64,000 bases of DNA from positions 201,501-265,500 of the forward strand of contig NZ_AP028679.1 in assembly GCF_037076455.1 (NCBI RefSeq), read 5' to 3'. This DNA is from Desulfoferula mesophila. GTDB lineage: Bacteria > Desulfobacterota > Desulfarculia > Desulfarculales > Desulfarculaceae. The notes under the pieces are model-generated. The model did no database searches. It had not been told where the DNA came from and saw only the letters and a program-made list of their open reading frames with translations. Of the stretch, positions 1 to 64,000 are shown piece by piece; positions within the stretch are counted from its first letter, which is position 1, and the number at the start of each line of letters is the position of its first letter. A program made the translations under genes and the position numbers.

Positions 1-310
1 GGGAAGTCATATTGAATTGTATACCCCAAAAAGTTACAATCTTGGAACGAAACATCCAACCAATCGCTAATTATTACATTTGGAAGCGAGGATGATGCTT
101 CCAGCGAAAAAATTGTTTGGGTAAGCTTTATTAGGTTACAATGGCATATGAGATCTGGCGGTTTAGTTGCATTCCGATCCTCCACCTGATGGGCAGATTA
201 TGAGTAGTACAAGCCATGAATAATCTTCCAAAATATAATGAATATAATTACCATTCTACCTCTAATTCCCGCTTGGGTTGTCGAGCGACATTACCTTTGG
301 AGAATTGTTA
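1..310. other. AT-rich leader before the defence operon
   Basis: No convincing gene is seen. The stretch is AT-rich compared with most of the window and probably carries the promoter of the helicase operon that follows, but I could not pick a clear -35/-10 pair. A GGAG at 299-302 sits 8 bases before the ATG at 311 and decides that start over an upstream in-frame TTG at 278. Confidence 0.4.
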
Positions 311-2632
311 ATGCCGGAAATCGAAGTCAGGGTTTTAAGTAATGGACGTGAAATTAAAAAAATACTTAGACCATTGCGAATGCTAAATGGAAAGCCAGCA
401 GTTAAATATAAAAAAAATCTTTGGCCTTTGATCAACGAAAACGAAATTCATATAGACACTAAAACAGGTAATTCCAAGCCCATTAAACAAGGTGCTACTG
501 ATAGAATCAAGGCTAAGTTTAAGATAATAGAAGTCAAGGTATTCAATAATGGTCGTGAGATTGACAGGATTCATCGTCCCGTTAAAGAACATGATGGTAA
601 GTTTTCTGTAAAGTACAAAGGAAATTTTTATATATTACAAGAAGGCAACAAGATCTATTTACCAATTTCCGATAACAACCCAAATCATGCAGGCGTCAAT
701 AACCAAAAAGAAGCTTCACTTGATACAAATGTTATCTCTCAAATAGGCATGCCAAGAGAAGCAGGCTTGGACGAATGTCAGAAGGATGTAGTTCAGGCGC
801 CGCCACATGCACGTCTACTAGTAAGCGCTGGGCCTGGAACTGGAAAGACCGAGGTTGCATGTGCACGATTGGCCAATTTGATTGACAATTATCAAATTGC
901 GCCATCGAGCATATGGTTTATTAGTTTTACGCGCACAGCAGTTGGTGAAATTAGGGAAAGAATATCATCACACTTGCACGATCCGGGAGATGTCTTTTTA
1001 GTCAAAATTGCAACACTCGATTCACATGCTTGGATGATCCAATCCGGTTTCGATGAAAATGCGAAAATCTTAGGATCGTATGATGAAAACATAAAAAATG
1101 TTTTGGAGTTGATTAGTAACAACGAAATGGCGATTGAATATCTACAAAGTGTAAGACATCTGATCGTTGACGAGGCCCAAGATTTTGTAGGTATACGCTC
1201 TAATCTTGTCCTTACCTTCATTGAGAAACTTTCTGCCGAATGCGGCGTGACCATCTTCGCTGACGAGGCTCAGGCAATATATGGTTTTTCCGAAATCGAC
1301 GAGGGAGACAGTTGTTTTACTAGACGAAAATCTCTTCCAGCATTATTAAGAGATGATAGGCGGCTGGGTTTTGTGGAAAAGGGGTTGGAAAGAGTACATC
1401 GAACCGAATCCTCAAGACTTCTGACACTTTTCACCAAAACTCGGCTCAAGGTGTTGACTTGTAAGGACACTGAACAAAAGGATCTAGATGAAGTCATAGA
1501 AGAGGTCAAGAAGTTAGCACACGAGACCGTTCCATCAGTTCAAAGACAGGATTTTAATGGTCTTGAGGATCTATTCATTCTATATCGCAGACGCGCCGAT
1601 GTTCTTCTCGCCTCCAGTTTTCTTGGGTGCGAACCCCATAGAATTCGTATGTCGGGTTTGCCATTAAGCGTTGCTCCATGGGTCGGTTGCGTTTTGTCAG
1701 AGTACACAGAGGCAACTCTAGACCAAAATACCTTCGTGGCTCTTTGGTCGTCAAGCAACGTGGAATGCCTGCCTAACTCTCCCGAAATGGAAGACGCGTG
1801 GAAAGATCTTTTGCGTTTGGCTGGGCGAACCAGCAAGGCCATAGACATGGCGCAGCTTCGAACGAAGCTTGGCAGAAAACAGCCTCCACCTGAAATGTGC
1901 AGTACTGAAATCGGACAAACGGGACCAATTATCGGAACCATTCACGCTGTCAAGGGTAGAGAGGCAAAAGTCGTACACCTTATGCTCCCAAGCTATACAA
2001 CTGATGCACGGGGCAGAGATGAGGAAGCCCGAGTCGTATACGTTGGCGCCACGAGGGGCCGGTTGAAGTTGAAGGTAGGACAAGGATATAAACAATGGGC
2101 TCGGCACCTTGAACCTTCGGGACGCGTCTTTAGTCCAAAATTCAGCGGTGCAAAGCCAAAAGCACAAGTGGAAATCGGACATGAGTTCGACATCGAACCT
2201 GCAGGTCTAGCTGGACGCAGTGTCTTTGCAAATGAGACCGAAGTTAGAGAAAGCCAACGCCTAATGAAAAGTTCCATAGGGCATCTCCTGCCGGTAGAGG
2301 CCGAACAAGACCGAACAATACGATATATATATAGGTTAAGGATAGACGGTCAGAGTACTTCCATAGGAACACTGTCAAAAGTCGTCAACGATGATCTTTT
2401 CGAGATAGGAAGGTTAATCCACCAGAAAATCGGTGGGGCCAAACTGCGCCCGCCGGATATTATTCGGCACCTCCGTATGTTTGGGGTTCGCACAATTGTT
2501 TTGCCACCAGAAGCAACTGAGTGTGCCCTACTGCATGAACCATGGGCCAAAAGTGGGATACTGCTTGCACCCATCATATTGGGCTACACGACAATGTATT
2601 TTCAAAGATATCGCAGACGTAGGAGGGGGTAA
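311..2632 (+). CDS. UvrD/Rep-like SF1 helicase with duplicated N-terminal domain
   Basis: Predicted 773-aa superfamily 1 helicase. Visible motifs are a Walker A GPGTGKT near residue 175, a motif II DEAQDF near residue 285, and C-terminal motifs GTIHAVKG and YVGATRG typical of UvrD-type enzymes. Ahead of the motor, two ~48-residue units (about residues 1-48 and 70-117) are clearly related: each has an E-V-x-V-x-x-NGREI core, then RP, KYK and a closing I-Y/H-hydrophobic strand. I do not recognise this small domain. The ATG start is preceded by GGAG. The stop overlaps the next start by one base (TAATG), so it is probably the first gene of the DISARM-like operon. Its exact role is inferred from context only. 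Confidence 0.85.
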   Translation: MPEIEVRVLSNGREIKKILRPLRMLNGKPAVKYKKNLWPLINENEIHIDTKTGNSKPIKQGATDRIKAKFKIIEVKVFNNGREIDRIHRPVKEHDGKFSVKYKGNFYILQEGNKIYLPISDNNPNHAGVNNQKEASLDTNVISQIGMPREAGLDECQKDVVQAPPHARLLVSAGPGTGKTEVACARLANLIDNYQIAPSSIWFISFTRTAVGEIRERISSHLHDPGDVFLVKIATLDSHAWMIQSGFDENAKILGSYDENIKNVLELISNNEMAIEYLQSVRHLIVDEAQDFVGIRSNLVLTFIEKLSAECGVTIFADEAQAIYGFSEIDEGDSCFTRRKSLPALLRDDRRLGFVEKGLERVHRTESSRLLTLFTKTRLKVLTCKDTEQKDLDEVIEEVKKLAHETVPSVQRQDFNGLEDLFILYRRRADVLLASSFLGCEPHRIRMSGLPLSVAPWVGCVLSEYTEATLDQNTFVALWSSSNVECLPNSPEMEDAWKDLLRLAGRTSKAIDMAQLRTKLGRKQPPPEMCSTEIGQTGPIIGTIHAVKGREAKVVHLMLPSYTTDARGRDEEARVVYVGATRGRLKLKVGQGYKQWARHLEPSGRVFSPKFSGAKPKAQVEIGHEFDIEPAGLAGRSVFANETEVRESQRLMKSSIGHLLPVEAEQDRTIRYIYRLRIDGQSTSIGTLSKVVNDDLFEIGRLIHQKIGGAKLRPPDIIRHLRMFGVRTIVLPPEATECALLHEPWAKSGILLAPIILGYTTMYFQRYRRRRRG

Positions 2633-5600
2633 TGCGGGAACAGTTGTTGACGCGACTCATGGAGGACCTCATCGGTCCTCATGAAGAGGAAGAAGTGCTC
2701 ACCTCGAAACCAGCGGATGTCTACTTAAGCGGCATACTATGGCCTCGAGACACACGTATGACGGCTGAAGATGACGAAAAATTTGGCACCGCTGGATTTG
2801 GTGACGAGGAAGGAAGTGAAGCAGGAGAGGAGGAGGAAATCTCCTTGGTGGGGCTTGCTAGGCCCCGATCGGCGGGAGTCTCTCTTGCGGCCTCGAGCCC
2901 CAATGGGGTGCCTTCGATCGAGGTAAGAGTACTTTTTGCAACCTACGAACCTATAGACGATGACCCGGATACAAAAGGGGGCGCACTGGTAGAAAATGAA
3001 AGCAGCGAAACTGAAAGGCTGGATCAACAAAAATCCAAGTGGCCAAGACTTAGATGGCATCGTCGTTGGCATGACTTGTTGGTGCGCGGCCTAAAACTAA
3101 ATAGAGCAGCTATACATGTTGACCTGAAATCTTTTGGTGCTCCTCAAGACGTCAAGCTGTATTTGAGAACAGCGCCTTTTTCGGAGGGAACTCTAACTAC
3201 AGTCACGATCATAAATGACGCGAGTCCTGACAAAGATGGGGGCCGGCGAGACGTCGAAAGGCTTACCCTTTTCCAGACCAAACTGGAGATAAGACCAGAA
3301 AATGGGACTTACTTGGTGGCTCGGCCCTCTAGGCGCATGGTACTGGACGAAGAAGACTTGTCCGGTGAACTGCTTTACCGTGAGGCCAAGGAGTTTGCTG
3401 TTGGCCACACATGCTCGGCCGAATGGGAGGAAGGAGACAATCCCGGAACAGCGTCCAAGGTTACTACCCACTGGATGCCAAGGACTTTAGTAAGCTCAAT
3501 GAATCCAGAAGGATCGGATGTTTTCAATAAATTGCTGGGGGGCGGCTTTGAAAGTCATCTTTCTACAGACTGGTTGGCAGAAGCTTCCGCAGAGGAGCTC
3601 GGAGAAGCACTTTCAGAACTGCCCATAGCATACGGAGAATGGATATCCCAACAGGAGTCGCTGGCCCAAGACTTGGAAGAAAAATACCGCGCACAAGCCA
3701 AGAAGAATTTAAAAAACTGTCGAAAAATTCAAGACAGAATGGCTGAAGGTGCTGTTTTCATTTCCAGTAGCCCCGAACTGACAACTGCCTTTCGCTTGGC
3801 AAACAAAGCCATGTCCCTTCAACACAAATGGAACGTCGACAAGGCTTCCTCAGGCCCTCTCAGGTGGTGGCCCTTCCAGTTAGGTTTCATCCTGCTTGCT
3901 GCATCATCCGTGGCTGATCGCAATCACCCGGAACGGGGAATAATGGATTTGCTCTGGTTCCCAACAGGCGGAGGTAAAACTGAAGCTTATCTGGGATTGA
4001 TCGCCTTTCTTGCGTTCTACAGACGCCTAGCCTCTGGTAAAAATCCTGATGATGGTGCCGGTGTTGCAGCCATAATGCGCTATACATTGCGCCTGCTCAC
4101 GACTCAACAGTTCGTCCGGGCTGCAGCCGTAATGCTTGCATGCGAGGCGATTCGTAGGGGATGCCTTCCTGGTTTTGAGACCGGTATAGACCTCGGAAAA
4201 ACTCCCTTTTCAATTGGCCTATGGGTCGGTAATGATGCTGTACCAAACAAGGTGGCTGATGCTGCTGCCGCATTGGGCGGTGCGGATCAACCGACGCCTA
4301 AGCAGCTCGTTGAATGTCCCGCTTGCAGGAAAGATCTTGTTTGGCAGCACAATTCAAGGGAACAAACCATTCAAGTGAAGTGCCAGAACGAAGGGTGCAT
4401 TCTGTACGATCCGGAAACAGCCCTCCCAATCTGGACAGTGGATGAGGATGTTTATCGTTTTAAACCCACACTTCTTATCGGTACAATAGACAAATTCGCA
4501 CAAATAGTTCGTAGAAAAGAAGTCAACGCTCTTTTAGGTCTCAGCAGCGGACAGCCACCCGATCTGATCGTACAAGATGAACTACATCTGATATCTGGAC
4601 CTCTAGGGACCATTGCGGGTCTTTATGAAGTCGCGATAGACAAGATGTTCTCTTCACGAGGGGGGCAGCCGAAAATTATAGGATCGACCGCTACAATTCG
4701 ACGTGCGGGAGATCAAGTCAAAGCCCTGTTCAATCGTGAGACCGAGCAGTTCCCACCTCCTGGTCTAAATGCAGATGACACGGGCTTCGCTGTCAAAGAT
4801 GAGGCATCGCCGGGGCGCCTCTATTGTGGGATCACAACGGCCGGTCGGTCGGCCAAGTTCACTCTCCAAGCGGTTGCCGCTTCACTTCTTCAATCTGCTT
4901 CTGAGGGCACCGGTGAAGTCAGTGAAAGGGACCCATACTGGACCCTTGTTTCATACTTCAACTCACTGCGCGAACTGGGGGGAGCGCTAGTCCTCATGCA
5001 GGACGATGTCAACGACAGCATGGAAATCTTGGCCGGAATTCGCAGCGAGACTTCTAGAAAACCGGAACTTGTCGAGGAACTGACATCTCGTCGGACGCAG
5101 GCAGAGGTTCGGGACATGCTATCCAGACTTGAGATACCCGCAGGCAGCGGCAGTGCTCTGGACGTGGTTCTTGCGACCAACATGCTGAGCGTCGGTGTCG
5201 ATATTCCACGACTTGGCCTAATGCTCATGAACGGACAGCCCAAGGGAATAGCTGAGTATATACAGGCGACCAGCCGTGTCGGCCGTGGAATCGTTCCTGG
5301 ATTGGTAGTCGTGATTCTGAACAATGCCAAGGCTCGGGATCGATCGCACTACGAAACATTCGCGACATGGCATTCCACACTCTACAGGGATGTAGAACCG
5401 ACCAGCGTTACCCCATTCGCCTCCCGGGCAAGGGACCGCGCCTTGCACGCAATCCTGGTTGCACTTGTAAGACACCTAGTGCCCGGAATGCTTGAACGAC
5501 CTGCACTCGACGATAGAGTAACAGCAGATGCCGAAGACATCATTGATCAAATCACGCAAAGAGCGAAATTCATCGATCCTTCGGAAGTTGAAGTATTGCA

Positions 5601-5841
5601 GGAGTTGAAAGAACGTCTTGCAAACTGGAAGCGTCGCGCCCCAAGTAGCTATTGGGGGTGGAATGTTAAGAAATCGTTGCTCCAAGACGCGGAGAGAGCA
5701 GCGACCATGCGGGCAATGGGCAGAATGCCAGGGGATGCTTGGCCCACATTAAATAACATGAGAAACGTAGAGGCGTCGACTCGCTTCATTCTTCGCGAGT
5801 TCCTGCATCAGAATGCCGACCAAGGGGGGGAAAATGGCTAA
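2632..5841 (+). CDS. drmA: DrmA-like DISARM helicase
   Basis: 1,069-aa protein with the pattern of DISARM DrmA: a long N-terminal region, then FPTGGGKTEAYLG (Walker A, near residue 445), a Cys-x-x-Cys pair plus downstream cysteines near 561-590, the VQDELHLISGPLG motif II near 646, SVGVDIPRLG near 852 and the motif VI ATSRVGRG near 879. In DISARM, DrmA works with DrmB to bind and act on unmodified phage DNA (family knowledge). A strong AGGAGGGG precedes the start, which overlaps the previous stop by one base. Its own end overlaps the next gene by 8 bases, so translation is probably coupled. I am confident of the family; the subtype is less clear because the partner genes are unusual. Confidence 0.88.
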   Translation: MREQLLTRLMEDLIGPHEEEEVLTSKPADVYLSGILWPRDTRMTAEDDEKFGTAGFGDEEGSEAGEEEEISLVGLARPRSAGVSLAASSPNGVPSIEVRVLFATYEPIDDDPDTKGGALVENESSETERLDQQKSKWPRLRWHRRWHDLLVRGLKLNRAAIHVDLKSFGAPQDVKLYLRTAPFSEGTLTTVTIINDASPDKDGGRRDVERLTLFQTKLEIRPENGTYLVARPSRRMVLDEEDLSGELLYREAKEFAVGHTCSAEWEEGDNPGTASKVTTHWMPRTLVSSMNPEGSDVFNKLLGGGFESHLSTDWLAEASAEELGEALSELPIAYGEWISQQESLAQDLEEKYRAQAKKNLKNCRKIQDRMAEGAVFISSSPELTTAFRLANKAMSLQHKWNVDKASSGPLRWWPFQLGFILLAASSVADRNHPERGIMDLLWFPTGGGKTEAYLGLIAFLAFYRRLASGKNPDDGAGVAAIMRYTLRLLTTQQFVRAAAVMLACEAIRRGCLPGFETGIDLGKTPFSIGLWVGNDAVPNKVADAAAALGGADQPTPKQLVECPACRKDLVWQHNSREQTIQVKCQNEGCILYDPETALPIWTVDEDVYRFKPTLLIGTIDKFAQIVRRKEVNALLGLSSGQPPDLIVQDELHLISGPLGTIAGLYEVAIDKMFSSRGGQPKIIGSTATIRRAGDQVKALFNRETEQFPPPGLNADDTGFAVKDEASPGRLYCGITTAGRSAKFTLQAVAASLLQSASEGTGEVSERDPYWTLVSYFNSLRELGGALVLMQDDVNDSMEILAGIRSETSRKPELVEELTSRRTQAEVRDMLSRLEIPAGSGSALDVVLATNMLSVGVDIPRLGLMLMNGQPKGIAEYIQATSRVGRGIVPGLVVVILNNAKARDRSHYETFATWHSTLYRDVEPTSVTPFASRARDRALHAILVALVRHLVPGMLERPALDDRVTADAEDIIDQITQRAKFIDPSEVEVLQELKERLANWKRRAPSSYWGWNVKKSLLQDAERAATMRAMGRMPGDAWPTLNNMRNVEASTRFILREFLHQNADQGGENG

Positions 5842-7672
5842 TAATCGATTGGGAGAGATCAGGAGGAGCGCAGTAATTATGACCTTCGGCCCGGGAGCTG
5901 TCGTAGATTTCCGGGCGCAGGGAGCACCAGTTTCCGCAGTGTTGGCAGGTATAGAGGAATGGGACCGTTGGTTCCCACCAGCAGGCCTGAAACACCCACA
6001 AAGTATAATGGAACCCAGACTTCAACGGAAACTTGCAGTCAAGGGCTTTCGTTTGCCGCCGGTCGTTATCGAAAGTCGGCGCGACAAAAACGACCAGCCA
6101 GACGATCACACCCTCGTAGCAGTGCGGTTTCCTGTTTGGCTCCAATGTCCCAAGTGCAGCAAGATCGCTCCAGCAGACACATGGGGCCAAGAACCGGGAA
6201 GAGCCTATCGTTACTGTGGTCATTGCACCAACAAAGAACCCGGGCAACGCAGGGTCTTTGTAGTACCGGTCCGCTTCATAATGGCCTGTCCGGCAGGACA
6301 CCTCAGCGAGTTTCCCTGGCACAGCTGGGTCGAGCATGAAAAGGACTGCAAATGGAAAGACAATAGTCCGCTTTATTTACGTTCCGAGAGGCCTGGTCTT
6401 GCCGGCCTCATACTCAGCTGCCCTAAGTGCAAGGCTAGCAGATCTATGGACGGGATTTTTAGTTCGGCCACTTGGAGAAATAGTAAATGCCATGGCAGAA
6501 GGCCTTGGCTGACGAATGTTAATGAAGAGTGTTCCGAAAAACCAAGGGCACTACAGCGAGGTGCTTCAAATCTCTATTTTCCGGTCATCGAGTCCGCTCT
6601 CAGCATACCGCCATGGTCTGACGCCCTACAAGAAGCGTTGGGCGTCTACTGGAGCGATATAGTCGATACGAACACCGAAGACCGTGAGCAATTCATTGCT
6701 ATCCTGGCTAGGAATGCTTTGAAATCGGTACTGGAAGAGTTCAACCTAACTCCCAAACAATTAGCACGTCGCATTGGAGAGCGGGTGCTCCTGTTTAGCA
6801 GCGATGACATCCTAAACATACGATGGGAGGAGTACCGCCAATTCTTGGCAGGCTCGGATCCAATGCAGGCCGCCGACCGAGAGTTTGAAATTCGCAACGT
6901 GGAGGTACCTCAGAGCCTCCGTCGCCACTTTGAACATGTGACTCGTGTAGTCAGGTTGCGGGAGGTCCGGGCCATTAGGGGATTTACACGCATCAATCCT
7001 CCTGGAGACGAAGAGAATCCCAATGTGGCCCAGATCAGCATTCGTCGGCTAGACTGGCTTCCAGCAGTTGAGGTCCGTGGCGAAGGAATTTTTTTGACGT
7101 TAAGCAAGGAGCGCCTCCATAACTGGGAGGCTGCGGCCGAGATCAACGTTCGAGCAGATAAAGTACAAAGGGCTTGGGTCTCCGAATGGCGTCAACGCCA
7201 TGGAGAAGGAGAGCCATCGCTCAGAATCACCCCTCGATTTCTACTTATACACACCTTTGCACATGCCCTCATGCGCCAACTGACCCTGGAATGTGGCTAC
7301 TCAAGTGCAGCCTTACGCGAGAGATTGTACGTGAGTGAAGGGAACGACGGTATGGCGGGCATTCTGATATATACTGCCACTTCGGATTCCGATGGAACGC
7401 TGGGTGGACTTCAACGCCAAGGTACACCATCTCGCATAGAGAAGGCGGTCGTGGCAGCCATAAAGGCCATGGAGTGGTGCTCTTCTGACCCGCTTTGTAT
7501 AGAGGAAATGATGACGGTGGCTAGCGGTTTGTCCCTCGCCGCCTGTCATGCGTGTGTCCTCGCCCCAGAAACTGCCTGTGAGGAGTACAACCGTTTTCTT
7601 GACAGGGCGATGCTCGTCGGAATTCCCGGAGACACAACCGTTGGCTTTTTCTCTGACTTAATCGAGGGCTAG
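5834..7672 (+). CDS. drmB: DrmB-like DUF1998 protein of DISARM
   Basis: 612-aa protein. The N-terminus has the FGPGAVVDF motif, several Cys-x-x-Cys pairs follow (CPKC, CGHC, CPKC) that probably bind zinc, and the C-terminal DUF1998 region ends with ACHACVLAPETACEE near residue 569, a hallmark of DrmB. DrmB forms a complex with the DrmA helicase in characterised DISARM systems. I chose the ATG at 5834 because a run of AAGGGGGGG lies just upstream and MANNRLGEIRRS is a natural N-terminus; another in-frame ATG exists at 5813. The 8-base overlap with drmA supports a shared transcript. Confidence 0.88.
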   Translation: MANNRLGEIRRSAVIMTFGPGAVVDFRAQGAPVSAVLAGIEEWDRWFPPAGLKHPQSIMEPRLQRKLAVKGFRLPPVVIESRRDKNDQPDDHTLVAVRFPVWLQCPKCSKIAPADTWGQEPGRAYRYCGHCTNKEPGQRRVFVVPVRFIMACPAGHLSEFPWHSWVEHEKDCKWKDNSPLYLRSERPGLAGLILSCPKCKASRSMDGIFSSATWRNSKCHGRRPWLTNVNEECSEKPRALQRGASNLYFPVIESALSIPPWSDALQEALGVYWSDIVDTNTEDREQFIAILARNALKSVLEEFNLTPKQLARRIGERVLLFSSDDILNIRWEEYRQFLAGSDPMQAADREFEIRNVEVPQSLRRHFEHVTRVVRLREVRAIRGFTRINPPGDEENPNVAQISIRRLDWLPAVEVRGEGIFLTLSKERLHNWEAAAEINVRADKVQRAWVSEWRQRHGEGEPSLRITPRFLLIHTFAHALMRQLTLECGYSSAALRERLYVSEGNDGMAGILIYTATSDSDGTLGGLQRQGTPSRIEKAVVAAIKAMEWCSSDPLCIEEMMTVASGLSLAACHACVLAPETACEEYNRFLDRAMLVGIPGDTTVGFFSDLIEG

Positions 7673-7676
7673 TGAA

Positions 7677-9359
7677 ATGGCGGTCATGTGGCCTAGGGAG
7701 ATCCCTCGAGACGTTCTGGAAAATCCGCTTCGCAGCTCCGAGTGCAAGGTATACCGCCGAATGGAAGCTGTCCTTGAGGATTCATATGTAGTGTTCTACT
7801 CCAGCCCATGGCTTGGAGTGAGACCTGATGGGTCAGAGATAGACGGCGAATGCGATTTCGTAGTCGCACATCCACAGCTGGGAATTCTTGCTTTGGAGGT
7901 GAAGGGGGGGGCAGTAGCGTATGATCCAGAACGAGATCAATGGACGAGCCGAGATCGATGGGGACTCACACATCGGATCAAGAACCCGGTCCATCAGGCG
8001 CGAACCTCAAAGTATGAATTATTGAAAAAACTTAAAGCATCAGCTGAAGTGGCCCATCGTAAAATCGGTGCCTTTCACGGTGTTGTCTTGCCTCATTCAT
8101 CTATGCCGCCACAAGACTTAGGCCCCGATATGCCCCGACAACTCTTCTGCTTCGTGGAACAATTCGAGCATTCATTCAGAGAATGGATACTCGCCCGGTT
8201 TGCAATCGGATCTGAATCGATGCAGACAAGAGACAGGCTGGGCAATGATGGGATCCGGGCCATTGAGAACATCCTTGCCAAGCCGTTTGTTTTACATGCT
8301 CCCCTTGGTCCGCTACTGAGTGAGGATATAGAAGCTCTGAACGTGCTGACCCAGCAGCAGTTTCACATTTTGACCAATATACAGGACGTACAAAGAGCTG
8401 CAATTTCAGGATCTGCCGGAACCGGAAAAACTGTCTTGGCTCTAGAAGAAGCCCGTCGCTGTTCCAAAGACGGCTTACGCACTCTTTATACTTGCTACAA
8501 TCGTCCCTTGGCGATAGACGTCTCAAAACGTCTAGAAGGTTTGCCCAACCTTGTTGTACTTAACTTTCATACGTTTTGCAAAAAAATTGTCGACCAGGCG
8601 GGCATCAAAATTCCAAAGGTTAGTTCGCAGCGTAGACTTTTTGATGATGTTTTTCCTGAGTTGCTTATGCAGGCTTTTGATTCCATGTCAGTTAGGCAAT
8701 TCGATGCAATCATTGTTGATGAGGGCCAAGATTTTTCCCCACTTTGGTGGTCAGCTTTGGACTCTGGCTTAGACCCAAGAGGGAAAAACCTGCTACGCAT
8801 ATTTTTTGACGACAACCAAATGGTTTACGGCAAAGCAAAATGCCTCCCAAAGGACGTCGAAGTCATTCCGATACGTCTCACCAGAAACTTGAGGAACACC
8901 AAGCGCATCCATGAGTTTATCCAAATTCATTATCGGGGATACACGGTAGATGCTATAGGTCCAGAGGGGGTCGAGGTCAAGTGGATTGAGGCACAAACAA
9001 TAGGCACCCTCAGGCGCCGAATAATTGGCTACACCACAAAGCTTGTATCGACTGAAGATATTTCGGCTGAGAGCATAGCCATACTTGTACCGAGTGAGGA
9101 TATGTTGGAGACTATAGCGCCGGAGGGGATGGTCGGGGCTTTGGTTGCTTCCCGATGCGACTCCCCAAAAGATGGTTCCGTGGTCGTCGACACTATAAGG
9201 CGCTTTAAGGGGCTTGAACGTCCTGTGGTCATACTAGCAGCAACTACGGAAATTGGCGAATCTAGAGAGCTTCCATATGTCGCGATTTCCAGGGCATGCA
9301 CCCATTTGATCGTGGTCGGTCCTGCCGATATGCTGAAATGGTTAAGAGGACAGGAGTGA
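7677..9359 (+). CDS. NERD-domain nuclease fused to UvrD-like helicase
   Basis: 560-aa two-part protein. Residues ~42-90 match a NERD (nuclease-related) domain, with a DGECDFVVAHPQLGILALEVKGG-type core giving the D...E-x-K catalytic pattern. The C-terminal part is an SF1 helicase with SAGTGKTVLALEEA (Walker A, near 243), IIVDEGQDF (near 344) and a final AISRACTHLIVVG. It starts 4 bases after drmB and is clearly co-transcribed. In this locus it occupies the place where DrmC, a phospholipase-D-type nuclease, is expected, so it may supply the nuclease activity (inference). A second possible ATG lies 9 bases downstream. Confidence 0.82.
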   Translation: MAVMWPREIPRDVLENPLRSSECKVYRRMEAVLEDSYVVFYSSPWLGVRPDGSEIDGECDFVVAHPQLGILALEVKGGAVAYDPERDQWTSRDRWGLTHRIKNPVHQARTSKYELLKKLKASAEVAHRKIGAFHGVVLPHSSMPPQDLGPDMPRQLFCFVEQFEHSFREWILARFAIGSESMQTRDRLGNDGIRAIENILAKPFVLHAPLGPLLSEDIEALNVLTQQQFHILTNIQDVQRAAISGSAGTGKTVLALEEARRCSKDGLRTLYTCYNRPLAIDVSKRLEGLPNLVVLNFHTFCKKIVDQAGIKIPKVSSQRRLFDDVFPELLMQAFDSMSVRQFDAIIVDEGQDFSPLWWSALDSGLDPRGKNLLRIFFDDNQMVYGKAKCLPKDVEVIPIRLTRNLRNTKRIHEFIQIHYRGYTVDAIGPEGVEVKWIEAQTIGTLRRRIIGYTTKLVSTEDISAESIAILVPSEDMLETIAPEGMVGALVASRCDSPKDGSVVVDTIRRFKGLERPVVILAATTEIGESRELPYVAISRACTHLIVVGPADMLKWLRGQE

Positions 9360-9465
9360 TTCCTCCTCATATGAATGCGTGTTGCTTTTGGCTTGCGTTT
9401 TGCCTGCCTCCATCGCGATTGCCCGCATAAAACATATCATTGCATCAGCAAAACGGAGTCTCGTC

Positions 9466-9873
9466 TTGTCGGACATAATGTCTCCCTCCAAACGCAGCGC
9501 GCTCATGTCTCGTATCCGTGGCAAGGACACGGGACCAGAGATGATTGTGCGCAGGCTGGTCCATTGTTTGGGATACAGATACAGGCTCCACCATAAGAAA
9601 CTGCCAGGTACCCCAGACTTGGTTTTTACAAAGAGAAAGAAGGCTCTCTTCGTGCATGGATGTTTCTGGCATAGGCACGAAGGCTGCAAGAATGCGGTCA
9701 TGCCAAAGACTAGGCCAGAATTCTGGAGAGAGAAATTTCACAGAAACGTGGAGCGCGACAGGGTGGCTGTCAAGGATCTGGATAAGTTGGGGTGGGAGGT
9801 TTTGGTCGTCTGGGAATGTGAAACCAAGGACTTGGATGAGCTCGGTCGGAAACTGTGCAGCTTTCTGGGCTGA
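9466..9873 (+). CDS. vsr: Very short patch repair endonuclease (Vsr)
   Basis: 135-aa Vsr-family endonuclease, which nicks at T:G mismatches left when 5-methylcytosine deaminates. The N-terminus (SPSKRSALMSRIRGKDT) is diagnostic, followed by GTPDLVF with the catalytic Asp and HGCFWHRHEGC with the metal/zinc residues. I place the start at a TTG because GGAG lies 7 bases upstream and the SDIMSP lead-in matches the family; a longer reading frame from a GTG at 9379 has no such support. It converges on a cytosine-C5 methyltransferase, its usual partner, which makes a functional pairing likely. Confidence 0.88.
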   Translation: MSDIMSPSKRSALMSRIRGKDTGPEMIVRRLVHCLGYRYRLHHKKLPGTPDLVFTKRKKALFVHGCFWHRHEGCKNAVMPKTRPEFWREKFHRNVERDRVAVKDLDKLGWEVLVVWECETKDLDELGRKLCSFLG

Positions 9874-9931
9874 TCTTCCGGACGCAACGGCTTCCCGGGC
9901 GTTAGGGAAACCCGTCCCATGAGACGTCAGA

Positions 9932-11371
9932 TCAGACCGCTCGTTGCATCGAGATGCTTTTGGTCCTGGTATCCGCCTTCGAAAGGATTGACATGACGCA
10001 TTCGCCTATTGCCTTGGCCATCAGTGGTGGCACCGCATTGCCTATTTGTCTGAACGCGTCTCCGGTGTTGCCCTCGAGTTGGTATGAGTCTGGGAAAGAC
10101 TGAATCCTTGCCGCTTCTCGTATAGTGATTGTTCGGGCCTGATTCGAATCGAAATGGATGTGCGAATAAGTGTCCTTAGAAAGGTGTGCAGTCAACGTCC
10201 ATGAAGGCTGGTCGGGTATTAGTTTTCTCCACTTTTCCTCAAAAGAATCTGGTGAGTATGGTGGTATGTAGTTAATTCGCACAGGCGAAGGCAATCCTTC
10301 CTTTGGCCAAACGACGCAAGCCTCTTCGTATAGCCTGTTGGCGACTTCTAGCGCCTGCGGATATTTGTCATCCGGCTTCATTTCAGCAAATATTCGAAAG
10401 TCGCGCGGATTCCACCTACAGAAGTGGTCCGTGACTTGGTCGCTTTTATGCCTGTTGTTCCAATCGCGCATCATTTTGCAAAACCAGTTCCTCGGTGCTC
10501 TAACATAGTCGACCGGATGAAAACAGGCCCGAAAAGAACGATATTTAAGGTTATTTTTAAGGGCGTGTAGATGTTCCTTGAACTCAGGGAGATCATCAAA
10601 GGCATCTCTCACCGAGACTGCTGTCCGCACGGGAAAGTCACTTCCGATGGTGCGCGGATCTACGTAAAAATCCAAATTACGCCAAATCTTTAAGTCTGGT
10701 TTAGTTCCAGAGTAAGTCCCAGTATTATGGACGGAATGAAATTGTTTGTTCGGAAAAACAGGCAGTAAATTTAAGTCTTGGCGTACGCCCATTATTATCA
10801 CACGTTCTCGGACCTGGGGAACACCGTACCATGCGCTATTCAAGATTGTGCACTTGGGAATATATCCTGCCTCGCTCACTGCATTGCAAACATCTTCAGC
10901 CACATTGCGTCCTCGGAGATGCAGTATTCCTGTTACGTTCTCGAACAGGAACACGCGTGGCTGTAAGATCTTCAGGAGCCTGATAGCTTGCTTATACAAA
11001 TTGTTCCTGTCATCGTTTATGAAGGCTCCTCGTTTGCTGGCAAGAAAATCAAGCTTTCCGCGCCCTATCTTTGAAAAACCCTGACAGGGTGGAGAGGCAA
11101 TGAGCAAATCTATTTCACCTACCTCTTCATCGTCTATTCGCTTGAGAATTTTGTCGTTCGTAATGCTGCGAATGTCTCCTTCTTCAGGGCCGGTGAAGTC
11201 CAAGGGACGTATACCAAAATTCGTTTCTAATGTTCTGGCCGCAACTGGATCGCATTCCACTGCCCCCAGTAAATCAAAGCCGGCGGCCTCCAACCCGAGA
11301 CTGAATCCGCCCGCTCCAGCGAAAAGATCGTATGCCGAAAGATCCGTGAAAGAAGGTTTTGGAATATTCAC
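9932..11371 (-). CDS. DNA cytosine-C5 methyltransferase (DrmMII-like)
   Basis: 479-aa cytosine-5 DNA methyltransferase. Motif I (DLFAGAGGFSLGLEAAGF) lies at residues ~15-32, the catalytic PPCQGFS near 94-100, ENV near 144, QVRERV near 187, and the C-terminal IQSFPDSY and QIGNAVPP motifs are present. All core motifs look intact, so it should be active. In class 2 DISARM a C5 methyltransferase (DrmMII) marks self DNA; its place beside the DrmA/DrmB operon suggests the same job here. Translation seems to begin at GTG, with GAGGCGAGGG upstream. The recognition sequence cannot be read from the protein. Confidence 0.9.
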   Translation of the reverse strand: MNIPKPSFTDLSAYDLFAGAGGFSLGLEAAGFDLLGAVECDPVAARTLETNFGIRPLDFTGPEEGDIRSITNDKILKRIDDEEVGEIDLLIASPPCQGFSKIGRGKLDFLASKRGAFINDDRNNLYKQAIRLLKILQPRVFLFENVTGILHLRGRNVAEDVCNAVSEAGYIPKCTILNSAWYGVPQVRERVIIMGVRQDLNLLPVFPNKQFHSVHNTGTYSGTKPDLKIWRNLDFYVDPRTIGSDFPVRTAVSVRDAFDDLPEFKEHLHALKNNLKYRSFRACFHPVDYVRAPRNWFCKMMRDWNNRHKSDQVTDHFCRWNPRDFRIFAEMKPDDKYPQALEVANRLYEEACVVWPKEGLPSPVRINYIPPYSPDSFEEKWRKLIPDQPSWTLTAHLSKDTYSHIHFDSNQARTITIREAARIQSFPDSYQLEGNTGDAFRQIGNAVPPLMAKAIGECVMSILSKADTRTKSISMQRAV

Positions 11372-11556
11372 CAGTTAAGTCCCTCGCCTCACTTAAGAAA
11401 ACCAAGGCAACACGACCCACCCAGGCTAGACCGCATCCCACACCGGGATGGATTGGTCAAATTGCTTGCTATAATTGTATGCACTCAACATATCGTATGT
11501 CAATTGCCGATCACACAATATGTTGTACGCGATCATTCTATATTGATGCCGAAAGG

Positions 11557-12963
11557 TTAGCACTCATCCTTGCTGGGCGCTCGAACTCGCTCCTTCGTAA
11601 AGTTGAATATTTCCGAAGGACTCGGATCGATCACGTCCTCGGGATATGTGAACTTGGCCAAGTCCTCTTTGAGATACGATAAGCCGTAGGCTACGGAAAG
11701 TCTGTTCATCCAGTGTTCCGACCCGTCCGGCAAATCCAAGTCCCTTGGAATCGGCATGCCGAGCACATCGGGATTCATGCCGGACCGGAAAAGATTACTA
11801 TGGAAGGTATCCTGCACGGCGTTACCGTATGGGTTGTCGCAGTGCCCACCGCCTCCAAAGATGATCCTAGTGCCACGAAGCTGATCCTTGATGTACAATT
11901 TTTTCTTCGCAAGAGCGAGCGTCTTCTTGGTTCCCTTAAGAATCTCTTCCTTGATCAAACCCTTGGCTCTGATAAGTCTTGGGTCGTTCTCTTCCTGCTC
12001 CTTTTTCTTTCTCAGTTCCTCCAGTTCACGTTCGTTCCATCCATTGCTATTGTTTGATGCCAGACGTTCTACCATACTGGATCCGTACGGGAGTATGTTC
12101 GCACTAAGGTAGGTAAGCTTGTTACTTGTTTCATCCCGAATAAATATGAAAACGGCTTGGTCGACCGAACCCGCTCCCGTGTCCGAGAAAAGGTAGATGC
12201 CTTCACTTGATGCGCGCGATCTAATGAAGCCTTGGACGTTGGCGCTGACTTCCGGGTAAATGAAACACTGCCCATTTCCACTATCGTCCGTGTCCCCCCC
12301 AAAATTTTCCATCAGCTTGCGGATCTCCCTAATACTCAGTTGGGATTCCGACGACATGATTTCCGAGAGGTGCCAAGCCTTGAAAAGAACGTGCCGGAAC
12401 ATGCCATTGACTTCTGCTTGGCCCTCACTGGATACCGGTACTGCCAGATTGAGGGCGAGGTAGTCTTCTGGATGGGAACTGAATTTCGGGAATCTCGACT
12501 TGATATCCTTGAGCACGTCGCTGATCGCGCTGGCAAGAAAGAAGATTGAGCCACACTCGACCAGCTCTTGAAGTCGGCTCCCGTCTCCAGATCCCAAAGC
12601 CTTGGCATATGGTGTCAGTACGGGGTCTTGGAGTTCCGACTTGGCTATCTTGATTAATGCCAGCTTCAGGTTAGGAAGGCAGTCAGCAAGATAACATACG
12701 TCAGTGTTCCTTTGTCTGATGAAACGGCCATCCACGTATATTACATTGCTGGGAATAAGAAATGGCTGCAGAGAGTCATTGTCTTCATCGATGCAAACCC
12801 ACGCCTTGTCTTTGAAGACATCTCTACATATGCATTTGGAGTAGGACGTCCCGAAGTCGAAACCGATCTGCACGAAATAGGGATCTCTCTGACTTCCCAA
12901 ATTATCCTCCCCCGTTTCCTGGTTTGATCTAGCCAGTCTCCGTAGCCATTTGAATACAGACAT
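11557..12963 (-). CDS. Actin/Hsp70-like ATPase
   Basis: About 468 aa when started at the ATG; a TTG 39 bases upstream is the alternative. The actin-fold signature is visible: phosphate-1 loop IGFDFGTSYSKC near residue 33, phosphate-2 loop LFSDTGAGSVDQ near 258 and an IIFGGGGH adenosine-type motif near 368. A charged, probably helical stretch (ERELEELRKKKEQEEND) lies near 310. It lacks the length and conserved C-terminal domain of a housekeeping DnaK, so it is not a general chaperone. It lies downstream of the SNF2 helicase on the same strand with about 80 bases between, suggesting a paired module. Function unknown; role in defence is inferred from context. Confidence 0.75.
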   Translation of the reverse strand: MSVFKWLRRLARSNQETGEDNLGSQRDPYFVQIGFDFGTSYSKCICRDVFKDKAWVCIDEDNDSLQPFLIPSNVIYVDGRFIRQRNTDVCYLADCLPNLKLALIKIAKSELQDPVLTPYAKALGSGDGSRLQELVECGSIFFLASAISDVLKDIKSRFPKFSSHPEDYLALNLAVPVSSEGQAEVNGMFRHVLFKAWHLSEIMSSESQLSIREIRKLMENFGGDTDDSGNGQCFIYPEVSANVQGFIRSRASSEGIYLFSDTGAGSVDQAVFIFIRDETSNKLTYLSANILPYGSSMVERLASNNSNGWNERELEELRKKKEQEENDPRLIRAKGLIKEEILKGTKKTLALAKKKLYIKDQLRGTRIIFGGGGHCDNPYGNAVQDTFHSNLFRSGMNPDVLGMPIPRDLDLPDGSEHWMNRLSVAYGLSYLKEDLAKFTYPEDVIDPSPSEIFNFTKERVRAPSKDEC

Positions 12964-13045
12964 GCGATTCACTATTTCGTTCAGATGCGGTGCTCGTTTC
13001 AAGTCGGATGTGTAAAGATCAGTCTATGCCTCAAACTACCCAAGG

Positions 13046-16000
13046 CTAACTGACAGCCAAGAAGACCCCAGCTGCCACATCCGCCTGTTCGCACTCGATC
13101 GTTGCCCGCTGGTTCAGTTTAGATATGCGGTTCTCTTTGTTCTCAATCGATCGGTCCAGTTTCCTCTGGTTCAGATCGATTATGTGCGGTTTTCTTACTT
13201 CTCTCGTGACCGTCTCTAGGGCCTTTCTATTTGCAGCGATCACCCGGTCGAAAAACGCCGAAACGCGTCGAACCCTGATTCGGTGCATGTTTTCGTTGTT
13301 AGCGTCGAATTCTGTGATCGCTCTGCTGAACGACTCCATCATAGTGGACTGTAGGTTCTCTTGTGAGCTGAGCAAGGTGTCCAAGTCGAAGTCGAGGTGG
13401 TCCCAGTCCCTTCCAGTTTCCAATAGCTGTCTGACTATACTTTCCGCTTTGGCTTTCAGATAGGTACTTCCGGTCTCAATGTTTTGTACGGCGTAGGCCA
13501 GGATTTCCTTGCTCGCGATACCCTGCATCCTCCATCTCTCGATCCTATATGTATAGATGCCCGGATTGAGTTCGGGGTGCTCCAAGAGCAACGCAGAGAC
13601 GTTGTGGAACCTGTGCTCTCTCTGGCTGTTTATGGCAGTCACCCATTTGATTAGGGGGGAAAGGTGGTTCGCGAAGTGCACCTTCTGCTGCAGGGTTGCC
13701 GGCAATCTGGCTTTGATCTCGTTGTCGAAAGTCAGGTTTATTTCCTTTTGTCTTAGGGGTCGCGCTAGCAAGCTCCTGTCTTCTTGCAGATACGAGGAGA
13801 GGGACATCTGTGCCACCGGATTGAGCTTAAGCCTCAAGCAGCCCGTACTGGGAGTATTCTGGTTCAGCTCACATCCATGGAACTCCCGTTCAAAGAAGTC
13901 AATCAGGTAGTCCTCCAGTTCCTTCGGCTGAACGTAGCGACCTTTTTCTCGGTCCTCCTCGATCTGTTTCTGGACATAGTCAGACAGGGCGATGAGAGTG
14001 TCCCCCGATTCCTCAAGTGCCTGCAATTGTCTAAGCCTGGTCTCGATCACCTGTTCCGACTGCTCCATCATCTTCAGTTCCTGTATGGGACTTAGGCGCT
14101 GGCTCAGTACCTGCATCTGTAGCTTTCTCACCTCGTTCCCGATTACTGCCTCGAGATCGCCTAGACTGTTCCTGAACCGATCAAGCTTTTCGTGGAGTCT
14201 TTCATACAGTCTCTCTTCGACAGTGTCCTCGACCTTGAAATTGACGATGGTTAATTTCTTCGATTTTTGTCCGATCCGGTCGATGCGCCCTATGCGTTGT
14301 TCCACGCGCATAGGGTTCCAGGGCAGATCATAATTAACCAGAGTCTTGCAGAACTGCAGATCGATGCCCTCGCTGCCTACCTCCGATGAAAGGAGAACGC
14401 GAGGCCCTGTCGGCTTGCGAAACCTAGCAATCTCCTCCAGCCGTTCGTCGATAGACATGCTACCGTGGATGATCGCGACCGAGACATCATCGTTGCCTAG
14501 GCGCCGCTTTAGATAGAACAGGGTCGGAATGTAATAGGAGAAAATGATGATTTTTTCCTTCGGAGGGGTCTTACGAAGCATGTCGAGCATGATGAAGTAC
14601 TTGCTGTCATTCTTCTCGAAATCGAAGTCCAGAACCTCCTCGAGTTCTTTCGGATCCAGGATGTCGCCGAATGTGAGCTGGTCTGAGGTTGCGAACAGTT
14701 CGTCCTCGAGAATCTCTTCCGTCAATTCCTCAATCTCCCCGAATCGTCCGTCGACGATATCCTGGGCAACCACGGGGAGGCAGCTTGCCGCGCGCAGCTG
14801 TAGGCCCAACATATGGAATATGTGAAATGGGCGGTCTTCCTGCAAGCACTTTCTCCTGACCACCTCGAGGATAGTGTCGTACAGGATCATCTCCTCCGGC
14901 TTGTACTTGACTGTCAGGACCACGGCATGCCGTACTGGTCGGTTCTCCTTCACCTGCACTCGTCTTGTCCGGTTAATGTATCCACCCAGCAGATTCAGCC
15001 TTTCGCCAAGGTCGTGGCATAGAGCGATGCCCTGTTTGTCGTTTGGATCCAGGCTTTCGATCTCCTTAACGAGTCTGGTATATAGAGGCGATTCTTCGAT
15101 AAAGTTGCTGTGCGCCATGTCTGCGGCAGCTTTTCTAACCTTTTCCATGTCTGGGGGCTGACGGGAAAGTTCATTGCAGAGTTGTACTGTTGGCCGGTTG
15201 GCAATGATGAGCTCTTCGAAAAGATTTTTGGTTTCAAGGAAGTCTTCGTCCACCAGCTTGATCAGATTGCGCAGATCCTCGTTGCTGTTGTTTACCGGGG
15301 TTGCCGTGATGCAAAGGACCGCATTTGCCGCATCGCAGAGGCTCAAACCCAGATTGAATGTTGAGGTGGATGCGTTGCGCATGTAGTGGGCCTCGTCGAA
15401 AAGGACCATGTCGAAAACATCATAACCCTGGTCCCAGTGCCTCAGGTCCCTCTGGAAGTTCGTTTTAGGCGAGCAGATCGATCCTTCTTCGGGCGGATTC
15501 TTGAGAAGCTTTAATTCGTTTCTGGGAGCAATGAGTCCGGAATAGGAGCATATCAGCGCGAACGAGTGAGCAGGACCCTCCTTCTTAAGTAGCTTCACCT
15601 CTCGTTTCAATTCCGAAAAGTCTGAAATCCGGGCATCGATCATGAACTTGGTTCGTAGCTCGTCCTGCCATTTGCGCTGGAGCATCTTTGGACAGACGAC
15701 CAGTAGACGTTTTGCCTGATTTCTTGCTTGCACCTCGATCCAGATAAGGGCTGCCTCGATAGTCTTGCCCAAACCAACCTCATCAGCTAGGATCAAACGC
15801 TCCGTCGGTGAGTTGATGAACTTAAGGACTGGCTTGAATTGATACGGATAAAACTTTATCTGGGCGGCTTCCATGGAATAGATGACTTCGTGCAGAGTGC
15901 CTTTGAGCTTTTCGTAGGTAAGCAGCCTCTTGAAATCATCCATGCGGCCGAAGTGCCTCCTGCGAAACTTCTCCTCGATGGTTCCGCTATCTTGCCTCGG

Positions 16001-16195
16001 TGATTCCAGGGATTTCAGTGGAACGGATTTGATGTTACCACCAGGAAATGCGAGTTGGACCATCACGATGGGGCCTGCTTTGAAGGCTTTACCAGTGAAA
16101 GTTCCCAGACTTCCCGGATTGTTGCGATCGATTACTTGGTCGCCCTTCTTGAATGGAACTTTGAGTTTGTCATCATTGTCTTGCATCTGTGTCAT
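13046..16195 (-). CDS. SNF2-family helicase (DrmD-like)
   Basis: 1,049-aa SNF2/RapA-type ATPase. Motifs: ADEVGLGKTIEAALIW (Walker A, ~138-150), LFDEAHYMRN (motif II, ~267), and the C-terminal lobe with SSEVGSEGIDLQFCKT and QRIGRIDRIGQ (~636-646). A long C-terminal extension of about 400 residues is charged and partly coiled-coil-like. DrmD of class 1 DISARM is an SNF2-type helicase, and this is the best candidate match, though class 1 normally carries an adenine methyltransferase instead of the C5 enzyme found here. Two near starts exist (ATG at the given end and another 9 bases in). Confidence 0.85.
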   Translation of the reverse strand: MTQMQDNDDKLKVPFKKGDQVIDRNNPGSLGTFTGKAFKAGPIVMVQLAFPGGNIKSVPLKSLESPRQDSGTIEEKFRRRHFGRMDDFKRLLTYEKLKGTLHEVIYSMEAAQIKFYPYQFKPVLKFINSPTERLILADEVGLGKTIEAALIWIEVQARNQAKRLLVVCPKMLQRKWQDELRTKFMIDARISDFSELKREVKLLKKEGPAHSFALICSYSGLIAPRNELKLLKNPPEEGSICSPKTNFQRDLRHWDQGYDVFDMVLFDEAHYMRNASTSTFNLGLSLCDAANAVLCITATPVNNSNEDLRNLIKLVDEDFLETKNLFEELIIANRPTVQLCNELSRQPPDMEKVRKAAADMAHSNFIEESPLYTRLVKEIESLDPNDKQGIALCHDLGERLNLLGGYINRTRRVQVKENRPVRHAVVLTVKYKPEEMILYDTILEVVRRKCLQEDRPFHIFHMLGLQLRAASCLPVVAQDIVDGRFGEIEELTEEILEDELFATSDQLTFGDILDPKELEEVLDFDFEKNDSKYFIMLDMLRKTPPKEKIIIFSYYIPTLFYLKRRLGNDDVSVAIIHGSMSIDERLEEIARFRKPTGPRVLLSSEVGSEGIDLQFCKTLVNYDLPWNPMRVEQRIGRIDRIGQKSKKLTIVNFKVEDTVEERLYERLHEKLDRFRNSLGDLEAVIGNEVRKLQMQVLSQRLSPIQELKMMEQSEQVIETRLRQLQALEESGDTLIALSDYVQKQIEEDREKGRYVQPKELEDYLIDFFEREFHGCELNQNTPSTGCLRLKLNPVAQMSLSSYLQEDRSLLARPLRQKEINLTFDNEIKARLPATLQQKVHFANHLSPLIKWVTAINSQREHRFHNVSALLLEHPELNPGIYTYRIERWRMQGIASKEILAYAVQNIETGSTYLKAKAESIVRQLLETGRDWDHLDFDLDTLLSSQENLQSTMMESFSRAITEFDANNENMHRIRVRRVSAFFDRVIAANRKALETVTREVRKPHIIDLNQRKLDRSIENKENRISKLNQRATIECEQADVAAGVFLAVS

Positions 16196-16507
16196 CCCAG
16201 CTTTTATCAGCAGCCAAGTCTATTCTGGGGGTCGATATTTACCTGCCCCACTTTAAGGAGCACAGGTTTTAAATTCAAATCTTCAATAGCGGATTCCATG
16301 GCGTATCCAAAGTTTCTCGTGGTTCCCACAATGGTTAAGGGCACCGAAGACCAATCTAGGGTTTTCAAGCGGCCACTCCAACCAGATGTTTTAAGATCAT
16401 CTGTTCACACCCTTAGCAAGGCAGGTAACAATCATTAGGCTTAATGGAGTTGACTGGATCATAACGTCGGTCCTCGTTTACTCCTAGCTGAACACGCAGG
16501 GTGCCAT
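16196..16507. other. Intergenic region between regulator and SNF2 gene
   Basis: About 310 bases between the 3' end of the WYL regulator gene and the start of the SNF2 gene, both minus strand. It should hold the promoter for the SNF2/Hsp70-like pair and possibly an operator for the regulator. No convincing -35/-10 pair, hairpin or small gene was recognised. Confidence 0.35.
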
Positions 16508-17512
16508 CTAGATGACCTCGCGTTCCTTTGACTGATCATCTAGGTAATGGTGTGCGATTTTACGAGCCTCTTCAAGGATCTCCTTGCGCAAAGAATCTGG
16601 CTTAATAACCTTGGCCTCCCCGCCTAAGCCAAGCACCCACATCTTGATTTCTTGCAACCCAGCAACATCGAAGCAAACTTCGAGGCTGCCGTCCTTGAGC
16701 CTTTTCACCCGTTGGCTGCTGTGCCAAATTTTTTCCCCGACCCATCTAGACCACTCCGGAGAGATAAGAATCTTTACCTCGTAGAGTTCACCCTGCATCA
16801 CCTTGAATCGGTGGCGCATGTATTTCTCGAAGTCGAAGTTTTTGGGAATTTCAAAGTGGTCTTCAGTGAGTCGCACTAGTTTCATGCGATCAACCACAAA
16901 CATCCTTACTTCGCCCCGCAGATGACAGTGGCCGATCAGATAGATGCTCCCGTCGTGGAACCATATCTTGTAGGGATCGACCTTACGTATGGTTTCCTTG
17001 TCGGTGCGCAAGGGCGTGTAGGCGATCTCAATGCTCTTGCAGTCTAATGCGGCTTGGTTGGCCTGGTTGATGATCTCTCGGTAAGGGCCGTATTCCTTGT
17101 AAGGTTTTATATCCACACTGAAGGTCGATTTTATGCGATCCAAATAGGCCAAGGTGGTCGGTGGGAGGGTTACCTGCACCTTCTTGAAAAGCGACTCCAG
17201 TGAATCAAAAAACGCTGTACCTTGAAAGGCCTTGATCAGGTCGCGATAGACCCAGAGTGACATCAGTTCCGTGAGGGTGAAGGGGGGAGGCACCTTGAAG
17301 CTGTAGGTGTCCACCAGAAACCATTTCTTGGCCCGGTCGACTTTCTCGGCGTAAATGGGAAATCCGGCTTCATGAAGGGCCTCGAGGTCGCGGTAGACCG
17401 TCCTGACGCTGGTTTCTTCGAGAAGCGCGAGTTCGGCGACGGTCAGGCCGTACCTGGCCCCCTCAATGGCCCTGATGATGCGCCACTGCCTGGCAAGCTG
17501 ATCTCCGCGCAA
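16508..17512 (-). CDS. WYL-domain transcriptional regulator
   Basis: 334-aa regulator. The N-terminal ~60 residues form a DeoR-type winged helix (LTVAELALLEETSVRTVYRDLEAL region), and a WYL sensor domain follows around 145-235 (VDPYKIWFHDGSIYLIGHC, then MFVVDRMK). Translation begins at a TTG with an excellent GAGAGGGGG upstream. WYL regulators are commonly found at the edge of BREX, DISARM and CRISPR loci, where they repress the system until nucleic-acid signals appear (family knowledge). Here it sits upstream of the minus-strand block and is the likely controller of the island. Confidence 0.85.
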   Translation of the reverse strand: MRGDQLARQWRIIRAIEGARYGLTVAELALLEETSVRTVYRDLEALHEAGFPIYAEKVDRAKKWFLVDTYSFKVPPPFTLTELMSLWVYRDLIKAFQGTAFFDSLESLFKKVQVTLPPTTLAYLDRIKSTFSVDIKPYKEYGPYREIINQANQAALDCKSIEIAYTPLRTDKETIRKVDPYKIWFHDGSIYLIGHCHLRGEVRMFVVDRMKLVRLTEDHFEIPKNFDFEKYMRHRFKVMQGELYEVKILISPEWSRWVGEKIWHSSQRVKRLKDGSLEVCFDVAGLQEIKMWVLGLGGEAKVIKPDSLRKEILEEARKIAHHYLDDQSKEREVI

Positions 17513-17596
17513 GATGCCCCCTCTCTGGCGGAAAGCTTACAGTTGGGCAGACAAACAATTGCATTTTAGCTGCCCACCAAGTTCAGAGACAAGCCT

Positions 17597-18586
17597 TTAG
17601 AACATCTCCCTCCGGCTGGAGAATCTCCTGAAGCCAACTCTCCTGCCAGGATTGCCGTTGCCGGATCCCATGAAGGCAGATAGTTGCAGGAGTTCACCAT
17701 CATGCTCCAGGCCGGCTCCGACGATGTTGTCTGTTTGGATGCGGATGTCCTCACCCAGGCCCAAGGAAGATCCCCGCTCCACCGGCGCCTCGATGGCTTC
17801 ATCCAGAAAGTTTTTGGCCAGGCTCTGATTGGGCTTTGGGGTCTCCCTCCGTTGACGCCAGTCCAGGGCGTCCAGGGCGTAGCTGTTTACTATCCTTTCG
17901 AAGAATTTCTCGAAGGTGTCCTGGTAGCCATAGAGATCCAAACCGACCACCTTGCCGTTGATGGCGAATATCCCCCCCACCTGACACTCCACCAGACGGA
18001 AGGCTTTGAGGTATTCGCTCAGGTGGTCCCGTTGACTTTCAAAAAGATCGGACATCGCCTGTGAAGGGGCCGAGGCGGCCATGCTTTCTATCTTGTCATC
18101 CAAGTCGGCCCATATCCGGCCCTGATCGGCGCGAAACCCCCCTCCCATGGCCCGGCGATTGAACATGACGTCCCTGTGCTGGGCGCTTCGCAGGCTGGCG
18201 TGCATCATCCGCTTGCCACTCGAGAACTTTTCCGAACGGTAGGCCCAGCGGCCCTGCTCCACGCAGCTGACAGGCAGAATAACCTCGGTATTGGCCTGGA
18301 TCAGAAAAGTGGCATTGACGATACGGTTCTGCTTGGCGCCCACCAGTTCCTCCCCGGCTACGATCAATACACTCATCGGCCCCTGGTTGATCAGGAGCAG
18401 TTCAGGCACGCTCCCCGCCTGGTCCTTTTCGCGCACCTCCAGGTTACCTTGCTCAAAGGCCTCCTCAAGGGTCATGTAGTAGGGAGCCCCCGCATCCGAT
18501 GCCAGTAGGGGGAACAGGGCCATGTTTTGGTGAGCTTGGGCCCGTCCTAGCTTTAAGGGATCCAAATGGTTTTTCAAATTTTCCAT
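17597..18586 (-). CDS. ARPP-1 (DUF6569) domain protein
   Basis: 329-aa soluble protein resembling the ARPP-1 family (formerly DUF6569). Recognisable stretches include LTEEAFEQGNLE-like and LLINQGPMSVLIVAGEELVGAKQNR, followed by PVSCVEQGRW and a conserved S-x-x-Q-x-x-VW-like region. The family is associated with ARG/rhodanese/phosphatase contexts but has no settled function. I place the start at the ATG preceded by GGGGAGGTG. No signal peptide or membrane segment is seen. It lies next to the WYL regulator, but the 85-base gap and different style suggest it is not part of the defence operon. Confidence 0.75.
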   Translation of the reverse strand: MENLKNHLDPLKLGRAQAHQNMALFPLLASDAGAPYYMTLEEAFEQGNLEVREKDQAGSVPELLLINQGPMSVLIVAGEELVGAKQNRIVNATFLIQANTEVILPVSCVEQGRWAYRSEKFSSGKRMMHASLRSAQHRDVMFNRRAMGGGFRADQGRIWADLDDKIESMAASAPSQAMSDLFESQRDHLSEYLKAFRLVECQVGGIFAINGKVVGLDLYGYQDTFEKFFERIVNSYALDALDWRQRRETPKPNQSLAKNFLDEAIEAPVERGSSLGLGEDIRIQTDNIVGAGLEHDGELLQLSAFMGSGNGNPGRRVGFRRFSSRREMF

Positions 18587-18745
18587 ATGACACCTCCCCA
18601 TGTTTGAGAAGAGTCTACCGGGCCTTTTTGTCAAATCCGGTCACAGCACTGGAAAGAAAAAATGGCCGAGGCAATTTTTTTGGTTTGCTGTGACCGCATC
18701 TGACAATAACCGCCTTTATGGTAGTGCGTAGGGAGGAGAGGCGGG

Positions 18746-18979
18746 ATGAAGCCTTTTTCAATTTTGATTTGGGCCGGTTTCATTGTTTTGACGGGCTGCT
18801 CTTCAGTTGGGATATGGCCAGTACCGCCTAGATTCAGTGCACCATGCAGTTATGCCAACGTCCCTCACCTGACGCCATACGGCACAGCGTGGCGAAACTT
18901 CAGGATACCGGCAGGCTTTCCGGTTTCTTCGCACGGTGGCTGTAATGGGTTCCGAAGCCCGGCCGGTTTACGCAAATAG
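18746..18979 (+). CDS. Small putative lipoprotein
   Basis: 77-aa protein with a short basic N-terminus, a hydrophobic stretch and an LTGC lipobox near residue 17, so it is probably exported and lipidated. The rest has no recognised domain. A strong GGGAGGAGAGG lies just upstream of the ATG. It overlaps nothing and is followed by another exported-protein gene. Confidence 0.55.
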   Translation: MKPFSILIWAGFIVLTGCSSVGIWPVPPRFSAPCSYANVPHLTPYGTAWRNFRIPAGFPVSSHGGCNGFRSPAGLRK

Positions 18980-19058
18980 GATAGAACCGAAACTTTACCA
19001 CCTACATAAACATCATCCTTGCTGCATACTAAGCAGTATCAATGAGGGAATAGTTGCC

Positions 19059-19448
19059 ATGAAGACTCTTCTGATTTTCGTAGTCCTGTTCGTGGCAAGC
19101 ACCACGGCAGCCCTGGCCGCCTGCCCCTACGATCCCGACTGCCTGAACAACCCTTTCGGGGCAGGCAGTCCTTACAAGCCGGATGGCCTAATGAACCCCT
19201 ACAGTGAGTACGGGAGCCCTTACAGCAACAAGTCCTGGACCAACCCTTATGCCACCAATCCGCCCAAGCTCTACGACAGCAAAGGCAAGTATCGGGGCAG
19301 GCTAAGTGTCAACCCAAACCTTCCGGACTCGACTTCCAACCCATATGGCCGCTACGGTAATCCTTATTCTTCGGAAAGCATCAACAATCCCTATGGCCCA
19401 GGCAATCCCTTTTCCGACGAGAAGATCTACGTCGTGCCGGCAGATTGA
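19059..19448 (+). CDS. Small secreted protein with Asn-Pro-Tyr repeats
   Basis: 129-aa protein. A signal peptide ending in AALA-A is evident (MKTLLIFVVLFVASTTAALA). The mature part is built of degenerate repeats of the form NPYxxYGxPYS, with INNPYGPGNPFS near the end, rich in Asn, Pro, Gly and Tyr. Similar repeat proteins occur in many proteobacteria without known function. The ATG was chosen because the signal peptide begins there and GAGGGAA lies upstream; an earlier in-frame start would put about 40 non-signal residues in front. Confidence 0.7.
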   Translation: MKTLLIFVVLFVASTTAALAACPYDPDCLNNPFGAGSPYKPDGLMNPYSEYGSPYSNKSWTNPYATNPPKLYDSKGKYRGRLSVNPNLPDSTSNPYGRYGNPYSSESINNPYGPGNPFSDEKIYVVPAD

Positions 19449-19601
19449 TATTAAGCTATAATACCGAGCCAAAAGAGCAACAAAAACATGCTATAATTTA
19501 TAGATATATTAAGAAACTAAAGTTGACAACAGTAATATGTTTAAAATAAAACTGGCTGTATAATTTAGGGAAATTTATGATCATACTTGTGAGGGAAACT
19601 C

Positions 19602-19928
19602 ATGTATAAAACTTTGAGTAAAAATTACCGTAGGAAAGAAGAAAAAAAGAGGTTGGGAAAGGTTAATATGCATCCACCTGGCGGAAGGCCGGGAAAGATT
19701 AAGCAAAAAAATAAAAAAAAGAGAGGCGTAATGCCCTCAGTTACTTTGGCTGAATATAGAAATATTAAGGGGGACCACATTATCATTAAATGTAATCAGT
19801 GTAATTCATCTAGCATAGTATCTGTTGAAAATTTGTGTGAAATTATGTCTCCTAATGCACCTTTGAAAAAATACGCTGAAGACATAGGTTGCAGTGTTTG
19901 TGGTTCATCATCTTTATCGTTTAGATAA
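19602..19928 (+). CDS. Small basic protein with zinc-ribbon-like cysteines
   Basis: 108-aa protein of unknown function. The first 45 residues are highly basic (KKRLGKVNMHPPGGRPGKIKQKNKKKR region). The second half carries two Cys-x-x-Cys pairs, CNQC and CSVC, about 35 residues apart, which may bind zinc. GAGGGAAACTC precedes the ATG. Base composition is clearly AT-richer than the neighbours, a hint of foreign origin. Confidence 0.5.
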   Translation: MYKTLSKNYRRKEEKKRLGKVNMHPPGGRPGKIKQKNKKKRGVMPSVTLAEYRNIKGDHIIIKCNQCNSSSIVSVENLCEIMSPNAPLKKYAEDIGCSVCGSSSLSFR

Positions 19929-20013
19929 TCGTATCGGGCCAGGGATTCATCTGATTAAATAGCTAGATTGGCTGGGCTTGAAAAGACCCGATAGATGTGA
20001 TAGGAAAACTAAA

Positions 20014-20106
20014 TTATCGAGAGAGGCGTGAGGGAACTGGCCCTGTGACCGCCCGGCAACCTGCTCCCGCAAGGTGCCAATGCCAGCCCGAGAGGGAACG
20101 ATGAGG
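20014..20106 (+). promoter_or_regulatory. SAM-I (S-box) riboswitch
   Basis: The sequence follows the SAM-I consensus closely: TTATCGAGAGAGG opens P1/P2, GAGGGAACTGGCCC and TGACCGCCCGGCAACC form the core, AGGTGCCAATGCCAGCC forms P3/P4, and CGATGA closes P1 by pairing with TTATCG. It senses S-adenosylmethionine. A terminator-like hairpin follows, and metK (SAM synthetase) is the second gene downstream, which fits feedback repression by SAM. Confidence 0.88.
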
Positions 20107-20125
20107 TCATGATGACAAAGGGGAG

Positions 20126-20153
20126 GCCTCCTCCTGCAGGGGGCATTTTTTTG
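20126..20153 (+). terminator. Intrinsic terminator in the SAM riboswitch leader
   Basis: A GCCTCC / GGGGGC stem with a 7-base loop is followed by TTTTTTT. It lies about 20 bases after the SAM-I aptamer and is the probable expression platform, stopping transcription when SAM is bound. Confidence 0.65.
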
Positions 20154-20296
20154 GCCTGCCGCCCCAGTGGCGGAGCCGGTGAGCGATTTGAACGGCAGCT
20201 TGCAGCTCACCTTAAACAAACCTAGCTAAAGCGCCAGAGTCGAGCCCTGCGCCGGTCTGGTGTGGGGCTTTGGCTTTTGGCAGGAAGGAAACCGTC

Positions 20297-21109
20297 ATGG
20301 CAACCAAGCCTAGAAAGAGCCTTGTAGTTCCCGAAAGACCCGAGGGATTCATCTGCCACAGAGCGGGCGACGAGAATCTACCCCCAGAACTAGTGGCAAA
20401 AGAGATACCAGAAGAGGCCCAATTCTTAGCCGGGGTGTTCTGGTCCTGGTCTCCAGCGCATTGCCTCGTAGATCGCTTTTTCCTTTCTTCCAACGAGCAA
20501 GACAACCATTGGTTGCTCTGGTTGCAATGGGCGAACGCGGACTGGGAGTGGAAAACGGAGTTGTACGCCTTCGGGCCCAAAAGAGATGTGCCTCCAGAAA
20601 CCGCCGCGCTCTATCTCCTCGTTGATGCATTCAGCTATGACCGCCAAAAGGAAAGGCTTACAACCGCTTTCCACGAAATAGACGAAGAGGGCCTCCTAAA
20701 GCTCCCCCACCTCAGAGCTATCGCCAGGATTGCGTGGCCGGATGATGAGAGATACCAGGAACCCGAGCCCGAGATAGTTCCTGTTCCAAAGGCCAAGACT
20801 ACTCAGGGGAATGGGGGGCCGATCCGAAAGGGGACGGGCTTCTACGCCCGGGAGTTATCCCCGACCGATCCGGTCTACACAAGTGGCTTTCAGGTCGGCG
20901 GGTGGATTACGAAAGACTCCTTTCCCAATACCAAACGCTGGGAGGACATGACGGCAGCGGAACGGGACGCCTCAGCGGCCCAGACGAAGCAGAAAATCCT
21001 CGCGGAAATCTCCAAGGGAATGCAGGAATCAGTTCCCCGCCAGTTCGGGATGGGAACATCACCCTCTACCACTGGTTCCACAGGGGAGTCCTCCAATGAC
21101 GATGAATAG
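20297..21109 (+). CDS. Unknown protein in the SAM-riboswitch operon with metK
   Basis: 270-aa soluble protein that I do not recognise. It has no signal peptide or membrane segment. The middle contains many Trp residues (FWSWSPAHC, HWLLWLQWANADWEW), and the C-terminal 100 residues are low-complexity and acidic/polar, ending TGSTGESSNDDE. The ATG is preceded by AGGAAGGA, which decides it over an earlier GTG-like option at 20270. Its end overlaps metK by 14 bases, so both are probably translated from the riboswitch-controlled transcript. Possible roles in methionine/SAM metabolism are inference only. Confidence 0.65.
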   Translation: MATKPRKSLVVPERPEGFICHRAGDENLPPELVAKEIPEEAQFLAGVFWSWSPAHCLVDRFFLSSNEQDNHWLLWLQWANADWEWKTELYAFGPKRDVPPETAALYLLVDAFSYDRQKERLTTAFHEIDEEGLLKLPHLRAIARIAWPDDERYQEPEPEIVPVPKAKTTQGNGGPIRKGTGFYARELSPTDPVYTSGFQVGGWITKDSFPNTKRWEDMTAAERDASAAQTKQKILAEISKGMQESVPRQFGMGTSPSTTGSTGESSNDDE

Positions 21110-22244
21110 CTCATACATCTTCACTAGCGAGTCCGTGTCCGAGGGACATCCTGACAAGGTGGCTGACCAGATCTCGGATGCGGTAGTTGATGCACATATG
21201 GCCCTCGACCCGGAAGCCAAGGTGGCCTGTGAGACCCTGGTGGCCCCAGGCACGGTCATCCTGGCGGGTGAGATCAGCACAAGGATGCCTTGCGGCAGCG
21301 AGTTCATCAAAAACCTGGTCTCAGAGGTGATCAGGGACATTGGCTATACCACCGGGTTCTTCAACCATAAAAACTTCGAGTTCCACAACCTCCTTCACGA
21401 ACAGAGCCCCAACATCAACCAGGCCGTGGAAAAGCAGGATGGCCAGATAGGTGCCGGTGACCAGGGGATGATGTTTGGCTACGCCACGGACGAGACCGAG
21501 AAGATGATGCCGCTGCCAATCTTCTATGCCCACAGGCTCATGCAGAGACAGGCCGAAGTACGCAAATCAGGCCAACTGCCCTGGCTCGGCCCTGATGCCA
21601 AATGCCAGTTGAGCGTCCGATATGAAGGCGACCGTCCCAAGGTTATAGAGACCGTGGTTTTCTCCACCCAGCACCAACCGGACAAGCAGGATATCGAGCA
21701 GGAGGTCATCGAGAACATCATCGCCCCGGTTATACCAGCCGAACTCCGCGCACTGGACATCCAATACCTGGTCAACCCGTCCGGCTGCTTCGCCATTGGA
21801 GGGCCTGAAGCGGACACCGGCCTGACTGGCCGCAAGATCGTCGTGGACACCTATGGGGGGAGTTGCCCTCACGGTGGGGGAGCCTTCTCCGGCAAGGACC
21901 CGACCAAGGTGGACAGGTCGGGGGCATACATTTGCCGTTACATCGCCAAGAATTTGGTGGCGGCTGGCCTTGCCTCCAGATGCACGGTGCAGGTGTCCTA
22001 TGCAATTGGGCAAGCGAATCCAACCTCCTTTTTTCTGAACTTCCATGGCACGGGCCAAGTGGAGGAGATGAAGGCCATGGAGACGATCCTGGACCTGGTT
22101 GACCTGACTCCAGCGGGGATTATCAAACGCCTGGATCTGAGACGGCCCATATACCGCCAGACCGCCGCATATGGGCACTTTGGCAGGCCTGGCTTTACCT
22201 GGGAGGAGACTGACTTGGTGGATTCGCTCAGCCAAATCGGCTGA
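21096..22244 (+). CDS. metK: S-adenosylmethionine synthetase
   Basis: 382-aa methionine adenosyltransferase making SAM from methionine and ATP. Diagnostic motifs are present: FTSESVSEGHPDKVADQ at the N-terminus, GAGDQGMMFGYA, GGPEADTGLTGRKIVVDTYGG and GGGAFSGKDPTKVDRSGAY. Length is typical. It overlaps the preceding unknown gene by 14 bases and lies under a SAM-I riboswitch, so its expression should fall when SAM is plentiful. A second ATG 6 bases in is equally possible as start. Confidence 0.97.
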   Translation: MTMNSSYIFTSESVSEGHPDKVADQISDAVVDAHMALDPEAKVACETLVAPGTVILAGEISTRMPCGSEFIKNLVSEVIRDIGYTTGFFNHKNFEFHNLLHEQSPNINQAVEKQDGQIGAGDQGMMFGYATDETEKMMPLPIFYAHRLMQRQAEVRKSGQLPWLGPDAKCQLSVRYEGDRPKVIETVVFSTQHQPDKQDIEQEVIENIIAPVIPAELRALDIQYLVNPSGCFAIGGPEADTGLTGRKIVVDTYGGSCPHGGGAFSGKDPTKVDRSGAYICRYIAKNLVAAGLASRCTVQVSYAIGQANPTSFFLNFHGTGQVEEMKAMETILDLVDLTPAGIIKRLDLRRPIYRQTAAYGHFGRPGFTWEETDLVDSLSQIG

Positions 22245-22274
22245 TTTTTAGGCTGACAAAAAGTTGACCGATTC

Positions 22275-22318
22275 GCCCCCTTGCCGATTCCAATTGCGGC
22301 TTCGGCGAGGGGGTTTTT
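22275..22318 (+). terminator. Intrinsic terminator of metK
   Basis: A long stem CCCCCTTGCCG / CGGCGAGGGGG with a short loop region is followed by TTTTT. It lies 30 bases after the metK stop. Confidence 0.85.
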
Positions 22319-22319
22319 G

Positions 22320-22889
22320 CTGGCGGCTAGTCCCGGCACAATTGGGGCACATTCGGGGGATAGGGTTAAATACTCTGGTTCTATGCGCCCAGTGTGTTGC
22401 CCCATGGCAAGTTGAGATAACTATATTAAATTATATATAAAAAAGGCTTTTTGTGGCTGACAAAAAGCAGACAGATAGGTGCAAGCGGAAATTGTTGTGC
22501 CCCCCCTCTCAAAGTCCCTCAAGCCTGCTCGTTTAGGGGTCTGGGTTGGCTGGAAGTAGGCTCTACGGACCGAGGGTTCTCCCCCCCGACAAAAGGCCTT
22601 TATGAATGATATTCAGCCAAGTTCAGCCCTCACAGCAGCCATGTAGTAGGACAACGACTTCGACCTCATCTTCAGGTCATTAGGATGGGCATGGGGACAT
22701 TTGGCAAGGCCAGCCCGAAGTGCAGTCAAAACTAGTTCATCAGGTACTAACCTGACTATACGTCTTGCCTAACTTTGGACGTAAATTTGGACGTAACGAG
22801 CGATGCAGTAAGGTACATTTCGCTACAAAACGCTGCGATTTGGTGCGGCTAAGTGCTTGAAATTAGGCGGGGTGCGCATTATAAGATGG
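22320..22889. other. Non-coding stretch left of the tRNA fragment
   Basis: No supported gene. The motif GGCTGACAAAAAG occurs here (near 22454) and also just after metK (near 22248). TTGGACGTAA occurs twice in a row near 22775-22795. This may be the terminal region of an integrated element, because a tRNA 3'-end fragment follows, but no integrase gene is visible. Confidence 0.35.
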
Positions 22890-22934
22890 ATTCGTAATCA
22901 GCAGGTCGTTGGTTCAATTCCTACCGCCGGCTCC
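22890..22934 (+). repeat. tRNA-Thr-like 3' fragment, candidate attachment site
   Basis: The stretch reads as the 3' half of a tRNA: loop TTCGTAA (Thr CGT-type), GGTTCAATTCC T-arm with its closing stem, the 3' acceptor strand GCCGGC and CCA. The bases before it do not form an anticodon stem, D-arm or 5' acceptor strand, so no whole tRNA is present. Such 3' fragments are left when an element integrates into a tRNA gene. Confidence 0.7.
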
Positions 22935-22944
22935 ATTAATATCA

Positions 22945-22977
22945 AGCGGTTACGGCTTATAGCCGTGACCGCTTTTT
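22945..22977 (+). terminator. Intrinsic terminator after the tRNA fragment
   Basis: AGCGGTTACGGCT pairs with AGCCGTGACCGCT around a TAT loop and is followed by TTTTT. It was probably the terminator of the original tRNA gene. Confidence 0.8.
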
Positions 22978-23082
22978 ACTGCTAGCATCCAAATAGCATC
23001 CGGTGAGAGTCGTATTTTGGGGTGCTCAATGGGACAAAAACCTTTAAAAAGTTAAGATAAATTAACATTTTTTAGCATTTTC

Positions 23083-23150
23083 GCGGCACGACCTTTCAAA
23101 AACCGCTTGTCGAGCCGGAGAGTCACATCGTCTGGCACGATGGGCACTAA
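23083..23150 (+). repeat. Repeat copy 1 flanking the nuclease cassette
   Basis: Begins GCGGCACGACC, includes AAACCGCTTGTCGAGCC and ends near CACGATGGG. A related copy lies after the two nuclease genes in the same orientation, with about four fifths of the bases matching across roughly 60 positions. Confidence 0.6.
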
Positions 23151-23355
23151 CGGGCCACCGTGCCTTCTCCCATTACTCCCGACTGCGATGGGCCAAAATC
23201 CTAACCTTTCTCCATTACAGAATTAGGGGGAGGTTATTCCTTCGGTTTGGTCAACGAACCTCCAGAAAGTGTTACTATGGTCAGGCCATATCAAGCAGTA
23301 AAGACTAGTGAATCGGTGGGGACGTTTTCTCCTACCTGATGAGAGAGGGAAACTC

Positions 23356-24378
23356 ATGTCAGTCTGGCTAGTGCGTGCAGGAGGACAGGGAGAGCGTCAA
23401 GATTTTGCCTTGGCCGAGAACAGAGTAGTTATCGGCTGGGACGAGATGCCAGACCTGGCGCAGTACAAGACCCGCGATGCCATGGTGAGGGCAACAGAGG
23501 AAGCCTATCCCAACGAGAAACCCAAGGCAATAATCAACTGGGTTGGCCAATTGTGGGCTTTTGCGCGGCGGATTGAGAAAGATGACCTGGTCGTATTGCC
23601 CCTTAAACGGCAGAACGCGATTGCCATGGGTAAGATCACGGGGGACTACGAGTATAAACCAGATAATCCTTCTGGCGCGAAGCACCTCCGCCCCGTAAAG
23701 TGGCTAGCCCCTGATATGCCACGAGACAACTTCGACCAAGACTTGCTCTATTCCTTCGGCGCCTTTATGACCGTATGTCAGATTAAGCGCAACAACGCCG
23801 AGACCCGCATTCGGGCGATCTTGGCCGGAAAGAAATCCCCATCACCTACTGCTATCACCGAAGATGATGTAACAAGCGATGTCACCGCCCCTCCGGACCT
23901 CGAGGACTACAGCCTAACCCAGATTCAGGCCTACATCGGCCAGAAGTTCGCGGGCCACAAGCTGGCCGAGTTAATTGGGGCGATCTTGGATGCTCAGGGA
24001 TACCAGACTGAGGTTGCATCGCCCGGTCCTGACGGCGGGGTAGACATCATAGCCGGTAGAGGGCCCATGGGGTTCGATGAGCCTCGCTTGGTCGTCCAGG
24101 TCAAGTCCGGGGCGAGTACGCAGGGAATAGAGGTGATGGACCGGCTGCGTGGTACCATGGTGACCTTCAAGGCCCAGCATGGCTTATTCGTGGCTTGGGG
24201 AGGGGTGAAACACACGGTTAAGACCGAGGCGCGTCGCCACTACTTCGATGTTCGGGTGTGGGACGCCGGAGACGTGGTCCAGCAGGTGCTCAGGCACTAC
24301 GATGCCTTCCCGGAAGATCTCAAGGCCGACTTGCCCTTGAAGCGGATTTGGACCCTGGTGCAGGAGGGCGAGGAATAA
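23356..24378 (+). CDS. Mrr-like restriction endonuclease
   Basis: 340-aa protein. The C-terminal half is a Mrr-type PD-(D/E)xK nuclease domain: GPDGGVDIIAGRG with the catalytic Asp near residue 227 and VVQVKSG near 246. Mrr family members cut modified (often methylated) DNA. The N-terminal 170 residues (MSVWLVRAGGQGE..., then WVGQLWAFA and VVLPLKRQNAIAMGKI) resemble an EVE/PUA-like reader module that could recognise modified bases, an inference from pattern only. GAGAGGGA precedes the ATG. A second nuclease gene follows 30 bases later. Confidence 0.8.
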   Translation: MSVWLVRAGGQGERQDFALAENRVVIGWDEMPDLAQYKTRDAMVRATEEAYPNEKPKAIINWVGQLWAFARRIEKDDLVVLPLKRQNAIAMGKITGDYEYKPDNPSGAKHLRPVKWLAPDMPRDNFDQDLLYSFGAFMTVCQIKRNNAETRIRAILAGKKSPSPTAITEDDVTSDVTAPPDLEDYSLTQIQAYIGQKFAGHKLAELIGAILDAQGYQTEVASPGPDGGVDIIAGRGPMGFDEPRLVVQVKSGASTQGIEVMDRLRGTMVTFKAQHGLFVAWGGVKHTVKTEARRHYFDVRVWDAGDVVQQVLRHYDAFPEDLKADLPLKRIWTLVQEGEE

Positions 24379-24408
24379 GCATCAGCTTCGAGCGGGTGCC
24401 TTAGCCAG

Positions 24409-25482
24409 ATGGAGGGGACTGTGAGCGTATCCTCGATTGCGCCAGATGTGATCGGCAAACTGCGAGAGGGCCTCGTGGCGTTCCAAAAAGATCCCGAGGC
24501 CAAAGACATGCTGGGATCCAGAGACGAAGTCTTAGCTCGTTTCCAGCCAACTTTCGACAAGAGCCATTTACCCGGCCTGACCGAGGATGAATTCAGGTCT
24601 TTCCTGCTTTTCGAAAACAACCGCCACTGGAGTGGTCTTCACCGTCAATCTACTCGCATATGCGAGGACATGCCCAAGCTACGTTCCGTTTTGATCGAAC
24701 TTGTCGATGAGAGTCTGCCGCTGAAAGATCGGCTGAATGACGCCGAATCCGAGATAAAGGGAATGGGCAAGGCCATCATAACGGCGATTCTGACCGTGGC
24801 TTACCCAGATCGGTACGGGGTGTGGAACCGGCAATCGGAAGCAACGATGACTCATTTGGGGATATTCCCAAGCTTTGAAAGGGGGGAATCCTTCGGTAGC
24901 CGTTACATAAAGGTCAATGGAATCCTGGCGACCATCAGGGAAGATCTGGGTGTCGATTTCTGGACTTTGGATGGCCTCTGGTGGCATTTAACTAAAGACA
25001 GCCCTGGCACGGATGGCGAACCTGAAGGCGGACCCGATGAGGGACAATCTTCGGAGGGCGGAGTGGCCGATGGGCCTACCTTTGGTTTAGAGCGTCACCT
25101 ACATGAGTTCATGCGAGACAACTGGGATCAATTGGATTTGGCCAAGGAGTGGGCTATCTACTCTGAGCCAGGCGACGAGGAGGCCGGTTACGAATACGTC
25201 TGCGGGGTGGGCAGGATCGATCTCCTGGCTCACCACAAGTCGCAACCCCGATGGTTGGTGATAGAGTTGAAGCGCAACCAGACTAGCGACCAAACCGTAG
25301 GGCAAGTATTGCGCTACGTGGGATGGATAAGGCGACATAAAGCGGCAGCAGACGAGAAAGTCGAAGGACTTATTGTTGCACACCAGGCTGATGACCCCAT
25401 TAGGTATGCACTTTCCGCAGTTCCAGAGATAACTTTGAAATTATATGAGGTTTCATTTCGCTTGAAGGAACCAAGTGATTAG
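24409..25482 (+). CDS. NucS-like (DUF91) PD-(D/E)xK protein
   Basis: 357-aa protein whose last ~130 residues resemble the NucS endonuclease domain: VGRIDLLAHH near 265 gives the catalytic Asp, VIELKRN near 284 gives the E-x-K, and DQTVGQVLRYVGWI follows as in the family. The first ~200 residues are unrecognised, with a Gly/Glu-rich linker before the nuclease domain. GTG at 24421 with GGAGGGG upstream is an alternative start. It is probably co-transcribed with the Mrr-like gene, forming a two-nuclease defence cassette (inference). Confidence 0.72.
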   Translation: MEGTVSVSSIAPDVIGKLREGLVAFQKDPEAKDMLGSRDEVLARFQPTFDKSHLPGLTEDEFRSFLLFENNRHWSGLHRQSTRICEDMPKLRSVLIELVDESLPLKDRLNDAESEIKGMGKAIITAILTVAYPDRYGVWNRQSEATMTHLGIFPSFERGESFGSRYIKVNGILATIREDLGVDFWTLDGLWWHLTKDSPGTDGEPEGGPDEGQSSEGGVADGPTFGLERHLHEFMRDNWDQLDLAKEWAIYSEPGDEEAGYEYVCGVGRIDLLAHHKSQPRWLVIELKRNQTSDQTVGQVLRYVGWIRRHKAAADEKVEGLIVAHQADDPIRYALSAVPEITLKLYEVSFRLKEPSD

Positions 25483-25530
25483 CGTCAGCCGAGTGCTTTT
25501 ATTTTTTGAAAACTAGTCCTTTGGACCACC

Positions 25531-25592
25531 GTGGCACGACCTGTCAGAAACCGCGTGTCGAGCCTCAGACACACATCAACCGTCACGACGGG
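25531..25592 (+). repeat. Repeat copy 2 flanking the nuclease cassette
   Basis: Begins GTGGCACGACC, includes AAACCGCGTGTCGAGCC and ends near CACGACGGGG. It matches the copy before the Mrr-like gene, same orientation, about 2.45 kb apart. Confidence 0.6.
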
Positions 25593-26110
25593 GCCCCCTT
25601 GGGGGCATCGGGCCTTCTTGCCGTGGCGAACCCACCCTGAGCGACCGTCTGCTCCGACCGCAGCAGATTGGCTACTGAGCTACCCCCACCTCCGACTCGG
25701 GCCGCCGTCACCACCGCGCGCAGCCGTCGCGGCCTGCTGTAGTTCTGGCGCCAACGATGATTCTCGGCGCTTGCTTCAGCCACCGGAACTGCGCCTGTCA
25801 TGAAACCAGCTCCACGGCCAGGCTTACATAATCTGGGGAAGCTTATGCGAATTATCGCGGCAGCGCCCGCTGACTCGCATAAGCTAGATTATGTAGAACC
25901 TGGCCGGCTGGTTTCCCGCCAGGCGACAGGACCTTGCTCATGATTGGATCATTATGCTATTCAGTCTGTTGATATCCGAATATACTGCCTAACAAAAAAT
26001 AGTTTGACCCTAGGGAAGCTAGAATTATGCGCGGTGATTTTGGGCTTTAATACAGATTTTTGGGGCAATAGAGCACGTAGGTTACATCTCCAAACGAGAC
26101 AGAACAAACA
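25593..26110. other. Non-coding stretch before the broken hsdR gene
   Basis: No supported gene. It contains a GC-rich part with a GGGGCCCCCTTGGGGGC hairpin, then the long palindrome listed separately, then about 190 AT-rich bases that may hold a promoter for the hsdR fragment. Confidence 0.4.
25802..25917. repeat. 116-bp imperfect palindrome
   Basis: The left arm contains GAAACCAGC, CGGCCAGG, ACATAATCT and AGCTTATGCGA in that order; the right arm has the reverse complements TCGCATAAGCT, AGATTATGT, CCTGGCCG and GCTGGTTTC in mirror order. The centre is about 20 bases of GC-rich sequence. It could fold into a long hairpin with small bulges. Confidence 0.8.
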
Positions 26111-26352
26111 ATGTCTTTCAAAGAAGCTACTGCACGCATAAAAATTAATAAACTACTTGAAGCTGCAGGCTGGCGTTTTTTTTCGGAAGGCGGCAAGCCC
26201 GCCAACATACGGCTAGAACCCAGTGTCACCCTCAAATCCTCTGACCTAGACGCCCTCGGTAAAAACTTTGAAAAGACCAAAAAGGGCTTCATAGACTTCC
26301 TGCTTCTCGATGCCAAGGGCTTTCCGCTCTTGGTTCTTGAAGCAAAGTCAGA
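26111..26352 (+). pseudogene. Type I restriction R-subunit, 5' fragment cut by IS21
   Basis: The N-terminal ~80 codons of an HsdR-like protein. The nuclease core is visible: FIDFLLLDAKGFPLLVLEAKS gives D and E-x-K of the PD-(D/E)xK fold. The frame runs into an IS21-family element right after this motif; the helicase part is not found on the other side or next to the second copy, so it was probably deleted. Other helicase-nuclease families share this N-terminus. Confidence 0.7.
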
Positions 26353-26441
26353 TGTAAATGGCGGTCCAAAAGCGAGACGATTTTAGTGGCGGTTGAAAAC
26401 CGTGACACATTGATTCAGTTTTCTTCAGGTGTTTTGGTGCG

Positions 26442-28004
26442 ATGGAGGCCATGGTGGCTTCCAGGCCAGGACTCTCTGGAGGAGCGGAAGGGGTGTACAC
26501 GGACATGGATCAATGGGCCCGGATCAGACTTGAGTTGCGCGATGGCCAGGCGAGCAAGCGCGAGTTAATGCGTAGAGAGGGCATCCATTGGGATACCCTG
26601 CAAAAGATTCAGAATTTTCCCGAGCCTCCCGGATACCGGCTCAGCACCCCCCGAGCCAAGCCCAAGCTTGGCCCCTACCTTGAGTTGATCGCCCGGATCA
26701 TAAAAGAGGACAAAAAGGTTCCCAAGAAGCAAAGGCACACGGCCACGCGCATATATCACCGCATCAAGGAGGCGGGTTATCAGGGCAAGTACACCCAGGT
26801 AAAGGAGGCGGTGCGCGCAATCAAGCGCGTGAGCCAGGAGGTGTACATGCCCCTGGTCCATCGTCCCGGCGAGGCGCAGGTGGACTTTGGCTATGCCCTG
26901 GCCAAGGTTTCCGGGGAGCTTCGCAAGATAGCGCTTTTTATCATGGCCTTGCCGTACTCCGATGCCTTTTTCGTGGCGGCCTTCGACAAGGAGTGCAGCG
27001 AGAGCTACTGGGAAGGGCATGCCAGGGCGTTCGAGTTTTTCGGTGGGGTGCCCCACCGGATCAGTTACGACAATAGCAAGGTCCTGGTTTCCAAGATCAT
27101 AGGGCCTCATGAGCGCAAGCTGACCGATGGTTTTCTCAAGCTGCAGAGCCATTACCTTTTTCGGGAGCATTTTTGTCGGGTGCGGCGTCCAAACGAGAAG
27201 GGCGTGGTGGAAGGGGTGGTCAAGTACGCCCGGCAGAATTTTTTGGTGCCAGTGCCCCAGGTGAAGGACCTGGCCGAGCTCAATGCCATGCTTTTAAGGC
27301 AGTGCCGCGACGACATGAAGCGCCGTTTGCGTGGCAAGGGCGGTAGCAAGGCCGAGGTTTTGCAGGAAGACCAGACAGCCTTTGTCCCCCTGCCTCCCTC
27401 CCGCTTCGATGCCTGCCGCAAACAGCCTACCCGGGCCAATTCATTGTCCCTGGTCCGCTTCGACGACAATGACTACTCGGTGCCGGTGGCTTGTGCCCAC
27501 CATGAAATTGTGGCCAAGGGCTATGTGGATCGGGTGGTGCTCTGCCACCATGACGTGGTGGTGGCCCGCCACTCCCGATCCTGGGGCAAGGAAGGGGTGT
27601 TTTTCGACTACCGGCATTATCTGCCCTTGCTGGAGCGCAAGCCTGGCTCCCTGGACCACGCCCGCCCCCTGGCTGACCTAGATCTGTCTGAGTGCTTTGA
27701 GGTCTTGAGGCGGCGGCTGGTGGCCGGGGAAGACATGCCTGGCCAGGGCACCCGTAAATACATAAAGGTCCTACGTTTGCTGGAGGACCACTCCATGGCC
27801 AGACTGAAGCGGGCGGTGGAGCAGGCATTGTACGCGGGAGCCTATGCCCCGGAGGCCATTGTCCACCTGCTGGAGCCGCCATCATCAGGGCCCGCGGCCA
27901 CCTTCCTGCTGGACGGTCGTGAGCACCTGGGCCGAGTGAGCGTGGCCGGGCCCGATATCACAGTCTATGACTCCCTCCTCGCGCAGGGAGGGGCGCTGTC
28001 ATGA
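26442..28004 (+). CDS. istA: IS21 transposase IstA
   Basis: 520-aa transposase. It has an N-terminal helix-turn-helix region (RDGQASKRELMRREGIHWDT), then an rve integrase core: QVDFGYA gives the first Asp, ISYDNSKV the second, and NEKGVVEG the Glu. A GTG at 26493 with GGAGGAGCGGAAGG upstream may be the true start, because MDQWARIRLEL is close to the usual N-terminus. The end overlaps istB by four bases (ATGA). Confidence 0.92.
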   Translation: MEAMVASRPGLSGGAEGVYTDMDQWARIRLELRDGQASKRELMRREGIHWDTLQKIQNFPEPPGYRLSTPRAKPKLGPYLELIARIIKEDKKVPKKQRHTATRIYHRIKEAGYQGKYTQVKEAVRAIKRVSQEVYMPLVHRPGEAQVDFGYALAKVSGELRKIALFIMALPYSDAFFVAAFDKECSESYWEGHARAFEFFGGVPHRISYDNSKVLVSKIIGPHERKLTDGFLKLQSHYLFREHFCRVRRPNEKGVVEGVVKYARQNFLVPVPQVKDLAELNAMLLRQCRDDMKRRLRGKGGSKAEVLQEDQTAFVPLPPSRFDACRKQPTRANSLSLVRFDDNDYSVPVACAHHEIVAKGYVDRVVLCHHDVVVARHSRSWGKEGVFFDYRHYLPLLERKPGSLDHARPLADLDLSECFEVLRRRLVAGEDMPGQGTRKYIKVLRLLEDHSMARLKRAVEQALYAGAYAPEAIVHLLEPPSSGPAATFLLDGREHLGRVSVAGPDITVYDSLLAQGGALS

Positions 28005-28777
28005 AGGACCAGGACAAACCCACCGTGCTCTTGGAGTACCACCTCAAAAAGCTGAAGCTGCCCACCATTCTCCGGGAATACGCGGCCATGGCCAAGGTCT
28101 GCAGCCAAGACCGCTCCGATTACATGACCTACCTGCTGCGCCTGACCGAGCGGGAGCTTCTGGACCGCGAGAAGCGGGCAGCCGAAAGGCGCATCAAGCA
28201 AGCCGCCTTTCCGGTGATCAAGACCATGGACACCTTTGATTTCAAGGCACAGCCCTCCATCAATCAGCAGTTGGTCAGGGAGCTGATGAGGGGCGAGTAC
28301 ATCGCCAAAAAGGAAAACGTGCTCCTGATCGGAAACTCCGGCACCGGCAAGACCCAGCTGGCCAGCGCCATGGCCTTTGCGGCCTGCGCCCAGGGAAGCA
28401 AGGTGAAATTCTACAGCGCCACCGCCCTGGTCACAGAGCTCATGGAATGCCGCGAGGAAAGACGTCTGCAACGCCTGCAGAAACAGCTCCAGCGCCTACA
28501 CCTGCTGGTCATCGATGAACTGGGCTATGTGCCCTTCTCCAAGATAGGCGCTCAAATGCTATTCGAGGTGGTGGGTAGGGCATATGAACAACAAAGCCTC
28601 ATGATCACCACCAATCTCCCTTTCCAGCAATGGACGGAGGTCTTCGGCTCCGAAAGACTCACCGGTGCACTGCTGGACAGACTGACCCATAGGTGCCACA
28701 TCATCGAGGCCAATGGAGAAAGCTACCGGCTCCGCCAAGCCAAAAGACGATCCCAGGCAAAGCCCAAAACCAACTAA
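28001..28777 (+). CDS. istB: IS21 helper ATPase IstB
   Basis: 258-aa AAA+ ATPase that assists IstA in target choice. Walker A is GNSGTGKT near residue 112 and Walker B is LLVIDELGYVPF near 170. The residue after GKT is Gln here but His in the second copy, the only amino-acid difference I found; His is usual in the family. Translation is coupled to istA. Confidence 0.93.
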   Translation: MKDQDKPTVLLEYHLKKLKLPTILREYAAMAKVCSQDRSDYMTYLLRLTERELLDREKRAAERRIKQAAFPVIKTMDTFDFKAQPSINQQLVRELMRGEYIAKKENVLLIGNSGTGKTQLASAMAFAACAQGSKVKFYSATALVTELMECREERRLQRLQKQLQRLHLLVIDELGYVPFSKIGAQMLFEVVGRAYEQQSLMITTNLPFQQWTEVFGSERLTGALLDRLTHRCHIIEANGESYRLRQAKRRSQAKPKTN

Positions 28778-28879
28778 GGCAAGATCATGATTGACAGCAT
28801 GAACAACAGGACTATATCTCTAAAACAAGTGTCACGGTTTTAGACCGCCAACTGTCCCGCACTTACTCCGCCATTCACA

Positions 28880-29086
28880 CATGGAAAAGTCGAGAAGGAT
28901 GGCGTCAAGAGGCAAGGGGAAGGTGAAGACCGCCTCTATGTTAGTGTCCCCCTTGTTAACGTAAGTCTGGACCACTGTGACCCGCCCCAGCAGGTCCCGT
29001 AGCGTGGCATCGACCGCGACCGACTCCAAAATCGGTTCATCAACATAAAGTGCCAGATCATTGTCCCGAAAATTGCGCCCTCTCAT
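28880..29086 (-). pseudogene. VIT-domain protein, 5' fragment cut by IS21
   Basis: About 69 codons of a VIT (vault/inter-alpha-trypsin) domain: LRDLLGRVTVVQTYVN and AVFTFPLPLDAILLDFSM are typical. The frame enters the IS21 element; the rest, normally a von Willebrand A domain, is not found in the window. Its ATG overlaps the stop of the MerR gene (ATGA), so the two were an operon. Confidence 0.75.
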
Positions 29087-29505
29087 TTGTTCCCCTCATC
29101 CGTTTTTATGGAACGATAAGCCTCCATGGTCTTACGGAAGAGCTCCCTCACCTCTTCCGGGCCGAGTCCCGCCCGGCCTGGTTGGATGTGCAGTTCGACG
29201 CCATCGGCAATATTCAGATGGCTCCAGACCTCCACCGCCCCCTCTCTCCTTGGTCTCGGCGGTGGGGCGCTTTCCTCGCCCTCCCTGAGGAGCTCCGAAA
29301 TGCGCTCGAGCGACAGTCCGGCCTTCTTCCATTTTCTTATGGTCAAAAGCTGGGACAGGTGGTCCTGGGTGTAGTGGGCTCCCTTGCCGCTGCCTAGGGG
29401 CCTGTCAACCAGCTCACGCTGGATATAGAAGCGGACGGTTCTCTTGCTCATGCCGGTAAGGGTGCAGAGCTCATCAAGGGAAAATTCTTTAGGTTCAAGT
29501 TTCAT
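29083..29505 (-). CDS. MerR-family regulator
   Basis: 140-aa MerR-type regulator. A winged helix is clear (FSLDELCTLTGMSKRTVRFY, then LLTIRKWKKAGLSLERI), followed by an acidic/proline linker and a C-terminal part unlike metal-binding MerR proteins (no Cys cluster). The ATG was chosen at MKLEPKEFSL; an earlier in-frame start would overlap the operator-like inverted repeat. It was co-translated with the VIT-domain gene before the IS insertion. Confidence 0.83.
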   Translation of the reverse strand: MKLEPKEFSLDELCTLTGMSKRTVRFYIQRELVDRPLGSGKGAHYTQDHLSQLLTIRKWKKAGLSLERISELLREGEESAPPPRPRREGAVEVWSHLNIADGVELHIQPGRAGLGPEEVRELFRKTMEAYRSIKTDEGNK

Positions 29506-29535
29506 GACAGTTATTCTATACATTAAAACTGTCAT
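29504..29535 (-). promoter_or_regulatory. Inverted repeat, probable MerR operator
   Basis: ATGACAGTT and AACTGTCAT are perfect inverted arms with 14 bases between. The repeat touches the start codon of the MerR gene, a good place for autorepression. Confidence 0.6.
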
Positions 29536-29723
29536 CGTCAAGGGGGTAATATTTTACAGTAAATTGATAGATGATCAGCAGGTCTTAAATGTTTTTACTT
29601 AAAATAATCAATGATAATCAATTAGTTATTATTGTTAAAGTGTGGCCATGGCAATAAAAGTAAGCAAGAGGTAAGCTGGAAAGCAGCAGAACCACCTTCC
29701 CGTCGAATATTAGATCAATTACT

Positions 29724-30470
29724 TTAACATTCAGATGTGCTCCCGCGGTCTCGCCTGGCAGCGGGGTTGGGCCGCGGCCTTGTCCTATGGATCCGTCGGC
29801 GTTCTGAGGTACTGCGGCCACTGGACAGGGGACGGACCGTCACTCGTCCGGTCTCTGTTGTCTTGGGCCCCTCTTCTATGAAGTCGACGTGATCTACCTC
29901 GTGGGGTTCAACTGCCTGGTTTATTGCCGCCCGGAACTGGGTAAACTCCCTCCGCTGGGATTCCACAGGAGACAGCCAAGACCAATCACCCCATGGGGGT
30001 TTAGCAGAGGCCTGAGCCAATACCAGTAACCGCCGGGCCTTCTTGCCAGCAAAACTCAAGGGGCGAGTCACACGGGCAAGCGGTGCGCCCACGATCTCTT
30101 TCCACCGGAAGAATAGGACCTGCATAGCCCCAGTGAGCTCGTCATCGCTAGGGCGGTTCTTGGTCTCATAATCCCATGGGCGATAGCTGGGGCCACCTGT
30201 GGGGCCGATCGGGTAGGCACTAGGGCTCTCCGACCATTCGTATTCTTCATTCGGGATGCCTACCACCAATCGATAACAACCATTTCTCCTAGCCCATTCG
30301 ATCATGGACTGCCACCTCAGCATTTTGTCTTGGTCGTTAGTGAAGTAGGCGCCAGCCAGTATCAAAGGCACCGGTGGTGTGGAGGGAGTACAAGTATGGG
30401 ACTCAGCGTACTCTTTGAGCCGCTGGAAAACGGCATCCCAGGCCACCGCCTTGGGGTACATGCGGATCAT
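29724..30470 (-). CDS. Hypothetical protein
   Basis: 248-aa soluble protein of unknown family. It is rich in Trp and Pro in the middle (KPPWGDWSWLSP) and ends in a basic tail (SERRRIHRTRPRPNPAARRDRG). No signal peptide, membrane segment or known catalytic motif is seen. Its ATG overlaps the stop of the truncated upstream gene by four bases, so the pair was an operon before an IS removed the upstream 5' end. Confidence 0.55.
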   Translation of the reverse strand: MIRMYPKAVAWDAVFQRLKEYAESHTCTPSTPPVPLILAGAYFTNDQDKMLRWQSMIEWARRNGCYRLVVGIPNEEYEWSESPSAYPIGPTGGPSYRPWDYETKNRPSDDELTGAMQVLFFRWKEIVGAPLARVTRPLSFAGKKARRLLVLAQASAKPPWGDWSWLSPVESQRREFTQFRAAINQAVEPHEVDHVDFIEEGPKTTETGRVTVRPLSSGRSTSERRRIHRTRPRPNPAARRDRGSTSEC

Positions 30471-30659
30471 TTAATATTACCCCTGTCTTTATTTCCAAGT
30501 TCCTTCCAGGCCTTATCAACGTAGCGCATTACCATCTCCCTTAGTTCATCTTTGTTTCTTGCCGTGGGTGGCTCTGCTGAGCCAGGCCCCTTCCCCTCAT
30601 TTCCCAGATCTTTCCGTGGCGAAGGGTCTCCTAGGCAAACTACGAAAAGCTTATCCAAC
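30467..30659 (-). pseudogene. Hypothetical gene, 3' fragment cut by IS3-type element
   Basis: The last ~63 codons of a gene (LDKLFVVCLGDPSPRKDL... to GNKDRGNIK) whose 5' part is replaced by an IS. A fortuitous start inside the IS could give an 81-aa product. Family not recognised. Confidence 0.5.
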
Positions 30660-30699
30660 TGTATGTCGTCAAAGCGTTTGGGACAAGAATTGGTTTTTG

Positions 30700-31731
30700 C
30701 TAATGGAGACATTCCCGGTAGACCTCGGGTTTAATAATCTCTTCGTTTAAGGGCTTCAGTCCCAGGTTTTGGCGCCTCCTGCGCCGCATAGTCTGTTCCT
30801 TGACCAGGTTTCTGGCTGTGATGATATCCCTGACCCTGCCGTGATACACGTCAGCGGGTGTCAGGTTGTCCAGGGACTCGTGCACCCGACGGTGGTTGTA
30901 ATAATCCACGAAGCGGCCTATCTGGTGCTCTAGTTCCCAGGGCAGGTAGTAGTTCTCAAGGTTGATCCGATTTTTCAATGTCCGGTGGTATCGCTCGATC
31001 TTGCCCTGAGTCATGGGGTGGTAGGGCTTGCCCCTGGTGTGTCTGATGCCATGCTGGTCCAGGTACTGCTTCAGGTCCCCGGCCAGGTAGCAGGGCCCGT
31101 TGTCCGATAGCAGCCGCGGCCGGTGCCGGACCTTGACCCCGGTAATCCCGGTCTTGGTGATGGCCAAGTCCAGAGTGTTCTTCACGTCCTCCGCCGACAT
31201 GGTGCTGGTCAGAAGCCAGGCGATGATATAGCGGCTGTAGTCATCCAGGATCGTGGACAGGTAGTACCAGCCCCAGCCGATGATCTTGAAATAGGTGAAG
31301 TCGGTCTGCCAAAGCTGGTGCACCCGTTTGGTCTTGTGCCTATACTCATCGGCGGCCGTGAGCACGATATAGGCCGGACTGGCCACCAGGTCATAGTCCC
31401 TCAAGATGCGATAGACGCTGGACTCGCTGATGAAGGCCCCCTGGCTGTCGGTGATGTGCCAGGCCAGCTCTCGGGGGGTGAGCTCAGGCATCTGCTTGGC
31501 CTCTGAAACAATATGCTTCTTCTCGCTCTCAGGGATCTTGTTCCAGAATCTCCTGGCATGGGGAGGCTGGCTGGCCAGGCCATCGTAGCCATAATCCAGA
31601 TATCGTCGATACCAGCGGTAGAAGGAGCTGCGCGGCACGTCCATCTCGCGCAGCGTCTGCTTCACCGGCAGGGACGACCCCTCCACCAGCCGGATGATCT
31701 CCATCTTCTCAGCTTGGCTGAAGCGCATCAC
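30700..31731 (-). CDS. IS3-family transposase OrfB
   Basis: 343-aa transposase with an HTH region (SLPVKQTLREMDVPRSSFYRW) and an rve core: WQTDFTYF (Asp), LSDNGPCY (Asp) and QGKIERYHRTLK (Glu). All three catalytic residues are present. It overlaps orfA by four bases. Confidence 0.93.
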   Translation of the reverse strand: MMRFSQAEKMEIIRLVEGSSLPVKQTLREMDVPRSSFYRWYRRYLDYGYDGLASQPPHARRFWNKIPESEKKHIVSEAKQMPELTPRELAWHITDSQGAFISESSVYRILRDYDLVASPAYIVLTAADEYRHKTKRVHQLWQTDFTYFKIIGWGWYYLSTILDDYSRYIIAWLLTSTMSAEDVKNTLDLAITKTGITGVKVRHRPRLLSDNGPCYLAGDLKQYLDQHGIRHTRGKPYHPMTQGKIERYHRTLKNRINLENYYLPWELEHQIGRFVDYYNHRRVHESLDNLTPADVYHGRVRDIITARNLVKEQTMRRRRRQNLGLKPLNEEIIKPEVYRECLH

Positions 31732-32090
31732 TGATCCAGATCTTCGCCCGTGCCAGCCAAGCTTTTTTTAAGCACCACGTTCTTCAGGGACAGATCAGCC
31801 ACCAGTTCCTTGAGCTGGCTGTTTTCCAGACGCAAGGACCGCACCTCGCCGCTGGTGGCCTGACGCTTGGTGTCGCCCATCAGGCGCCGCTTGCCAGCCT
31901 CCAGAAACTCCTTGCTCCAGCTGTAGTAGAGATTGGGGGCTATGCCCTCTCGGCGACAGAGTTCGGCGATGCTCTCCTCGCCCCTAAGACCCTCCAAGAC
32001 GATCCGGATCTTCTCCTCCGCCGAGTACTTCCTTCGGGTTTTACGCCTGATCTCCCGGACCTTGTCTTCCACTGCTTCACTCTGGCTCAT
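31728..32090 (-). CDS. IS3-family transposase OrfA
   Basis: 120-aa DNA-binding protein with an HTH (KYSAEEKIRIVLEGLRGE, ELCRREGIAPNLYYSW) and a leucine-rich coiled coil (LRLENSQLKELVADLSLKN). AAAGGAG lies 6 bases before the ATG. Confidence 0.92.
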   Translation of the reverse strand: MSQSEAVEDKVREIRRKTRRKYSAEEKIRIVLEGLRGEESIAELCRREGIAPNLYYSWSKEFLEAGKRRLMGDTKRQATSGEVRSLRLENSQLKELVADLSLKNVVLKKSLAGTGEDLDQ

Positions 32091-32313
32091 GGCTCACTCC
32101 TTTGGGTGCCGATTCTACCCAGGAGTATCCATTAGCTAAAACAACAAATCTGTCTCAGGGGCTCTGACACCAAACAAGGGAGAGATGAAATCAAGGTCAG
32201 CATACTATAACAAGATAAGCTAATTGAAAATATTGCAGATCTATGTTCCCTGGAAAGGCCGGTCATGGCAAGCTATGGCCCCTATTGCCCGATTGTCCAG
32301 GGTAGGCCTAATA

Positions 32314-32341
32314 TTGAAAGTTCTGTTAAACTGATTATGTT
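32314..32341 (+). promoter_or_regulatory. Possible promoter of the SOUL gene
   Basis: TTGAAA and TATGTT are separated by 16 bases, about 55 bases before the start codon. Confidence 0.35.
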
Positions 32342-32396
32342 CTAGGAAAAACATATATTAGCATAAGACATCCGACGAATAAGGAAATTACAAAAA

Positions 32397-33050
32397 ATGA
32401 GCCTATACAGCAAGATACAAAAAGCGGCCATATTCGCCATGCTCACAATCATTGGCACTGGTTGTTCGGTGTTTGGGGTTCATGACTATGAGTCACCCGG
32501 CTACAAAGTCATCCAGCAAGATGGTGACAAGGAGATCAGGTATTACAAGCCCTTTATCGTTGCCAAGACCACAGTAAAAGGCGATTTTAAAGAGGCACAG
32601 AGCTCCGCCTTCAGGATACTTGCGGACTATATTTTTGGGAACAATATAAAGAAGCAGAAGATCGCCATGACTGGCCCGCTAGTGCAAAAAAAGGATGCGC
32701 AAAATGAAAAGATTGCCATGACCGGCCCTGTGGTGCAAAGCGGTAGTGGGGATGAATGGGTGATGACTTTCATGATGCCTTCCACTTACGCCATGGAGGA
32801 GTTGCCCACACCAAAGGATAAACGGGTAAGCTTCGAGAAAATCCCTGCCAGGTATGTGGCGATCATCCGCTATGGCTGGTACGGCAGCTTGGAGCGTAAC
32901 CAGGATAAGGCCAAAGAACTACTGGATTGGCTTGCCAAAAACAAAGATTTTAAGGTTGTCTCCCCACCTATGTATGCTGGCTATGATCCTCCGTGGACCA
33001 TTCCATTCTTCCGGCACAACGAGATGATGGTCGAGTTGCAAAAAAATTAA
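32397..33050 (+). CDS. SOUL-family haem-binding lipoprotein
   Basis: 217-aa protein. A signal peptide ends in IGTGCS, a lipobox, so it is probably anchored in a membrane facing the periplasm. The SOUL/HBP fold is recognised by YKVIQQDGDKEIRYY, two KIAMTGP motifs about 18 residues apart, WVMTFMMPSTY, and PPWTIPFFRHNEMMVEL at the C-terminus. Family members bind haem or other porphyrins. AAGGAAAT precedes the ATG. It stands alone after an IS element. Confidence 0.88.
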   Translation: MSLYSKIQKAAIFAMLTIIGTGCSVFGVHDYESPGYKVIQQDGDKEIRYYKPFIVAKTTVKGDFKEAQSSAFRILADYIFGNNIKKQKIAMTGPLVQKKDAQNEKIAMTGPVVQSGSGDEWVMTFMMPSTYAMEELPTPKDKRVSFEKIPARYVAIIRYGWYGSLERNQDKAKELLDWLAKNKDFKVVSPPMYAGYDPPWTIPFFRHNEMMVELQKN

Positions 33051-33127
33051 ACCTGCCAATGGGCCGCCAAGCAGACGGATTTATCATGAAGCGTTAAACG
33101 AACTCTGGCCTACACCGGAGCGGTTTG

Positions 33128-34126
33128 TTAAAAACGCCAGGACACGCCCAAGCGGACCAGGGGACCGTTTTCCACATCCACCCGGTCTTGGTCGCGGTCA
33201 TCCCAATCGTTGCCTTCAAACCAGAGGCGGTCAAAAGCATAGGCTCCTGAAAAATCCACCACGAAGCCTTTGGGCAGACGGAACTTGAGCCCCAGTTTGA
33301 CCTCCTTTTGGTAAAAGAAAAAACGGTCCTTGCTGTCTTGGCGTTCATACAAAAAATAGCGCTGGTGCGTCCAGTCGAAGCCCGTGTAGACTTCCATCCA
33401 TTTCAATACGCTGTAGCCGGCGTAACTTATAATGGTGCGGGGGTAGATATAGAGTCCTCTTAGGGTGGTTTCCGGGGTGGGCTTCCAATAGGCGCTGGCC
33501 AGCGGCAAGCCCAAAAGCAATTGCAGGTTATTGTCCGGTTGATAGGCATAGGCCACACCCGGAATTGGGTAATCTGCCAGAAAATCGCGCGTGTTGGAAT
33601 AGTTGATCAAAAAGAGCCAGTAATGCTTTTTCTGCTGCACGGTCATCAGTGTGGCGGTGGCGTTTACCGATGTGTCATCGTAGGAGTTGAAGGGCTTGTC
33701 ACTGGGCGAGCCAAGTGTCAGTTCTCCACCCAATATCCAGCCACGGTCCAGCTTGTATCGGTAGGTTCCGCCAAAGCGTATGTCGTAGAGGTTACCTGGA
33801 AAGGCAAGGCCCGAGTCAGGGAGAATGGCCTCAGTACGCACGTCCATGGCGTAAAGGCGACCGTGGAAGCCCACTTCATGTTTCTTGTTCTGCCAAACTG
33901 GCGTAGACCAAATGACTCCATGGCTGGAGTAGCCTAAATCCGTTGGTTGCCCTTCAACTTTTTGGTCCGGGGAGTATTCGCCCTCATAGCGTAAGGTGGT
34001 TTTCATGTCACCTAAGGTAGGGTCCAGCCATCTGGCCATTGGGCCTTGGGCAAAGGCCGGGGTAGCCAGGAAAAGGCATAATAATAGATTGGTGACGATT
34101 CTCGCGGGCCGCATAAGTGGATTCAT
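33128..34126 (-). CDS. Outer-membrane beta-barrel protein
   Basis: 332-aa protein with a signal peptide (cleavage after TPAFA-Q) and alternating aromatic/polar strands to the end; the last residue is Phe (GVSWRF), typical of outer-membrane barrels. It resembles DUF6268-type barrels, but I am not sure of the subfamily. It converges with the SOUL gene. Substrate unknown. Confidence 0.75.
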   Translation of the reverse strand: MNPLMRPARIVTNLLLCLFLATPAFAQGPMARWLDPTLGDMKTTLRYEGEYSPDQKVEGQPTDLGYSSHGVIWSTPVWQNKKHEVGFHGRLYAMDVRTEAILPDSGLAFPGNLYDIRFGGTYRYKLDRGWILGGELTLGSPSDKPFNSYDDTSVNATATLMTVQQKKHYWLFLINYSNTRDFLADYPIPGVAYAYQPDNNLQLLLGLPLASAYWKPTPETTLRGLYIYPRTIISYAGYSVLKWMEVYTGFDWTHQRYFLYERQDSKDRFFFYQKEVKLGLKFRLPKGFVVDFSGAYAFDRLWFEGNDWDDRDQDRVDVENGPLVRLGVSWRF

Positions 34127-34282
34127 GCTTATCCTCAGTCAGGAATTGGTACTAAACAACCTTACCAGAAGCGATATTTCGTATCAGGTGTTAATGATTC
34201 TTTGGATAATTGACATCAATCTGGCCTACCCGCTAACTCTGGCCTGTCTCATTGATTTAGGATATGTGTAGCTACTTTGTAG

Positions 34283-36127
34283 CTATATGGTGCAGGTGCG
34301 CTGGCGCTTGGCGATTAGCATGATGTCCCGCAACCGGGCGGCGTCTTGGGCCGCGCTCCACTGGTCGGCAAAAACGGGGTTGCCAGCGGTCTGGGCGATG
34401 GCCGCCAAGGTACTCAGATAGGCTCCCCGCTTGTCCGGGCTGAAGAGCACCACGAACATGGCCGAGCAAGGAGCCTGGCCGGGGTTCAGGGCCACCGGAG
34501 GCGCCAGCCGGGCCATGATCAGCTCCACCTGGCCCGAGCCCGGCAGGGCCGCGTCGCTGATGGCCACGCCGGGCACCAGCTCGGTGGCCTGGGCCATCTG
34601 GTGCTTTTTCAGGGCCTGGCCCAGCCATAGGGCATCCAGGCCGAAGCGGCGCGCCCCGGCCAGTGCGACGCGGGCCAACACCTCGTTGCCGTTTTGCGCG
34701 CCTGCCACCTCTATCACCTCGGCCCGCTGCACCGCCTGGTCGAACTCGTCCCAGCAAAGCTGGTCCCGCTCACGCACGATGCCCCGCAACTCCTCTTCAA
34801 GGCCGCCGTTCACCAGATCGCGGTCGGTGATGCGCCGGACCAGGTGCATCAGGGCGTATTCGCGCTCGTAGCGAATGCGGCCGTAGAACCAATAAAAGGC
34901 CAAGCCGCTTAGAATCAATAGCAGGCTAATGATTAGAGCCTCCCATCCCATCTCCAGCAACAAAACCACAAATCCTAGCGCTCCGGCAATTTGCAGCCAG
35001 GGGTAACCCGGAGCCTTAAAGCTAGGCCGGTAATTGGTCAGACGCGATTCGCGCAGCACGATTACACAGAGGTTGGCCAAAATGTAGGTAAGGATCAAAA
35101 CCGAGGATGCCGCTTTGACCAGAATCTCAAGGCTCAAGAACAAGGTCCCGAATACGAATCCACCGGTTACCAAAATGGCAACGTAGGGTGAGCCCAGTTT
35201 AGGATGAACCCGGCCTAAAGCCTGGGGAGCCAAGCCGTCGCGCCCCAGTGCCAGCAAGTAGCGCGATGCCGACATGATGCCCGCTCCGGCGGTGCTGGCA
35301 AAGGCCGCCGCTGCGGCTAGGCTCATTATTAGGGCTCCCGTACTACCCGCAATGATACGGGCTCCGTCGGAAATAGGGGTGATGGAGTGGTCCAACTCAT
35401 CAGAACCCAGTACACCGCTGGTTACGAAAACCATCGCTACATAGAAAAGCCCTACTGTTAGGAGTGCCAGTATCATTGCCCTTGGTATTGTGCGGCCAGG
35501 ATCCTTGATCTCCTCGGCCACCGAGGCCACATTCAACAGACCGCCATAGGAAACGAAGACTATACCTGCTGTGGAAATGACCGCGGCAAATCCGTTGGGC
35601 GTAAAGGGTTCAAAACGGTTCCATTTTATAAAACTGGACCCAAAAGCCACGTAGAGGAGCATCAGCAGGAAAAGCACCGCCACTAAAATTACTTGGAGCC
35701 TACCCGCTTTTTCAGCCCCCAGGAGATTGATCCCCACGAAAACCAGACAAAGAGCCAGGGCCACCCAAAGAGGATCCAAGCCCAGAAGTGGCTGGGCAAA
35801 GGTCCCCATGCCTACTAGGGCAAAGGCGCTTTTTAATGACAGGGAAAACCAGACCAGCAGTCCGCTTACAGCTCCGGCCGCCGGTCCCAGGGTCCGGGTG
35901 ATAAAGAAATAATCCCCGCCCGCCTTGGGCATGGCGGTGATGATTTCGGCCACACTGAGCATGCCAGTGCAAGCTAGGCAACCGGCGAGAAAATAACTGA
36001 AGATCACGGCCGGCCCGGCCAGGGCGTGGGCTAGCCCAGGCAACACGAATAGCCCTGAACTGATCATGGCTCCACTGGCGATACAAAACACCGTTAAGAG
36101 CCCAAAACTCCTGTTTTTGCCTTCCAT
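34283..36127 (-). CDS. APC-family permease with degenerate EIIA-type domain
   Basis: 614-aa protein. About residues 1-420 form a 12-helix amino-acid/polyamine transporter of the APC superfamily (start FCIASGAMISSGLFVLPG; VSYGGLLNVASVAEEIKDPGR). The C-terminal ~130 residues resemble a PTS EIIA type 2 domain (LGQALKKHQMAQATELVPG, then CSAMFVVLFSPDKRGAYL). The usual GxAxPH phospho-His motif reads GVAISDAAL here, so the His is missing and the domain is probably regulatory rather than phosphate-carrying. The transported substrate is unknown. Confidence 0.82.
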   Translation of the reverse strand: MEGKNRSFGLLTVFCIASGAMISSGLFVLPGLAHALAGPAVIFSYFLAGCLACTGMLSVAEIITAMPKAGGDYFFITRTLGPAAGAVSGLLVWFSLSLKSAFALVGMGTFAQPLLGLDPLWVALALCLVFVGINLLGAEKAGRLQVILVAVLFLLMLLYVAFGSSFIKWNRFEPFTPNGFAAVISTAGIVFVSYGGLLNVASVAEEIKDPGRTIPRAMILALLTVGLFYVAMVFVTSGVLGSDELDHSITPISDGARIIAGSTGALIMSLAAAAAFASTAGAGIMSASRYLLALGRDGLAPQALGRVHPKLGSPYVAILVTGGFVFGTLFLSLEILVKAASSVLILTYILANLCVIVLRESRLTNYRPSFKAPGYPWLQIAGALGFVVLLLEMGWEALIISLLLILSGLAFYWFYGRIRYEREYALMHLVRRITDRDLVNGGLEEELRGIVRERDQLCWDEFDQAVQRAEVIEVAGAQNGNEVLARVALAGARRFGLDALWLGQALKKHQMAQATELVPGVAISDAALPGSGQVELIMARLAPPVALNPGQAPCSAMFVVLFSPDKRGAYLSTLAAIAQTAGNPVFADQWSAAQDAARLRDIMLIAKRQRTCTI

Positions 36128-36267
36128 GACTTAACTTTTGCGGTCTTGGTTAAAAAACCCAAGGAGATTACGTCTGCGATCCCTAGCGTGAGAGATCAAA
36201 TGAATTAACTATCTTTTTGACCTTGGAACTATGCAAGCTTATTATTGAATTCGTTCAATAAGCGATA

Positions 36268-36825
36268 TTACCGGTAGCAAGCCTGGTTCATCAACTTCAA
36301 CCTGGCAACATCGTATCCCATGGATTTGGCCTTGCTCACAAGCGATTGATAAAGCTCCGTCGGCATATTTGGTGAGCGAGACAGTATCCAAAGATACTTC
36401 TTTTGTGGGTGCCCAACCATGGCCCACTGGTAGTCCTGGTCCAAGCCAATGATCCAGTAGTCGCCCTTGAAGGGCCAGAAAAAGCTGACCTTTAGGCGGG
36501 AGTTATTACTACCTTCCACGGGCCAGGCTTTGCCTAGAGCCTCATCCACCTCCCCCTGGGGCGAGCCCCGGCGGCAGCGGTTTACCACCTTTACATGGTC
36601 TTTTTCCAGGGAGTACTCGGCTGTAGTGCAAAAACATCCCTCCTGGAAAGGAGCGGGTAAAGAAGCTATCTCATACCATTTGCCAACATATCTCTTAAGA
36701 TCCACTGACGTGACGGTATGGTCGTCAGTTGGCATTGTCTTCTCGCATGCCAGAGCCATGGTAAGCAGCAAGGCAACCATGGCAGTTATGAGGAAAATAC
36801 GGCTAATTTTGAATTTGCGCTTCAT
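36268..36825 (-). CDS. blc: Bacterial lipocalin (Blc-like)
   Basis: 185-aa lipoprotein. The hydrophobic N-terminus ends in MALAC, a lipobox. The lipocalin signature is clear: VDLKRYVGKWYEIASLPAPFQ, then DYWIIGLDQDYQWAMVG and YLWILSRSP. Blc proteins sit in the outer membrane and bind lysophospholipids or fatty acids. Start set at MKRKFK, 12 bases inside a possible TTG. Confidence 0.92.
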   Translation of the reverse strand: MKRKFKISRIFLITAMVALLLTMALACEKTMPTDDHTVTSVDLKRYVGKWYEIASLPAPFQEGCFCTTAEYSLEKDHVKVVNRCRRGSPQGEVDEALGKAWPVEGSNNSRLKVSFFWPFKGDYWIIGLDQDYQWAMVGHPQKKYLWILSRSPNMPTELYQSLVSKAKSMGYDVARLKLMNQACYR

Positions 36826-36833
36826 TGCCTTCA

Positions 36834-36867
36834 ACAAAAAAAGGGCCGGTCATGTGACCTGGCCCTA
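36834..36867 (-). terminator. Intrinsic terminator after the 55-aa gene
   Basis: AGGGCCxGGTCA pairs with TGACCxGGCCCT around a TG loop; on the minus strand it is followed by a run of T. It ends the small gene starting at 37055. Confidence 0.8.
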
Positions 36868-36887
36868 ACTAGATCTAAAACTCATAA

Positions 36888-37055
36888 CTAGTCGCCGAGG
36901 GGCACACCAGCCTTAGCGTCGTCGACACAGTTGTCCAATTCGTCTTTGCTGGCCTTTTTGGGGTCCTTGAGGTCGCCGATCTTGCAAATGAACTCGTTAC
37001 CAGCCTTGTCCTTAACCCAAACATAGTTCCAGTCAGTCTTGGTGGCTTCAGTCAT
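36888..37055 (-). CDS. Small acidic protein (55 aa)
   Basis: MTEATKTDWNYVWVKDKAG at the start, two Cys residues about 19 apart, acidic C-terminus ending GVPLGD. GGAGGAAGC lies immediately before the ATG and a strong terminator follows, so a real single-gene unit is likely. No signal peptide. Function unknown. Confidence 0.72.
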   Translation of the reverse strand: MTEATKTDWNYVWVKDKAGNEFICKIGDLKDPKKASKDELDNCVDDAKAGVPLGD

Positions 37056-37175
37056 TGCTTCCTCCATTTGATTGTTTAGTGAGTTAAAAATAAACTACGT
37101 CCATACAACCTCTGGTTTATTTCATATTTTAAAAACAATCATAGATGAAGGCAAGGTATCTCATTCATTTTGCGA

Positions 37176-39368
37176 TCACTCCACTGGCAGACTGTTGCTT
37201 CCCACAGTGACTAGACCCAAGTCACCGTCGACACTTAACATATCGCCCGTACTGATAAGGCTGACTGCCTCAGGAACGCCGGTGACGCAAGGGATACCAT
37301 GTTCGCGGGCAATTATGGCCCCGTGTATAAGCATGCCTCCCCGGCGTTCCACAATCGCCGCGGCCAAAGGGACGACAAAGGTCATGTTGGGGTCAATGGC
37401 GTCACAGACCAGGACCTCGCCGTTCTCAAATTCAAACAAATCTTGCGGGTCTTGGACCAACCTGGCCGGACCAGAGGCCCATCCCGCGCTCGCCGGCTGG
37501 CCTATCAGTTGCCGGGCCTTAGAGGACAAGACCGTTTTACCTTTCGTTTTTGCCTTGGATTTTTTGGGGGGTACTGGAGCCCGCCCGTTTTCCAGCGCCA
37601 GTAAGACATCCTCGGCTTGGAGGTCCCCTGGTATAGAACCCCATTTGGCGCTCAGCCTAGCAACACCCTCTGAAACCGCGCGTGCAAGCTCCCCCTCGAG
37701 CCTTCCCAAATAGATGTTGTCGTCGTCCCTTAACCGGTAACTGGCCCTGCCTATCTCTAGAAGTTCCAAGGCATATGGTAACTGGGTAGCCGGAAAACTC
37801 TGCATAAATTCCCGTTCCAGTTCCCCCTTGTCGGAGCGCGGCGCCCCTTCTGCCGGTGCTGATGTGTTGGCATACCTAGCCGCAAGCCTAGCCACCGCCT
37901 TGCGGTTCAACCGGAACTTGCGCCCGCCCCAAGATGCGCCACCATAAAGGGAGATATATTGATCAATCAAGGAAAGAAAATTTGGAAATCCTGCCATGTC
38001 TCCCTCTTGAGACACGGCTTGGGCTAGGGTGGGGTCCGCCGCTATTAATTGGCCTATTTTCCAAAGGCACCGGTTACGGCTGGTGCTCTGCAGCCTCGAA
38101 CCGGATAGCAGGTGCATAAACTCATATGGGTCTTGGGGTGCCAGACGGTCATTGTAGACTTGGCCAAAAAGCCTCATCCCATGGGCAAAAGGAATGCATT
38201 CCCGCCAGTAATCATCGACTCCCTTTTGAACTATTTCTTGGCGTCGTCTTATCTCTGTGACCAATTCTCGGTCCGTAAGACGGCTGAGATTATTAGCGGC
38301 CAGTTCACGGGATTGACTTTCCATTCCTGGAAGCAAGTTTTCCTCGATTGTCTTCCGCAGGGCCTTAAGGTTCTCGATGCTTCGCTTTAGGCCCAGATAG
38401 CGTCTCCGTTCATCATCCTCCTTCGAAACTGCCAGGGTGGTAATGTTGCGTGATTGCAGAATGTGGAATTCATGGGCTTCAAGGGTCCATTCCATGTCTT
38501 GGGGAGAGCCGAAAGCCACTTCCAGGCTGCGGGAAATTCGGAATATTCCCATGACCTGTGCGGAGCTTAGGGGTGGTTGTTGCTGCTGCTTTTCGGGCAG
38601 GGCTTCGGCAACTGAACCTTCAGGTCCCGGCGCAAGCGCCATGCGTCGCTGGGCTCCCCGGTGCTCAACAATATGCCCTGTTACCCGGTCCAACTCCCAG
38701 TGGTCTGGCTCGATGGAACCGTCCACCAAGCCCTGATTCAAACCGTAGACCGCCTCTACCGAAGCGCGGGACTTGTCCAGGGGGTTCATGCTGAATGCAA
38801 CGCCGGAGCTTTGCCCGACAATCATCTCTTGCACCACCACGGCCATGGCGCTTGCAAAAGGATCTAATGCCAGTTCCTGCCGGTACAATAGGGCTCGGTC
38901 GGACCAAAGCGAGGCCCAGACCAATTTGATGTGCTTGAGTATGCTATGGATGCCGCGGACATTAATAAATGACTCGTGCAGGCCGGCGAAGGAGGCTTGA
39001 GCCGAGTCTTCGGCCAGGGCTGAGGAGCGCACCGAGACCGGACGGTCTCCAAAAAGGTGGTGCACTCCATCCTCTATGGCCTGTGACAAGTCGTTAGGTA
39101 TCTCGGCTTTTCCAAAGACATTGCGCAACCGCAGCGAGACGTCCCATAGTTCCTCCCAGCGCATGTTGTCAAAACTCTTTTTGCCTAGTTCGAGACTGAT
39201 CTGCTGGTCGAGGCCATTCCGGTTTAAGTAATAGCGGTAGGCTGCGGCTGGAAGGCAAAAGGCCGCAGGCACCTTCAGACCTTGTCGTTTGAGAGTGGCC
39301 AACGCCCTGGCCTTGCCTCCCACCTCACAGGTAGGCTCTATTTCGTCAAGGGTCAGGATCCAATTCAT
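37176..39368 (-). CDS. PEP-synthase-like phosphotransferase lacking the PEP barrel
   Basis: 730-aa protein. The N-terminal third is a PEP-synthase/PPDK-type ATP-grasp domain (VGGKARALATLK, then PVSVRSSALAEDSAQASFAGLHES, and GVAFSMNP, MEWTLE). The C-terminal ~90 residues are the swivelling phosphohistidine domain (VERRGGMLIHGAIIAREHGIPCV), with the transfer His near residue 685. The PEP/pyruvate-binding TIM barrel is absent; an unrelated ~330-residue middle takes its place. This is the layout of rifampin phosphotransferase-like enzymes, so it may phosphorylate a small molecule, substrate unknown. Its ATG overlaps the PNPOx-gene stop. Confidence 0.8.
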   Translation of the reverse strand: MNWILTLDEIEPTCEVGGKARALATLKRQGLKVPAAFCLPAAAYRYYLNRNGLDQQISLELGKKSFDNMRWEELWDVSLRLRNVFGKAEIPNDLSQAIEDGVHHLFGDRPVSVRSSALAEDSAQASFAGLHESFINVRGIHSILKHIKLVWASLWSDRALLYRQELALDPFASAMAVVVQEMIVGQSSGVAFSMNPLDKSRASVEAVYGLNQGLVDGSIEPDHWELDRVTGHIVEHRGAQRRMALAPGPEGSVAEALPEKQQQQPPLSSAQVMGIFRISRSLEVAFGSPQDMEWTLEAHEFHILQSRNITTLAVSKEDDERRRYLGLKRSIENLKALRKTIEENLLPGMESQSRELAANNLSRLTDRELVTEIRRRQEIVQKGVDDYWRECIPFAHGMRLFGQVYNDRLAPQDPYEFMHLLSGSRLQSTSRNRCLWKIGQLIAADPTLAQAVSQEGDMAGFPNFLSLIDQYISLYGGASWGGRKFRLNRKAVARLAARYANTSAPAEGAPRSDKGELEREFMQSFPATQLPYALELLEIGRASYRLRDDDNIYLGRLEGELARAVSEGVARLSAKWGSIPGDLQAEDVLLALENGRAPVPPKKSKAKTKGKTVLSSKARQLIGQPASAGWASGPARLVQDPQDLFEFENGEVLVCDAIDPNMTFVVPLAAAIVERRGGMLIHGAIIAREHGIPCVTGVPEAVSLISTGDMLSVDGDLGLVTVGSNSLPVE

Positions 39369-39853
39369 GGTACGACCCTGAACTCGAATACACTCTGAAA
39401 CCGGCTCACCACATAATAGGCATCGACATGCAGACAGAGACGAGCCGTATTGGAGGCATCAAGGAATTCACCCATGTGAGGTCGCTTGGCCAAAAAGACC
39501 TGCTTAAATACCGCCTCCTTGTCAGGCCCTATCGCCTCTACTTTGCCCACGGCAGTGGCCGCGGCCGCCAGGCGCAGATCTGTTACTTGGTTGCTGCGGT
39601 TGTCCATCAAAATTGCCGCTCTGGGGTTTCTCTGCAGGTTATTGAACTTGCGAGTGGTACGGCTGGTGGAGAAGTAAATGCGTGCAAGGTCCGTTGAAGC
39701 CGCAAAAGCCACAAGGCTAGCGTAGGGCTGCTTCTCCCCCACAGTGGACAGAACCGCAAAAAGCTGGCTTGCCGCCATATCCCGCAAATGCTGTTCTAGC
39801 TCCTGGGCTTGCTGGCCAGGTGGGTTGAGATTCAAATGCACAAACTTCTCCAT
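39365..39853 (-). CDS. Pyridoxamine 5'-phosphate oxidase-like flavoprotein
   Basis: 162-aa PNPOx-fold protein: LFAVLSTVGEKQPYASLVAF, then IYFSTSRTTRKFNNLQRNPRAAILMDNR. These proteins bind FMN or F420 and often act as reductases of small molecules. It is the first gene of a pair, overlapping the PEP-synthase-like gene by four bases, so the two probably act in one pathway. Confidence 0.82.
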   Translation of the reverse strand: MEKFVHLNLNPPGQQAQELEQHLRDMAASQLFAVLSTVGEKQPYASLVAFAASTDLARIYFSTSRTTRKFNNLQRNPRAAILMDNRSNQVTDLRLAAAATAVGKVEAIGPDKEAVFKQVFLAKRPHMGEFLDASNTARLCLHVDAYYVVSRFQSVFEFRVVP

Positions 39854-40112
39854 AAAAAAATTAAACCTAGGTTAACAGGGCAACGGGACGTTTTCCAAAA
39901 GCTTAAGAGCGTTTCAAGGGATAGCGGTTTTACTCCTTCTTCATGCACCCCTCCTAGAGGCAGGCCATATTTATTTTAGGCGTCGGGATATTGGGAAAGG
40001 CCCTCTCACTACCTTAATGCAAAATGGCCTTCGGAGAAGGTGGTAATTGAACTATTTTAACCCAGTCTAGGTTATAGTTTTGAGGTTTTGGGCCAAGAGA
40101 GTGAGGATGACT
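39854..40112. other. Intergenic region upstream of the PNPOx pair
   Basis: No gene seen. It should hold the promoter of the minus-strand pair and the end of an old IS on the right. No clear promoter motif was picked. Confidence 0.3.
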
Positions 40113-40228
40113 ATGGCCAGGCAGCGCTACTAAGACGAGCAGATCCTTGGCGAGCTTCGTGAGGTTGAGACCTTTTTTGCCAATGGCCAGACGATGGAGC
40201 GGGTTGATAAGCAGACTGGCCGGTTAAT
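40113..40228 (+). pseudogene. Remnant of an IS3-type OrfA
   Basis: Reads MARQRY-stop-DEQILGELREVE, then FANGQTMERVDKQTG, the N-terminal pattern of an IS3-group OrfA. A TAA interrupts codon 7, and the frame is lost after ~38 codons. It differs from the other IS families here. Confidence 0.65.
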
Positions 40229-40246
40229 CGCCGCTATAATGGATAA

Positions 40247-40663
40247 ATGCAGACCTTTCTCCCCTATGCAGATTTTGATCGTTCCGCCCAGGTACTGGAT
40301 AACCGTCGCTTGGGTAAACAGCGCTCTGAAGCCCTAACCATCTTGCGCATCGTTGATAATCGCACGGAAAAACGCGGATGGCGCACTCACCCCGCTGTGC
40401 TCATGTGGCAAGGCTATGCTGAGGCCTTGAAGTTATATATGAACGCTTGCATCAAAGAATGGGTTGCGCGGGGTTTTGAGAACCGAATTCCTTTGGAAAG
40501 GATCAATCATAAAAGATTGGTCTTGCCCTGGTGGTTGGGGCGTGAAGAATTGCACTCGTCCCACAGAGCCAACCTGTTACGCAAGGATCCCAATTTTTAT
40601 GGCAAATACGGTTGGAACGAGGATCCGCAAATGAAGTATTGGTGGCCCTCAAAACACAGCTAA
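40247..40663 (+). CDS. Pyrimidine-dimer DNA glycosylase (MSMEG_6728-like)
   Basis: 138-aa protein of the Pyr_excise family related to T4 endonuclease V, which starts repair of UV-induced cyclobutane dimers. It opens MQTFLPYADFDRSAQVLD, then RRLGKQRSEALTILR, GWRTHPAVLMW and HSSHRANLLRKDPNFYG. Its length is right for the family. It lies between two IS remnants. Confidence 0.85.
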   Translation: MQTFLPYADFDRSAQVLDNRRLGKQRSEALTILRIVDNRTEKRGWRTHPAVLMWQGYAEALKLYMNACIKEWVARGFENRIPLERINHKRLVLPWWLGREELHSSHRANLLRKDPNFYGKYGWNEDPQMKYWWPSKHS

Positions 40664-40680
40664 CTTGTTCGATTTTTCTC

Positions 40681-40799
40681 TGTTTGTAGTCAGAGCCCGT
40701 GGGACAGATTTGAGGTTTTAGCTAATGGAGCCTCCGGGGTAAGATCACCCGTCAAAGGAGTGAGCCATGAGCAATGATGAAGGGGCGGATAACAAGGTC
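40681..40799 (+). mobile_element. Solo IS end with the start of orfA
   Basis: Begins TGTTTGTAGTCAGAGCCC, has GGGACAGATTT and TTTTAGCTAATGGAG, then AAAGGAGTGAGCC and an ATG giving MSNDEGADNKV. This matches the orfA-side end of the 30660-32169 IS with many differences, so it is an older relative. It stops exactly at the 3' end of pgm. Confidence 0.78.
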
Positions 40800-42476
40800 C
40801 TAGGGCGCGTGACTCTTGCCTTGCTCCGGCGGCACCGCTGCCAAGGCAGCGCTGACGATCTCCTGTGCTTCTTTCTCAATGCGGCGCAGGTGATCCGCCC
40901 CCTGGAGGCTCTCCGCATAAATTTTGTAAATATCCTCCGTTCCGGACGGGCGCGCCGCGAACCATCCGCTCGCGGCCACTACTTTAAGCCCACCAATGGG
41001 GGCGCCGTTGCCCGGCGCATGGGTTAGAACGGCCTGGATTTTTTCTCCCGCCAAGTCCGCGAGATGAACTTGCTCAGATGAGAGATTGGCCAACAGCTTC
41101 TTTTGCTCCGCGGTGGCTGGCGCCTCGATGCGGTCATAGGCCGGCTCCCCCAATTCGCTCGTGAGTTCGTGGTATATTTCGCCGGGATTGCGGCCCATGC
41201 GCGCCGTTATCTCCGCAGCCAGCAAAGCCAGGACAATGCCATCCTTGTCCGTCGTCCAGACGCTGCCGTCCAGACGGGCGAAAGAGGCTCCGGCGCTCTC
41301 TTCGCCGCCAAAGCCCAGGGAGCCGTCCAGCAGGCCTTCCACAAACCACTTGAAACCGACGGGCACCTCGTAGAGTTTGCGGCCGAGTTTCGCGGTGACG
41401 CGATCTATCATCAAGCTGCTGACCACGGTTTTGCCGACTGCCGCCGACTCTCGCCACTGTGGCCGGTTTTGAAAGAGATAGAAGACGGCCACGGCGAGAT
41501 AATGGTTGGGCGACAGCAATCCCGAACCCGGGGTGACGATTCCGTGCCGGTCATGATCGGTGTCGCAGGCAAAGGAAAGGTCGAAGCTGTCTTTGATCCT
41601 CAACAAGCTTTGCATCGCATAGGCCGAGGATGGATCCATGCGTATCTTGCCGTCCCAATCCAAGGTCATGAAGCTGAAAGTGGGATCTACGACCTGGTTG
41701 ACCACCGTGAGGTTCAGGCCGTATCGCTCGGCTATGGAATCCCAATAGTGGACACCCGCGCCGCCAAGTGGATCAACCCCCAGTTTGATTGCCGCCCCCT
41801 TAATGGCCTTCAAATCGAGAACGTTGCAAAGGTCGGTGACATAGGCATTGAGATAATCGTACCGGTGCGTCGTGGAGGCGCTGAGGGCCCTCTGCAATGG
41901 AATCCTGTTCACACCCTGAAGGTTATTGGCGAGAAACTCGTTCGCCTTGGCCTGAATCCAAGTCGTGACCTCGGATTCGGCGGGCCCGCCGTTGGGGGGA
42001 TTGTATTTGAATCCGCCATCGTGCGGCGGGTTGTGGGAAGGCGTGATGACGATGCCGTCGGCCAGCCCTTTCGTGCGCCCTCGGTTATAGGTAAGAATGG
42101 CGTGTGAAACCACGGGGGTCGGCGTATATTCATCGCCCTGGGAGATCATGACCTCCACCCCGTTGGCCGCCAACACCTCAAGCGCGCTTGCGTGGGCCGG
42201 TTCGGAAAGGGCGTGGGTGTCCATGCCCATAAAAAGCGGGCCGTCGATCCCCTTCATCTGACGGTACAGGCAAATGGCCTGGGTGACGGCGAGGATATGC
42301 CGTTCATTGAATGCTATGTCAAAAGAGGAGCCGCGATGCCCCGAGGTCCCGAAGGCAACCCGTTGCTCAGGTACGGAAGGGTCGGGCACCTCGGTATAGT
42401 AGGCCGTGATGAGTTTGGGCACGTTGACGAGCATCGACGGCTCGGCTAAGTTTCCGGCTCTAGGGCTTACTTGCAT
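40800..42476 (-). CDS. pgm: Phosphoglucomutase
   Basis: 558-aa alpha-D-glucose phosphate-specific mutase interconverting glucose-1-P and glucose-6-[11 protein letters not shown]-like [11 protein letters not shown] lies near residue 41, the catalytic Ser is in [11 protein letters not shown] near 147, CDTDHDRHG is the metal loop, and [15 protein letters not shown] binds phosphate. Length matches the E. coli enzyme. The stop codon directly abuts an IS remnant, but the C-terminus looks natural. Confidence 0.96.
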
Positions 42477-42566
42477 ACGACTTTTACTTGGTCATCCAAA
42501 TCGTTAGTAATCAAGGCGCGGAAATGGACTGGATCCAATCCTGCCGTTGGAGACGTTCCCATTCGG

Positions 42567-42851
42567 TCAATCACCCTCAATATCCGTCCGTTCCTTCAAC
42601 TCCTTGCCAACCTTGAAAACGGGCAGTTTCTTGGGCTGCACCTTGATCGACTCACCGGTCTTGGGATTCCGTCCCTTATATCCTTCATAATCCTTCAGTT
42701 TGAAGCTGCCGAAGCCTCGTATCTCAACTCTATCTCCCTGGGCGAGAGCCTGCTCGATGGAATTGAAAATGGCGTTCACCGCGCTTTCGGCCGTCTTAAG
42801 GGTGAGGCCCTCTTTCTCGGCAAGCATTCTGATCAGGTCGGATTTGTTCAT
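42567..42851 (-). CDS. HU/IHF-family DNA-binding protein
   Basis: 94-aa nucleoid protein: MNKSDLIRMLAEKEGLTLK, EIRGFGSFKLKDY and GRNPKTGESIKVQPKK are classic HU/IHF. It binds and bends DNA as a dimer. The start is set at MNKSDL; a consensus promoter lies 40-70 bases upstream. Confidence 0.95.
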   Translation of the reverse strand: MNKSDLIRMLAEKEGLTLKTAESAVNAIFNSIEQALAQGDRVEIRGFGSFKLKDYEGYKGRNPKTGESIKVQPKKLPVFKVGKELKERTDIEGD

Positions 42852-42890
42852 GGGTTGGTTAACCCCTTGGGGAATTGATGTTTTGGAGTG

Positions 42891-42919
42891 ATAGTAGGTG
42901 GTTGCGATATTTATGTCAA
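42891..42919 (-). promoter_or_regulatory. Sigma-70-type promoter of the HU gene
   Basis: On the minus strand TTGACA is followed by 17 bases and TACTAT, about 40 bases before the HU start codon. Confidence 0.75.
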
Positions 42920-43083
42920 CCAGGGAGATGGAAAGCAAGGATCATGGGCTCTTCCATGTTCATTGGTGTTCTTGTCGGATGCCGTCTCTCAGGTAACTGG
43001 GTCAATTTGTAGGATCTTGGGCCCACCAGGAGGTAAAATATAAACGGAGGCTTAATTTCAGCCTTCGGATTGAGAGGTAAGTC

Positions 43084-43374
43084 ATGTTTGAGACAAGAAA
43101 GGAGTTTTTACAGGAGTTCAAAAGTCGTGCTGGTCTGAGGTCCGTGGAGGAGGCTGACAGGCTAGCGCAGATCATCATTAGTCTTATCAAAGCTCGCATT
43201 GGACCTCGACTCTCTGAAGAGGTCGCTCGCATGGTATCCCAGGACCTGGCGTTGGGTTGGCGGAATATCGCTTTGCCCCAGGAAGCCATGGAAATGCAGG
43301 AGATGATGTTTGAGCTAGAGGAAGACAGCAGCAAAACTTCCCCCAGAGAAGAGTACCCTCCTGAATACGGTTAG
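43084..43374 (+). CDS. DUF2267-family protein
   Basis: 96-aa protein. The pattern EFLQEFKSRAGLRSVEEADRL followed by LIKARIGPRLSEEVARMVS fits DUF2267, a short helical family of unknown function. The last ~15 residues are acidic and proline-rich. GAGAGGTAAG precedes the ATG. Confidence 0.7.
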   Translation: MFETRKEFLQEFKSRAGLRSVEEADRLAQIIISLIKARIGPRLSEEVARMVSQDLALGWRNIALPQEAMEMQEMMFELEEDSSKTSPREEYPPEYG

Positions 43375-43449
43375 GACTGCCCACGTGGAAACCCAGGATG
43401 AGGGGGTGCGCTTCAAGGTGGAAGTACACCCCCATTAATTTTTTTGGTT

Positions 43450-43474
43450 TAGCCAGCCCCAATTAGGGGCGCTA
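43450..43474. terminator. Hairpin between convergent genes
   Basis: TAGC-GCCCC pairs with GGGGC-GCTA with a two-base bulge and a five-base loop. No clear T-run on either strand, so termination is only possible. Confidence 0.35.
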
Positions 43475-43496
43475 GCCTCAAAAACAGTGCCCTTGA

Positions 43497-43808
43497 TTAA
43501 AAAGTCAGGACCTTGTCAGCCTCTTTGCTCAACTCATAAAGATCATCCATCCAGGCTATGGGGCAGGTACCCGATCCCACCAGACCGTGGGACTTCATGC
43601 AAACCCCTCACACATAGAAATCGCCTCCAAACTGGTTCATCTGACCCATGACATCGAATTCATCGCTGCCGCTGGTTTCAAAGGTAACTCCTTTGCCAAG
43701 CATGAACACGCTGACCTCATCACCCTTGTTTACTCCTGTATTGGCCAAGCGCATGGCATTAAAGATGGTTTCTCCGTCATCGGTGCTGATGATGAACAAC
43801 ACCTTCAT
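43497..43808 (-). CDS. DsrE-family protein, candidate selenoprotein (TGA = Sec67)
   Basis: 103-aa DsrE-like protein if the in-frame TGA at 43608-43610 is read as selenocysteine; otherwise a 66-aa product. The part before TGA starts MKVLFIISTDDGETIFNAMR and contains EVSVFMLGKGV. The part after, in the same frame, reads GVCMKSHGLV, then CPIAWMDDLYELSKEADKVL, which is the normal DsrE C-terminus. The TGA falls where the family has the first Cys of its C-G-x-C motif, giving Sec-G-V-C. A SECIS-like hairpin follows at the correct distance. GGGAG precedes the ATG and a consensus promoter lies upstream. DsrE-like proteins handle sulfur transfer; Sec versions have been described in metagenomes (as I recall). 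Confidence 0.8.
43575..43592 (-). promoter_or_regulatory. SECIS-like hairpin
   Basis: On the minus strand TCCCAC, loop GGTCTG, then GTGGGA: a perfect 6-bp stem. The loop starts 21 bases after the TGA. Bacterial SECIS elements have an apical loop with an early G at about 16-37 bases; the E. coli fdhF loop contains the same GGTCTG. Confidence 0.75.
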
Positions 43809-43888
43809 GGGCTTACTCCCTTCTTGAAAATTACCCACTCAACCGCTGCAATTGTTTTGTATGCCTTAAAAAATGAGCTAGTTACGTG

Positions 43889-43917
43889 ATCTTAGGCGGT
43901 TGAATTTTTAATGTCAA
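43889..43917 (-). promoter_or_regulatory. Sigma-70-type promoter of the DsrE gene
   Basis: On the minus strand TTGACA, 17 bases, then TAAGAT, about 80 bases before the start codon. The IS21 copy starts 17 bases upstream of the -35 box, so the promoter is intact. Confidence 0.72.
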
Positions 43918-44035
43918 TCTGGGGAAGGGAAACTGTGAATGGCGGAGTAAGTGCGGGACAGTTGGCGGTCTAAAACCGTGACACTTGTTTTAGAGATATA
44001 GTCCTGTTGTTCATGCTGTCAATCATGATCTTGCC

Positions 44036-44812
44036 TTAGTTGGTTTTGGGCTTTGCCTGGGATCGTCTTTTGGCTTGGCGGAGCCGGTAGCTTTCTCCAT
44101 TGGCCTCGATGATGTGGCACCTATGGGTCAGTCTGTCCAGCAGTGCACCGGTGAGTCTTTCGGAGCCGAAGACCTCCGTCCATTGCTGGAAAGGGAGATT
44201 GGTGGTGATCATGAGGCTTTGTTGTTCATATGCCCTACCCACCACCTCGAATAGCATTTGAGCGCCTATCTTGGAGAAGGGCACATAGCCCAGTTCATCG
44301 ATGACCAGCAGGTGTAGGCGCTGGAGCTGTTTCTGCAGGCGTTGCAGACGTCTTTCCTCGCGGCATTCCATGAGCTCTGTGACCAGGGCGGTGGCGCTGT
44401 AGAATTTCACCTTGCTTCCCTGGGCGCAGGCCGCAAAGGCCATGGCGCTGGCCAGGTGGGTCTTGCCGGTGCCGGAGTTTCCGATCAGGAGCACGTTTTC
44501 CTTTTTGGCGATGTACTCGCCCCTCATCAGCTCCCTGACCAACTGCTGATTGATGGAGGGCTGTGCCTTGAAATCAAAGGTGTCCATGGTCTTGATCACC
44601 GGAAAGGCGGCTTGCTTGATGCGCCTTTCGGCTGCCCGCTTCTCGCGGTCCAGAAGCTCCCGCTCGGTCAGGCGCAGCAGGTAGGTCATGTAATCGGAGC
44701 GGTCTTGGCTGCAGACCTTGGCCATGGCCGCGTATTCCCGGAGAATGGTGGGCAGCTTCAGCTTTTTGAGGTGGTACTCCAAGAGCACGGTGGGTTTGTC
44801 CTGGTCCTTCAT
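44036..44812 (-). CDS. istB: IS21 helper ATPase IstB (copy 2)
   Basis: 258 aa, identical to the first copy apart from His instead of Gln after the Walker A GTGKT. This is the usual residue in the family, so this copy is probably the ancestral sequence. It overlaps istA by four bases. Confidence 0.93.
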   Translation of the reverse strand: MKDQDKPTVLLEYHLKKLKLPTILREYAAMAKVCSQDRSDYMTYLLRLTERELLDREKRAAERRIKQAAFPVIKTMDTFDFKAQPSINQQLVRELMRGEYIAKKENVLLIGNSGTGKTHLASAMAFAACAQGSKVKFYSATALVTELMECREERRLQRLQKQLQRLHLLVIDELGYVPFSKIGAQMLFEVVGRAYEQQSLMITTNLPFQQWTEVFGSERLTGALLDRLTHRCHIIEANGESYRLRQAKRRSQAKPKTN

Positions 44813-46371
44813 GACAGCGCCCCTCCCTGCGCGAGGAGGGAGTCATAGACTGTGATATCGGGCCCGGCCACGCTCACTCGGCCCAGGTGCTCACGACCGT
44901 CCAGCAGGAAGGTGGCCGCGGGCCCTGATGATGGCGGCTCCAGCAGGTGGACAATGGCCTCCGGGGCATAGGCTCCCGCGTACAATGCCTGCTCCACCGC
45001 CCGCTTCAGTCTGGCCATGGAGTGGTCCTCCAGCAAACGTAGGACCTTTATGTATTTACGGGTGCCCTGGCCAGGCATGTCTTCCCCGGCCACCAGCCGC
45101 CGCCTCAAGACCTCAAAGCACTCAGACAGATCTAGGTCAGCCAGGGGGCGGGCGTGGTCCAGGGAGCCAGGCTTGCGCTCCAGCAAGGGCAGATAATGCC
45201 GGTAGTCGAAAAACACCCCTTCCTTGCCCCAGGATCGGGAGTGGCGGGCCACCACCACGTCATGGTGGCAGAGCACCACCCGATCCACATAGCCCTTGGC
45301 CACAATTTCATGGTGGGCACAAGCCACCGGCACCGAGTAGTCATTGTCGTCGAAGCGGACCAGGGACAATGAATTGGCCCGGGTAGGCTGTTTGCGGCAG
45401 GCATCGAAGCGGGAGGGAGGCAGGGGGACAAAGGCTGTCTGGTCTTCCTGCAAAACCTCGGCCTTGCTACCGCCCTTGCCACGCAAACGGCGCTTCATGT
45501 CGTCGCGGCACTGCCTTAAAAGCATGGCATTGAGCTCGGCCAGGTCCTTCACCTGGGGCACTGGCACCAAAAAATTCTGCCGGGCGTACTTGACCACCCC
45601 TTCCACCACGCCCTTCTCGTTTGGACGCCGCACCCGACAAAAATGCTCCCGAAAAAGGTAATGGCTCTGCAGCTTGAGAAAACCATCGGTCAGCTTGCGC
45701 TCATGAGGCCCTATGATCTTGGAAACCAGGACCTTGCTATTGTCGTAACTGATCCGGTGGGGCACCCCACCGAAAAACTCGAACGCCCTGGCATGCCCTT
45801 CCCAGTAGCTCTCGCTGCACTCCTTGTCGAAGGCCGCCACGAAAAAGGCATCGGAGTACGGCAAGGCCATGATAAAAAGCGCTATCTTGCGAAGCTCCCC
45901 GGAAACCTTGGCCAGGGCATAGCCAAAGTCCACCTGCGCCTCGCCGGGACGATGGACCAGGGGCATGTACACCTCCTGGCTCACGCGCTTGATTGCGCGC
46001 ACCGCCTCCTTTACCTGGGTGTACTTGCCCTGATAACCCGCCTCCTTGATGCGGTGATATATGCGCGTGGCCGTGTGCCTTTGCTTCTTGGGAACCTTTT
46101 TGTCCTCTTTTATGATCCGGGCGATCAACTCAAGGTAGGGGCCAAGCTTGGGCTTGGCTCGGGGGGTGCTGAGCCGGTATCCGGGAGGCTCGGGAAAATT
46201 CTGAATCTTTTGCAGGGTATCCCAATGGATGCCCTCTCTACGCATTAACTCGCGCTTGCTCGCCTGGCCATCGCGCAACTCAAGTCTGATCCGGGCCCAT
46301 TGATCCATGTCCGTGTACACCCCTTCCGCTCCTCCAGAGAGTCCTGGCCTGGAAGCCACCATGGCCTCCAT
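44809..46371 (-). CDS. istA: IS21 transposase IstA (copy 2)
   Basis: 520 aa, with the same reading as the first copy: N-terminal HTH, rve core with QVDFGYA, SYDNSKV and NEKGVVEG. It looks intact and, with its istB, could be active. Confidence 0.92.
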   Translation of the reverse strand: MEAMVASRPGLSGGAEGVYTDMDQWARIRLELRDGQASKRELMRREGIHWDTLQKIQNFPEPPGYRLSTPRAKPKLGPYLELIARIIKEDKKVPKKQRHTATRIYHRIKEAGYQGKYTQVKEAVRAIKRVSQEVYMPLVHRPGEAQVDFGYALAKVSGELRKIALFIMALPYSDAFFVAAFDKECSESYWEGHARAFEFFGGVPHRISYDNSKVLVSKIIGPHERKLTDGFLKLQSHYLFREHFCRVRRPNEKGVVEGVVKYARQNFLVPVPQVKDLAELNAMLLRQCRDDMKRRLRGKGGSKAEVLQEDQTAFVPLPPSRFDACRKQPTRANSLSLVRFDDNDYSVPVACAHHEIVAKGYVDRVVLCHHDVVVARHSRSWGKEGVFFDYRHYLPLLERKPGSLDHARPLADLDLSECFEVLRRRLVAGEDMPGQGTRKYIKVLRLLEDHSMARLKRAVEQALYAGAYAPEAIVHLLEPPSSGPAATFLLDGREHLGRVSVAGPDITVYDSLLAQGGALS

Positions 46372-46460
46372 CGCACCAAAACACCTGAAGAAAACTGAAT
46401 CAATGTGTCACGGTTTTCAACCGCCACTAAAATCGTCTCGCTTTTGGACCGCCATTTACA

Positions 46461-47210
46461 CTCCGTCGGGTGGTGGACCGGGTGGCCGGATAGCTGATAT
46501 TGCTGCTGTGCTGTTGCACCAAGTAGCCGGGAAGCTCTTTTGCGCTTTGGTACCGTGCGAAGCCGACGGCGGTGTCCAGGTAATGCGAGCCGGCCCTCAG
46601 TCTCTAGCTCTTCTTAGGGCGGCGGTAGATGTAGTAACCATGGGTAAGGATTTCCTCAGCCAGTTTGTCTTGATCCAAGCCCAACTGGTGCACCACCTCA
46701 GCCGACCCGACCTGAGAAGCTACCAAGTCGGTTTCCCGGATGAGAATCAGAGCGTGGTGAGGCAGGGCTTGTTGCGGGTTGCTACCTGAGGGCAAAATGA
46801 GAAAAAGATTAGGATCCTGTTGACAAACATGAACGTCATATAGCTCGTTATCGCCCCCAGTGCCGTTTTCCAAGGTAAATCCCTTCTAGTCGCCACACTC
46901 CGGTCGGCTGCCGAAGTTGCGGGGATCAAAATTTACATGGGCACTTTTCAAACTTAAATCTGCAGCACTCTTTGGTCAAGCTAGGTTCATCGAAAAATTG
47001 TGGCGGCCTTTTGTGATTTGGAAAGCCTGCCTAAAATTTGATTGGTGGCGCCCTGGTCAAGAAAGTGGTCGATTATCTTCATAGTATTTTTGCCAAAAAG
47101 ATTTGGGCGCCCCCAGGAACTGGCGAGGCAAGCTTTAATGCTTTAGGCTGTTAATAGCACGTCATATTTGATTCATCACCTCAGCCGTAGGCACTAAATC
47201 GCATTTTCTC
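46461..47210. other. Region between IS21 and the phospholipase gene
   Basis: About 750 bases. The left part carries a weak minus-strand reading frame (next entry), in frame with a further open stretch that runs into the IS after a TAG. The right ~280 bases hold nothing I recognise; the promoter of the PLD gene should be here. Confidence 0.35.
46604..46873 (-). CDS. Small hypothetical protein, possibly a gene remnant
   Basis: 89 aa from a TTG with AAGGGA upstream: NELYDVHVCQQDPNLFLILP, then ALILIRETDLVASQVGSA and ILTHGYYIYRRPKKS. No ATG and no known family. After the TAG the same frame stays open for about 46 codons up to the IS21 end, so it might be a broken longer gene. Confidence 0.35.
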   Translation of the reverse strand: MENGTGGDNELYDVHVCQQDPNLFLILPSGSNPQQALPHHALILIRETDLVASQVGSAEVVHQLGLDQDKLAEEILTHGYYIYRRPKKS

Positions 47211-49400
47211 ATGGGCAACGCCATTTCGAATCAAGATTCCTCTCCGGCGGCATCACGGGAGCGTACGCAGGCTTCCCGCCAATCTAAAAGCGGTACTATC
47301 TTGCAACCGGGCCGCACCGTCTGGCGGGTGAGCCACGCCGAGCGCCTAGCCATGCTGGTGGACGGCAAAGAGTTTTTCGACGCCTTTGTGCAGGCGGCGC
47401 GGCAGGCGCAACAAAGCCTGTACATCCTCAGTTGGGACATAGACAGCAAGCTGCACCTCAACCGCGACCGGAATGAGCCGCCTTTATATTTGGGAGAATT
47501 CCTCAGCCAACTTGGCAGGGAGCGGCCCCAGCTACAAATAAACATCCTGACCTGGGACTTTGCCATGATCTACGCCATGGAGCGGGAGTTCCTGCCCATG
47601 TTTCAATTTGGCTGGCGCACCGACGACTCAGTCCATTTTGCCATGGACGGCAAGCATCCCCTGGGGGCCTCTCACCACCAGAAAGTTGTGGTGATCGACG
47701 ATAAGCTGGCCCTACTGGGCGGCTTTGATTTGGCCCGCAACCGCTGGGATACACCCAAACACGCACCAGACGATCCCAGGCGGATCAACTCCAAGCGGCA
47801 ATCCTATGGCCCCTTTCACGATGTACAGGCTATGGTGCAAGGTCCTGGCGCATCTTGTTTGGGAGAGCTTTTCCGCTGGCGCTGGCAAAGGTCCCAGGGA
47901 GAGGAACTGGCACCGCCCGAGGTCAGCGATTCGGACCCTTGGCCCAAGTGGATCGAACCCAACTTTAAAAATATTCAAGTGGGTCTTGCCCGCACCCTGC
48001 CCGCTTACAACGGCGAGCCAGAGGTACGGGAAATAGAAGAGTTCCATCTGGAGGCCATCGCCTCGGCCCGTAAAAGCATCTTTCTGGAAAACCAATATCT
48101 GACCTCATGGAAGATAGGCGAGGCACTGAGCAAGCGCTTGCGGGAGCCTCAAGGGCCGGAGGTGGTGATGTTATTGCCCAAACGGGCAGTAGGTTGGCTG
48201 GAAGAAAGTACCATGCACGCCCTGCGCCTGCGTTTGTTAGGCCGCTTGCGCGAAGCGGACGAGCATGGCCGCCTAAGGGTCTATTATCCTTACCTGCCCG
48301 GTTTGGGCAATGCTTTCGTCAACGTTCACTCCAAGGTGCTGATCGTGGACGATCAGCTTTTAAAAGTGGGGTCGGCCAACGCCTCCAACCGCTCAATGGG
48401 TCTGGACACCGAGTGCGATCTGGTGGTGGAGACGGACGGCGACCCTGAGGTGGCACAAGGTATTGCCGCCTTCCGTAATCGTCTCCTAGGGGAGCACCTA
48501 GATGTGTCTTCTTCGCAGGTGAGCGAGAATATCCGGGAGAAAGGATCGCTATGTGCGGCGGTGGAATCTCTACGGGGCCATGGGCGCAGTCTGCGGGAGT
48601 TGGATGAACAGCCCCCCAAATGGTTGGATACCGATCTTTTGGATAAGGACCTGTTGGACCCGGAAAAACCCATCAAGGCTGAAAGCCTGCTCCAGAAGTT
48701 TCTACCCGCCGAGACCCAACTGGCCCATAAGGGCAAATTGATTGCTTTGATTTTGTTGTTGCTGCTCCTGGGCGGCTTGGCCGCGGCCTGGCGCTGGGGC
48801 CCCTTGGCGGGAATGTTTGATGCCTCGGCCTTGGCCGACTGGGCCGCTCAATTCAGCAGCTGGCCCTCCGTGGCGCTTCTAGTGGTGGCGGCATATGTGG
48901 TAGGAGGGGCGGTCATGCTGCCCGTGGTACTTCTAATGATCGCCACCGGCCTAGTGTTTGGCCCATGGCTTGGGCCCCTATATGCTTGGGGTGGTTGCCT
49001 GATAAGTGCGGTTATTTATTATTGGGTGGGCCGTCTGCTAGGCAGAAACGCGGTGCAAAACCTGGCCGGAGACGGTTTGAATAAAATCAGCCGCAGTTTG
49101 GCTGAGCATGGAATTATCAACGTAGCCATCATCCGGCTCCTGCCGGTGGCGCCCTATACAATCGTTAACTTGGTAGCCGGCGCCTCACACGTCAAGTTCA
49201 AGGATTTCTTTTTGGGCAGCGCGCTGGGCCTTGTGCCCGGAGCAGCCCTATTCACTATTTTTGCCGACCAGTTGAGAAGCGCCATTTTGGATCCCAGCCC
49301 CTGGCAGATTGCGGCCTCTGTGGCCGCGGCGACCGGCCTTTTTCTCTTGTTTGCTTGGTCTAAGCGCCGACTGCTCGACCAGGAAGCAGGACAGGATTGA
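47211..49400 (+). CDS. PLD-type phospholipase fused to a VTT membrane domain
   Basis: 729-aa protein. Two phospholipase D motifs are visible: HHQKVVVIDDKLALLGGFD near residue 157 and VHSKVLIVDDQLLKVGSAN near 371, both H-x-K-x4-D. After a ~50-residue linker the C-terminal ~220 residues form a VTT/DedA-type membrane domain with several hydrophobic helices and the motif AIIRLLPVAPYTIVNLVAG. It probably acts on phospholipids at the cytoplasmic membrane (cardiolipin-synthase-like). A truncated EEP nuclease gene starts 4 bases after it, a pairing common in other genomes. Confidence 0.9.
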   Translation: MGNAISNQDSSPAASRERTQASRQSKSGTILQPGRTVWRVSHAERLAMLVDGKEFFDAFVQAARQAQQSLYILSWDIDSKLHLNRDRNEPPLYLGEFLSQLGRERPQLQINILTWDFAMIYAMEREFLPMFQFGWRTDDSVHFAMDGKHPLGASHHQKVVVIDDKLALLGGFDLARNRWDTPKHAPDDPRRINSKRQSYGPFHDVQAMVQGPGASCLGELFRWRWQRSQGEELAPPEVSDSDPWPKWIEPNFKNIQVGLARTLPAYNGEPEVREIEEFHLEAIASARKSIFLENQYLTSWKIGEALSKRLREPQGPEVVMLLPKRAVGWLEESTMHALRLRLLGRLREADEHGRLRVYYPYLPGLGNAFVNVHSKVLIVDDQLLKVGSANASNRSMGLDTECDLVVETDGDPEVAQGIAAFRNRLLGEHLDVSSSQVSENIREKGSLCAAVESLRGHGRSLRELDEQPPKWLDTDLLDKDLLDPEKPIKAESLLQKFLPAETQLAHKGKLIALILLLLLLGGLAAAWRWGPLAGMFDASALADWAAQFSSWPSVALLVVAAYVVGGAVMLPVVLLMIATGLVFGPWLGPLYAWGGCLISAVIYYWVGRLLGRNAVQNLAGDGLNKISRSLAEHGIINVAIIRLLPVAPYTIVNLVAGASHVKFKDFFLGSALGLVPGAALFTIFADQLRSAILDPSPWQIAASVAAATGLFLLFAWSKRRLLDQEAGQD

Positions 49401-49404
49401 TCCG

Positions 49405-49741
49405 GTGTTGAGGGTGGCCACCTACAACGTGCATCGCTGGGTGGGTCGTGATGGCCATCAAGATATAAATAGAGCCTTGCGCATCATCAACGGCCTAAAA
49501 GCTGATTTAATCGCTCTGCAGGAAGTCTGCGTGCCGGACAAAGGGCCCTCCCTTGCCGTGGCGCGAAGACTGGCCCTTCGCATGGGCTTACAGACCATCG
49601 CCGGCCCCACATTTTTTGAGGAGCAAGGCGAGTACGGCAACCTAGTGCTTACCCGGCTGCCGGTGGAAGAGATTCGACGCTGGGATATTTCAGTTCCGGG
49701 CCGGGAGCCCCGAGGGGCGGTGATGGTGATCCTAAAAACCG
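49405..49741 (+). pseudogene. Endonuclease/exonuclease/phosphatase (EEP) gene, 5' fragment
   Basis: About 112 codons of an EEP-family hydrolase: LRVATYNVHRWVGRDG, then LIALQEVCVPD (catalytic Glu), GEYGNLVLTRLP. It starts from a GTG directly after the PLD stop. An IS3-type element cuts it; the remaining frame adds ~14 IS-encoded residues. The 3' half was not found in the window. Confidence 0.85.
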
Positions 49742-49781
49742 TGTATGTCGTCAAAGCGTTTGGGACAAGAATTGGTTTTTG

Positions 49782-50813
49782 CTAATGGAGACATTCCCGG
49801 TAGACCTCGGGTTTAATAATCTCTTCGTTTAAGGGCTTCAGCCCCAGGTTTTGGCGCCTCCTGCGCCGCATAGTCTGTTCCTTGACCAGGTTTCTGGCTG
49901 TGATGATATCCCTGACCCTGCCGTGATACACGTCAGCGGGTGTCAGGTTGTCCAGGGACTCGTGCACCCGACGGTGGTTGTAATAATCCACGAAGCGGCC
50001 TATCTGGTGCTCTAGTTCCCAGGGCAGGTAGTAGTTCTCAAGGTTGATCCGATTTTTCAATGTCCGGTGGTATCGCTCGATCTTGCCCTGAGTCATGGGG
50101 TGGTAGGGCTTGCCCCTGGTGTGTCTGATGCCATGCTGGTCCAGGTACTGCTTCAGGTCCCCGGCCAGGTAGCAGGGCCCGTTGTCCGATAGCAGCCGCG
50201 GCCGGTGCCGGACCTTGACCCCGGTAATCCCGGTCTTGGTGATGGCCAAGTCCAGAGTGTTCTTCACGTCCTCCGCCGACATGGTGCTGGTCAGAAGCCA
50301 GGCGATGATATAGCGGCTGTAGTCATCCAGGATCGTGGACAGGTAGTACCAGCCCCAGCCGATGATCTTGAAATAGGTGAAGTCGGTCTGCCAAAGCTGG
50401 TGCACCCGTTTGGTCTTGTGCCTATACTCATCGGCGGCCGTGAGCACGATATAGGCCGGACTGGCCACCAGGTCATAGTCCCTCAAGATGCGATAGACGC
50501 TGGACTCGCTGATGAAGGCCCCCTGGCTGTCGGTGATGTGCCAGGCCAGCTCTCGGGGGGTGAGCTCAGGCATCTGCTTGGCCTCTGAAACAATATGCTT
50601 CTTCTCGCTCTCAGGGATCTTGTTCCAGAATCTCCTGGCATGGGGAGGCTGGCTGGCCAGGCCATCGTAGCCATAATCCAGATATCGTCGATACCAGCGG
50701 TAGAAGGAGCTGCGCGGCACGTCCATCTCGCGCAGCGTCTGCTTCACCGGCAGGGACGACCCCTCCACCAGCCGGATGATCTCCATCTTCTCAGCTTGGC
50801 TGAAGCGCATCAC
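49782..50813 (-). CDS. IS3-family transposase OrfB (copy 2)
   Basis: 343 aa, the same protein as in the complete copy, with the D, D and E catalytic residues present. It overlaps orfA by four bases and relies on it for translation. Confidence 0.92.
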   Translation of the reverse strand: MMRFSQAEKMEIIRLVEGSSLPVKQTLREMDVPRSSFYRWYRRYLDYGYDGLASQPPHARRFWNKIPESEKKHIVSEAKQMPELTPRELAWHITDSQGAFISESSVYRILRDYDLVASPAYIVLTAADEYRHKTKRVHQLWQTDFTYFKIIGWGWYYLSTILDDYSRYIIAWLLTSTMSAEDVKNTLDLAITKTGITGVKVRHRPRLLSDNGPCYLAGDLKQYLDQHGIRHTRGKPYHPMTQGKIERYHRTLKNRINLENYYLPWELEHQIGRFVDYYNHRRVHESLDNLTPADVYHGRVRDIITARNLVKEQTMRRRRRQNLGLKPLNEEIIKPEVYRECLH

Positions 50814-51172
50814 TGATCCAGATCTTCGCCCGTGCCAGCCAAGCTTTTTTTAAGCACCACGTTCTTCAGGGACAGATCAGCCACCAGTTCCTTGAGCTGG
50901 CTGTTTTCCAGACGCAAGGACCGCACCTCGCCGCTGGTGGCCTGACGCTTGGTGTCGCCCATCAGGCGCCGCTTGCCAGCCTCCAGAAACTCCTTGCTCC
51001 AGCTGTAGTAGAGATTGGGGGCTATGCCCTCTCGGCGACAGAGTTCGGCGATGCTCTCCTCGCCCCTAAGACCCTCCAAGACGATCCGGATCTTCTCCTC
51101 CGCCGAGTACTTCCTTCGGGTTTTACGCCTGATCTCCCGGACCTTGTCTTCCACTGCTTCACTCTGGCTCAT
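50810..51172 (-). CDS. IS3-family transposase OrfA (copy 2)
   Basis: 120 aa, same sequence as the complete copy. Its natural ribosome binding site has been replaced by the end of the IS407-like element, so expression is doubtful. Confidence 0.88.
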   Translation of the reverse strand: MSQSEAVEDKVREIRRKTRRKYSAEEKIRIVLEGLRGEESIAELCRREGIAPNLYYSWSKEFLEAGKRRLMGDTKRQATSGEVRSLRLENSQLKELVADLSLKNVVLKKSLAGTGEDLDQ

Positions 51173-51259
51173 GGCTCACTTGTAACCCTCCCTTAAAATA
51201 GGGCCAGTTTGAGGTAGAGACTTCTGGCAGACTGAGGTCTGCAAGGAGGACTCTTCACG

Positions 51260-51526
51260 ATGCGCAGGACCAGATTCAGCGAAACTCAGATCGTCAAAAT
51301 TCTGAAAGAGGTGGAAGGGGGCAGGACCGCCAAGGAGGTCTGCCGGGAATACGGTGTCAGCAGCGCCACCTACTACAAATGGAAGTCCAAGTACGGGGGC
51401 ATGGAGGCCTCGGACATCGTCCGGCTCAAGGAGCTTGAAGAAGAAAACAGGCGTCTAAAGCAGATGTACGCCGACTTGAGCCTTGAGAATCGGGCTCTGA
51501 AGGACGTCATCGAAAGAAAAATATAA
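51260..51526 (+). CDS. IS407-like transposase OrfA
   Basis: 88-aa protein: MRRTRFSETQIVKILKEVE, HTH (TAKEVCREYGVSSATYYKWK), then a leucine-type coiled coil (ELEEENRRLKQMYADLSLEN). It is preceded by AAGGAGGA. Near its end an A-rich GAAAGAAAAATATAA offers a -1 slippery site leading into orfB. Confidence 0.92.
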   Translation: MRRTRFSETQIVKILKEVEGGRTAKEVCREYGVSSATYYKWKSKYGGMEASDIVRLKELEEENRRLKQMYADLSLENRALKDVIERKI

Positions 51527-52368
51527 GGCCAGCGGGTCGGCGCGATCTGGCTAAGTTCATGTGCAAAGAGCACGGTCTGAGCATTCGCCGGGCCTGCCGC
51601 GCCCTGAGGCTGAGCCGGTCGGTTTATGCCTACCGACCCAAGCCCCGCGACGATGGTCCGATCATCGAGGCGCTGACTTCGCTGGCAGACAAATATCCCA
51701 GATACGGCTTTGCCAAACTGTTTCAAGTAATTCGGCGGGATGGACATGGCTGGAATCACAAGCGGGTGTACCGAGTGTACTGCGCCCTGAAGCTAAACCT
51801 TCGCAGGAAGGGTAAGAAGCGCCTGCCTACTCGTGATCCCCAGCCGCTTGCAGTGCCGGATCTGGCCAATATCTGCTGGTCGGTGGACTTCATGAGCGAT
51901 GCCCTGTATGGCGGCCAGCGATTCAGGACCTTTAATGTGGTGGATGATTTCAATCGAGAGGCCCTGGCCATAGAGGTGGACGTCAATCTCCCCGCCCAAA
52001 GGATAATCCGAGTGCTGGAGCGTATCGCTGCCTGGCGGGGCTACCCGTCCAGGCTGAGGCTGGACAACGGCCCGGAGCTGGTCAGTGTAGCTATGGCCCA
52101 ATGGGCCGAGGAGCATAGTATCGATTTGGGTTTCACTCAGCCCGGCAAGCCCACCCAGAATTCATACATTGAACGCTTCAACCGGACCTATCGGGAAGAG
52201 GTGCTGGACCTTTACATATTTTCCCGTCTAAGCGAGGTGCGGGAAATCACGGATCGCTGGCTCAAGGAGTACAACGAGGAACGCCCTCATGAGTCCCTCG
52301 GCAACCTGACACCAGCCGAATACCTCGCTATAAATTCACCTGAAGTTTCTACTGTTGACTGGCACTAA
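51523..52368 (+). CDS. IS407-like transposase OrfB (frameshift product)
   Basis: The -1 frame stays open through the end of orfA, so a fused OrfAB product is likely; the first ATG is at 51559. The rve core is complete: WSVDFMSDAL (Asp), RLDNGPELVS (Asp) and QNSYIERFNRTYREE (Glu). Catalytic function appears intact. Confidence 0.9.
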   Translation: MRPAGRRDLAKFMCKEHGLSIRRACRALRLSRSVYAYRPKPRDDGPIIEALTSLADKYPRYGFAKLFQVIRRDGHGWNHKRVYRVYCALKLNLRRKGKKRLPTRDPQPLAVPDLANICWSVDFMSDALYGGQRFRTFNVVDDFNREALAIEVDVNLPAQRIIRVLERIAAWRGYPSRLRLDNGPELVSVAMAQWAEEHSIDLGFTQPGKPTQNSYIERFNRTYREEVLDLYIFSRLSEVREITDRWLKEYNEERPHESLGNLTPAEYLAINSPEVSTVDWH

Positions 52369-52384
52369 TCGGGGGAGGTTTACA

Positions 52385-53881
52385 CTAGGTCTCGAAAAGT
52401 TTACGTACCGCCGGCTTGGTCACCTTGCCCATGGCGTTGCGCGGCAGTTCCTGGACCGGCAGCATAACACTGGGTAATTTGTAGGGGGCCAATCTTTTTT
52501 TGCCCCAGTCGCGCAGTTCCTCCAAGGTAACCGTCCCCTGGGGAACGAGCACCAGCGCTGCTGCCACGCGCTCCCCCCACTCAAGGTCATCCACACCTAC
52601 CACGGCGCATTCCGCGATCGCGGGATGTTCAAGTAAGACATCCTCAATTTCCAGGGCGGAAACCTTGTAGCCTCCGGTTTTGATAATGTCGGTGCTTTTG
52701 CGGCCCAATATTCGCCAAGACCCCCGCTCCACAACCGCCATGTCGCCGGTTATAAACCATCCGTCGCGGAAGGACTTTTCAGTTTCCTCGGGCCTTTGCC
52801 AATATTCATTGAACACCGCCGGCCCCTTAACCAAAATTTCACCGGGCTGGCCTTCGGGCACCTGGGCGTTGGACTCGTCAACCAGGTAGACTTGTACGCC
52901 GGGCAAGGGCGTGCCGACGAACCCGGCCCGCCTCTCCCCTACCAGGGGGTTTGATAAAGCCATGCCTATTTCAGTCATGCCATAACGTTCCAACAAGGCC
53001 TGGCCGCTGATGTCCCGCCATTTTTCCCAAACGCTTACGGGCAAAGCGGCCGACCCTGACACCATCAAACGCATTTTTCGGCAAGCTTGGGACATGTCGC
53101 CTTGCCGTTCGGGCGGGGCCGCCTGCCATGCCCCGATCAGCTTCACGTATATGGTGGGCACGGCCATGAAAATGGTTAGCGGGCTTTCTACGAACTTTCG
53201 CCAGACCTCTTCCGCGTCGAAACGCGGCAGAAACTCGCAGCAGGCACCCGCGTAAAGGGCGCAACTAAGAGCATTGACGATGCCGTGTACATGATGCAGA
53301 GGCAGCACGTGTAAAATGCGGTCGTCTTTTGACCAGCCCCATGCTTCGACCAAGGCGTTGATCTGGGCCTCCAAATTTGCATGCGTGCTCACGACGCCTT
53401 TGGGCTTGCCGGTGGTGCCGCTGGTGTAGAGGATCATGGCCCGGCGGGCGAGGTCCACCATCGGCAAAACACCTTTTTCGCTTTCAAGGAGTTGGTCCTT
53501 GGTGGACAAAGACAGTTGGGTGGCGCCGGCTAAGGATTGCATCCGATCGTGAAAGTCGGTGTGGGTAACCAGGTGGGCGGCCTGGCTGTCGCGGACGACG
53601 TATTCCATCTCCTGCTGGGGATGTAGTTCCGAGAGCGGCACGGCAATCCCCCCCGCCCGCCAAATCCCCCATTGCAATGCCGTCCAGGAGAAACCCCGCG
53701 CCGCCAGAAAACACACCCGCTCTTGGTCCAGATCGGCACGGCCCTGAAGCAACCCGGAGGCTATGCGGCCCGAGGCGTCCAACAGGTCAGCGTAGGTGTA
53801 GTCACCTTGAGAAGTACTGATGGCGGTTCGTGCCCCGAACGTTTCGGCCCGCTCAAATATACAGGGTGTGCTGAGATTCAT
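52385..53881 (-). CDS. AMP-dependent acyl-CoA synthetase (malonyl-CoA synthetase-like)
   Basis: 498-aa adenylate-forming enzyme. Motifs: ILYTSGTTGKPKGVVSTH near residue 150 (P-loop), LPLHHVHGIVNAL, LLERYGMTEIGMALSNP, GWFITGDMA and the C-terminal Lys in PRNAMGKVTKP. Sequence style and length resemble malonyl-CoA synthetases (MatB/ACSF3), but the substrate cannot be fixed by eye. The stop codon is the first triplet after the IS407-like element, yet the C-terminus is complete. Confidence 0.87.
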   Translation of the reverse strand: MNLSTPCIFERAETFGARTAISTSQGDYTYADLLDASGRIASGLLQGRADLDQERVCFLAARGFSWTALQWGIWRAGGIAVPLSELHPQQEMEYVVRDSQAAHLVTHTDFHDRMQSLAGATQLSLSTKDQLLESEKGVLPMVDLARRAMILYTSGTTGKPKGVVSTHANLEAQINALVEAWGWSKDDRILHVLPLHHVHGIVNALSCALYAGACCEFLPRFDAEEVWRKFVESPLTIFMAVPTIYVKLIGAWQAAPPERQGDMSQACRKMRLMVSGSAALPVSVWEKWRDISGQALLERYGMTEIGMALSNPLVGERRAGFVGTPLPGVQVYLVDESNAQVPEGQPGEILVKGPAVFNEYWQRPEETEKSFRDGWFITGDMAVVERGSWRILGRKSTDIIKTGGYKVSALEIEDVLLEHPAIAECAVVGVDDLEWGERVAAALVLVPQGTVTLEELRDWGKKRLAPYKLPSVMLPVQELPRNAMGKVTKPAVRKLFET

Positions 53882-53945
53882 ATAGCGCTTCTCCGTGCCT
53901 AATTGAGAAAAGGTTGATGCCGGTAAATTTTTTTGGACGTTCCAT

Positions 53946-54015
53946 GGGTGATCTTATCCAGGAATCCTCATTAGTTAAAACAATAAATCTGTCTCAAGGA
54001 CTCTGACTACAAACA
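53946..54015 (-). mobile_element. Solo IS end
   Basis: Read on the minus strand it begins TGTTTGTAGTCAGAGTCC, then GAGACAGATTTATTG and TTTTAACTAATGAGG. It matches the solo end at 40681 and the orfA-side end of the complete IS3 element, with divergence. No transposase is attached. Confidence 0.72.
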
Positions 54016-54043
54016 GTACCTGACGTTTAATATGATTGCCGGC

Positions 54044-55264
54044 TCAATTCCCGCTCTCGAGGTCCTTGGCCAGAATCAGTTGTACGCCAGCCTCCTCGAG
54101 CAAGGTCGTCGCGGTGCCTTCCTTTATCTCCGCCACCACCACTTGGTCGGGTTTCATCTCCAACAGCCAGCGCCCCACCAACAGACCGCGCTTACGCTCC
54201 TGGTTCCAGTTTGGGTTTTCCAGATATTGCCGGCTGACGACCTTCCGGCTTTCCCGGTCGATCACATCCAGCCGGAACCAGGGGGCGCGGGCCAGATGCC
54301 CTTCCATGTCTCCCTCGGGTCCCTTTACCGGCGTGAACTGGCGGATCTGGCTGGACTGATGGGTGCGGGGCATGACCCGCGCCGAGACCACCTGGGGAAA
54401 GCGGCGGCGAATATCCGCCTCCAGCCGGGCGGCGATGCGCTCGGCCAGTTGCAGGGAAGAAGTGCGCAGCACCACGTCCAGGTCCACCAGGAAACGGCCG
54501 CCCGCCGTGCGGCTGAAGCACCTGGAAACCTCCTCCACGCTGGGATGGGATTCCACCTCCTTGATGATGCGGCGCTCCGACTCGCGGTCGATGGCTTGAT
54601 CCAAAAGGTCGCGAAGGGCTCGCCACATGAGCTGACCTCCGGACCAAAAGACGAACAACGCCACCACTCCGGCCGCCCAACGGTCCAGGTCGAGGCCGAA
54701 GTGGGCGCCAACCAGCCCGGCGACCACCGCTACCGTGGACATACCGTCCACCAAATAATCCCGGCCGTCGGCGACCAGGGCCACTGAATGCAACTGGCGG
54801 CCGGCCCGGACTTGGTAAAGGCCGAAACCTACGGTGACCACCAAAGACAAAAGGGCCGCCGGCAGGGCCAAGTCCACCACCGGTAGTGGCTTGGCTCCCA
54901 TTAGGGCGTTGCGCCCGATCTCGTAACCGGCCAGGATAATGGCCACCGCGGTGATCAGGGTGGCCACGCTCTCAGCTTTGTACAGGCCATAGGGAAAGGA
55001 GGGATGGCGCCGGCCGGCCAGCCAAAGACCGGCATAGGCCGCCCCCGAGCCCACCACGTCGGTGGCCGAGTGCACCGCGTCACCCAGCAGAGCTGCCGAT
55101 CCGGACAACACCCCGGCCACGCCCTTGAGCAGGGCCAGAGACAGGTTGAGGATTATGGAAAAACCCGCCCGGCCCCGCGCCCTCTTGATCTCCTCCGAGG
55201 CGGTGAGCGTTTGATCGCCCCCTTTGCCCGGAGTGGTCCCGATTTGTTTTTCTTGCGGGTTCAC
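54044..55264 (-). CDS. CDF-family cation transporter with NifX-like C-terminal domain
   Basis: 406-aa membrane protein. Residues ~30-220 form the six-helix cation diffusion facilitator core with GDAVHSATDVVGS in TM2 and VADGRDYLVDGMST in TM5, the metal-site helices. A CDF cytoplasmic domain follows (DLLDQAIDRESERRI...). The last ~90 residues look like a dinitrogenase Fe-Mo cofactor/NifX domain (HLARAPWFRLDVID, then LLVGRWLLEMKPDQVVVAEI). Substrate may be Fe, Zn or Mn. The start appears to be GTG. Confidence 0.85.
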   Translation of the reverse strand: MNPQEKQIGTTPGKGGDQTLTASEEIKRARGRAGFSIILNLSLALLKGVAGVLSGSAALLGDAVHSATDVVGSGAAYAGLWLAGRRHPSFPYGLYKAESVATLITAVAIILAGYEIGRNALMGAKPLPVVDLALPAALLSLVVTVGFGLYQVRAGRQLHSVALVADGRDYLVDGMSTVAVVAGLVGAHFGLDLDRWAAGVVALFVFWSGGQLMWRALRDLLDQAIDRESERRIIKEVESHPSVEEVSRCFSRTAGGRFLVDLDVVLRTSSLQLAERIAARLEADIRRRFPQVVSARVMPRTHQSSQIRQFTPVKGPEGDMEGHLARAPWFRLDVIDRESRKVVSRQYLENPNWNQERKRGLLVGRWLLEMKPDQVVVAEIKEGTATTLLEEAGVQLILAKDLESGN

Positions 55265-55731
55265 CGCCGCCCTCGTCTCACTTCATCCAAACAAACGGCC
55301 ATTCCCGGCTACGAATGCCGCCCGGTAACTTAGTCGCAATTTCGCGTGACACTGGTGATGATTAATTTTCGCACAGACGGTTGACGCCCCCCAAACACTA
55401 GCGTTACGCTGGGCGGCTTGCCTATGGCGGTTTGTTATGCCGCTCTTACGGCCAAATTGGCGTTACTGATTTTTTTGATCTATCTTTGAAATAGCTGGAT
55501 GGTTCCTGGAAAGCAGTCGCTGGGCCGATTGTTCCGAAGGGTAACGATCGTATGGTTTAGAGCAAAGATGCGCTTGGCCATGGGCGATTCAATTCTAACT
55601 TATTACCTATTGGGAGGATTAGGATTTTAGGCCGCTTTCTGATGGATCGTTTGCAAAACAAAGCAATAGACTGCACAAAGTGACAATGTTGTAATAATAA
55701 ACAGTAGATATAATCAAAATCGAGTAACGTC
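55265..55731. other. Divergent intergenic region
   Basis: About 470 bases between the CDF gene (minus) and the histidine kinase gene (plus). It must hold promoters for both. No small gene is supported. A perfect TATAAT lies near the kinase start (separate entry). Confidence 0.4.
55709..55714 (+). promoter_or_regulatory. Probable -10 box of the histidine kinase operon
   Basis: TATAAT lies 17 bases before the start codon; an ATGTTG 17 bases upstream could act as a weak -35. This would give a very short leader. Confidence 0.45.
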
Positions 55732-57318
55732 ATGACCAAGAACGTCTTAAAAAATCGGGCTACTTTTGATAGTTCCCTCCTTATCGGCGGCATGATCGAA
55801 GCGCTTCATGGCGTGCTGATTGTGGTTGACCGTAATCATCGAGTTCATTTGAGCAATTTGCATGGCCGTGAAGCTGAGCCGAATTACTCAGGCAATGATC
55901 TTCAGCTATGCTACAGGATACTTCGCAATCGCAGCAGCCCATGCCGTCCCTGTCATGTCGAAGAAGTCTTCCGCACAGGTCATCCAATGCAAGTAGAACA
56001 TCAACATCCGCAAACCGGTCGCATAGAAGATATCCAGGTCAACCCAATAAAGGACCGACAAGGCCGAGTTATCGTGGCCGTAGAGCATATAGTGGATGTT
56101 ACCGACCGCAGGCGGGCAGAAAGCGCTCTTAAAAGAACATCGGAAATCAATGCGGCGCTCTCTTGGCTGGGGGGAGAGCTTCTAAGTTGTTCCGATCGCT
56201 ATGAGGTCAGCAGGGCGGTATTGAGTTGCGCTCTGGAAGTCACCGATAGCACGAAGGGATTTATAGGGGTCGCTCGAGACAGTAAGGCAGGCCTACCGGA
56301 AATAACTTTCAGCACATGGGGTGGCCTAGAAAAACAAGGCTCGATTGATGCCACGCACCCAAGCGGTTATATGAAAAGTCTTTGGAGTCAGTTGCAAAGC
56401 AATCTCATGCCGTTGCTTATCAACGAATACTCAGGTGATTCACTCCTAAATGGCTTAAACACGAAACTCAAAGGCTTGGAGCGCCTACTTTGCATTCCGG
56501 CGGTTATTCAAAACAAACTAGTTGGTCTGGTGGCGGTGGCAAACGCGGATCGTCGGTACGGTGATCATGATCTAGAATTGATTAAGCGTGTAGTGGCCAT
56601 GTTCTCCATGGCCATACGCCACCTGCAGGATGATGAACAACTATTGACGCAGCAGTGCCGATTGCGAGACTTGGCTGCACAACTTAGTGTGGCCGAGGAG
56701 CAGAAAGGAAGAGCGATTGCTGAGGAACTCCACGACAGCGTGGGGCAGTATCTCTCCATGGCAAGCCAAAGACTCAAAATGCTAAGGGTGGATCAGCCTC
56801 CTCCCGCGGCAACCCTAGACCAAAGCATTGACCTCATAGATCGGGCTATCAATAAGACCCGTTTGCTCACTGTGCAGCTGAATCCGCCCGTGCTCTACCT
56901 GCTGGGGCTGGAGGCCGCTATGGAGTGGCTAACCGAGAACAGTCAAGAATCTTTGGGCCTAGAAATAGAAGTGCATGATGATGGCCGGGAAAAGCCGCTC
57001 AGCGATAGTGTTAAAGCTTTTGTATTTCGGGCCATTATTGAGCTTTTGCGTAATGTGGTGAAACACAGTGGGACACAGAAGGCAGAAGTACACTTGGCCA
57101 GTAAGGGTGATCGCTTGGCGATAACGGTAAAGGACCGAGGCCGTGGCTTCAACATTGAGGCCGGGTTGCCGTTTGATGGCTCTAGCTTTGGCCTATTCAG
57201 CATCGAACAACGTATAATATCTTTTGGCGGCAGCTTTCAGGTTCATTCCAATCTCGGCGCGGGAACCAAAGCCGTGATGTTGGTCCCTTTGGCCGGGGCA
57301 AAATCGGAAAACGGGTAA
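55732..57318 (+). CDS. PAS-GAF sensor histidine kinase (NarX/DegS type)
   Basis: 528-aa soluble kinase. An N-terminal PAS-like domain includes the Cys-rich CRPCHVEEVF near residue 75, which could bind a cofactor (speculative). A GAF domain spans about 140-300. The HisKA_3 dimerisation box AEELHDSVGQYLS near 331 carries the phospho-His, and the ATPase has ELLRNVVKHSG near 437 and KDRGRGFN. No membrane segment is seen, so the signal is cytoplasmic. Its TAATG overlap with the next gene makes a two-component pair certain. Confidence 0.92.
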   Translation: MTKNVLKNRATFDSSLLIGGMIEALHGVLIVVDRNHRVHLSNLHGREAEPNYSGNDLQLCYRILRNRSSPCRPCHVEEVFRTGHPMQVEHQHPQTGRIEDIQVNPIKDRQGRVIVAVEHIVDVTDRRRAESALKRTSEINAALSWLGGELLSCSDRYEVSRAVLSCALEVTDSTKGFIGVARDSKAGLPEITFSTWGGLEKQGSIDATHPSGYMKSLWSQLQSNLMPLLINEYSGDSLLNGLNTKLKGLERLLCIPAVIQNKLVGLVAVANADRRYGDHDLELIKRVVAMFSMAIRHLQDDEQLLTQQCRLRDLAAQLSVAEEQKGRAIAEELHDSVGQYLSMASQRLKMLRVDQPPPAATLDQSIDLIDRAINKTRLLTVQLNPPVLYLLGLEAAMEWLTENSQESLGLEIEVHDDGREKPLSDSVKAFVFRAIIELLRNVVKHSGTQKAEVHLASKGDRLAITVKDRGRGFNIEAGLPFDGSSFGLFSIEQRIISFGGSFQVHSNLGAGTKAVMLVPLAGAKSENG

Positions 57319-57968
57319 TGTCCATAAAGGTCTTACTTGCCGATGACCATAAGATGACCCGCGAAGGTCTGCGTAGCCTTCTGCAAGATTTGACTGATGT
57401 CGAGGTGGTGGCCGAGGCCCAAACAGGACTGGAAACCATACGACTGGCTAAGCTTCACCTACCTGACATGGTAATTATGGACGTGGCGATGCCGGAGCTT
57501 AATGGCATAGAGGCCACACGCCGAGTACTTAATGAGTGTCCGGGTGTGAAGGTGATTGGCCTTTCAATGCACTCGGAACGTCAATTGGTTCTTCGCATGC
57601 TGCGCACGGGCGCATCTGCATACCTTCTCAAGAATTGCGGGTTCCATGAACTCGCAGAGGCCATACGCATCGTACACCGGGGTGGCACCTATCTAACTCC
57701 GGCCATCTCCAATGTCCTGCTTGAGGAAATAACATCCATAGACCAGGGGGGAAATGACGCCGAATCCAACGGCCTGACCCCCCGAGAAAGGGAGGTCCTG
57801 CAACTTATCGCTGAAGCCAAGACTTCCAAGGAAATAGCCGATCACCTTAACATCAGCGAGAAGACGGTGCATTCACACCGCAAGAAAATCATGGCAAAAT
57901 TAAAGGCCAAAAACATTGCTGAACTCACCAGAATCGCTATCCGCAACGGCATCAGTTCCTTGGAATAG
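57318..57968 (+). CDS. NarL/FixJ-type response regulator
   Basis: 216-aa regulator. The receiver domain starts VLLADDHKMTREGLRSLL; the phospho-acceptor Asp is in VIMDVAMPELNG near residue 54. The LuxR-type HTH is LTPREREVLQLIAEAKTSKEIADHLNISEKTVHSH. Target genes cannot be read, but the series downstream (zinc ribbons, Mrp, superoxide reductase) is a natural candidate. Confidence 0.95.
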   Translation: MSIKVLLADDHKMTREGLRSLLQDLTDVEVVAEAQTGLETIRLAKLHLPDMVIMDVAMPELNGIEATRRVLNECPGVKVIGLSMHSERQLVLRMLRTGASAYLLKNCGFHELAEAIRIVHRGGTYLTPAISNVLLEEITSIDQGGNDAESNGLTPREREVLQLIAEAKTSKEIADHLNISEKTVHSHRKKIMAKLKAKNIAELTRIAIRNGISSLE

Positions 57969-58307
57969 TAAGGCCCTTTATTGGTCCTAGCATCTTACGC
58001 CCCACCTTTTGAAACGCACCTGCCATAACACGCTAGCCCATCCTCGTTGAGTCCGGTGACACTGCGTTTTCAATCCGATTCAGGGTATCGCCACACTGCC
58101 TGAGTCCACGGACTAGCCTAAAACTACCCCTCTAATTACCACTTTTATCCCTTAAATTTGGTCATTAAAGGCGATTTAACCCTATACCTGTTTTTTGTAG
58201 CCTGTTAGCGAGAGGTAAAGAACTTGCGACAGAGATGATGATATTCAGCCCCTAGGTTGGGGAAGCTCTTGGCATTTCCAGGAACATTGAGGGAAAGGAG
58301 TTCCGAA
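57969..58307. other. Intergenic region before the zinc-ribbon genes
   Basis: About 340 bases without a supported gene. It holds a small CCCC/GGGG hairpin near 58250 and AT-rich stretches that may be promoter DNA for the following series. Confidence 0.35.
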
Positions 58308-58556
58308 ATGAAAGAACCTGATTTTCGGCAACTTACCTGTACTTTTTGCGGGTATACGTCGACTGGTAAATTCATCGGCGACATATGCCCTCAGTGTGGA
58401 TTGACCTATTTCAAATGCAACAAATGCGGATATCTGATCACCGCCGCAATTCCACCAACTACCTGCCCTCACTGTGGCGAAAAGTGTGAATTCAAGAACG
58501 TAACCTGCTACACCCCGGAGTGTGGCGGTTCCGGCCATGTGGACAATCGTCTTTGA
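58308..58556 (+). CDS. Zinc-ribbon protein (four CxxC knuckles)
   Basis: 82-aa protein with CTFCGY, CPQCGL, CNKCGY and CPHCGE, then a further Cys pair near the end (CYTPECGG). It could bind two zinc or iron ions like a double rubredoxin-type ribbon. AAAGGAG lies 8 bases before the ATG. It begins a plus-strand series ending with Mrp. Confidence 0.72.
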   Translation: MKEPDFRQLTCTFCGYTSTGKFIGDICPQCGLTYFKCNKCGYLITAAIPPTTCPHCGEKCEFKNVTCYTPECGGSGHVDNRL

Positions 58557-58605
58557 TCAGCATGCATAGCATGACTTCGTGGTCATTTTTGCTAAAGGAT
58601 TCACT

Positions 58606-58818
58606 ATGACCCAGGCAAGAAACCAAGTTGGCCACCGCACTGTTAATCAGTTTGCTTCAAGTAATAGAGGTAAAAAGGGTGGCTGTGTGGGATTTGCCGC
58701 TGCTCCCAGTGGATACTGTCTATGTCCAATTTGTGGACAGACACTTACACACTACATCGGCGTACCCTGCTATCAGAAAAAATGTCCTAAATGCGGCACT
58801 CCCATGACCCGTGGTTAG
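58606..58818 (+). CDS. Zinc-ribbon protein of the Mrp neighbourhood
   Basis: 70-aa protein with CLCPICGQTL and CYQKKCPKCGTPMTR. The pattern (CxxCG, ~12 residues, C-x4-CPxCG-x-x-M) matches small proteins often found near Mrp/NBP35 and iron-sulfur carrier genes. AAAGGA precedes the ATG. Confidence 0.68.
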   Translation: MTQARNQVGHRTVNQFASSNRGKKGGCVGFAAAPSGYCLCPICGQTLTHYIGVPCYQKKCPKCGTPMTRG

Positions 58819-58857
58819 CCAAGGGTTGGCTCCCAACGCAAACAGGGAGAAAGCCAA

Positions 58858-59787
58858 ATGAAATTATTTGTGGCTTACATCGTAAAAGGACTTCGCGCCA
58901 AAGTGGTCATCGGCGTGGCCCTGGCATTTGTGGCAATAATCGTGGTTCCACTATTATCCGGCAATATTCCGGCTACTCCCCGGTGCCTGGCCTTGGCTGC
59001 CACGGCGGATCAAGAGACGAGGGCCATAGAGCTATTGGACAAGGGCGAGTTTGCCGCCTCCTCCGGCCGTTTTACGGAGGCTGCACATTTCTGGAATCTT
59101 GCCCTTCAAATCATACCGGATTGGCAACCGGCCCTGGGGCGCCTCGCGCAGTTGCCCCAACGTAGGGCGTGCTATGACGCGGAACAGGCGGCCAGGGCTC
59201 GGCAGTCTCGTGCCCGCCTTGCCTTCGTGGAAGGGGTTAATTTTTTCAACGCAGAAGATTACCAGGAAGCGGCAAGGCTTTTTCAAGCATGCCTCGAAGT
59301 TTTTCCCGAAGATGAGCTTGTCCTACATCATCTGCAAGCCTGCCAGAACATGTTGAGAGAGCTGAAAGAGGGATCACTTCAGGTTAAGAGCGATCCACGG
59401 GGCCAGGTTTACCTGGACGGACAACTGCGTGGCATGACTCCTATAATCATAGAGGGGATAACTATTGGCAGACATTTGGTTTCGGTTTCATCGTGCGGTG
59501 CTAGTGCTCGCCGCGAGTTGGATGTCAAGCCGCGCACTCTGTCCACCGTAAGCTTTTTCATAACTGGCGGGACTCTAGAAGTGACCTGCCAGCCGGCGGC
59601 CGACATTTTTTTCGACGGCTCCTACCTGGGCACCACACCGCTACGTGTGATCGGCTTGCCGGTAGGCGATCACACCTTGCAGGCCCACCGAAGTGGATTA
59701 GCTTCCAAGACTCTTAGCGTGAGCCTGCGTGGGGATTCTGTGAACTTTTTGAAGCTTAAATTGGGGACAGGCGCAAAAGGAGAATGA
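58858..59787 (+). CDS. Membrane-anchored TPR and PEGA-domain protein
   Basis: 309-aa protein. An N-terminal transmembrane segment (VVIGVALAFVAIIVVPLLSG) is followed by two TPR-like units (~50-170) and two PEGA domains: GSLQVKSDPRGQVYLDGQLRG near 185 and GTLEVTCQPAADIFFDGSYLG near 255. PEGA domains are extracytoplasmic. Its stop overlaps the mrp start by four bases, an unusual partner for a cytoplasmic ATPase. Confidence 0.8.
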   Translation: MKLFVAYIVKGLRAKVVIGVALAFVAIIVVPLLSGNIPATPRCLALAATADQETRAIELLDKGEFAASSGRFTEAAHFWNLALQIIPDWQPALGRLAQLPQRRACYDAEQAARARQSRARLAFVEGVNFFNAEDYQEAARLFQACLEVFPEDELVLHHLQACQNMLRELKEGSLQVKSDPRGQVYLDGQLRGMTPIIIEGITIGRHLVSVSSCGASARRELDVKPRTLSTVSFFITGGTLEVTCQPAADIFFDGSYLGTTPLRVIGLPVGDHTLQAHRSGLASKTLSVSLRGDSVNFLKLKLGTGAKGE

Positions 59788-60683
59788 TCATGATCAGGCA
59801 ATTCTCCGGCGAGGAAACTGGAACGCAAGGCGACATGGAGCGGCTGCAGCGTAGAGAGCGCTTGGAGCACAACCTTGCTGATATCGGAATGACCATCATG
59901 GTCTTAAGTGGCAAGGGCGGTGTGGGTAAATCCACCATAGCCGCCAATCTAGCCCTGGGTCTCGCCGCGAATGGCTATCGTGTGGGGTTGTTGGATATGG
60001 ACATCCACGGCCCTTCCATACCTCGCATATTGGGGATTCAAGGGCATAGCGAGGGTACCGCAGAAGGCCACATGATCATGCCCTTGGATTACAATCCCAA
60101 CCTGAAGGTCATGAGCATAGAAACAATGTTGCGCGACCGCGACGCCTCGCTCATTTGGCGTGGCCCCATGAAAATCAGGGCCATAAAGCAGTTCCTGGCT
60201 GATGTTCTATGGGGAAAACTGGATTATCTGGTGATCGATTCGCCTCCTGGTACTGGCGATGAGCCCCTGACGATTGCCCAGACCATAGAGGGCGCCACCG
60301 CCTTGATCGTCACCACACCCCAGGAACTCGCCTTGGCCGATGTGCGAAAGGCCATAGATTTTTGCCACCGCCTGGATATGCCCATTCTGGGCTTAGTTGA
60401 AAATTTCTCGAGTCAGATCTGCCCTCACTGCGGCAAGCCAATAAAAGTGTTTGGACAAGGCGGAGGCAAAATAACTGCCAAACGTTACGGACTGCGCTTT
60501 TTGGGTGAGATTCCCTGGGACGACCGACTCCTGGCCGCAGAGGACGCTGGCTTGCCCATGGAGGCGGAGAACGATGAGAAAGGGGCCATGCCGGCGCTGC
60601 ATGCCCTTACGCAACAAATTATCAAGGATCGCTTCAAGAGCAAGCCTGAATGGCTGAACCATCGCGTTTGGGTGGGGATTTGA
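59784..60683 (+). CDS. Mrp/NBP35-family iron-sulfur carrier ATPase
   Basis: 299-aa P-loop ATPase: SGKGGVGKSTIAANLALGLA near residue 42, then DMDIHGPSIPRILG, VIDSPPGTGDEPL and VENFSSQICPHCGK, whose Cys pair can hold a [4Fe-4S] cluster. It transfers iron-sulfur clusters to target proteins. It is translationally coupled to the PEGA gene. Confidence 0.93.
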   Translation: MIMIRQFSGEETGTQGDMERLQRRERLEHNLADIGMTIMVLSGKGGVGKSTIAANLALGLAANGYRVGLLDMDIHGPSIPRILGIQGHSEGTAEGHMIMPLDYNPNLKVMSIETMLRDRDASLIWRGPMKIRAIKQFLADVLWGKLDYLVIDSPPGTGDEPLTIAQTIEGATALIVTTPQELALADVRKAIDFCHRLDMPILGLVENFSSQICPHCGKPIKVFGQGGGKITAKRYGLRFLGEIPWDDRLLAAEDAGLPMEAENDEKGAMPALHALTQQIIKDRFKSKPEWLNHRVWVGI

Positions 60684-60750
60684 CGAGAAAGGGGCCATGT
60701 CTAGATTTGACGTGAGTCGGCGATTACTGGCAAGAAGGCAGAGGTAAGAT

Positions 60751-61752
60751 TTGGCTTCTATAGCGGAAAAAGGCGGCGGTGTCTTCGAAGGCATCAAGCT
60801 GCTTTTGTGTGAAAATCCGCTGCCACCCTTGGCCGAAGCGGTGGTGGCCGCACAGGCCGAAACGCCACGAAGCAACTACTACACAGAGCCCTTTTCCGCA
60901 CCCCTGCGCGATTTTATCGCCGAGAGCGTCAATGTGCCCCCGCGGTTGGTACACATCAATGCCGGCTCCGAGCTTATCCTGCGCCAGATCTTTCAACGCA
61001 TTGGTCAGAGGGTTCACCTTCTTACCCCGACCTATCCCCTTTTCCCCGAGATTGCTGGGCAGTACAGTGAAACCCGCCTGCGGCCGGAAAAGGATTTCGT
61101 CTTCGATTTGGATGACCTTCTGATCCCTGATGGCACCACTTTGGTGGTGATCGTCAACCCTAACAATCCCAATGGAGGCGTCTACGATATGTCCCCTCTG
61201 GCGGGCTTGTTGGCCCGGCACCGGCAGACATACTTCTTGGTGGACGAGGCCTTCATCGGATTGGCTGGGGAGTCCGTAGCCCATCTGGTTCCGAAGCATT
61301 CAAATCTTCTGGTTACGCGAACCTTGTCCAAGGCACATAGTCTGGCCGGTTTCAGGGTAGGCTATGCCATTCTTCCGCAAGATTGGGCCGAAGACCTCAA
61401 CACCCACAACGATGCCTATCCTTTGGCGCGCCCAAGCCAGGCAGCGGCGCTGGCCACCCTGCAGCATGAAGACAAAATACTGCAGCGGGCTGTAAAGCTG
61501 CGCGGATGGACCGAGGATCTGGCTACTCAAATACGTTCCCTGGGAGTGCGGGCCTTCGCCTCCCAGACCTACTTTTTTCTGGCCGACTTCACTCCTCACC
61601 GGGCCGATGACATAGCCCAAAGGCTGCGGGAGCGCGGCATCTACATCAAACCCTTAAACGACCCTGCTTTGGGTAGTGGTTTTATGCGGGTTACCACCGC
61701 ATTACCCGAAGACAACGCACGGGTGGTTCTGGCCCTGCGCGAGGTGCTTTGA
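60751..61752 (+). CDS. Class I/II aminotransferase (HisC-like)
   Basis: 333-aa PLP enzyme: VVIVNPNNPNGGVYD, FLVDEAFIGLAGES (PLP-binding Asp) and RTLSKAHSLAGFRVGYA with the Schiff-base Lys. It resembles histidinol-phosphate and threonine-phosphate (CobD-type) aminotransferases; the substrate is open. TTG start with GAGGTAAG upstream. It overlaps nothing but is 3 bases from the methyltransferase gene. Confidence 0.85.
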   Translation: MASIAEKGGGVFEGIKLLLCENPLPPLAEAVVAAQAETPRSNYYTEPFSAPLRDFIAESVNVPPRLVHINAGSELILRQIFQRIGQRVHLLTPTYPLFPEIAGQYSETRLRPEKDFVFDLDDLLIPDGTTLVVIVNPNNPNGGVYDMSPLAGLLARHRQTYFLVDEAFIGLAGESVAHLVPKHSNLLVTRTLSKAHSLAGFRVGYAILPQDWAEDLNTHNDAYPLARPSQAAALATLQHEDKILQRAVKLRGWTEDLATQIRSLGVRAFASQTYFFLADFTPHRADDIAQRLRERGIYIKPLNDPALGSGFMRVTTALPEDNARVVLALREVL

Positions 61753-61754
61753 TC

Positions 61755-62387
61755 ATGCCCCGGTCAGCCCCATTTCAGCAGCACCACCGGCGCTACGACG
61801 ACTGGTTTGAGCACCACGCAGCTGCCTATTACTCCGAGTTGCTGGCCGTCCGCGCCTTGTTGCCCTGGCATGGCCGGGGTCTGTCCATCGGAGTCGGCAC
61901 CAGACGTTTCGCCGCCCCTCTGGGTGTGCGGCTGGGCATCGACCCTGCCCGCGCCATGTTGTCCTATGCGGCCAGACGTGGCGTCATCGTGGTACAGGGG
62001 GTGGCCGAAACCCTTCCCTTTGCCGACGCCAGCTTCGACTACATACTGAGTGTCACCACCATTTGTTTTGTAGAAGATGCCAGAGCCATGATGGCGGAGG
62101 CTCATCGCGTCCTTAAGAGGGACGGGAAGTTGGTGATCGGATTCATAGACCGCGGCAGCACCCTAGGCCGCGAATACCTGGAGCATCAGAACAAGAATGC
62201 CTTCTACCGCGAGGCGAGTTTCTTCTCGGTCGATGAAGTGGAACAACTGCTGTTCGCCACGGGCTTCAACAAAATGCTATGGGTGCAAACCCTGGTCGGG
62301 TGTCTGAGTGAGGTTTACGCCATAGAGCCCCTGCGTGAGGGCCACGGAGAAGCTGCCTTTGTTGTGGTGAGGGCTAGTTGTTTTTAA
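61755..62387 (+). CDS. SAM-dependent methyltransferase (Methyltransf_11)
   Basis: 210-aa class I methyltransferase. GLSIGVGTRRFAAPL is motif I, GIDPARAMLSYAARRG motif II, GVAETLPFADASFDYILS motif III/IV, and AHRVLKRDGKLVIGFI a later strand. The ATG is preceded by GAGGTG. Target unknown; its place with the aminotransferase suggests a small biosynthetic pair. Confidence 0.88.
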   Translation: MPRSAPFQQHHRRYDDWFEHHAAAYYSELLAVRALLPWHGRGLSIGVGTRRFAAPLGVRLGIDPARAMLSYAARRGVIVVQGVAETLPFADASFDYILSVTTICFVEDARAMMAEAHRVLKRDGKLVIGFIDRGSTLGREYLEHQNKNAFYREASFFSVDEVEQLLFATGFNKMLWVQTLVGCLSEVYAIEPLREGHGEAAFVVVRASCF

Positions 62388-62458
62388 AAGCCGCGTCAAA
62401 AGGGAAGCCCAAAATGACCGAGCAGGGCTTTAAAACAGGAAGGTGAAAGGAGAGAGCA

Positions 62459-62809
62459 ATGGACTTTGCGGCAGTCATTAAGTCAGGCGATGACGAGGGT
62501 AAGGAAAAGCACGTTCCCTATATCTCCCTGGACAAAGGCCACAAGGAGGGAAGAGACATAGTGCGAGTGGTGGTGGGGCACGAAGTGGAACATCCCAATA
62601 CCCTGGAGCACCATATCGCCTGGATTGAACTTTACGGAGTCAAGAAAAGCAATGGACAGGTGCTTAACCTGGGACGCGCGACGTGGGCCCCGGTTTACTC
62701 CAATCCCAACGTCCGCTTCCATATCAACCAGATCGACGAATTCAAGGCCTTTCACGCGTTAGCCTACTGCAATATCCATGGGCTTTGGGGCAACTCGCTG
62801 GAAAGGTAG
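62459..62809 (+). CDS. Superoxide reductase (neelaredoxin, 1Fe type)
   Basis: 116-aa class II superoxide reductase. The iron-site residues are present: His18 (EKHVPY), His45 and His51 in HEVEHPNTLEHHIAWIEL, Cys104 and His107 in AYCNIHGLW. It lacks the N-terminal desulforedoxin domain. It reduces superoxide to peroxide in the cytoplasm of anaerobes. AAAGGAGAGAGC precedes the ATG. Confidence 0.95.
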   Translation: MDFAAVIKSGDDEGKEKHVPYISLDKGHKEGRDIVRVVVGHEVEHPNTLEHHIAWIELYGVKKSNGQVLNLGRATWAPVYSNPNVRFHINQIDEFKAFHALAYCNIHGLWGNSLER

Positions 62810-62824
62810 GTTCTAAGAGAGCGC

Positions 62825-62872
62825 GGGTGATCCCATGCGGTGAGGCGTAGGCGCACCGACTGAGCTACGGTT
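62825..62872 (-). other. Possible decayed tRNA remnant
   Basis: On the minus strand ACCGTAGCTCAGTCGGT is D-arm-like, followed by CGCCTCACCGCATGGG, which recalls the anticodon region of a tRNA-Met. No acceptor stem or T-arm is formed. Low confidence. Confidence 0.2.
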
Positions 62873-63065
62873 TTTACTGGGGTTTCATCGAGAAATCGCT
62901 GCAAAAAATAGGTTGTGAAGTTTTTGAATGCTAACGGGGTGAGCCACGGGACTTACCAGAAGCGTTAGAAGGTCTGCCAAAGAAAAAGTGCAGATCTGCC
63001 GCATAGTTGGCTTAACTCTTCATAGCTTATTCAAACCCAAAATTGGGAGGCGAGGAGAAGTGACC

Positions 63066-63770
63066 ATGGTTGCCAACCAAGTACATAATCCGCCCATCCG
63101 CGTAGCCGATCTGATTGCATTCAAAAAGCAGGGAAAGAATGTCACTTGCGATATTGAGTTCGGTATCCACCAGGTTGAGTTCCGCGATCGGGATGCTCCC
63201 TATGACGCCTACCTTTTCTTCTGCTATTTCTCGGGCAAGATCGACGGCCAAGACTACAAGTTCCGCAAGTGCTACGCCAGAGGCTGCCCTAACAACCTTT
63301 GCCCACATGTAGCTCAGGCGGTAATGATTGCCAACCGCTATCTACAGCGGGATCAGGCGGCCTTGGCCCAGGCCGGCATCCAGGTGCCGGAACTGCTCTT
63401 TTCCCTGCCCGAGATGATGGTGAGTTTCCAAAATGCGGCCCAGGCCCAAGTGAAAGGAGAAGACCTAGACCATTTCCTGGCCCTGGCTAAGGAGGGAGAG
63501 AAGGTGGCCATCCAAGTGGAGCCGGAGTTCATGCCCGCCCATGAAAATTTCGAGGGGCGGAAAGAGGCTCAGGTCTTTTTGATAGCCAATTTCTCCATCT
63601 CACACCAGGGGTGCACCAGCGATCTGCAGCGCTGTTTCAGTTGTTTTCCGGTCCAGGAGGAGGGGGCCAAGAAGCCTTTGGCCCTCAGCCTTGCCCGGCA
63701 GAGGATGAGCGAGCTTTATCAGCAGTTCGAACGGTCCGGGGTTGATTACCATCCCCTTTTCTTAGATTGA
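63066..63770 (+). CDS. Unknown protein with SWIM-like cysteine cluster
   Basis: 234-aa soluble protein. A CYARGCPNNLCPHV motif near residue 70 resembles a SWIM-type zinc site (C-x-C...C-x-H). The rest is mixed alpha/beta without a known family; another CFSCF pair lies near 195. GAGGAG precedes the ATG (a GTG 6 bases upstream is possible). It follows superoxide reductase and may belong to the same stress-related series. Confidence 0.6.
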   Translation: MVANQVHNPPIRVADLIAFKKQGKNVTCDIEFGIHQVEFRDRDAPYDAYLFFCYFSGKIDGQDYKFRKCYARGCPNNLCPHVAQAVMIANRYLQRDQAALAQAGIQVPELLFSLPEMMVSFQNAAQAQVKGEDLDHFLALAKEGEKVAIQVEPEFMPAHENFEGRKEAQVFLIANFSISHQGCTSDLQRCFSCFPVQEEGAKKPLALSLARQRMSELYQQFERSGVDYHPLFLD

Positions 63771-64000
63771 ACCAGACCATCTGAAAACTGTTTATTGTTC
63801 ACCTAGCTTGATAAACAAGAAAAATCCCCTTTCTTATGCGGTGAATTGTGCAATCTTAACTACGTGTGTTGCTGAGAGAAATGAGAAACCATCAAAATTA
63901 TTTTTTAGAAGGACGATGCCATGGATTCTTAGCCTCAGTCCTCGGCTGACCTTGACCCCCTGGCACCCATGGCCAGTTTAAGCAGTGTCCAGATGGTGAG
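63771..64000. other. Intergenic end of the window
   Basis: No complete gene. An ATG at 63919 with AAGGA upstream is followed by TAG at codon 4, and the frame is then open to the end of the window. Confidence 0.3.

Follow-up and report, generated by a model that had tools for sequence, protein, structure and literature searches.

A recurring DISARM-like operon and an SNF2–Hsp70-type gene pair side by side in a defence island of Desulfoferula mesophila

Gene content of the island

Does a dense cluster of defence genes encode one composite system, or do separate systems lie next to each other? This question is raised by nine genes at positions 311-17512 of the window, as we call the whole 64,000-nucleotide stretch of Desulfoferula mesophila DNA analysed here (contig NZ_AP028679.1, positions 201,501 to 265,500). 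A sequence-only reading had described the cluster as a DISARM-like island with mixed class features and perhaps a new DISARM subtype. All genes that it named are present as open reading frames, and none of the island's frames contains an internal stop. The reading that fits best is one of two modules meeting tail to tail rather than a single system: the forward-strand operon is probably a DISARM variant, and the SNF2 and Hsp70-type genes facing it a separate, portable module, with the roles proposed below.

The forward strand opens with a UvrD/GajB-like SF1 helicase of 773 aa (311-2632; Pfam UvrD-helicase, 85 bits), whose N-terminal part is variable and whose Walker A and DEAQD motifs are intact. 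It is followed by DrmA, a YprA-type SF2 helicase of 1069 aa (2632-5841; PADLOC DrmA, E = 1.1e-209, 696 bits; NCBIfam DrmAS 897 bits, below the cutoff of 950), and by DrmB, a DUF1998/MZB protein of 619 aa (5813-7672; NCBIfam DrmB_fam 528 bits, above the cutoff of 240; Pfam MZB), so that both identities proposed earlier hold. These are two separate, adjoining genes overlapping at 5813-5841. The position of DrmC is taken by a 560-aa fusion of a NERD nuclease and an SF1 helicase (7677-9359; Pfam NERD and UvrD_C_2), after which comes a Vsr mismatch endonuclease (9379-9873; TIGR00632, 141 bits, cutoff 98). The reverse strand carries a C5-cytosine DNA methyltransferase (9932-11371; Pfam 217 bits, PCQ and ENV motifs intact), which like Vsr is a frequent companion of the operon, then the second module, composed of an ATPase with an Hsp70 nucleotide-binding domain (11557-13002) and an SNF2 translocase/helicase (13046-16195), and finally a WYL-domain protein (16508-17512; Pfam WYL, WCX and HTH_11). 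The WYL protein likely regulates the island and may or may not be a member of it; none of the related loci searched with its gene gave a match. The island is closely preceded by an integrase and a DUF927 gene (L005). Promoter and terminator patterns were no more frequent than in shuffled sequence (11 versus 17.2 and 18 versus 18.4). A promoter-like site matching 11 of 12 positions lies before the methyltransferase gene (11503-11474, reverse strand).

In agreement with the absence of a PLD-type DrmC claimed before, no DrmC or PLD match was found by PADLOC, Pfam or NCBIfam in the ten proteins scanned. DrmMI had no match among the families that PADLOC listed for these proteins. DrmE, a component of class 2 DISARM, was not among the PADLOC or NCBIfam families listed, which for the UvrD protein were the best 25 of 40 PADLOC families. 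GajA was absent from the PADLOC matches listed for the island proteins, and the UvrD protein matched GajB models weakly (62 bits) and over part of the helicase. Pfam found no TPR-CSD or TBP domain in the ten proteins, and PglX had no match among the families listed by PADLOC, Pfam and NCBIfam.

Recurrence of the forward-strand operon

The order UvrD, DrmA, DrmB, NERD (311-9359) was found in seven complete loci, the window counted, from plasmids and viral or mobile contigs, and in all 11 distinct loci DrmA is immediately preceded by an ortholog of the UvrD gene. On plasmids, 9 of 60 DrmB records have a NERD gene within 3.5 kb; seven of these nine, representing four distinct loci, carry NERD directly after DrmB and UvrD before DrmA, and the same seven records are the best plasmid NERD matches. 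The overlap between DrmB and NERD records was computed by script for 16 of the 59 NERD records, and the other 43 accessions were compared by eye, with none shared. Eight of 15 plasmid UvrD records reach a coverage of at least 57%, and all eight adjoin DrmA/DrmB. Among 27 loci of viral contigs there are six long UvrD matches (five distinct), each preceding DrmA-DrmB; the viral contigs also hold an additional DrmB-NERD-methyltransferase-Vsr locus, L216. Two pairs of loci are near-copies (L188 and Shinella; L191 and L216), and of the DrmB matches found in the phylum, the five with E values of 3.9e-6 or weaker were left outside the analysis.

Altogether NERD lies directly downstream of DrmB in eight distinct loci, at 0-13 nt or overlapping in the loci read, with its GExDF...EVKGG, GSAGTGKT and DEGQD motifs conserved. 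A C5 methyltransferase and Vsr are found together near the operon in six of these eight. The remaining two, from Azospirillum and R. ruizarguesonis, have no C5 methyltransferase in the flanks covered, which means that self-marking cannot hold for all loci. The R. rhizogenes methyltransferase and Vsr genes are found apart, in a block shared with M26A and DUF2357 proteins, of which they may be a part. The island's own methyltransferase scores best in PADLOC as MTase_II (278 bits), with DrmMII at 250 bits; the one neighbouring the related locus L193 reaches 540 bits as DrmMII.

Some related loci keep UvrD and lack NERD (L192, L189 and Tsukamurella), and L189 has a PLD-type DrmC exactly where the others carry NERD. 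Other DrmAB lineages have NERD in a different order, NERD-DrmA-DrmB, so that this protein is not private to the UvrD-type variant. In the DrmB tree, nine UvrD-type rows and two unassigned ones form one branch (100/99) and the DrmC type forms another (100/99); the UvrD type thus stands apart from DrmC-type DISARM. This tree, the second one built for DrmB, leaves out L132, which is identical to L133.

Since the operon arrangement is seen in other loci, it is more than chance. Unrelated systems do collect in defence islands, and the integrase and DUF927 gene just upstream would suit a chance assembly of unrelated defence genes; with the same four-gene order in seven loci and the methyltransferase and Vsr in six of eight, we regard this as very improbable. 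Still more improbable, in our estimate, is that the NERD helicase, Vsr and the methyltransferase are an independent system, for example a DRT-like or restriction-modification (RM) one, parked beside DrmAB. In PADLOC the NERD protein does score best against RTasNERD-Hel (190 bits), and NERD-SF1 proteins also accompany other giant helicases, but the tight or overlapping spacing of DrmB and NERD, and the fact that all seven best plasmid NERD matches adjoin DrmB, argue against it. By its gene content, UvrD-DrmA-DrmB-NERD, mostly with a C5 methyltransferase and Vsr, is supported as a DISARM variant, which looks like a recurring and undescribed one; a search of the main texts of articles returned no description of this gene order or of the SNF2 and Hsp70 pair. 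The new subtype suggested by the sequence-only reading is thus supported for this operon, and not for the island as a whole, where the SNF2 and Hsp70 genes are separate and the WYL gene is unmatched in the related loci searched.

The SNF2 and Hsp70-type pair

The SNF2 gene is adjacent to the gene for the Hsp70-type ATPase in 49 of 52 loci (the SNF2 match is absent at L055, L062 and L073), and the pair adjoins type I RM, type II RM, PglZ-type and other systems. Within the flanks covered, none of the 52 loci contains DrmA or DrmB.

The SNF2 protein had been taken as DrmD-like, a class 1 trait, and PADLOC indeed assigns it to DrmD (634 bits). The NCBIfam DrmD score of 361 bits is nevertheless below the cutoff of 610, and in the SNF2 tree, built without the near-copies L031, L052 and L057 and without SNF2 pieces shorter than 700 aa or below 400 bits, the island gene falls among 45 Hsp70-linked rows, outside the DrmD branch (98 SH-aLRT). 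On score and tree position we reject its identity as DrmD; judged by its sequence, it is DrmD-like at family level only. The mixed-class reading rested on this gene and falls with it, because the gene is not a DrmD ortholog. Moreover, a C5 methyltransferase and a true DrmD co-occur in other DISARM loci (G015, G129 and Tsukamurella), so that such a mix alone is no mark of a new subtype.

The partner ATPase was recognised by no Pfam, NCBIfam or PADLOC family at E 0.001, and comparing its sequence with solved structures gave no useful match. Its structural model (pLDDT 86.6) matches DnaK over residues 42-457 with a Z score of 27.4; the match is to the Hsp70 nucleotide-binding domain, and a substrate-binding domain is lacking. 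Of the earlier label, actin/Hsp70-like, the Hsp70 half is therefore retained and the actin/ParM-type filament protein set aside, as nearly all of the structural matches listed are of Hsp70 type; the BeeR filament (8r2n) is also among the Foldseek rows. An initial single-protein search of the genome contigs returned no match. In viral contigs no relative was picked up with the Hsp70 profile; the Hsp70 alignment (A2) comprises 40 of the 52 loci, the window and G214.

Could all nine genes nonetheless form one composite DISARM, in which SNF2 and Hsp70 do the job of the class 1 DrmD? The genes are contiguous and convergent with no unrelated gene between them, and Shinella PSBB067 carries both modules, about 45 kb apart. 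Other UvrD-DrmAB loci (R. ruizarguesonis, Azospirillum, L191 and L192) adjoin an SNF2 gene with a partner, X, and in L193 an Hsp70-type gene of another family lies directly upstream of UvrD, an argument that Hsp70-type ATPases have some functional connection to the variant. Against this, the SNF2-X pair is unrelated to the SNF2 and Hsp70 pair, its SNF2 belonging to a different branch of the tree, and the latter pair has neither DrmA nor DrmB within the flanks covered in all 52 other loci, and occurs next to RM and other systems. We therefore consider a single system unlikely, and prefer the reading of two modules. More tentatively, the SNF2 and Hsp70-domain pair might be a stand-alone licensing module that gates or raises the activity of many different systems of the restriction type (RM of types I and II, PglZ-type, DISARM-like); the Hsp70-type ATP switch would control the SNF2 translocase, possibly docking through its C-terminal [ST]KD tail.

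Proposed roles and relation to known systems

Passages of PMC9142583 describe DrmAB as loading on 5' overhangs and sensing methylation, and DrmC as dispensable in tests and often missing, the DNA-degrading enzyme of DISARM being not known. In the variant, the methyltransferase would mark host cytosines, and DrmA-DrmB would load on invading DNA that lacks the mark and has a single-stranded end, unwinding and blocking it. The UvrD helicase may aid in finding or opening DNA ends, the NERD nuclease-helicase at the DrmC position would degrade the invading DNA, and Vsr would mainly repair T:G mismatches where methylated cytosine deaminates. The SNF2 and Hsp70 pair likely acts as a DNA translocase gated by ATP, in which the Hsp70-type domain would switch or assemble the SNF2 motor, and the motor in turn would strip or remodel DNA for the adjoining restriction system.

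An intact NERD nuclease-helicase regularly found at the DrmC position is a direct candidate for the nuclease step of DISARM, and the presence of DrmC in L189 where its relatives have NERD offers a testable exchange. Should the SNF2 and Hsp70 pair prove to act together with restriction systems, it would represent a novel type of shared accessory module; a licensing function, if true, would make a chaperone-type switch a shared regulator of DNA restriction.

Like DISARM, the island has separate tandem drmA and drmB genes, a DNA methyltransferase and a nuclease directly after drmB (the commonest layout). It differs in lacking PLD-type DrmC and DrmMI, in its SNF2 gene lying outside the DrmD branch, and in adding a UvrD-like helicase before drmA, a NERD nuclease-helicase after drmB, and Vsr. 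Its C5 methyltransferase is the DrmMII trait of class 2, whereas of the class 1 components DrmMI had no match among the families listed and the SNF2 gene is not of the DrmD branch. With type II ARMADA, as portrayed in parts of PMC12458937, it shares YprA-type, SNF2 (BrxHII/RapA-like) and GajB-like UvrD helicases and the involvement of Vsr; ARMADA, in the same account, has one YprA helicase protein with fused Vsr, a PglX-like methyltransferase and RelE on UvrD, whereas the island has split DrmA/DrmB, Vsr as a separate gene and a C5 methyltransferase, and so is not ARMADA. In TALON too, according to sections of that article, a NERD nuclease accompanies a YprA-type helicase, but the YprA is ARMADA-like and TPR-CSD and TBP genes belong to the system; the island, with DrmA/DrmB and a NERD-SF1 helicase fusion, is not TALON either. 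Nor, with no GajA among the matches listed, is it Gabija, in which the GajA nuclease adjoins GajB. The island's SNF2 protein is of the same superfamily and size as the DrmD/BrxHII/RapA-type helicases, but belongs to a separate, Hsp70-tied branch. Hsp70 proteins without a substrate-binding domain appear in GTPase-centred systems in portions of PMC7159879, and CnuD of CoCoNuT, in an excerpt of PMC11090510, is an Hsp70-type ATPase domain recruited to a conflict system; compared with these and with DnaK, the Hsp70-type domain is here paired with an SNF2 translocase.

Gene layout of the island

The window covers positions 201501-265500 of C1, the single 4.48 Mb contig of the source genome (G000). 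A sequence-only reading had proposed a composite defence island here, and we found all the genes that it named, with intact reading frames. They form two convergent blocks meeting at 9873/9932: a plus-strand block ordered UvrD-DrmA-DrmB-NERD-Vsr, whose genes overlap or are spaced by 4 to 19 nt, and a minus-strand block of WYL, SNF2, Hsp70-like and C5 methyltransferase genes. Towards its N terminus (311-760) the UvrD protein contains two similar stretches of ~65 residues, and the length of this region is not conserved among relatives.

An ARPP-1 domain protein (17597-18634; Pfam 306 bits) adjoins the WYL gene, and its homolog in locus L039 lies directly upstream of an SNF2 + Hsp70 pair. S-adenosylmethionine synthetase genes lie on both sides of the island (window 21096-22244 and, in the stretch just upstream, L005:4684-5973), the left one followed by S-adenosylhomocysteine hydrolase. 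Shortly before the island come genes for a tyrosine integrase and a DUF927 protein (L005:7460-8569 and 9568-11922), which suggest that an element has integrated here; the DISARM locus of genome G015 also has a related DUF927 gene nearby (L028:1-2072). A SAM-dependent methyltransferase with a C-terminal HNH-like motif by eye (L005:14158-15876) adjoins an SNase-domain gene. At window positions 26442-28777, a Mu-type transposase domain protein and its 258 aa partner look IS21-like; their relatives lie upstream of the Hsp70-like gene in genome G214, which gave no SNF2 match.

Recurrence of the UvrD-DrmA-DrmB-NERD operon

Among 72,556 plasmid records, DrmB was found in 60, NERD in 59 and UvrD in 15, with DrmB and NERD close together in nine. 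In seven of these (four distinct loci, from Rhizobium rhizogenes, Shinella sp. PSBB067, Azospirillum ramasamyi and R. ruizarguesonis/leguminosarum) NERD directly follows DrmB and UvrD precedes DrmA; the remaining two records (Rhodococcus opacus B4 and Deinococcus gobiensis) have NERD before DrmA. All eight UvrD plasmid records with at least 57% coverage adjoin DrmA, the eighth being a Tsukamurella locus that goes on with DrmD- and DrmMI-like genes (names inferred from annotation and order). Burkholderia aenigmatica carries a degraded copy and Shinella zoogloeoides an IS-cut remnant. Among viral and mobile contigs, 27 loci matched the UvrD profile; six of the matches are long (five distinct, L188 and L190 being identical), and each of these is followed directly by DrmA and DrmB. 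The full set including the C5 methyltransferase and Vsr is present in L191 and L193, while L216 holds the end of DrmA, DrmB, NERD, methyltransferase and Vsr.

UvrD thus adjoins DrmA in 11 distinct loci and DrmB adjoins NERD in eight, seven loci being complete (the window, R. rhizogenes, Shinella, Azospirillum, R. ruizarguesonis, L191 and L193); these counts are not all independent, because the DrmB tree places L188 near Shinella and L216 near L191. Methyltransferase and Vsr lie near six of the eight DrmB-NERD loci, and neither was found in the available flanks of the Azospirillum and R. ruizarguesonis loci. The methyltransferases are distant from one another, that of the window being 36% identical to the one of R. 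rhizogenes and 29% to the one of Shinella. This looks more like exchange than like strict joint inheritance and counts against our reading of the locus.

Within the phylum, DrmB matched in 21 of 395 genomes (five weakly) and NERD, in any form, in 37. Fourteen phylum DrmB loci were read: in four (L131, L140, L142, L143) NERD precedes DrmA, and the others are truncated or have neighbours of DrmC, DrmMI or DrmD type. In a 38-row DrmB tree (an earlier one had 29 rows), nine UvrD-type loci, L216 and the Shinella remnant form one branch (100/99) and the DrmC-type loci a separate one (100/99); the NERD-DrmA-DrmB loci stand apart, and L151 and L193 attach near the UvrD-type and DrmC-type branches, their placement not being resolved.

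The NERD signature GExDF...EVKGG, the Walker A motif and DEGQD are conserved across the aligned full-length set of seven (a wider set was also aligned). In L189 a PLD protein (Pfam PLDc_2 59 bits; PADLOC DrmC 102 bits) directly follows DrmB, where relatives have NERD. Because of this shared position and the conserved NERD and helicase motifs, we read NERD as a putative replacement of DrmC. In three other DrmAB loci, related to each other, DrmB is directly followed by an SF1 helicase that lacks the NERD part (L153:11800-13173, L154:11860-12945, L145:11911-13032). A Lactiplantibacillus plasmid (L146:2854-11935) encodes a C5 methyltransferase, an 801 aa protein that matched nothing in Pfam or PADLOC, DrmA and DrmB, with no DrmC listed.

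The SNF2 + Hsp70-like pair

A profile built from eight Hsp70-like sequences and scanned against genome contigs gave 52 loci, 49 of them with a same-strand SNF2 gene beside the Hsp70-like gene. DrmA or DrmB was found near the Hsp70-like gene in none of the 52 loci (E 1e-5; flanks up to 10 kb, often shorter). Eight of the 395 phylum genomes, the window's included, have the Hsp70-like gene, and seven have SNF2 orthologs of at least 47% identity, one in pieces and without the Hsp70-like gene. Seven plasmid SNF2 records reached 80% coverage, two from Sphingobium and one from Methanomethylovorans among them. The five that were checked all have the Hsp70-like gene, three by BLAST and two, from Aminobacter and Sphingobium, by profile (150 and 96 bits).

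The SNF2 gene had been likened to DrmD. In an SNF2 tree (quick method), 45 Hsp70-linked rows including the window's fall on one side (98 SH-aLRT) and three DISARM DrmD rows outside it, which argues against that assignment; as the Hsp70-linked rows were sampled through the Hsp70-like gene, the tree cannot give the share of such SNF2 genes lacking it. Near the pair we found, among others, type I RM genes (G386, G140, L037, L046, L048; in L037 and L048 the pair sits between type I RM-like genes), a BsuBI/PstI-type RM system (G208), a PglZ operon (G392), a reverse transcriptase gene (L033), a DUF499/HEPN protein (L049), Mokosh genes a few kb away (Cyanobacterium HL-69 plasmid) and a CRISPR I-D locus (Leptolyngbya plasmid); within the classified subset of the 52, some loci have no recognised defence neighbour.

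An AlphaFold2 model of the ATPase (11557-13002; mean pLDDT 86.6, pTM 0.86) gave DnaK and other Hsp70 chains as top Foldseek rows (best E 4.5e-9, TM by query 0.43), and VIA-align superposed residues 42-457 on DnaK over 316 aligned residues (Z 27.4, rmsd 3.2, 13% identity). The protein carries the phosphate motifs DFGT and DTGAGSVD. Beyond residue 457 the model has only ~24 low-confidence residues, which leaves no room for a substrate-binding domain. By a visual count, 30 of the 52 loci have a C-terminal [ST][KR]D-type tail, as does the window (SKDEC).

In L193, UvrD-DrmA-DrmB-NERD-methyltransferase-Vsr is directly preceded by a 449 aa coiled-coil-looking gene (6594-7943) and by an Hsp70-type gene (7945-9420) that differs from the window's: it matches PF00012 (NBD part) at 124 bits and the profile of the window family at only 11 bits. 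Four UvrD-DrmAB loci are flanked divergently by an unrelated SNF2 gene and a large partner protein, X (L127:431-6324, L125:1-5132, L191:58-6041, L192:3962-9321), X being 988-1259 aa without Pfam match in the two read. These loci speak against our reading, since DrmAB variants may have some functional link with SNF2 or Hsp70-type ATPases. A related SNF2 + X pair occurs in Leisingera (L149).

Proposed mechanism and comparison with known systems

The data directly show which genes are present and in what order, that the arrangement recurs with its motifs intact, that it is phylogenetically separate and that the ATPase model has an Hsp70 fold. PMC9142583 describes activation of DrmAB by 5'-overhang DNA that lacks methylation and leaves the nuclease step of DISARM open; NERD might supply this nuclease activity. 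UvrD may help to recognise DNA ends, by analogy with GajB, which helps end recognition according to PMC10952713. The methyltransferase would mark self DNA and Vsr would carry out repair. For the SNF2 + Hsp70 pair, a role can be inferred only from its constant pairing and its neighbours.

No published description of the locus was found in the main texts searched, the founding DISARM paper not being among them. The locus has the DISARM core (DrmA, DrmB and methyltransferase) but lacks DrmMI, DrmD and, as the sequence-only reading had it, a PLD-type DrmC, and it differs from both ARMADA and TALON as described in PMC12458937. The suggested new DISARM subtype is supported for UvrD-DrmA-DrmB-NERD, which we file as a new DISARM variant, but not for an island that includes the SNF2 + Hsp70-like pair.

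Follow-up and report, generated by a model that had tools for sequence, protein, structure and literature searches.

The minus strand of the window, by which we mean the whole 64,000-nucleotide stretch of Desulfoferula mesophila DNA analysed here, encodes between positions 43808 and 43497 a DsrE-family protein in an open reading frame of 103 codons, the sole interruption of which is an in-frame TGA at 43610-43608. The frame opens with an ATG (43808-43806), has 66 codons ahead of the TGA and 36 more behind it, and closes with a TAA (43499-43497). Translation through the TGA yields MKVLFIISTDDGETIFNAMRLANTGVNKGDEVSVFMLGKGVTFETSGSDEFDVMGQMNQFGGDFYV-U-GVCMKSHGLVGSGTCPIAWMDDLYELSKEADKVLTF, with the predicted redox motif U67-G-V-C70. 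As the preliminary description, which names no strand, had proposed, the TGA takes the place of the first Cys of the CGxC motif, and Cys-containing homologues align there. The features of the locus are as follows:

43497 to 43808, minus strand: DsrE-family selenoprotein gene, TGA as predicted Sec67, TAA stop (translation; Pfam DsrE, 41.1 bits; full-length conservation in relatives)
43608 to 43610, minus strand: in-frame TGA, codon 67, predicted selenocysteine (TGA in 110 of 111 relatives placed by tblastn; TGC or TGT in distant homologues)
43599 to 43601, minus strand: codon of Cys70, partner residue in U-G-V-C (translation; nearly invariant in the alignment)
43575 to 43592, minus strand: bacterial SECIS-like hairpin TCCCAC-GGTCTG-GTGGGA (fold, uniqueness in the window, synonymous constraint, covariation)
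43816 to 43822, minus strand: Shine-Dalgarno-like AAGGGAG (sequence)
43889 to 43917, minus strand: sigma-70-like promoter candidate TTGACA-17-TAAGAT (found by scan with 10 of 12 matches, against a chance expectation of 0.6)

The Shine-Dalgarno-like sequence is situated 7 nt 5' of the ATG, so that the ribosome-binding site is in place as described earlier. Of the consensus promoter that had been claimed, less is left: the scan does find a site with 10 of 12 matches at 43917-43889, outside the IS21 inverted repeats, but chance alone would supply 0.6 sites of equal quality in the region scanned, and the candidate is therefore weak and was rejected as significant. The selenoprotein gene stands alone beside an IS21-family element located directly upstream (43963-46426, with IstA at 44809-46371 and IstB at 44036-44812), the 22-bp inverted repeats of which lie at 43963-43984 and 46405-46426. 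Downstream are a small ORF (43084-43374) with a weak match to DUF2267 (21.7 bits, under the Pfam cut-off) and an HU-like ORF, the latter judged by eye from its translation. With these neighbours, and with no dsr or tus partner gene adjoining it in the window, the gene does not form part of a DsrEFH or TusBCD locus.

The Pfam DsrE profile (PF02635) matches the predicted product with 41.1 bits (cut-off 22.7) over residues 1-103; the family thus runs on across the TGA, and its C-terminus follows in frame, as had been noted from the sequence. The AlphaFold2 model has a mean pLDDT of 94.7, and the top PDB matches found with Foldseek are YchN (TMq 0.75), the Swol_2425 DsrE protein, Allochromatium vinosum DsrE (TMq 0.82) and other DsrE-like proteins. 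Both the score above the Pfam gathering threshold and the fold place the protein in the DsrE/DsrF-like family. In a profile search, Sec67 was aligned with a Cys of YchN. Escherichia coli YchN (1JX7) and A. vinosum DsrE (2HY5_A) thus share the fold of the window protein, but have Cys where it has Sec; moreover, the A. vinosum protein is a subunit of the DsrEFH heterohexamer, and nothing at this locus points to such a complex.

The host genome, a single contig of 4.48 Mb, encodes a complete set of the selenocysteine components that the preliminary description had suggested looking for, namely, tRNA-Sec (71.8 bits; cut-off 47), SelA (612 bits), SelB (393 bits) and SelD (377 bits), which excludes the objection that the genome might be devoid of Sec machinery. 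The frame of SelD (G000:C1:3726958-3727884) itself contains one TGA, a feature of many Sec-type SelD proteins.

Downstream of the codon-67 TGA, the hairpin TCCCAC-GGTCTG-GTGGGA (43592-43575) has a 6-bp stem that starts 15 nt past the TGA and a GGTCTG loop that starts 21 nt past it, exactly as first described. The window contains 2053 TGA triplets, counting both strands, and this is the only one followed at 11-21 nt by a 5-6-bp stem with a GGTCTG loop. The local folding energy taken alone, by comparison, is ordinary (z -0.84 against shuffles) and was discarded as a significant feature; the evidence for the hairpin is its conservation. In the 86 aligned genes, the codons that form the hairpin hardly vary (Ser73 TCC in 75/76, His74 CAC in 82/86, Gly75 GGT in 79/86, Glu77 GAG in 53/53 and Gly78 GGA in 74/77), while Gly codons elsewhere in the gene are mixed (GGC 210, GGA 146, GGT 123, GGG 119). 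The hairpin positions are frozen at the synonymous level, although the amino acids permit alternatives. Across relatives, 86% of the stem cells hold standard pairs, a proportion that falls to 57 or 35% when the 3' arm is shifted by one base; it should be noted that the unshifted arrangement has an advantage here, the structure having been defined on the window sequence itself. Double-changed stem cells number 12 compared to 3.7 in shuffles, and none of 500 shuffles reaches as high, an excess that kinship among the sequences can bring about without any structure. Additional compensated stems (CCCGC/GCGGG and CCCGT/ACGGG) are found in L149, L150 and L144. Many relatives share a Glu77 variant that places an A-A mismatch beside the loop-closing pair, so that the SECIS tolerates a broken pair. 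The element has the make-up of a bacterial SECIS, that is, a hairpin close downstream of the UGA with a conserved GG in the apical loop.

The same arrangement recurs in the relatives of the gene. All 14 matches from the class-level search have the in-frame TGA (one has an extra TAG). Across 395 genomes from the phylum, one TGA is present in nearly every close relative of full length, the exceptions being broken copies (as in G328). Codon 67 is a stop in 110 of the 111 loci placed by tblastn and Trp in one, a count of loci rather than of organisms, given that some loci from the class, phylum and further searches share one genome. The Trp locus is apparently L132, seemingly a broken copy in which a TAG occurs early and TGA is absent. 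Downstream of the TGA the family C-terminus is intact, and Cys70 is nearly invariant in the alignment. Many homologues at about 38-50% identity lack the TGA; those that were fetched, at about 37-49% identity, have TGC or TGT at codon 67 and are without the GGT-loop hairpin, in line with the comparison to Cys homologues that had been advised. In contig L144, a Sec copy and a Cys copy lie side by side. In a tree of 51 sequences, all 33 of the present Sec type fall into one clade with support 100/100 and the Cys sequences remain outside, so that the Sec-DsrE family, as judged from these sequences, is one well-supported Sec clade. That the TGA is a true stop or a sequencing error, leaving a pseudogene or a 66-residue protein, is very improbable, because relatives keep the TGA, which is common to about 100 separate assemblies together with the conserved downstream frame and hairpin. 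The UGA is thus flanked on both sides by conserved protein and aligned with Cys in homologues, as in selenoprotein genes, and we put the probability that this is a functional DsrE/DsrF-like selenoprotein gene, with predicted Sec67, at about 0.93. Actual insertion of Sec, the substrate and the partner proteins we infer.

Four copies (L018, L103, L132 and G310) have an extra in-frame TAG ahead of the TGA site. Pyrrolysine at this codon was considered and rejected: no PylS profile match above the cut-off was found in the respective genomes, and these copies are therefore more likely broken or the result of assembly errors.

A redox-active Sec in a sulfur-transfer protein had been called notable, which is too strong a statement, because DsrE-like UxxC selenoproteins form a published family. 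The Sargasso Sea study of 2005 counted DsrE-like UxxC proteins among its new selenoprotein families (PMC1088965), a DsrE-like selenoprotein was found in Desulfovibrio vulgaris in 2006 (PMC1794560), the GOS data yielded the DsrE-like selenoproteins DsrE 1 and DsrE 2 in 2008 (PMC2398784), and DsrE-like UxxC selenoproteins are included in a 2026 review (PMC13188914). The window protein resembles the published ones in its PF02635 domain, the UxxC motif, the hairpin after the UGA and its host, deltaproteobacteria being among theirs; we assign it to the DsrE-like UxxC selenoproteins by family and motif (PF02635 and Sec-x-x-Cys). Since DsrE proteins with selenium were already reported in 2005, the gene adds a good new example to a known kind. 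What the present analysis contributes is the single Sec clade and a link to Tso clusters, the latter being the part worth following. Under the ordinary code, the reading breaks off at the TGA, so that only a truncated ORF, or none at all, results; in sulfate reducers and their relatives, genes of this type are therefore easy to overlook or to annotate wrongly.

In DsrE and TusD, the Cys at the equivalent place is the sulfur carrier, on which basis we propose that the protein probably functions in Sec-based sulfane-sulfur or disulfide exchange; the 'sulfur-transfer' role would follow from its family. In the proposed mechanism, the hairpin immediately 3' of UGA codon 67 would direct SelB and Sec-tRNA to read that codon, yielding a 103-residue protein with Sec67-Gly-Val-Cys70, in which Sec would occupy, within the DsrE fold, the site of the conserved sulfur-carrying Cys of DsrE/TusD. 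The Sec could then attack a persulfide, polysulfide or disulfide to form a selenenylsulfide or similar intermediate, with Cys70 as the putative resolving residue, and the protein would thereby act in sulfane-sulfur or disulfide exchange in an anaerobe.

An alternative is a role in the metabolism of selenium instead of sulfur, with the protein carrying selenium in the manner of YedF, a TusA-DsrE fusion, beside SelD. Indeed, the DsrE half of YedF (TIGR03527), which has a CGxC motif (PMC5322559), is the nearest and the sole NCBIfam match, at 20.3 bits, and SelD and YedF-like genes, both recognized by eye from their sequences, lie nearby in 3 of 83 neighbourhoods. However, the YedF cut-off is 110 bits, and the window protein, far below it, comprises only 103 residues and has no TusA domain, for which reasons membership in YedF was rejected; YedF, furthermore, has Cys where the window protein has Sec. 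Linkage to SelD is rare, and a selenoprotein required for the synthesis of selenoproteins would be unusual, although SelD is one. We thus regard a role as selenium carrier as unlikely, and retain sulfane-sulfur or disulfide exchange as the preferred function.

The genomic surroundings of the relatives suggest a refinement, more than a rival, of this function. Neighbourhoods mostly differ among relatives, and one conserved operon for the whole family was rejected on these grounds. When neighbouring frames were read through TGA, with families named by NCBIfam, multi-selenoprotein clusters emerged in several relatives with the recurrent order ArsR-type regulator, TsoA (with a LULAXC motif), TsoC or TsoX, and Sec-DsrE; examples from several Desulfobacterota genomes include L056:5147-5596, L056:5649-5900 and L079:5733-5984. 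The Tso operon of three selenoproteins (TsoA, TsoB and TsoC, with TsoX) has been published (ref. 64 of PMC13188914), and in the table of that review DsrE is absent from the three members that give Tso its name. TsoA is present in 10 of the 35 genomes that encode Sec-DsrE, compared to 4.0 expected (Fisher p = 0.003, in a test that ignores shared ancestry), and in 8 of these 10 the TsoA and Sec-DsrE genes share a contig, no more than about 2.5 kb apart. Further DsrE homologues adjoin TsoA in G205, G412, G321, G429 and G359. This placement, in part of the phylum, suggests a shared redox or sulfur-relay pathway.

One could accordingly picture Sec-DsrE as an accessory of a Tso-type system, in which TsoA, TsoC or TsoX, and Sec-DsrE under an ArsR-family regulator would form one relay acting on sulfane sulfur or on a thiophilic toxicant; the copy in the window would then be stand-alone or orphaned. 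The gene order and the excess of TsoA speak for this possibility. Against it, 25 of the 35 Sec-DsrE genomes are without TsoA, co-occurrence with TsoX is not significant (p = 0.41), and related genomes are not independent. The genome of the window is itself no Tso genome: it contains neither TsoX nor TsoA, which the same search does find in relatives, and for TsoB only partial matches below the cut-off. We consider the accessory role somewhat doubtful. As a tentative proposal of about the same standing, the Sec-DsrE clade may recur as a hitherto unnamed member of Tso-type clusters in Desulfobacterota, where a chain of at least three selenoproteins (TsoA, TsoC/TsoX and DsrE) would pass sulfur or electrons under an ArsR-family switch, and genomes like that of the window would keep DsrE alone. 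About 100 relatives with hairpins, together with the link to TsoA clusters, offer a concrete start to the question of what selenium is needed for in a sulfur-relay protein.

As for the origin of the window copy, the protein is 90% identical to that of strain NaphS2 (79% at the DNA level) and groups with it in the tree. Its identity to the copy in a same-genus genome (G045), compared with this, is only 55%, and no copy of this Sec-DsrE type was found in the remaining genus-mates searched, a pattern that would fit horizontal transfer some time ago. A search with the flanks for an empty insertion site in genus-mates gave partial matches only. Carriage by plasmids was rejected, as the plasmid-borne matches are only haloarchaeal DsrE homologues, about 37-42% identical. 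Four relatives, L104, L110, L118 and L128, share the gene that follows directly downstream; it encodes a QueH-like protein of 200-230 residues (judged by eye).

At still greater distance, TGA reappears in a remoter set of homologues (about 30-37% identity) that constitutes a second Sec subfamily. The genome of the window also encodes a second DsrE-like ORF (L025/L151, G000:C1:2249282-2249599) with an in-frame TGA (..LAAUGKCMGIHGVD..) and a hairpin of its own, ATCCACGGGGTGGAT; at 32% identity it represents a separate Sec subfamily, which is also present in genus-mates and in G042. Finally, a TGA-bearing DsrE homologue without the second Cys (..YGUKKALKMHGVH..) is encoded at L143:4436 (G429:C1:149842-150153), where a Cys copy lies upstream of it and TsoA is close by.
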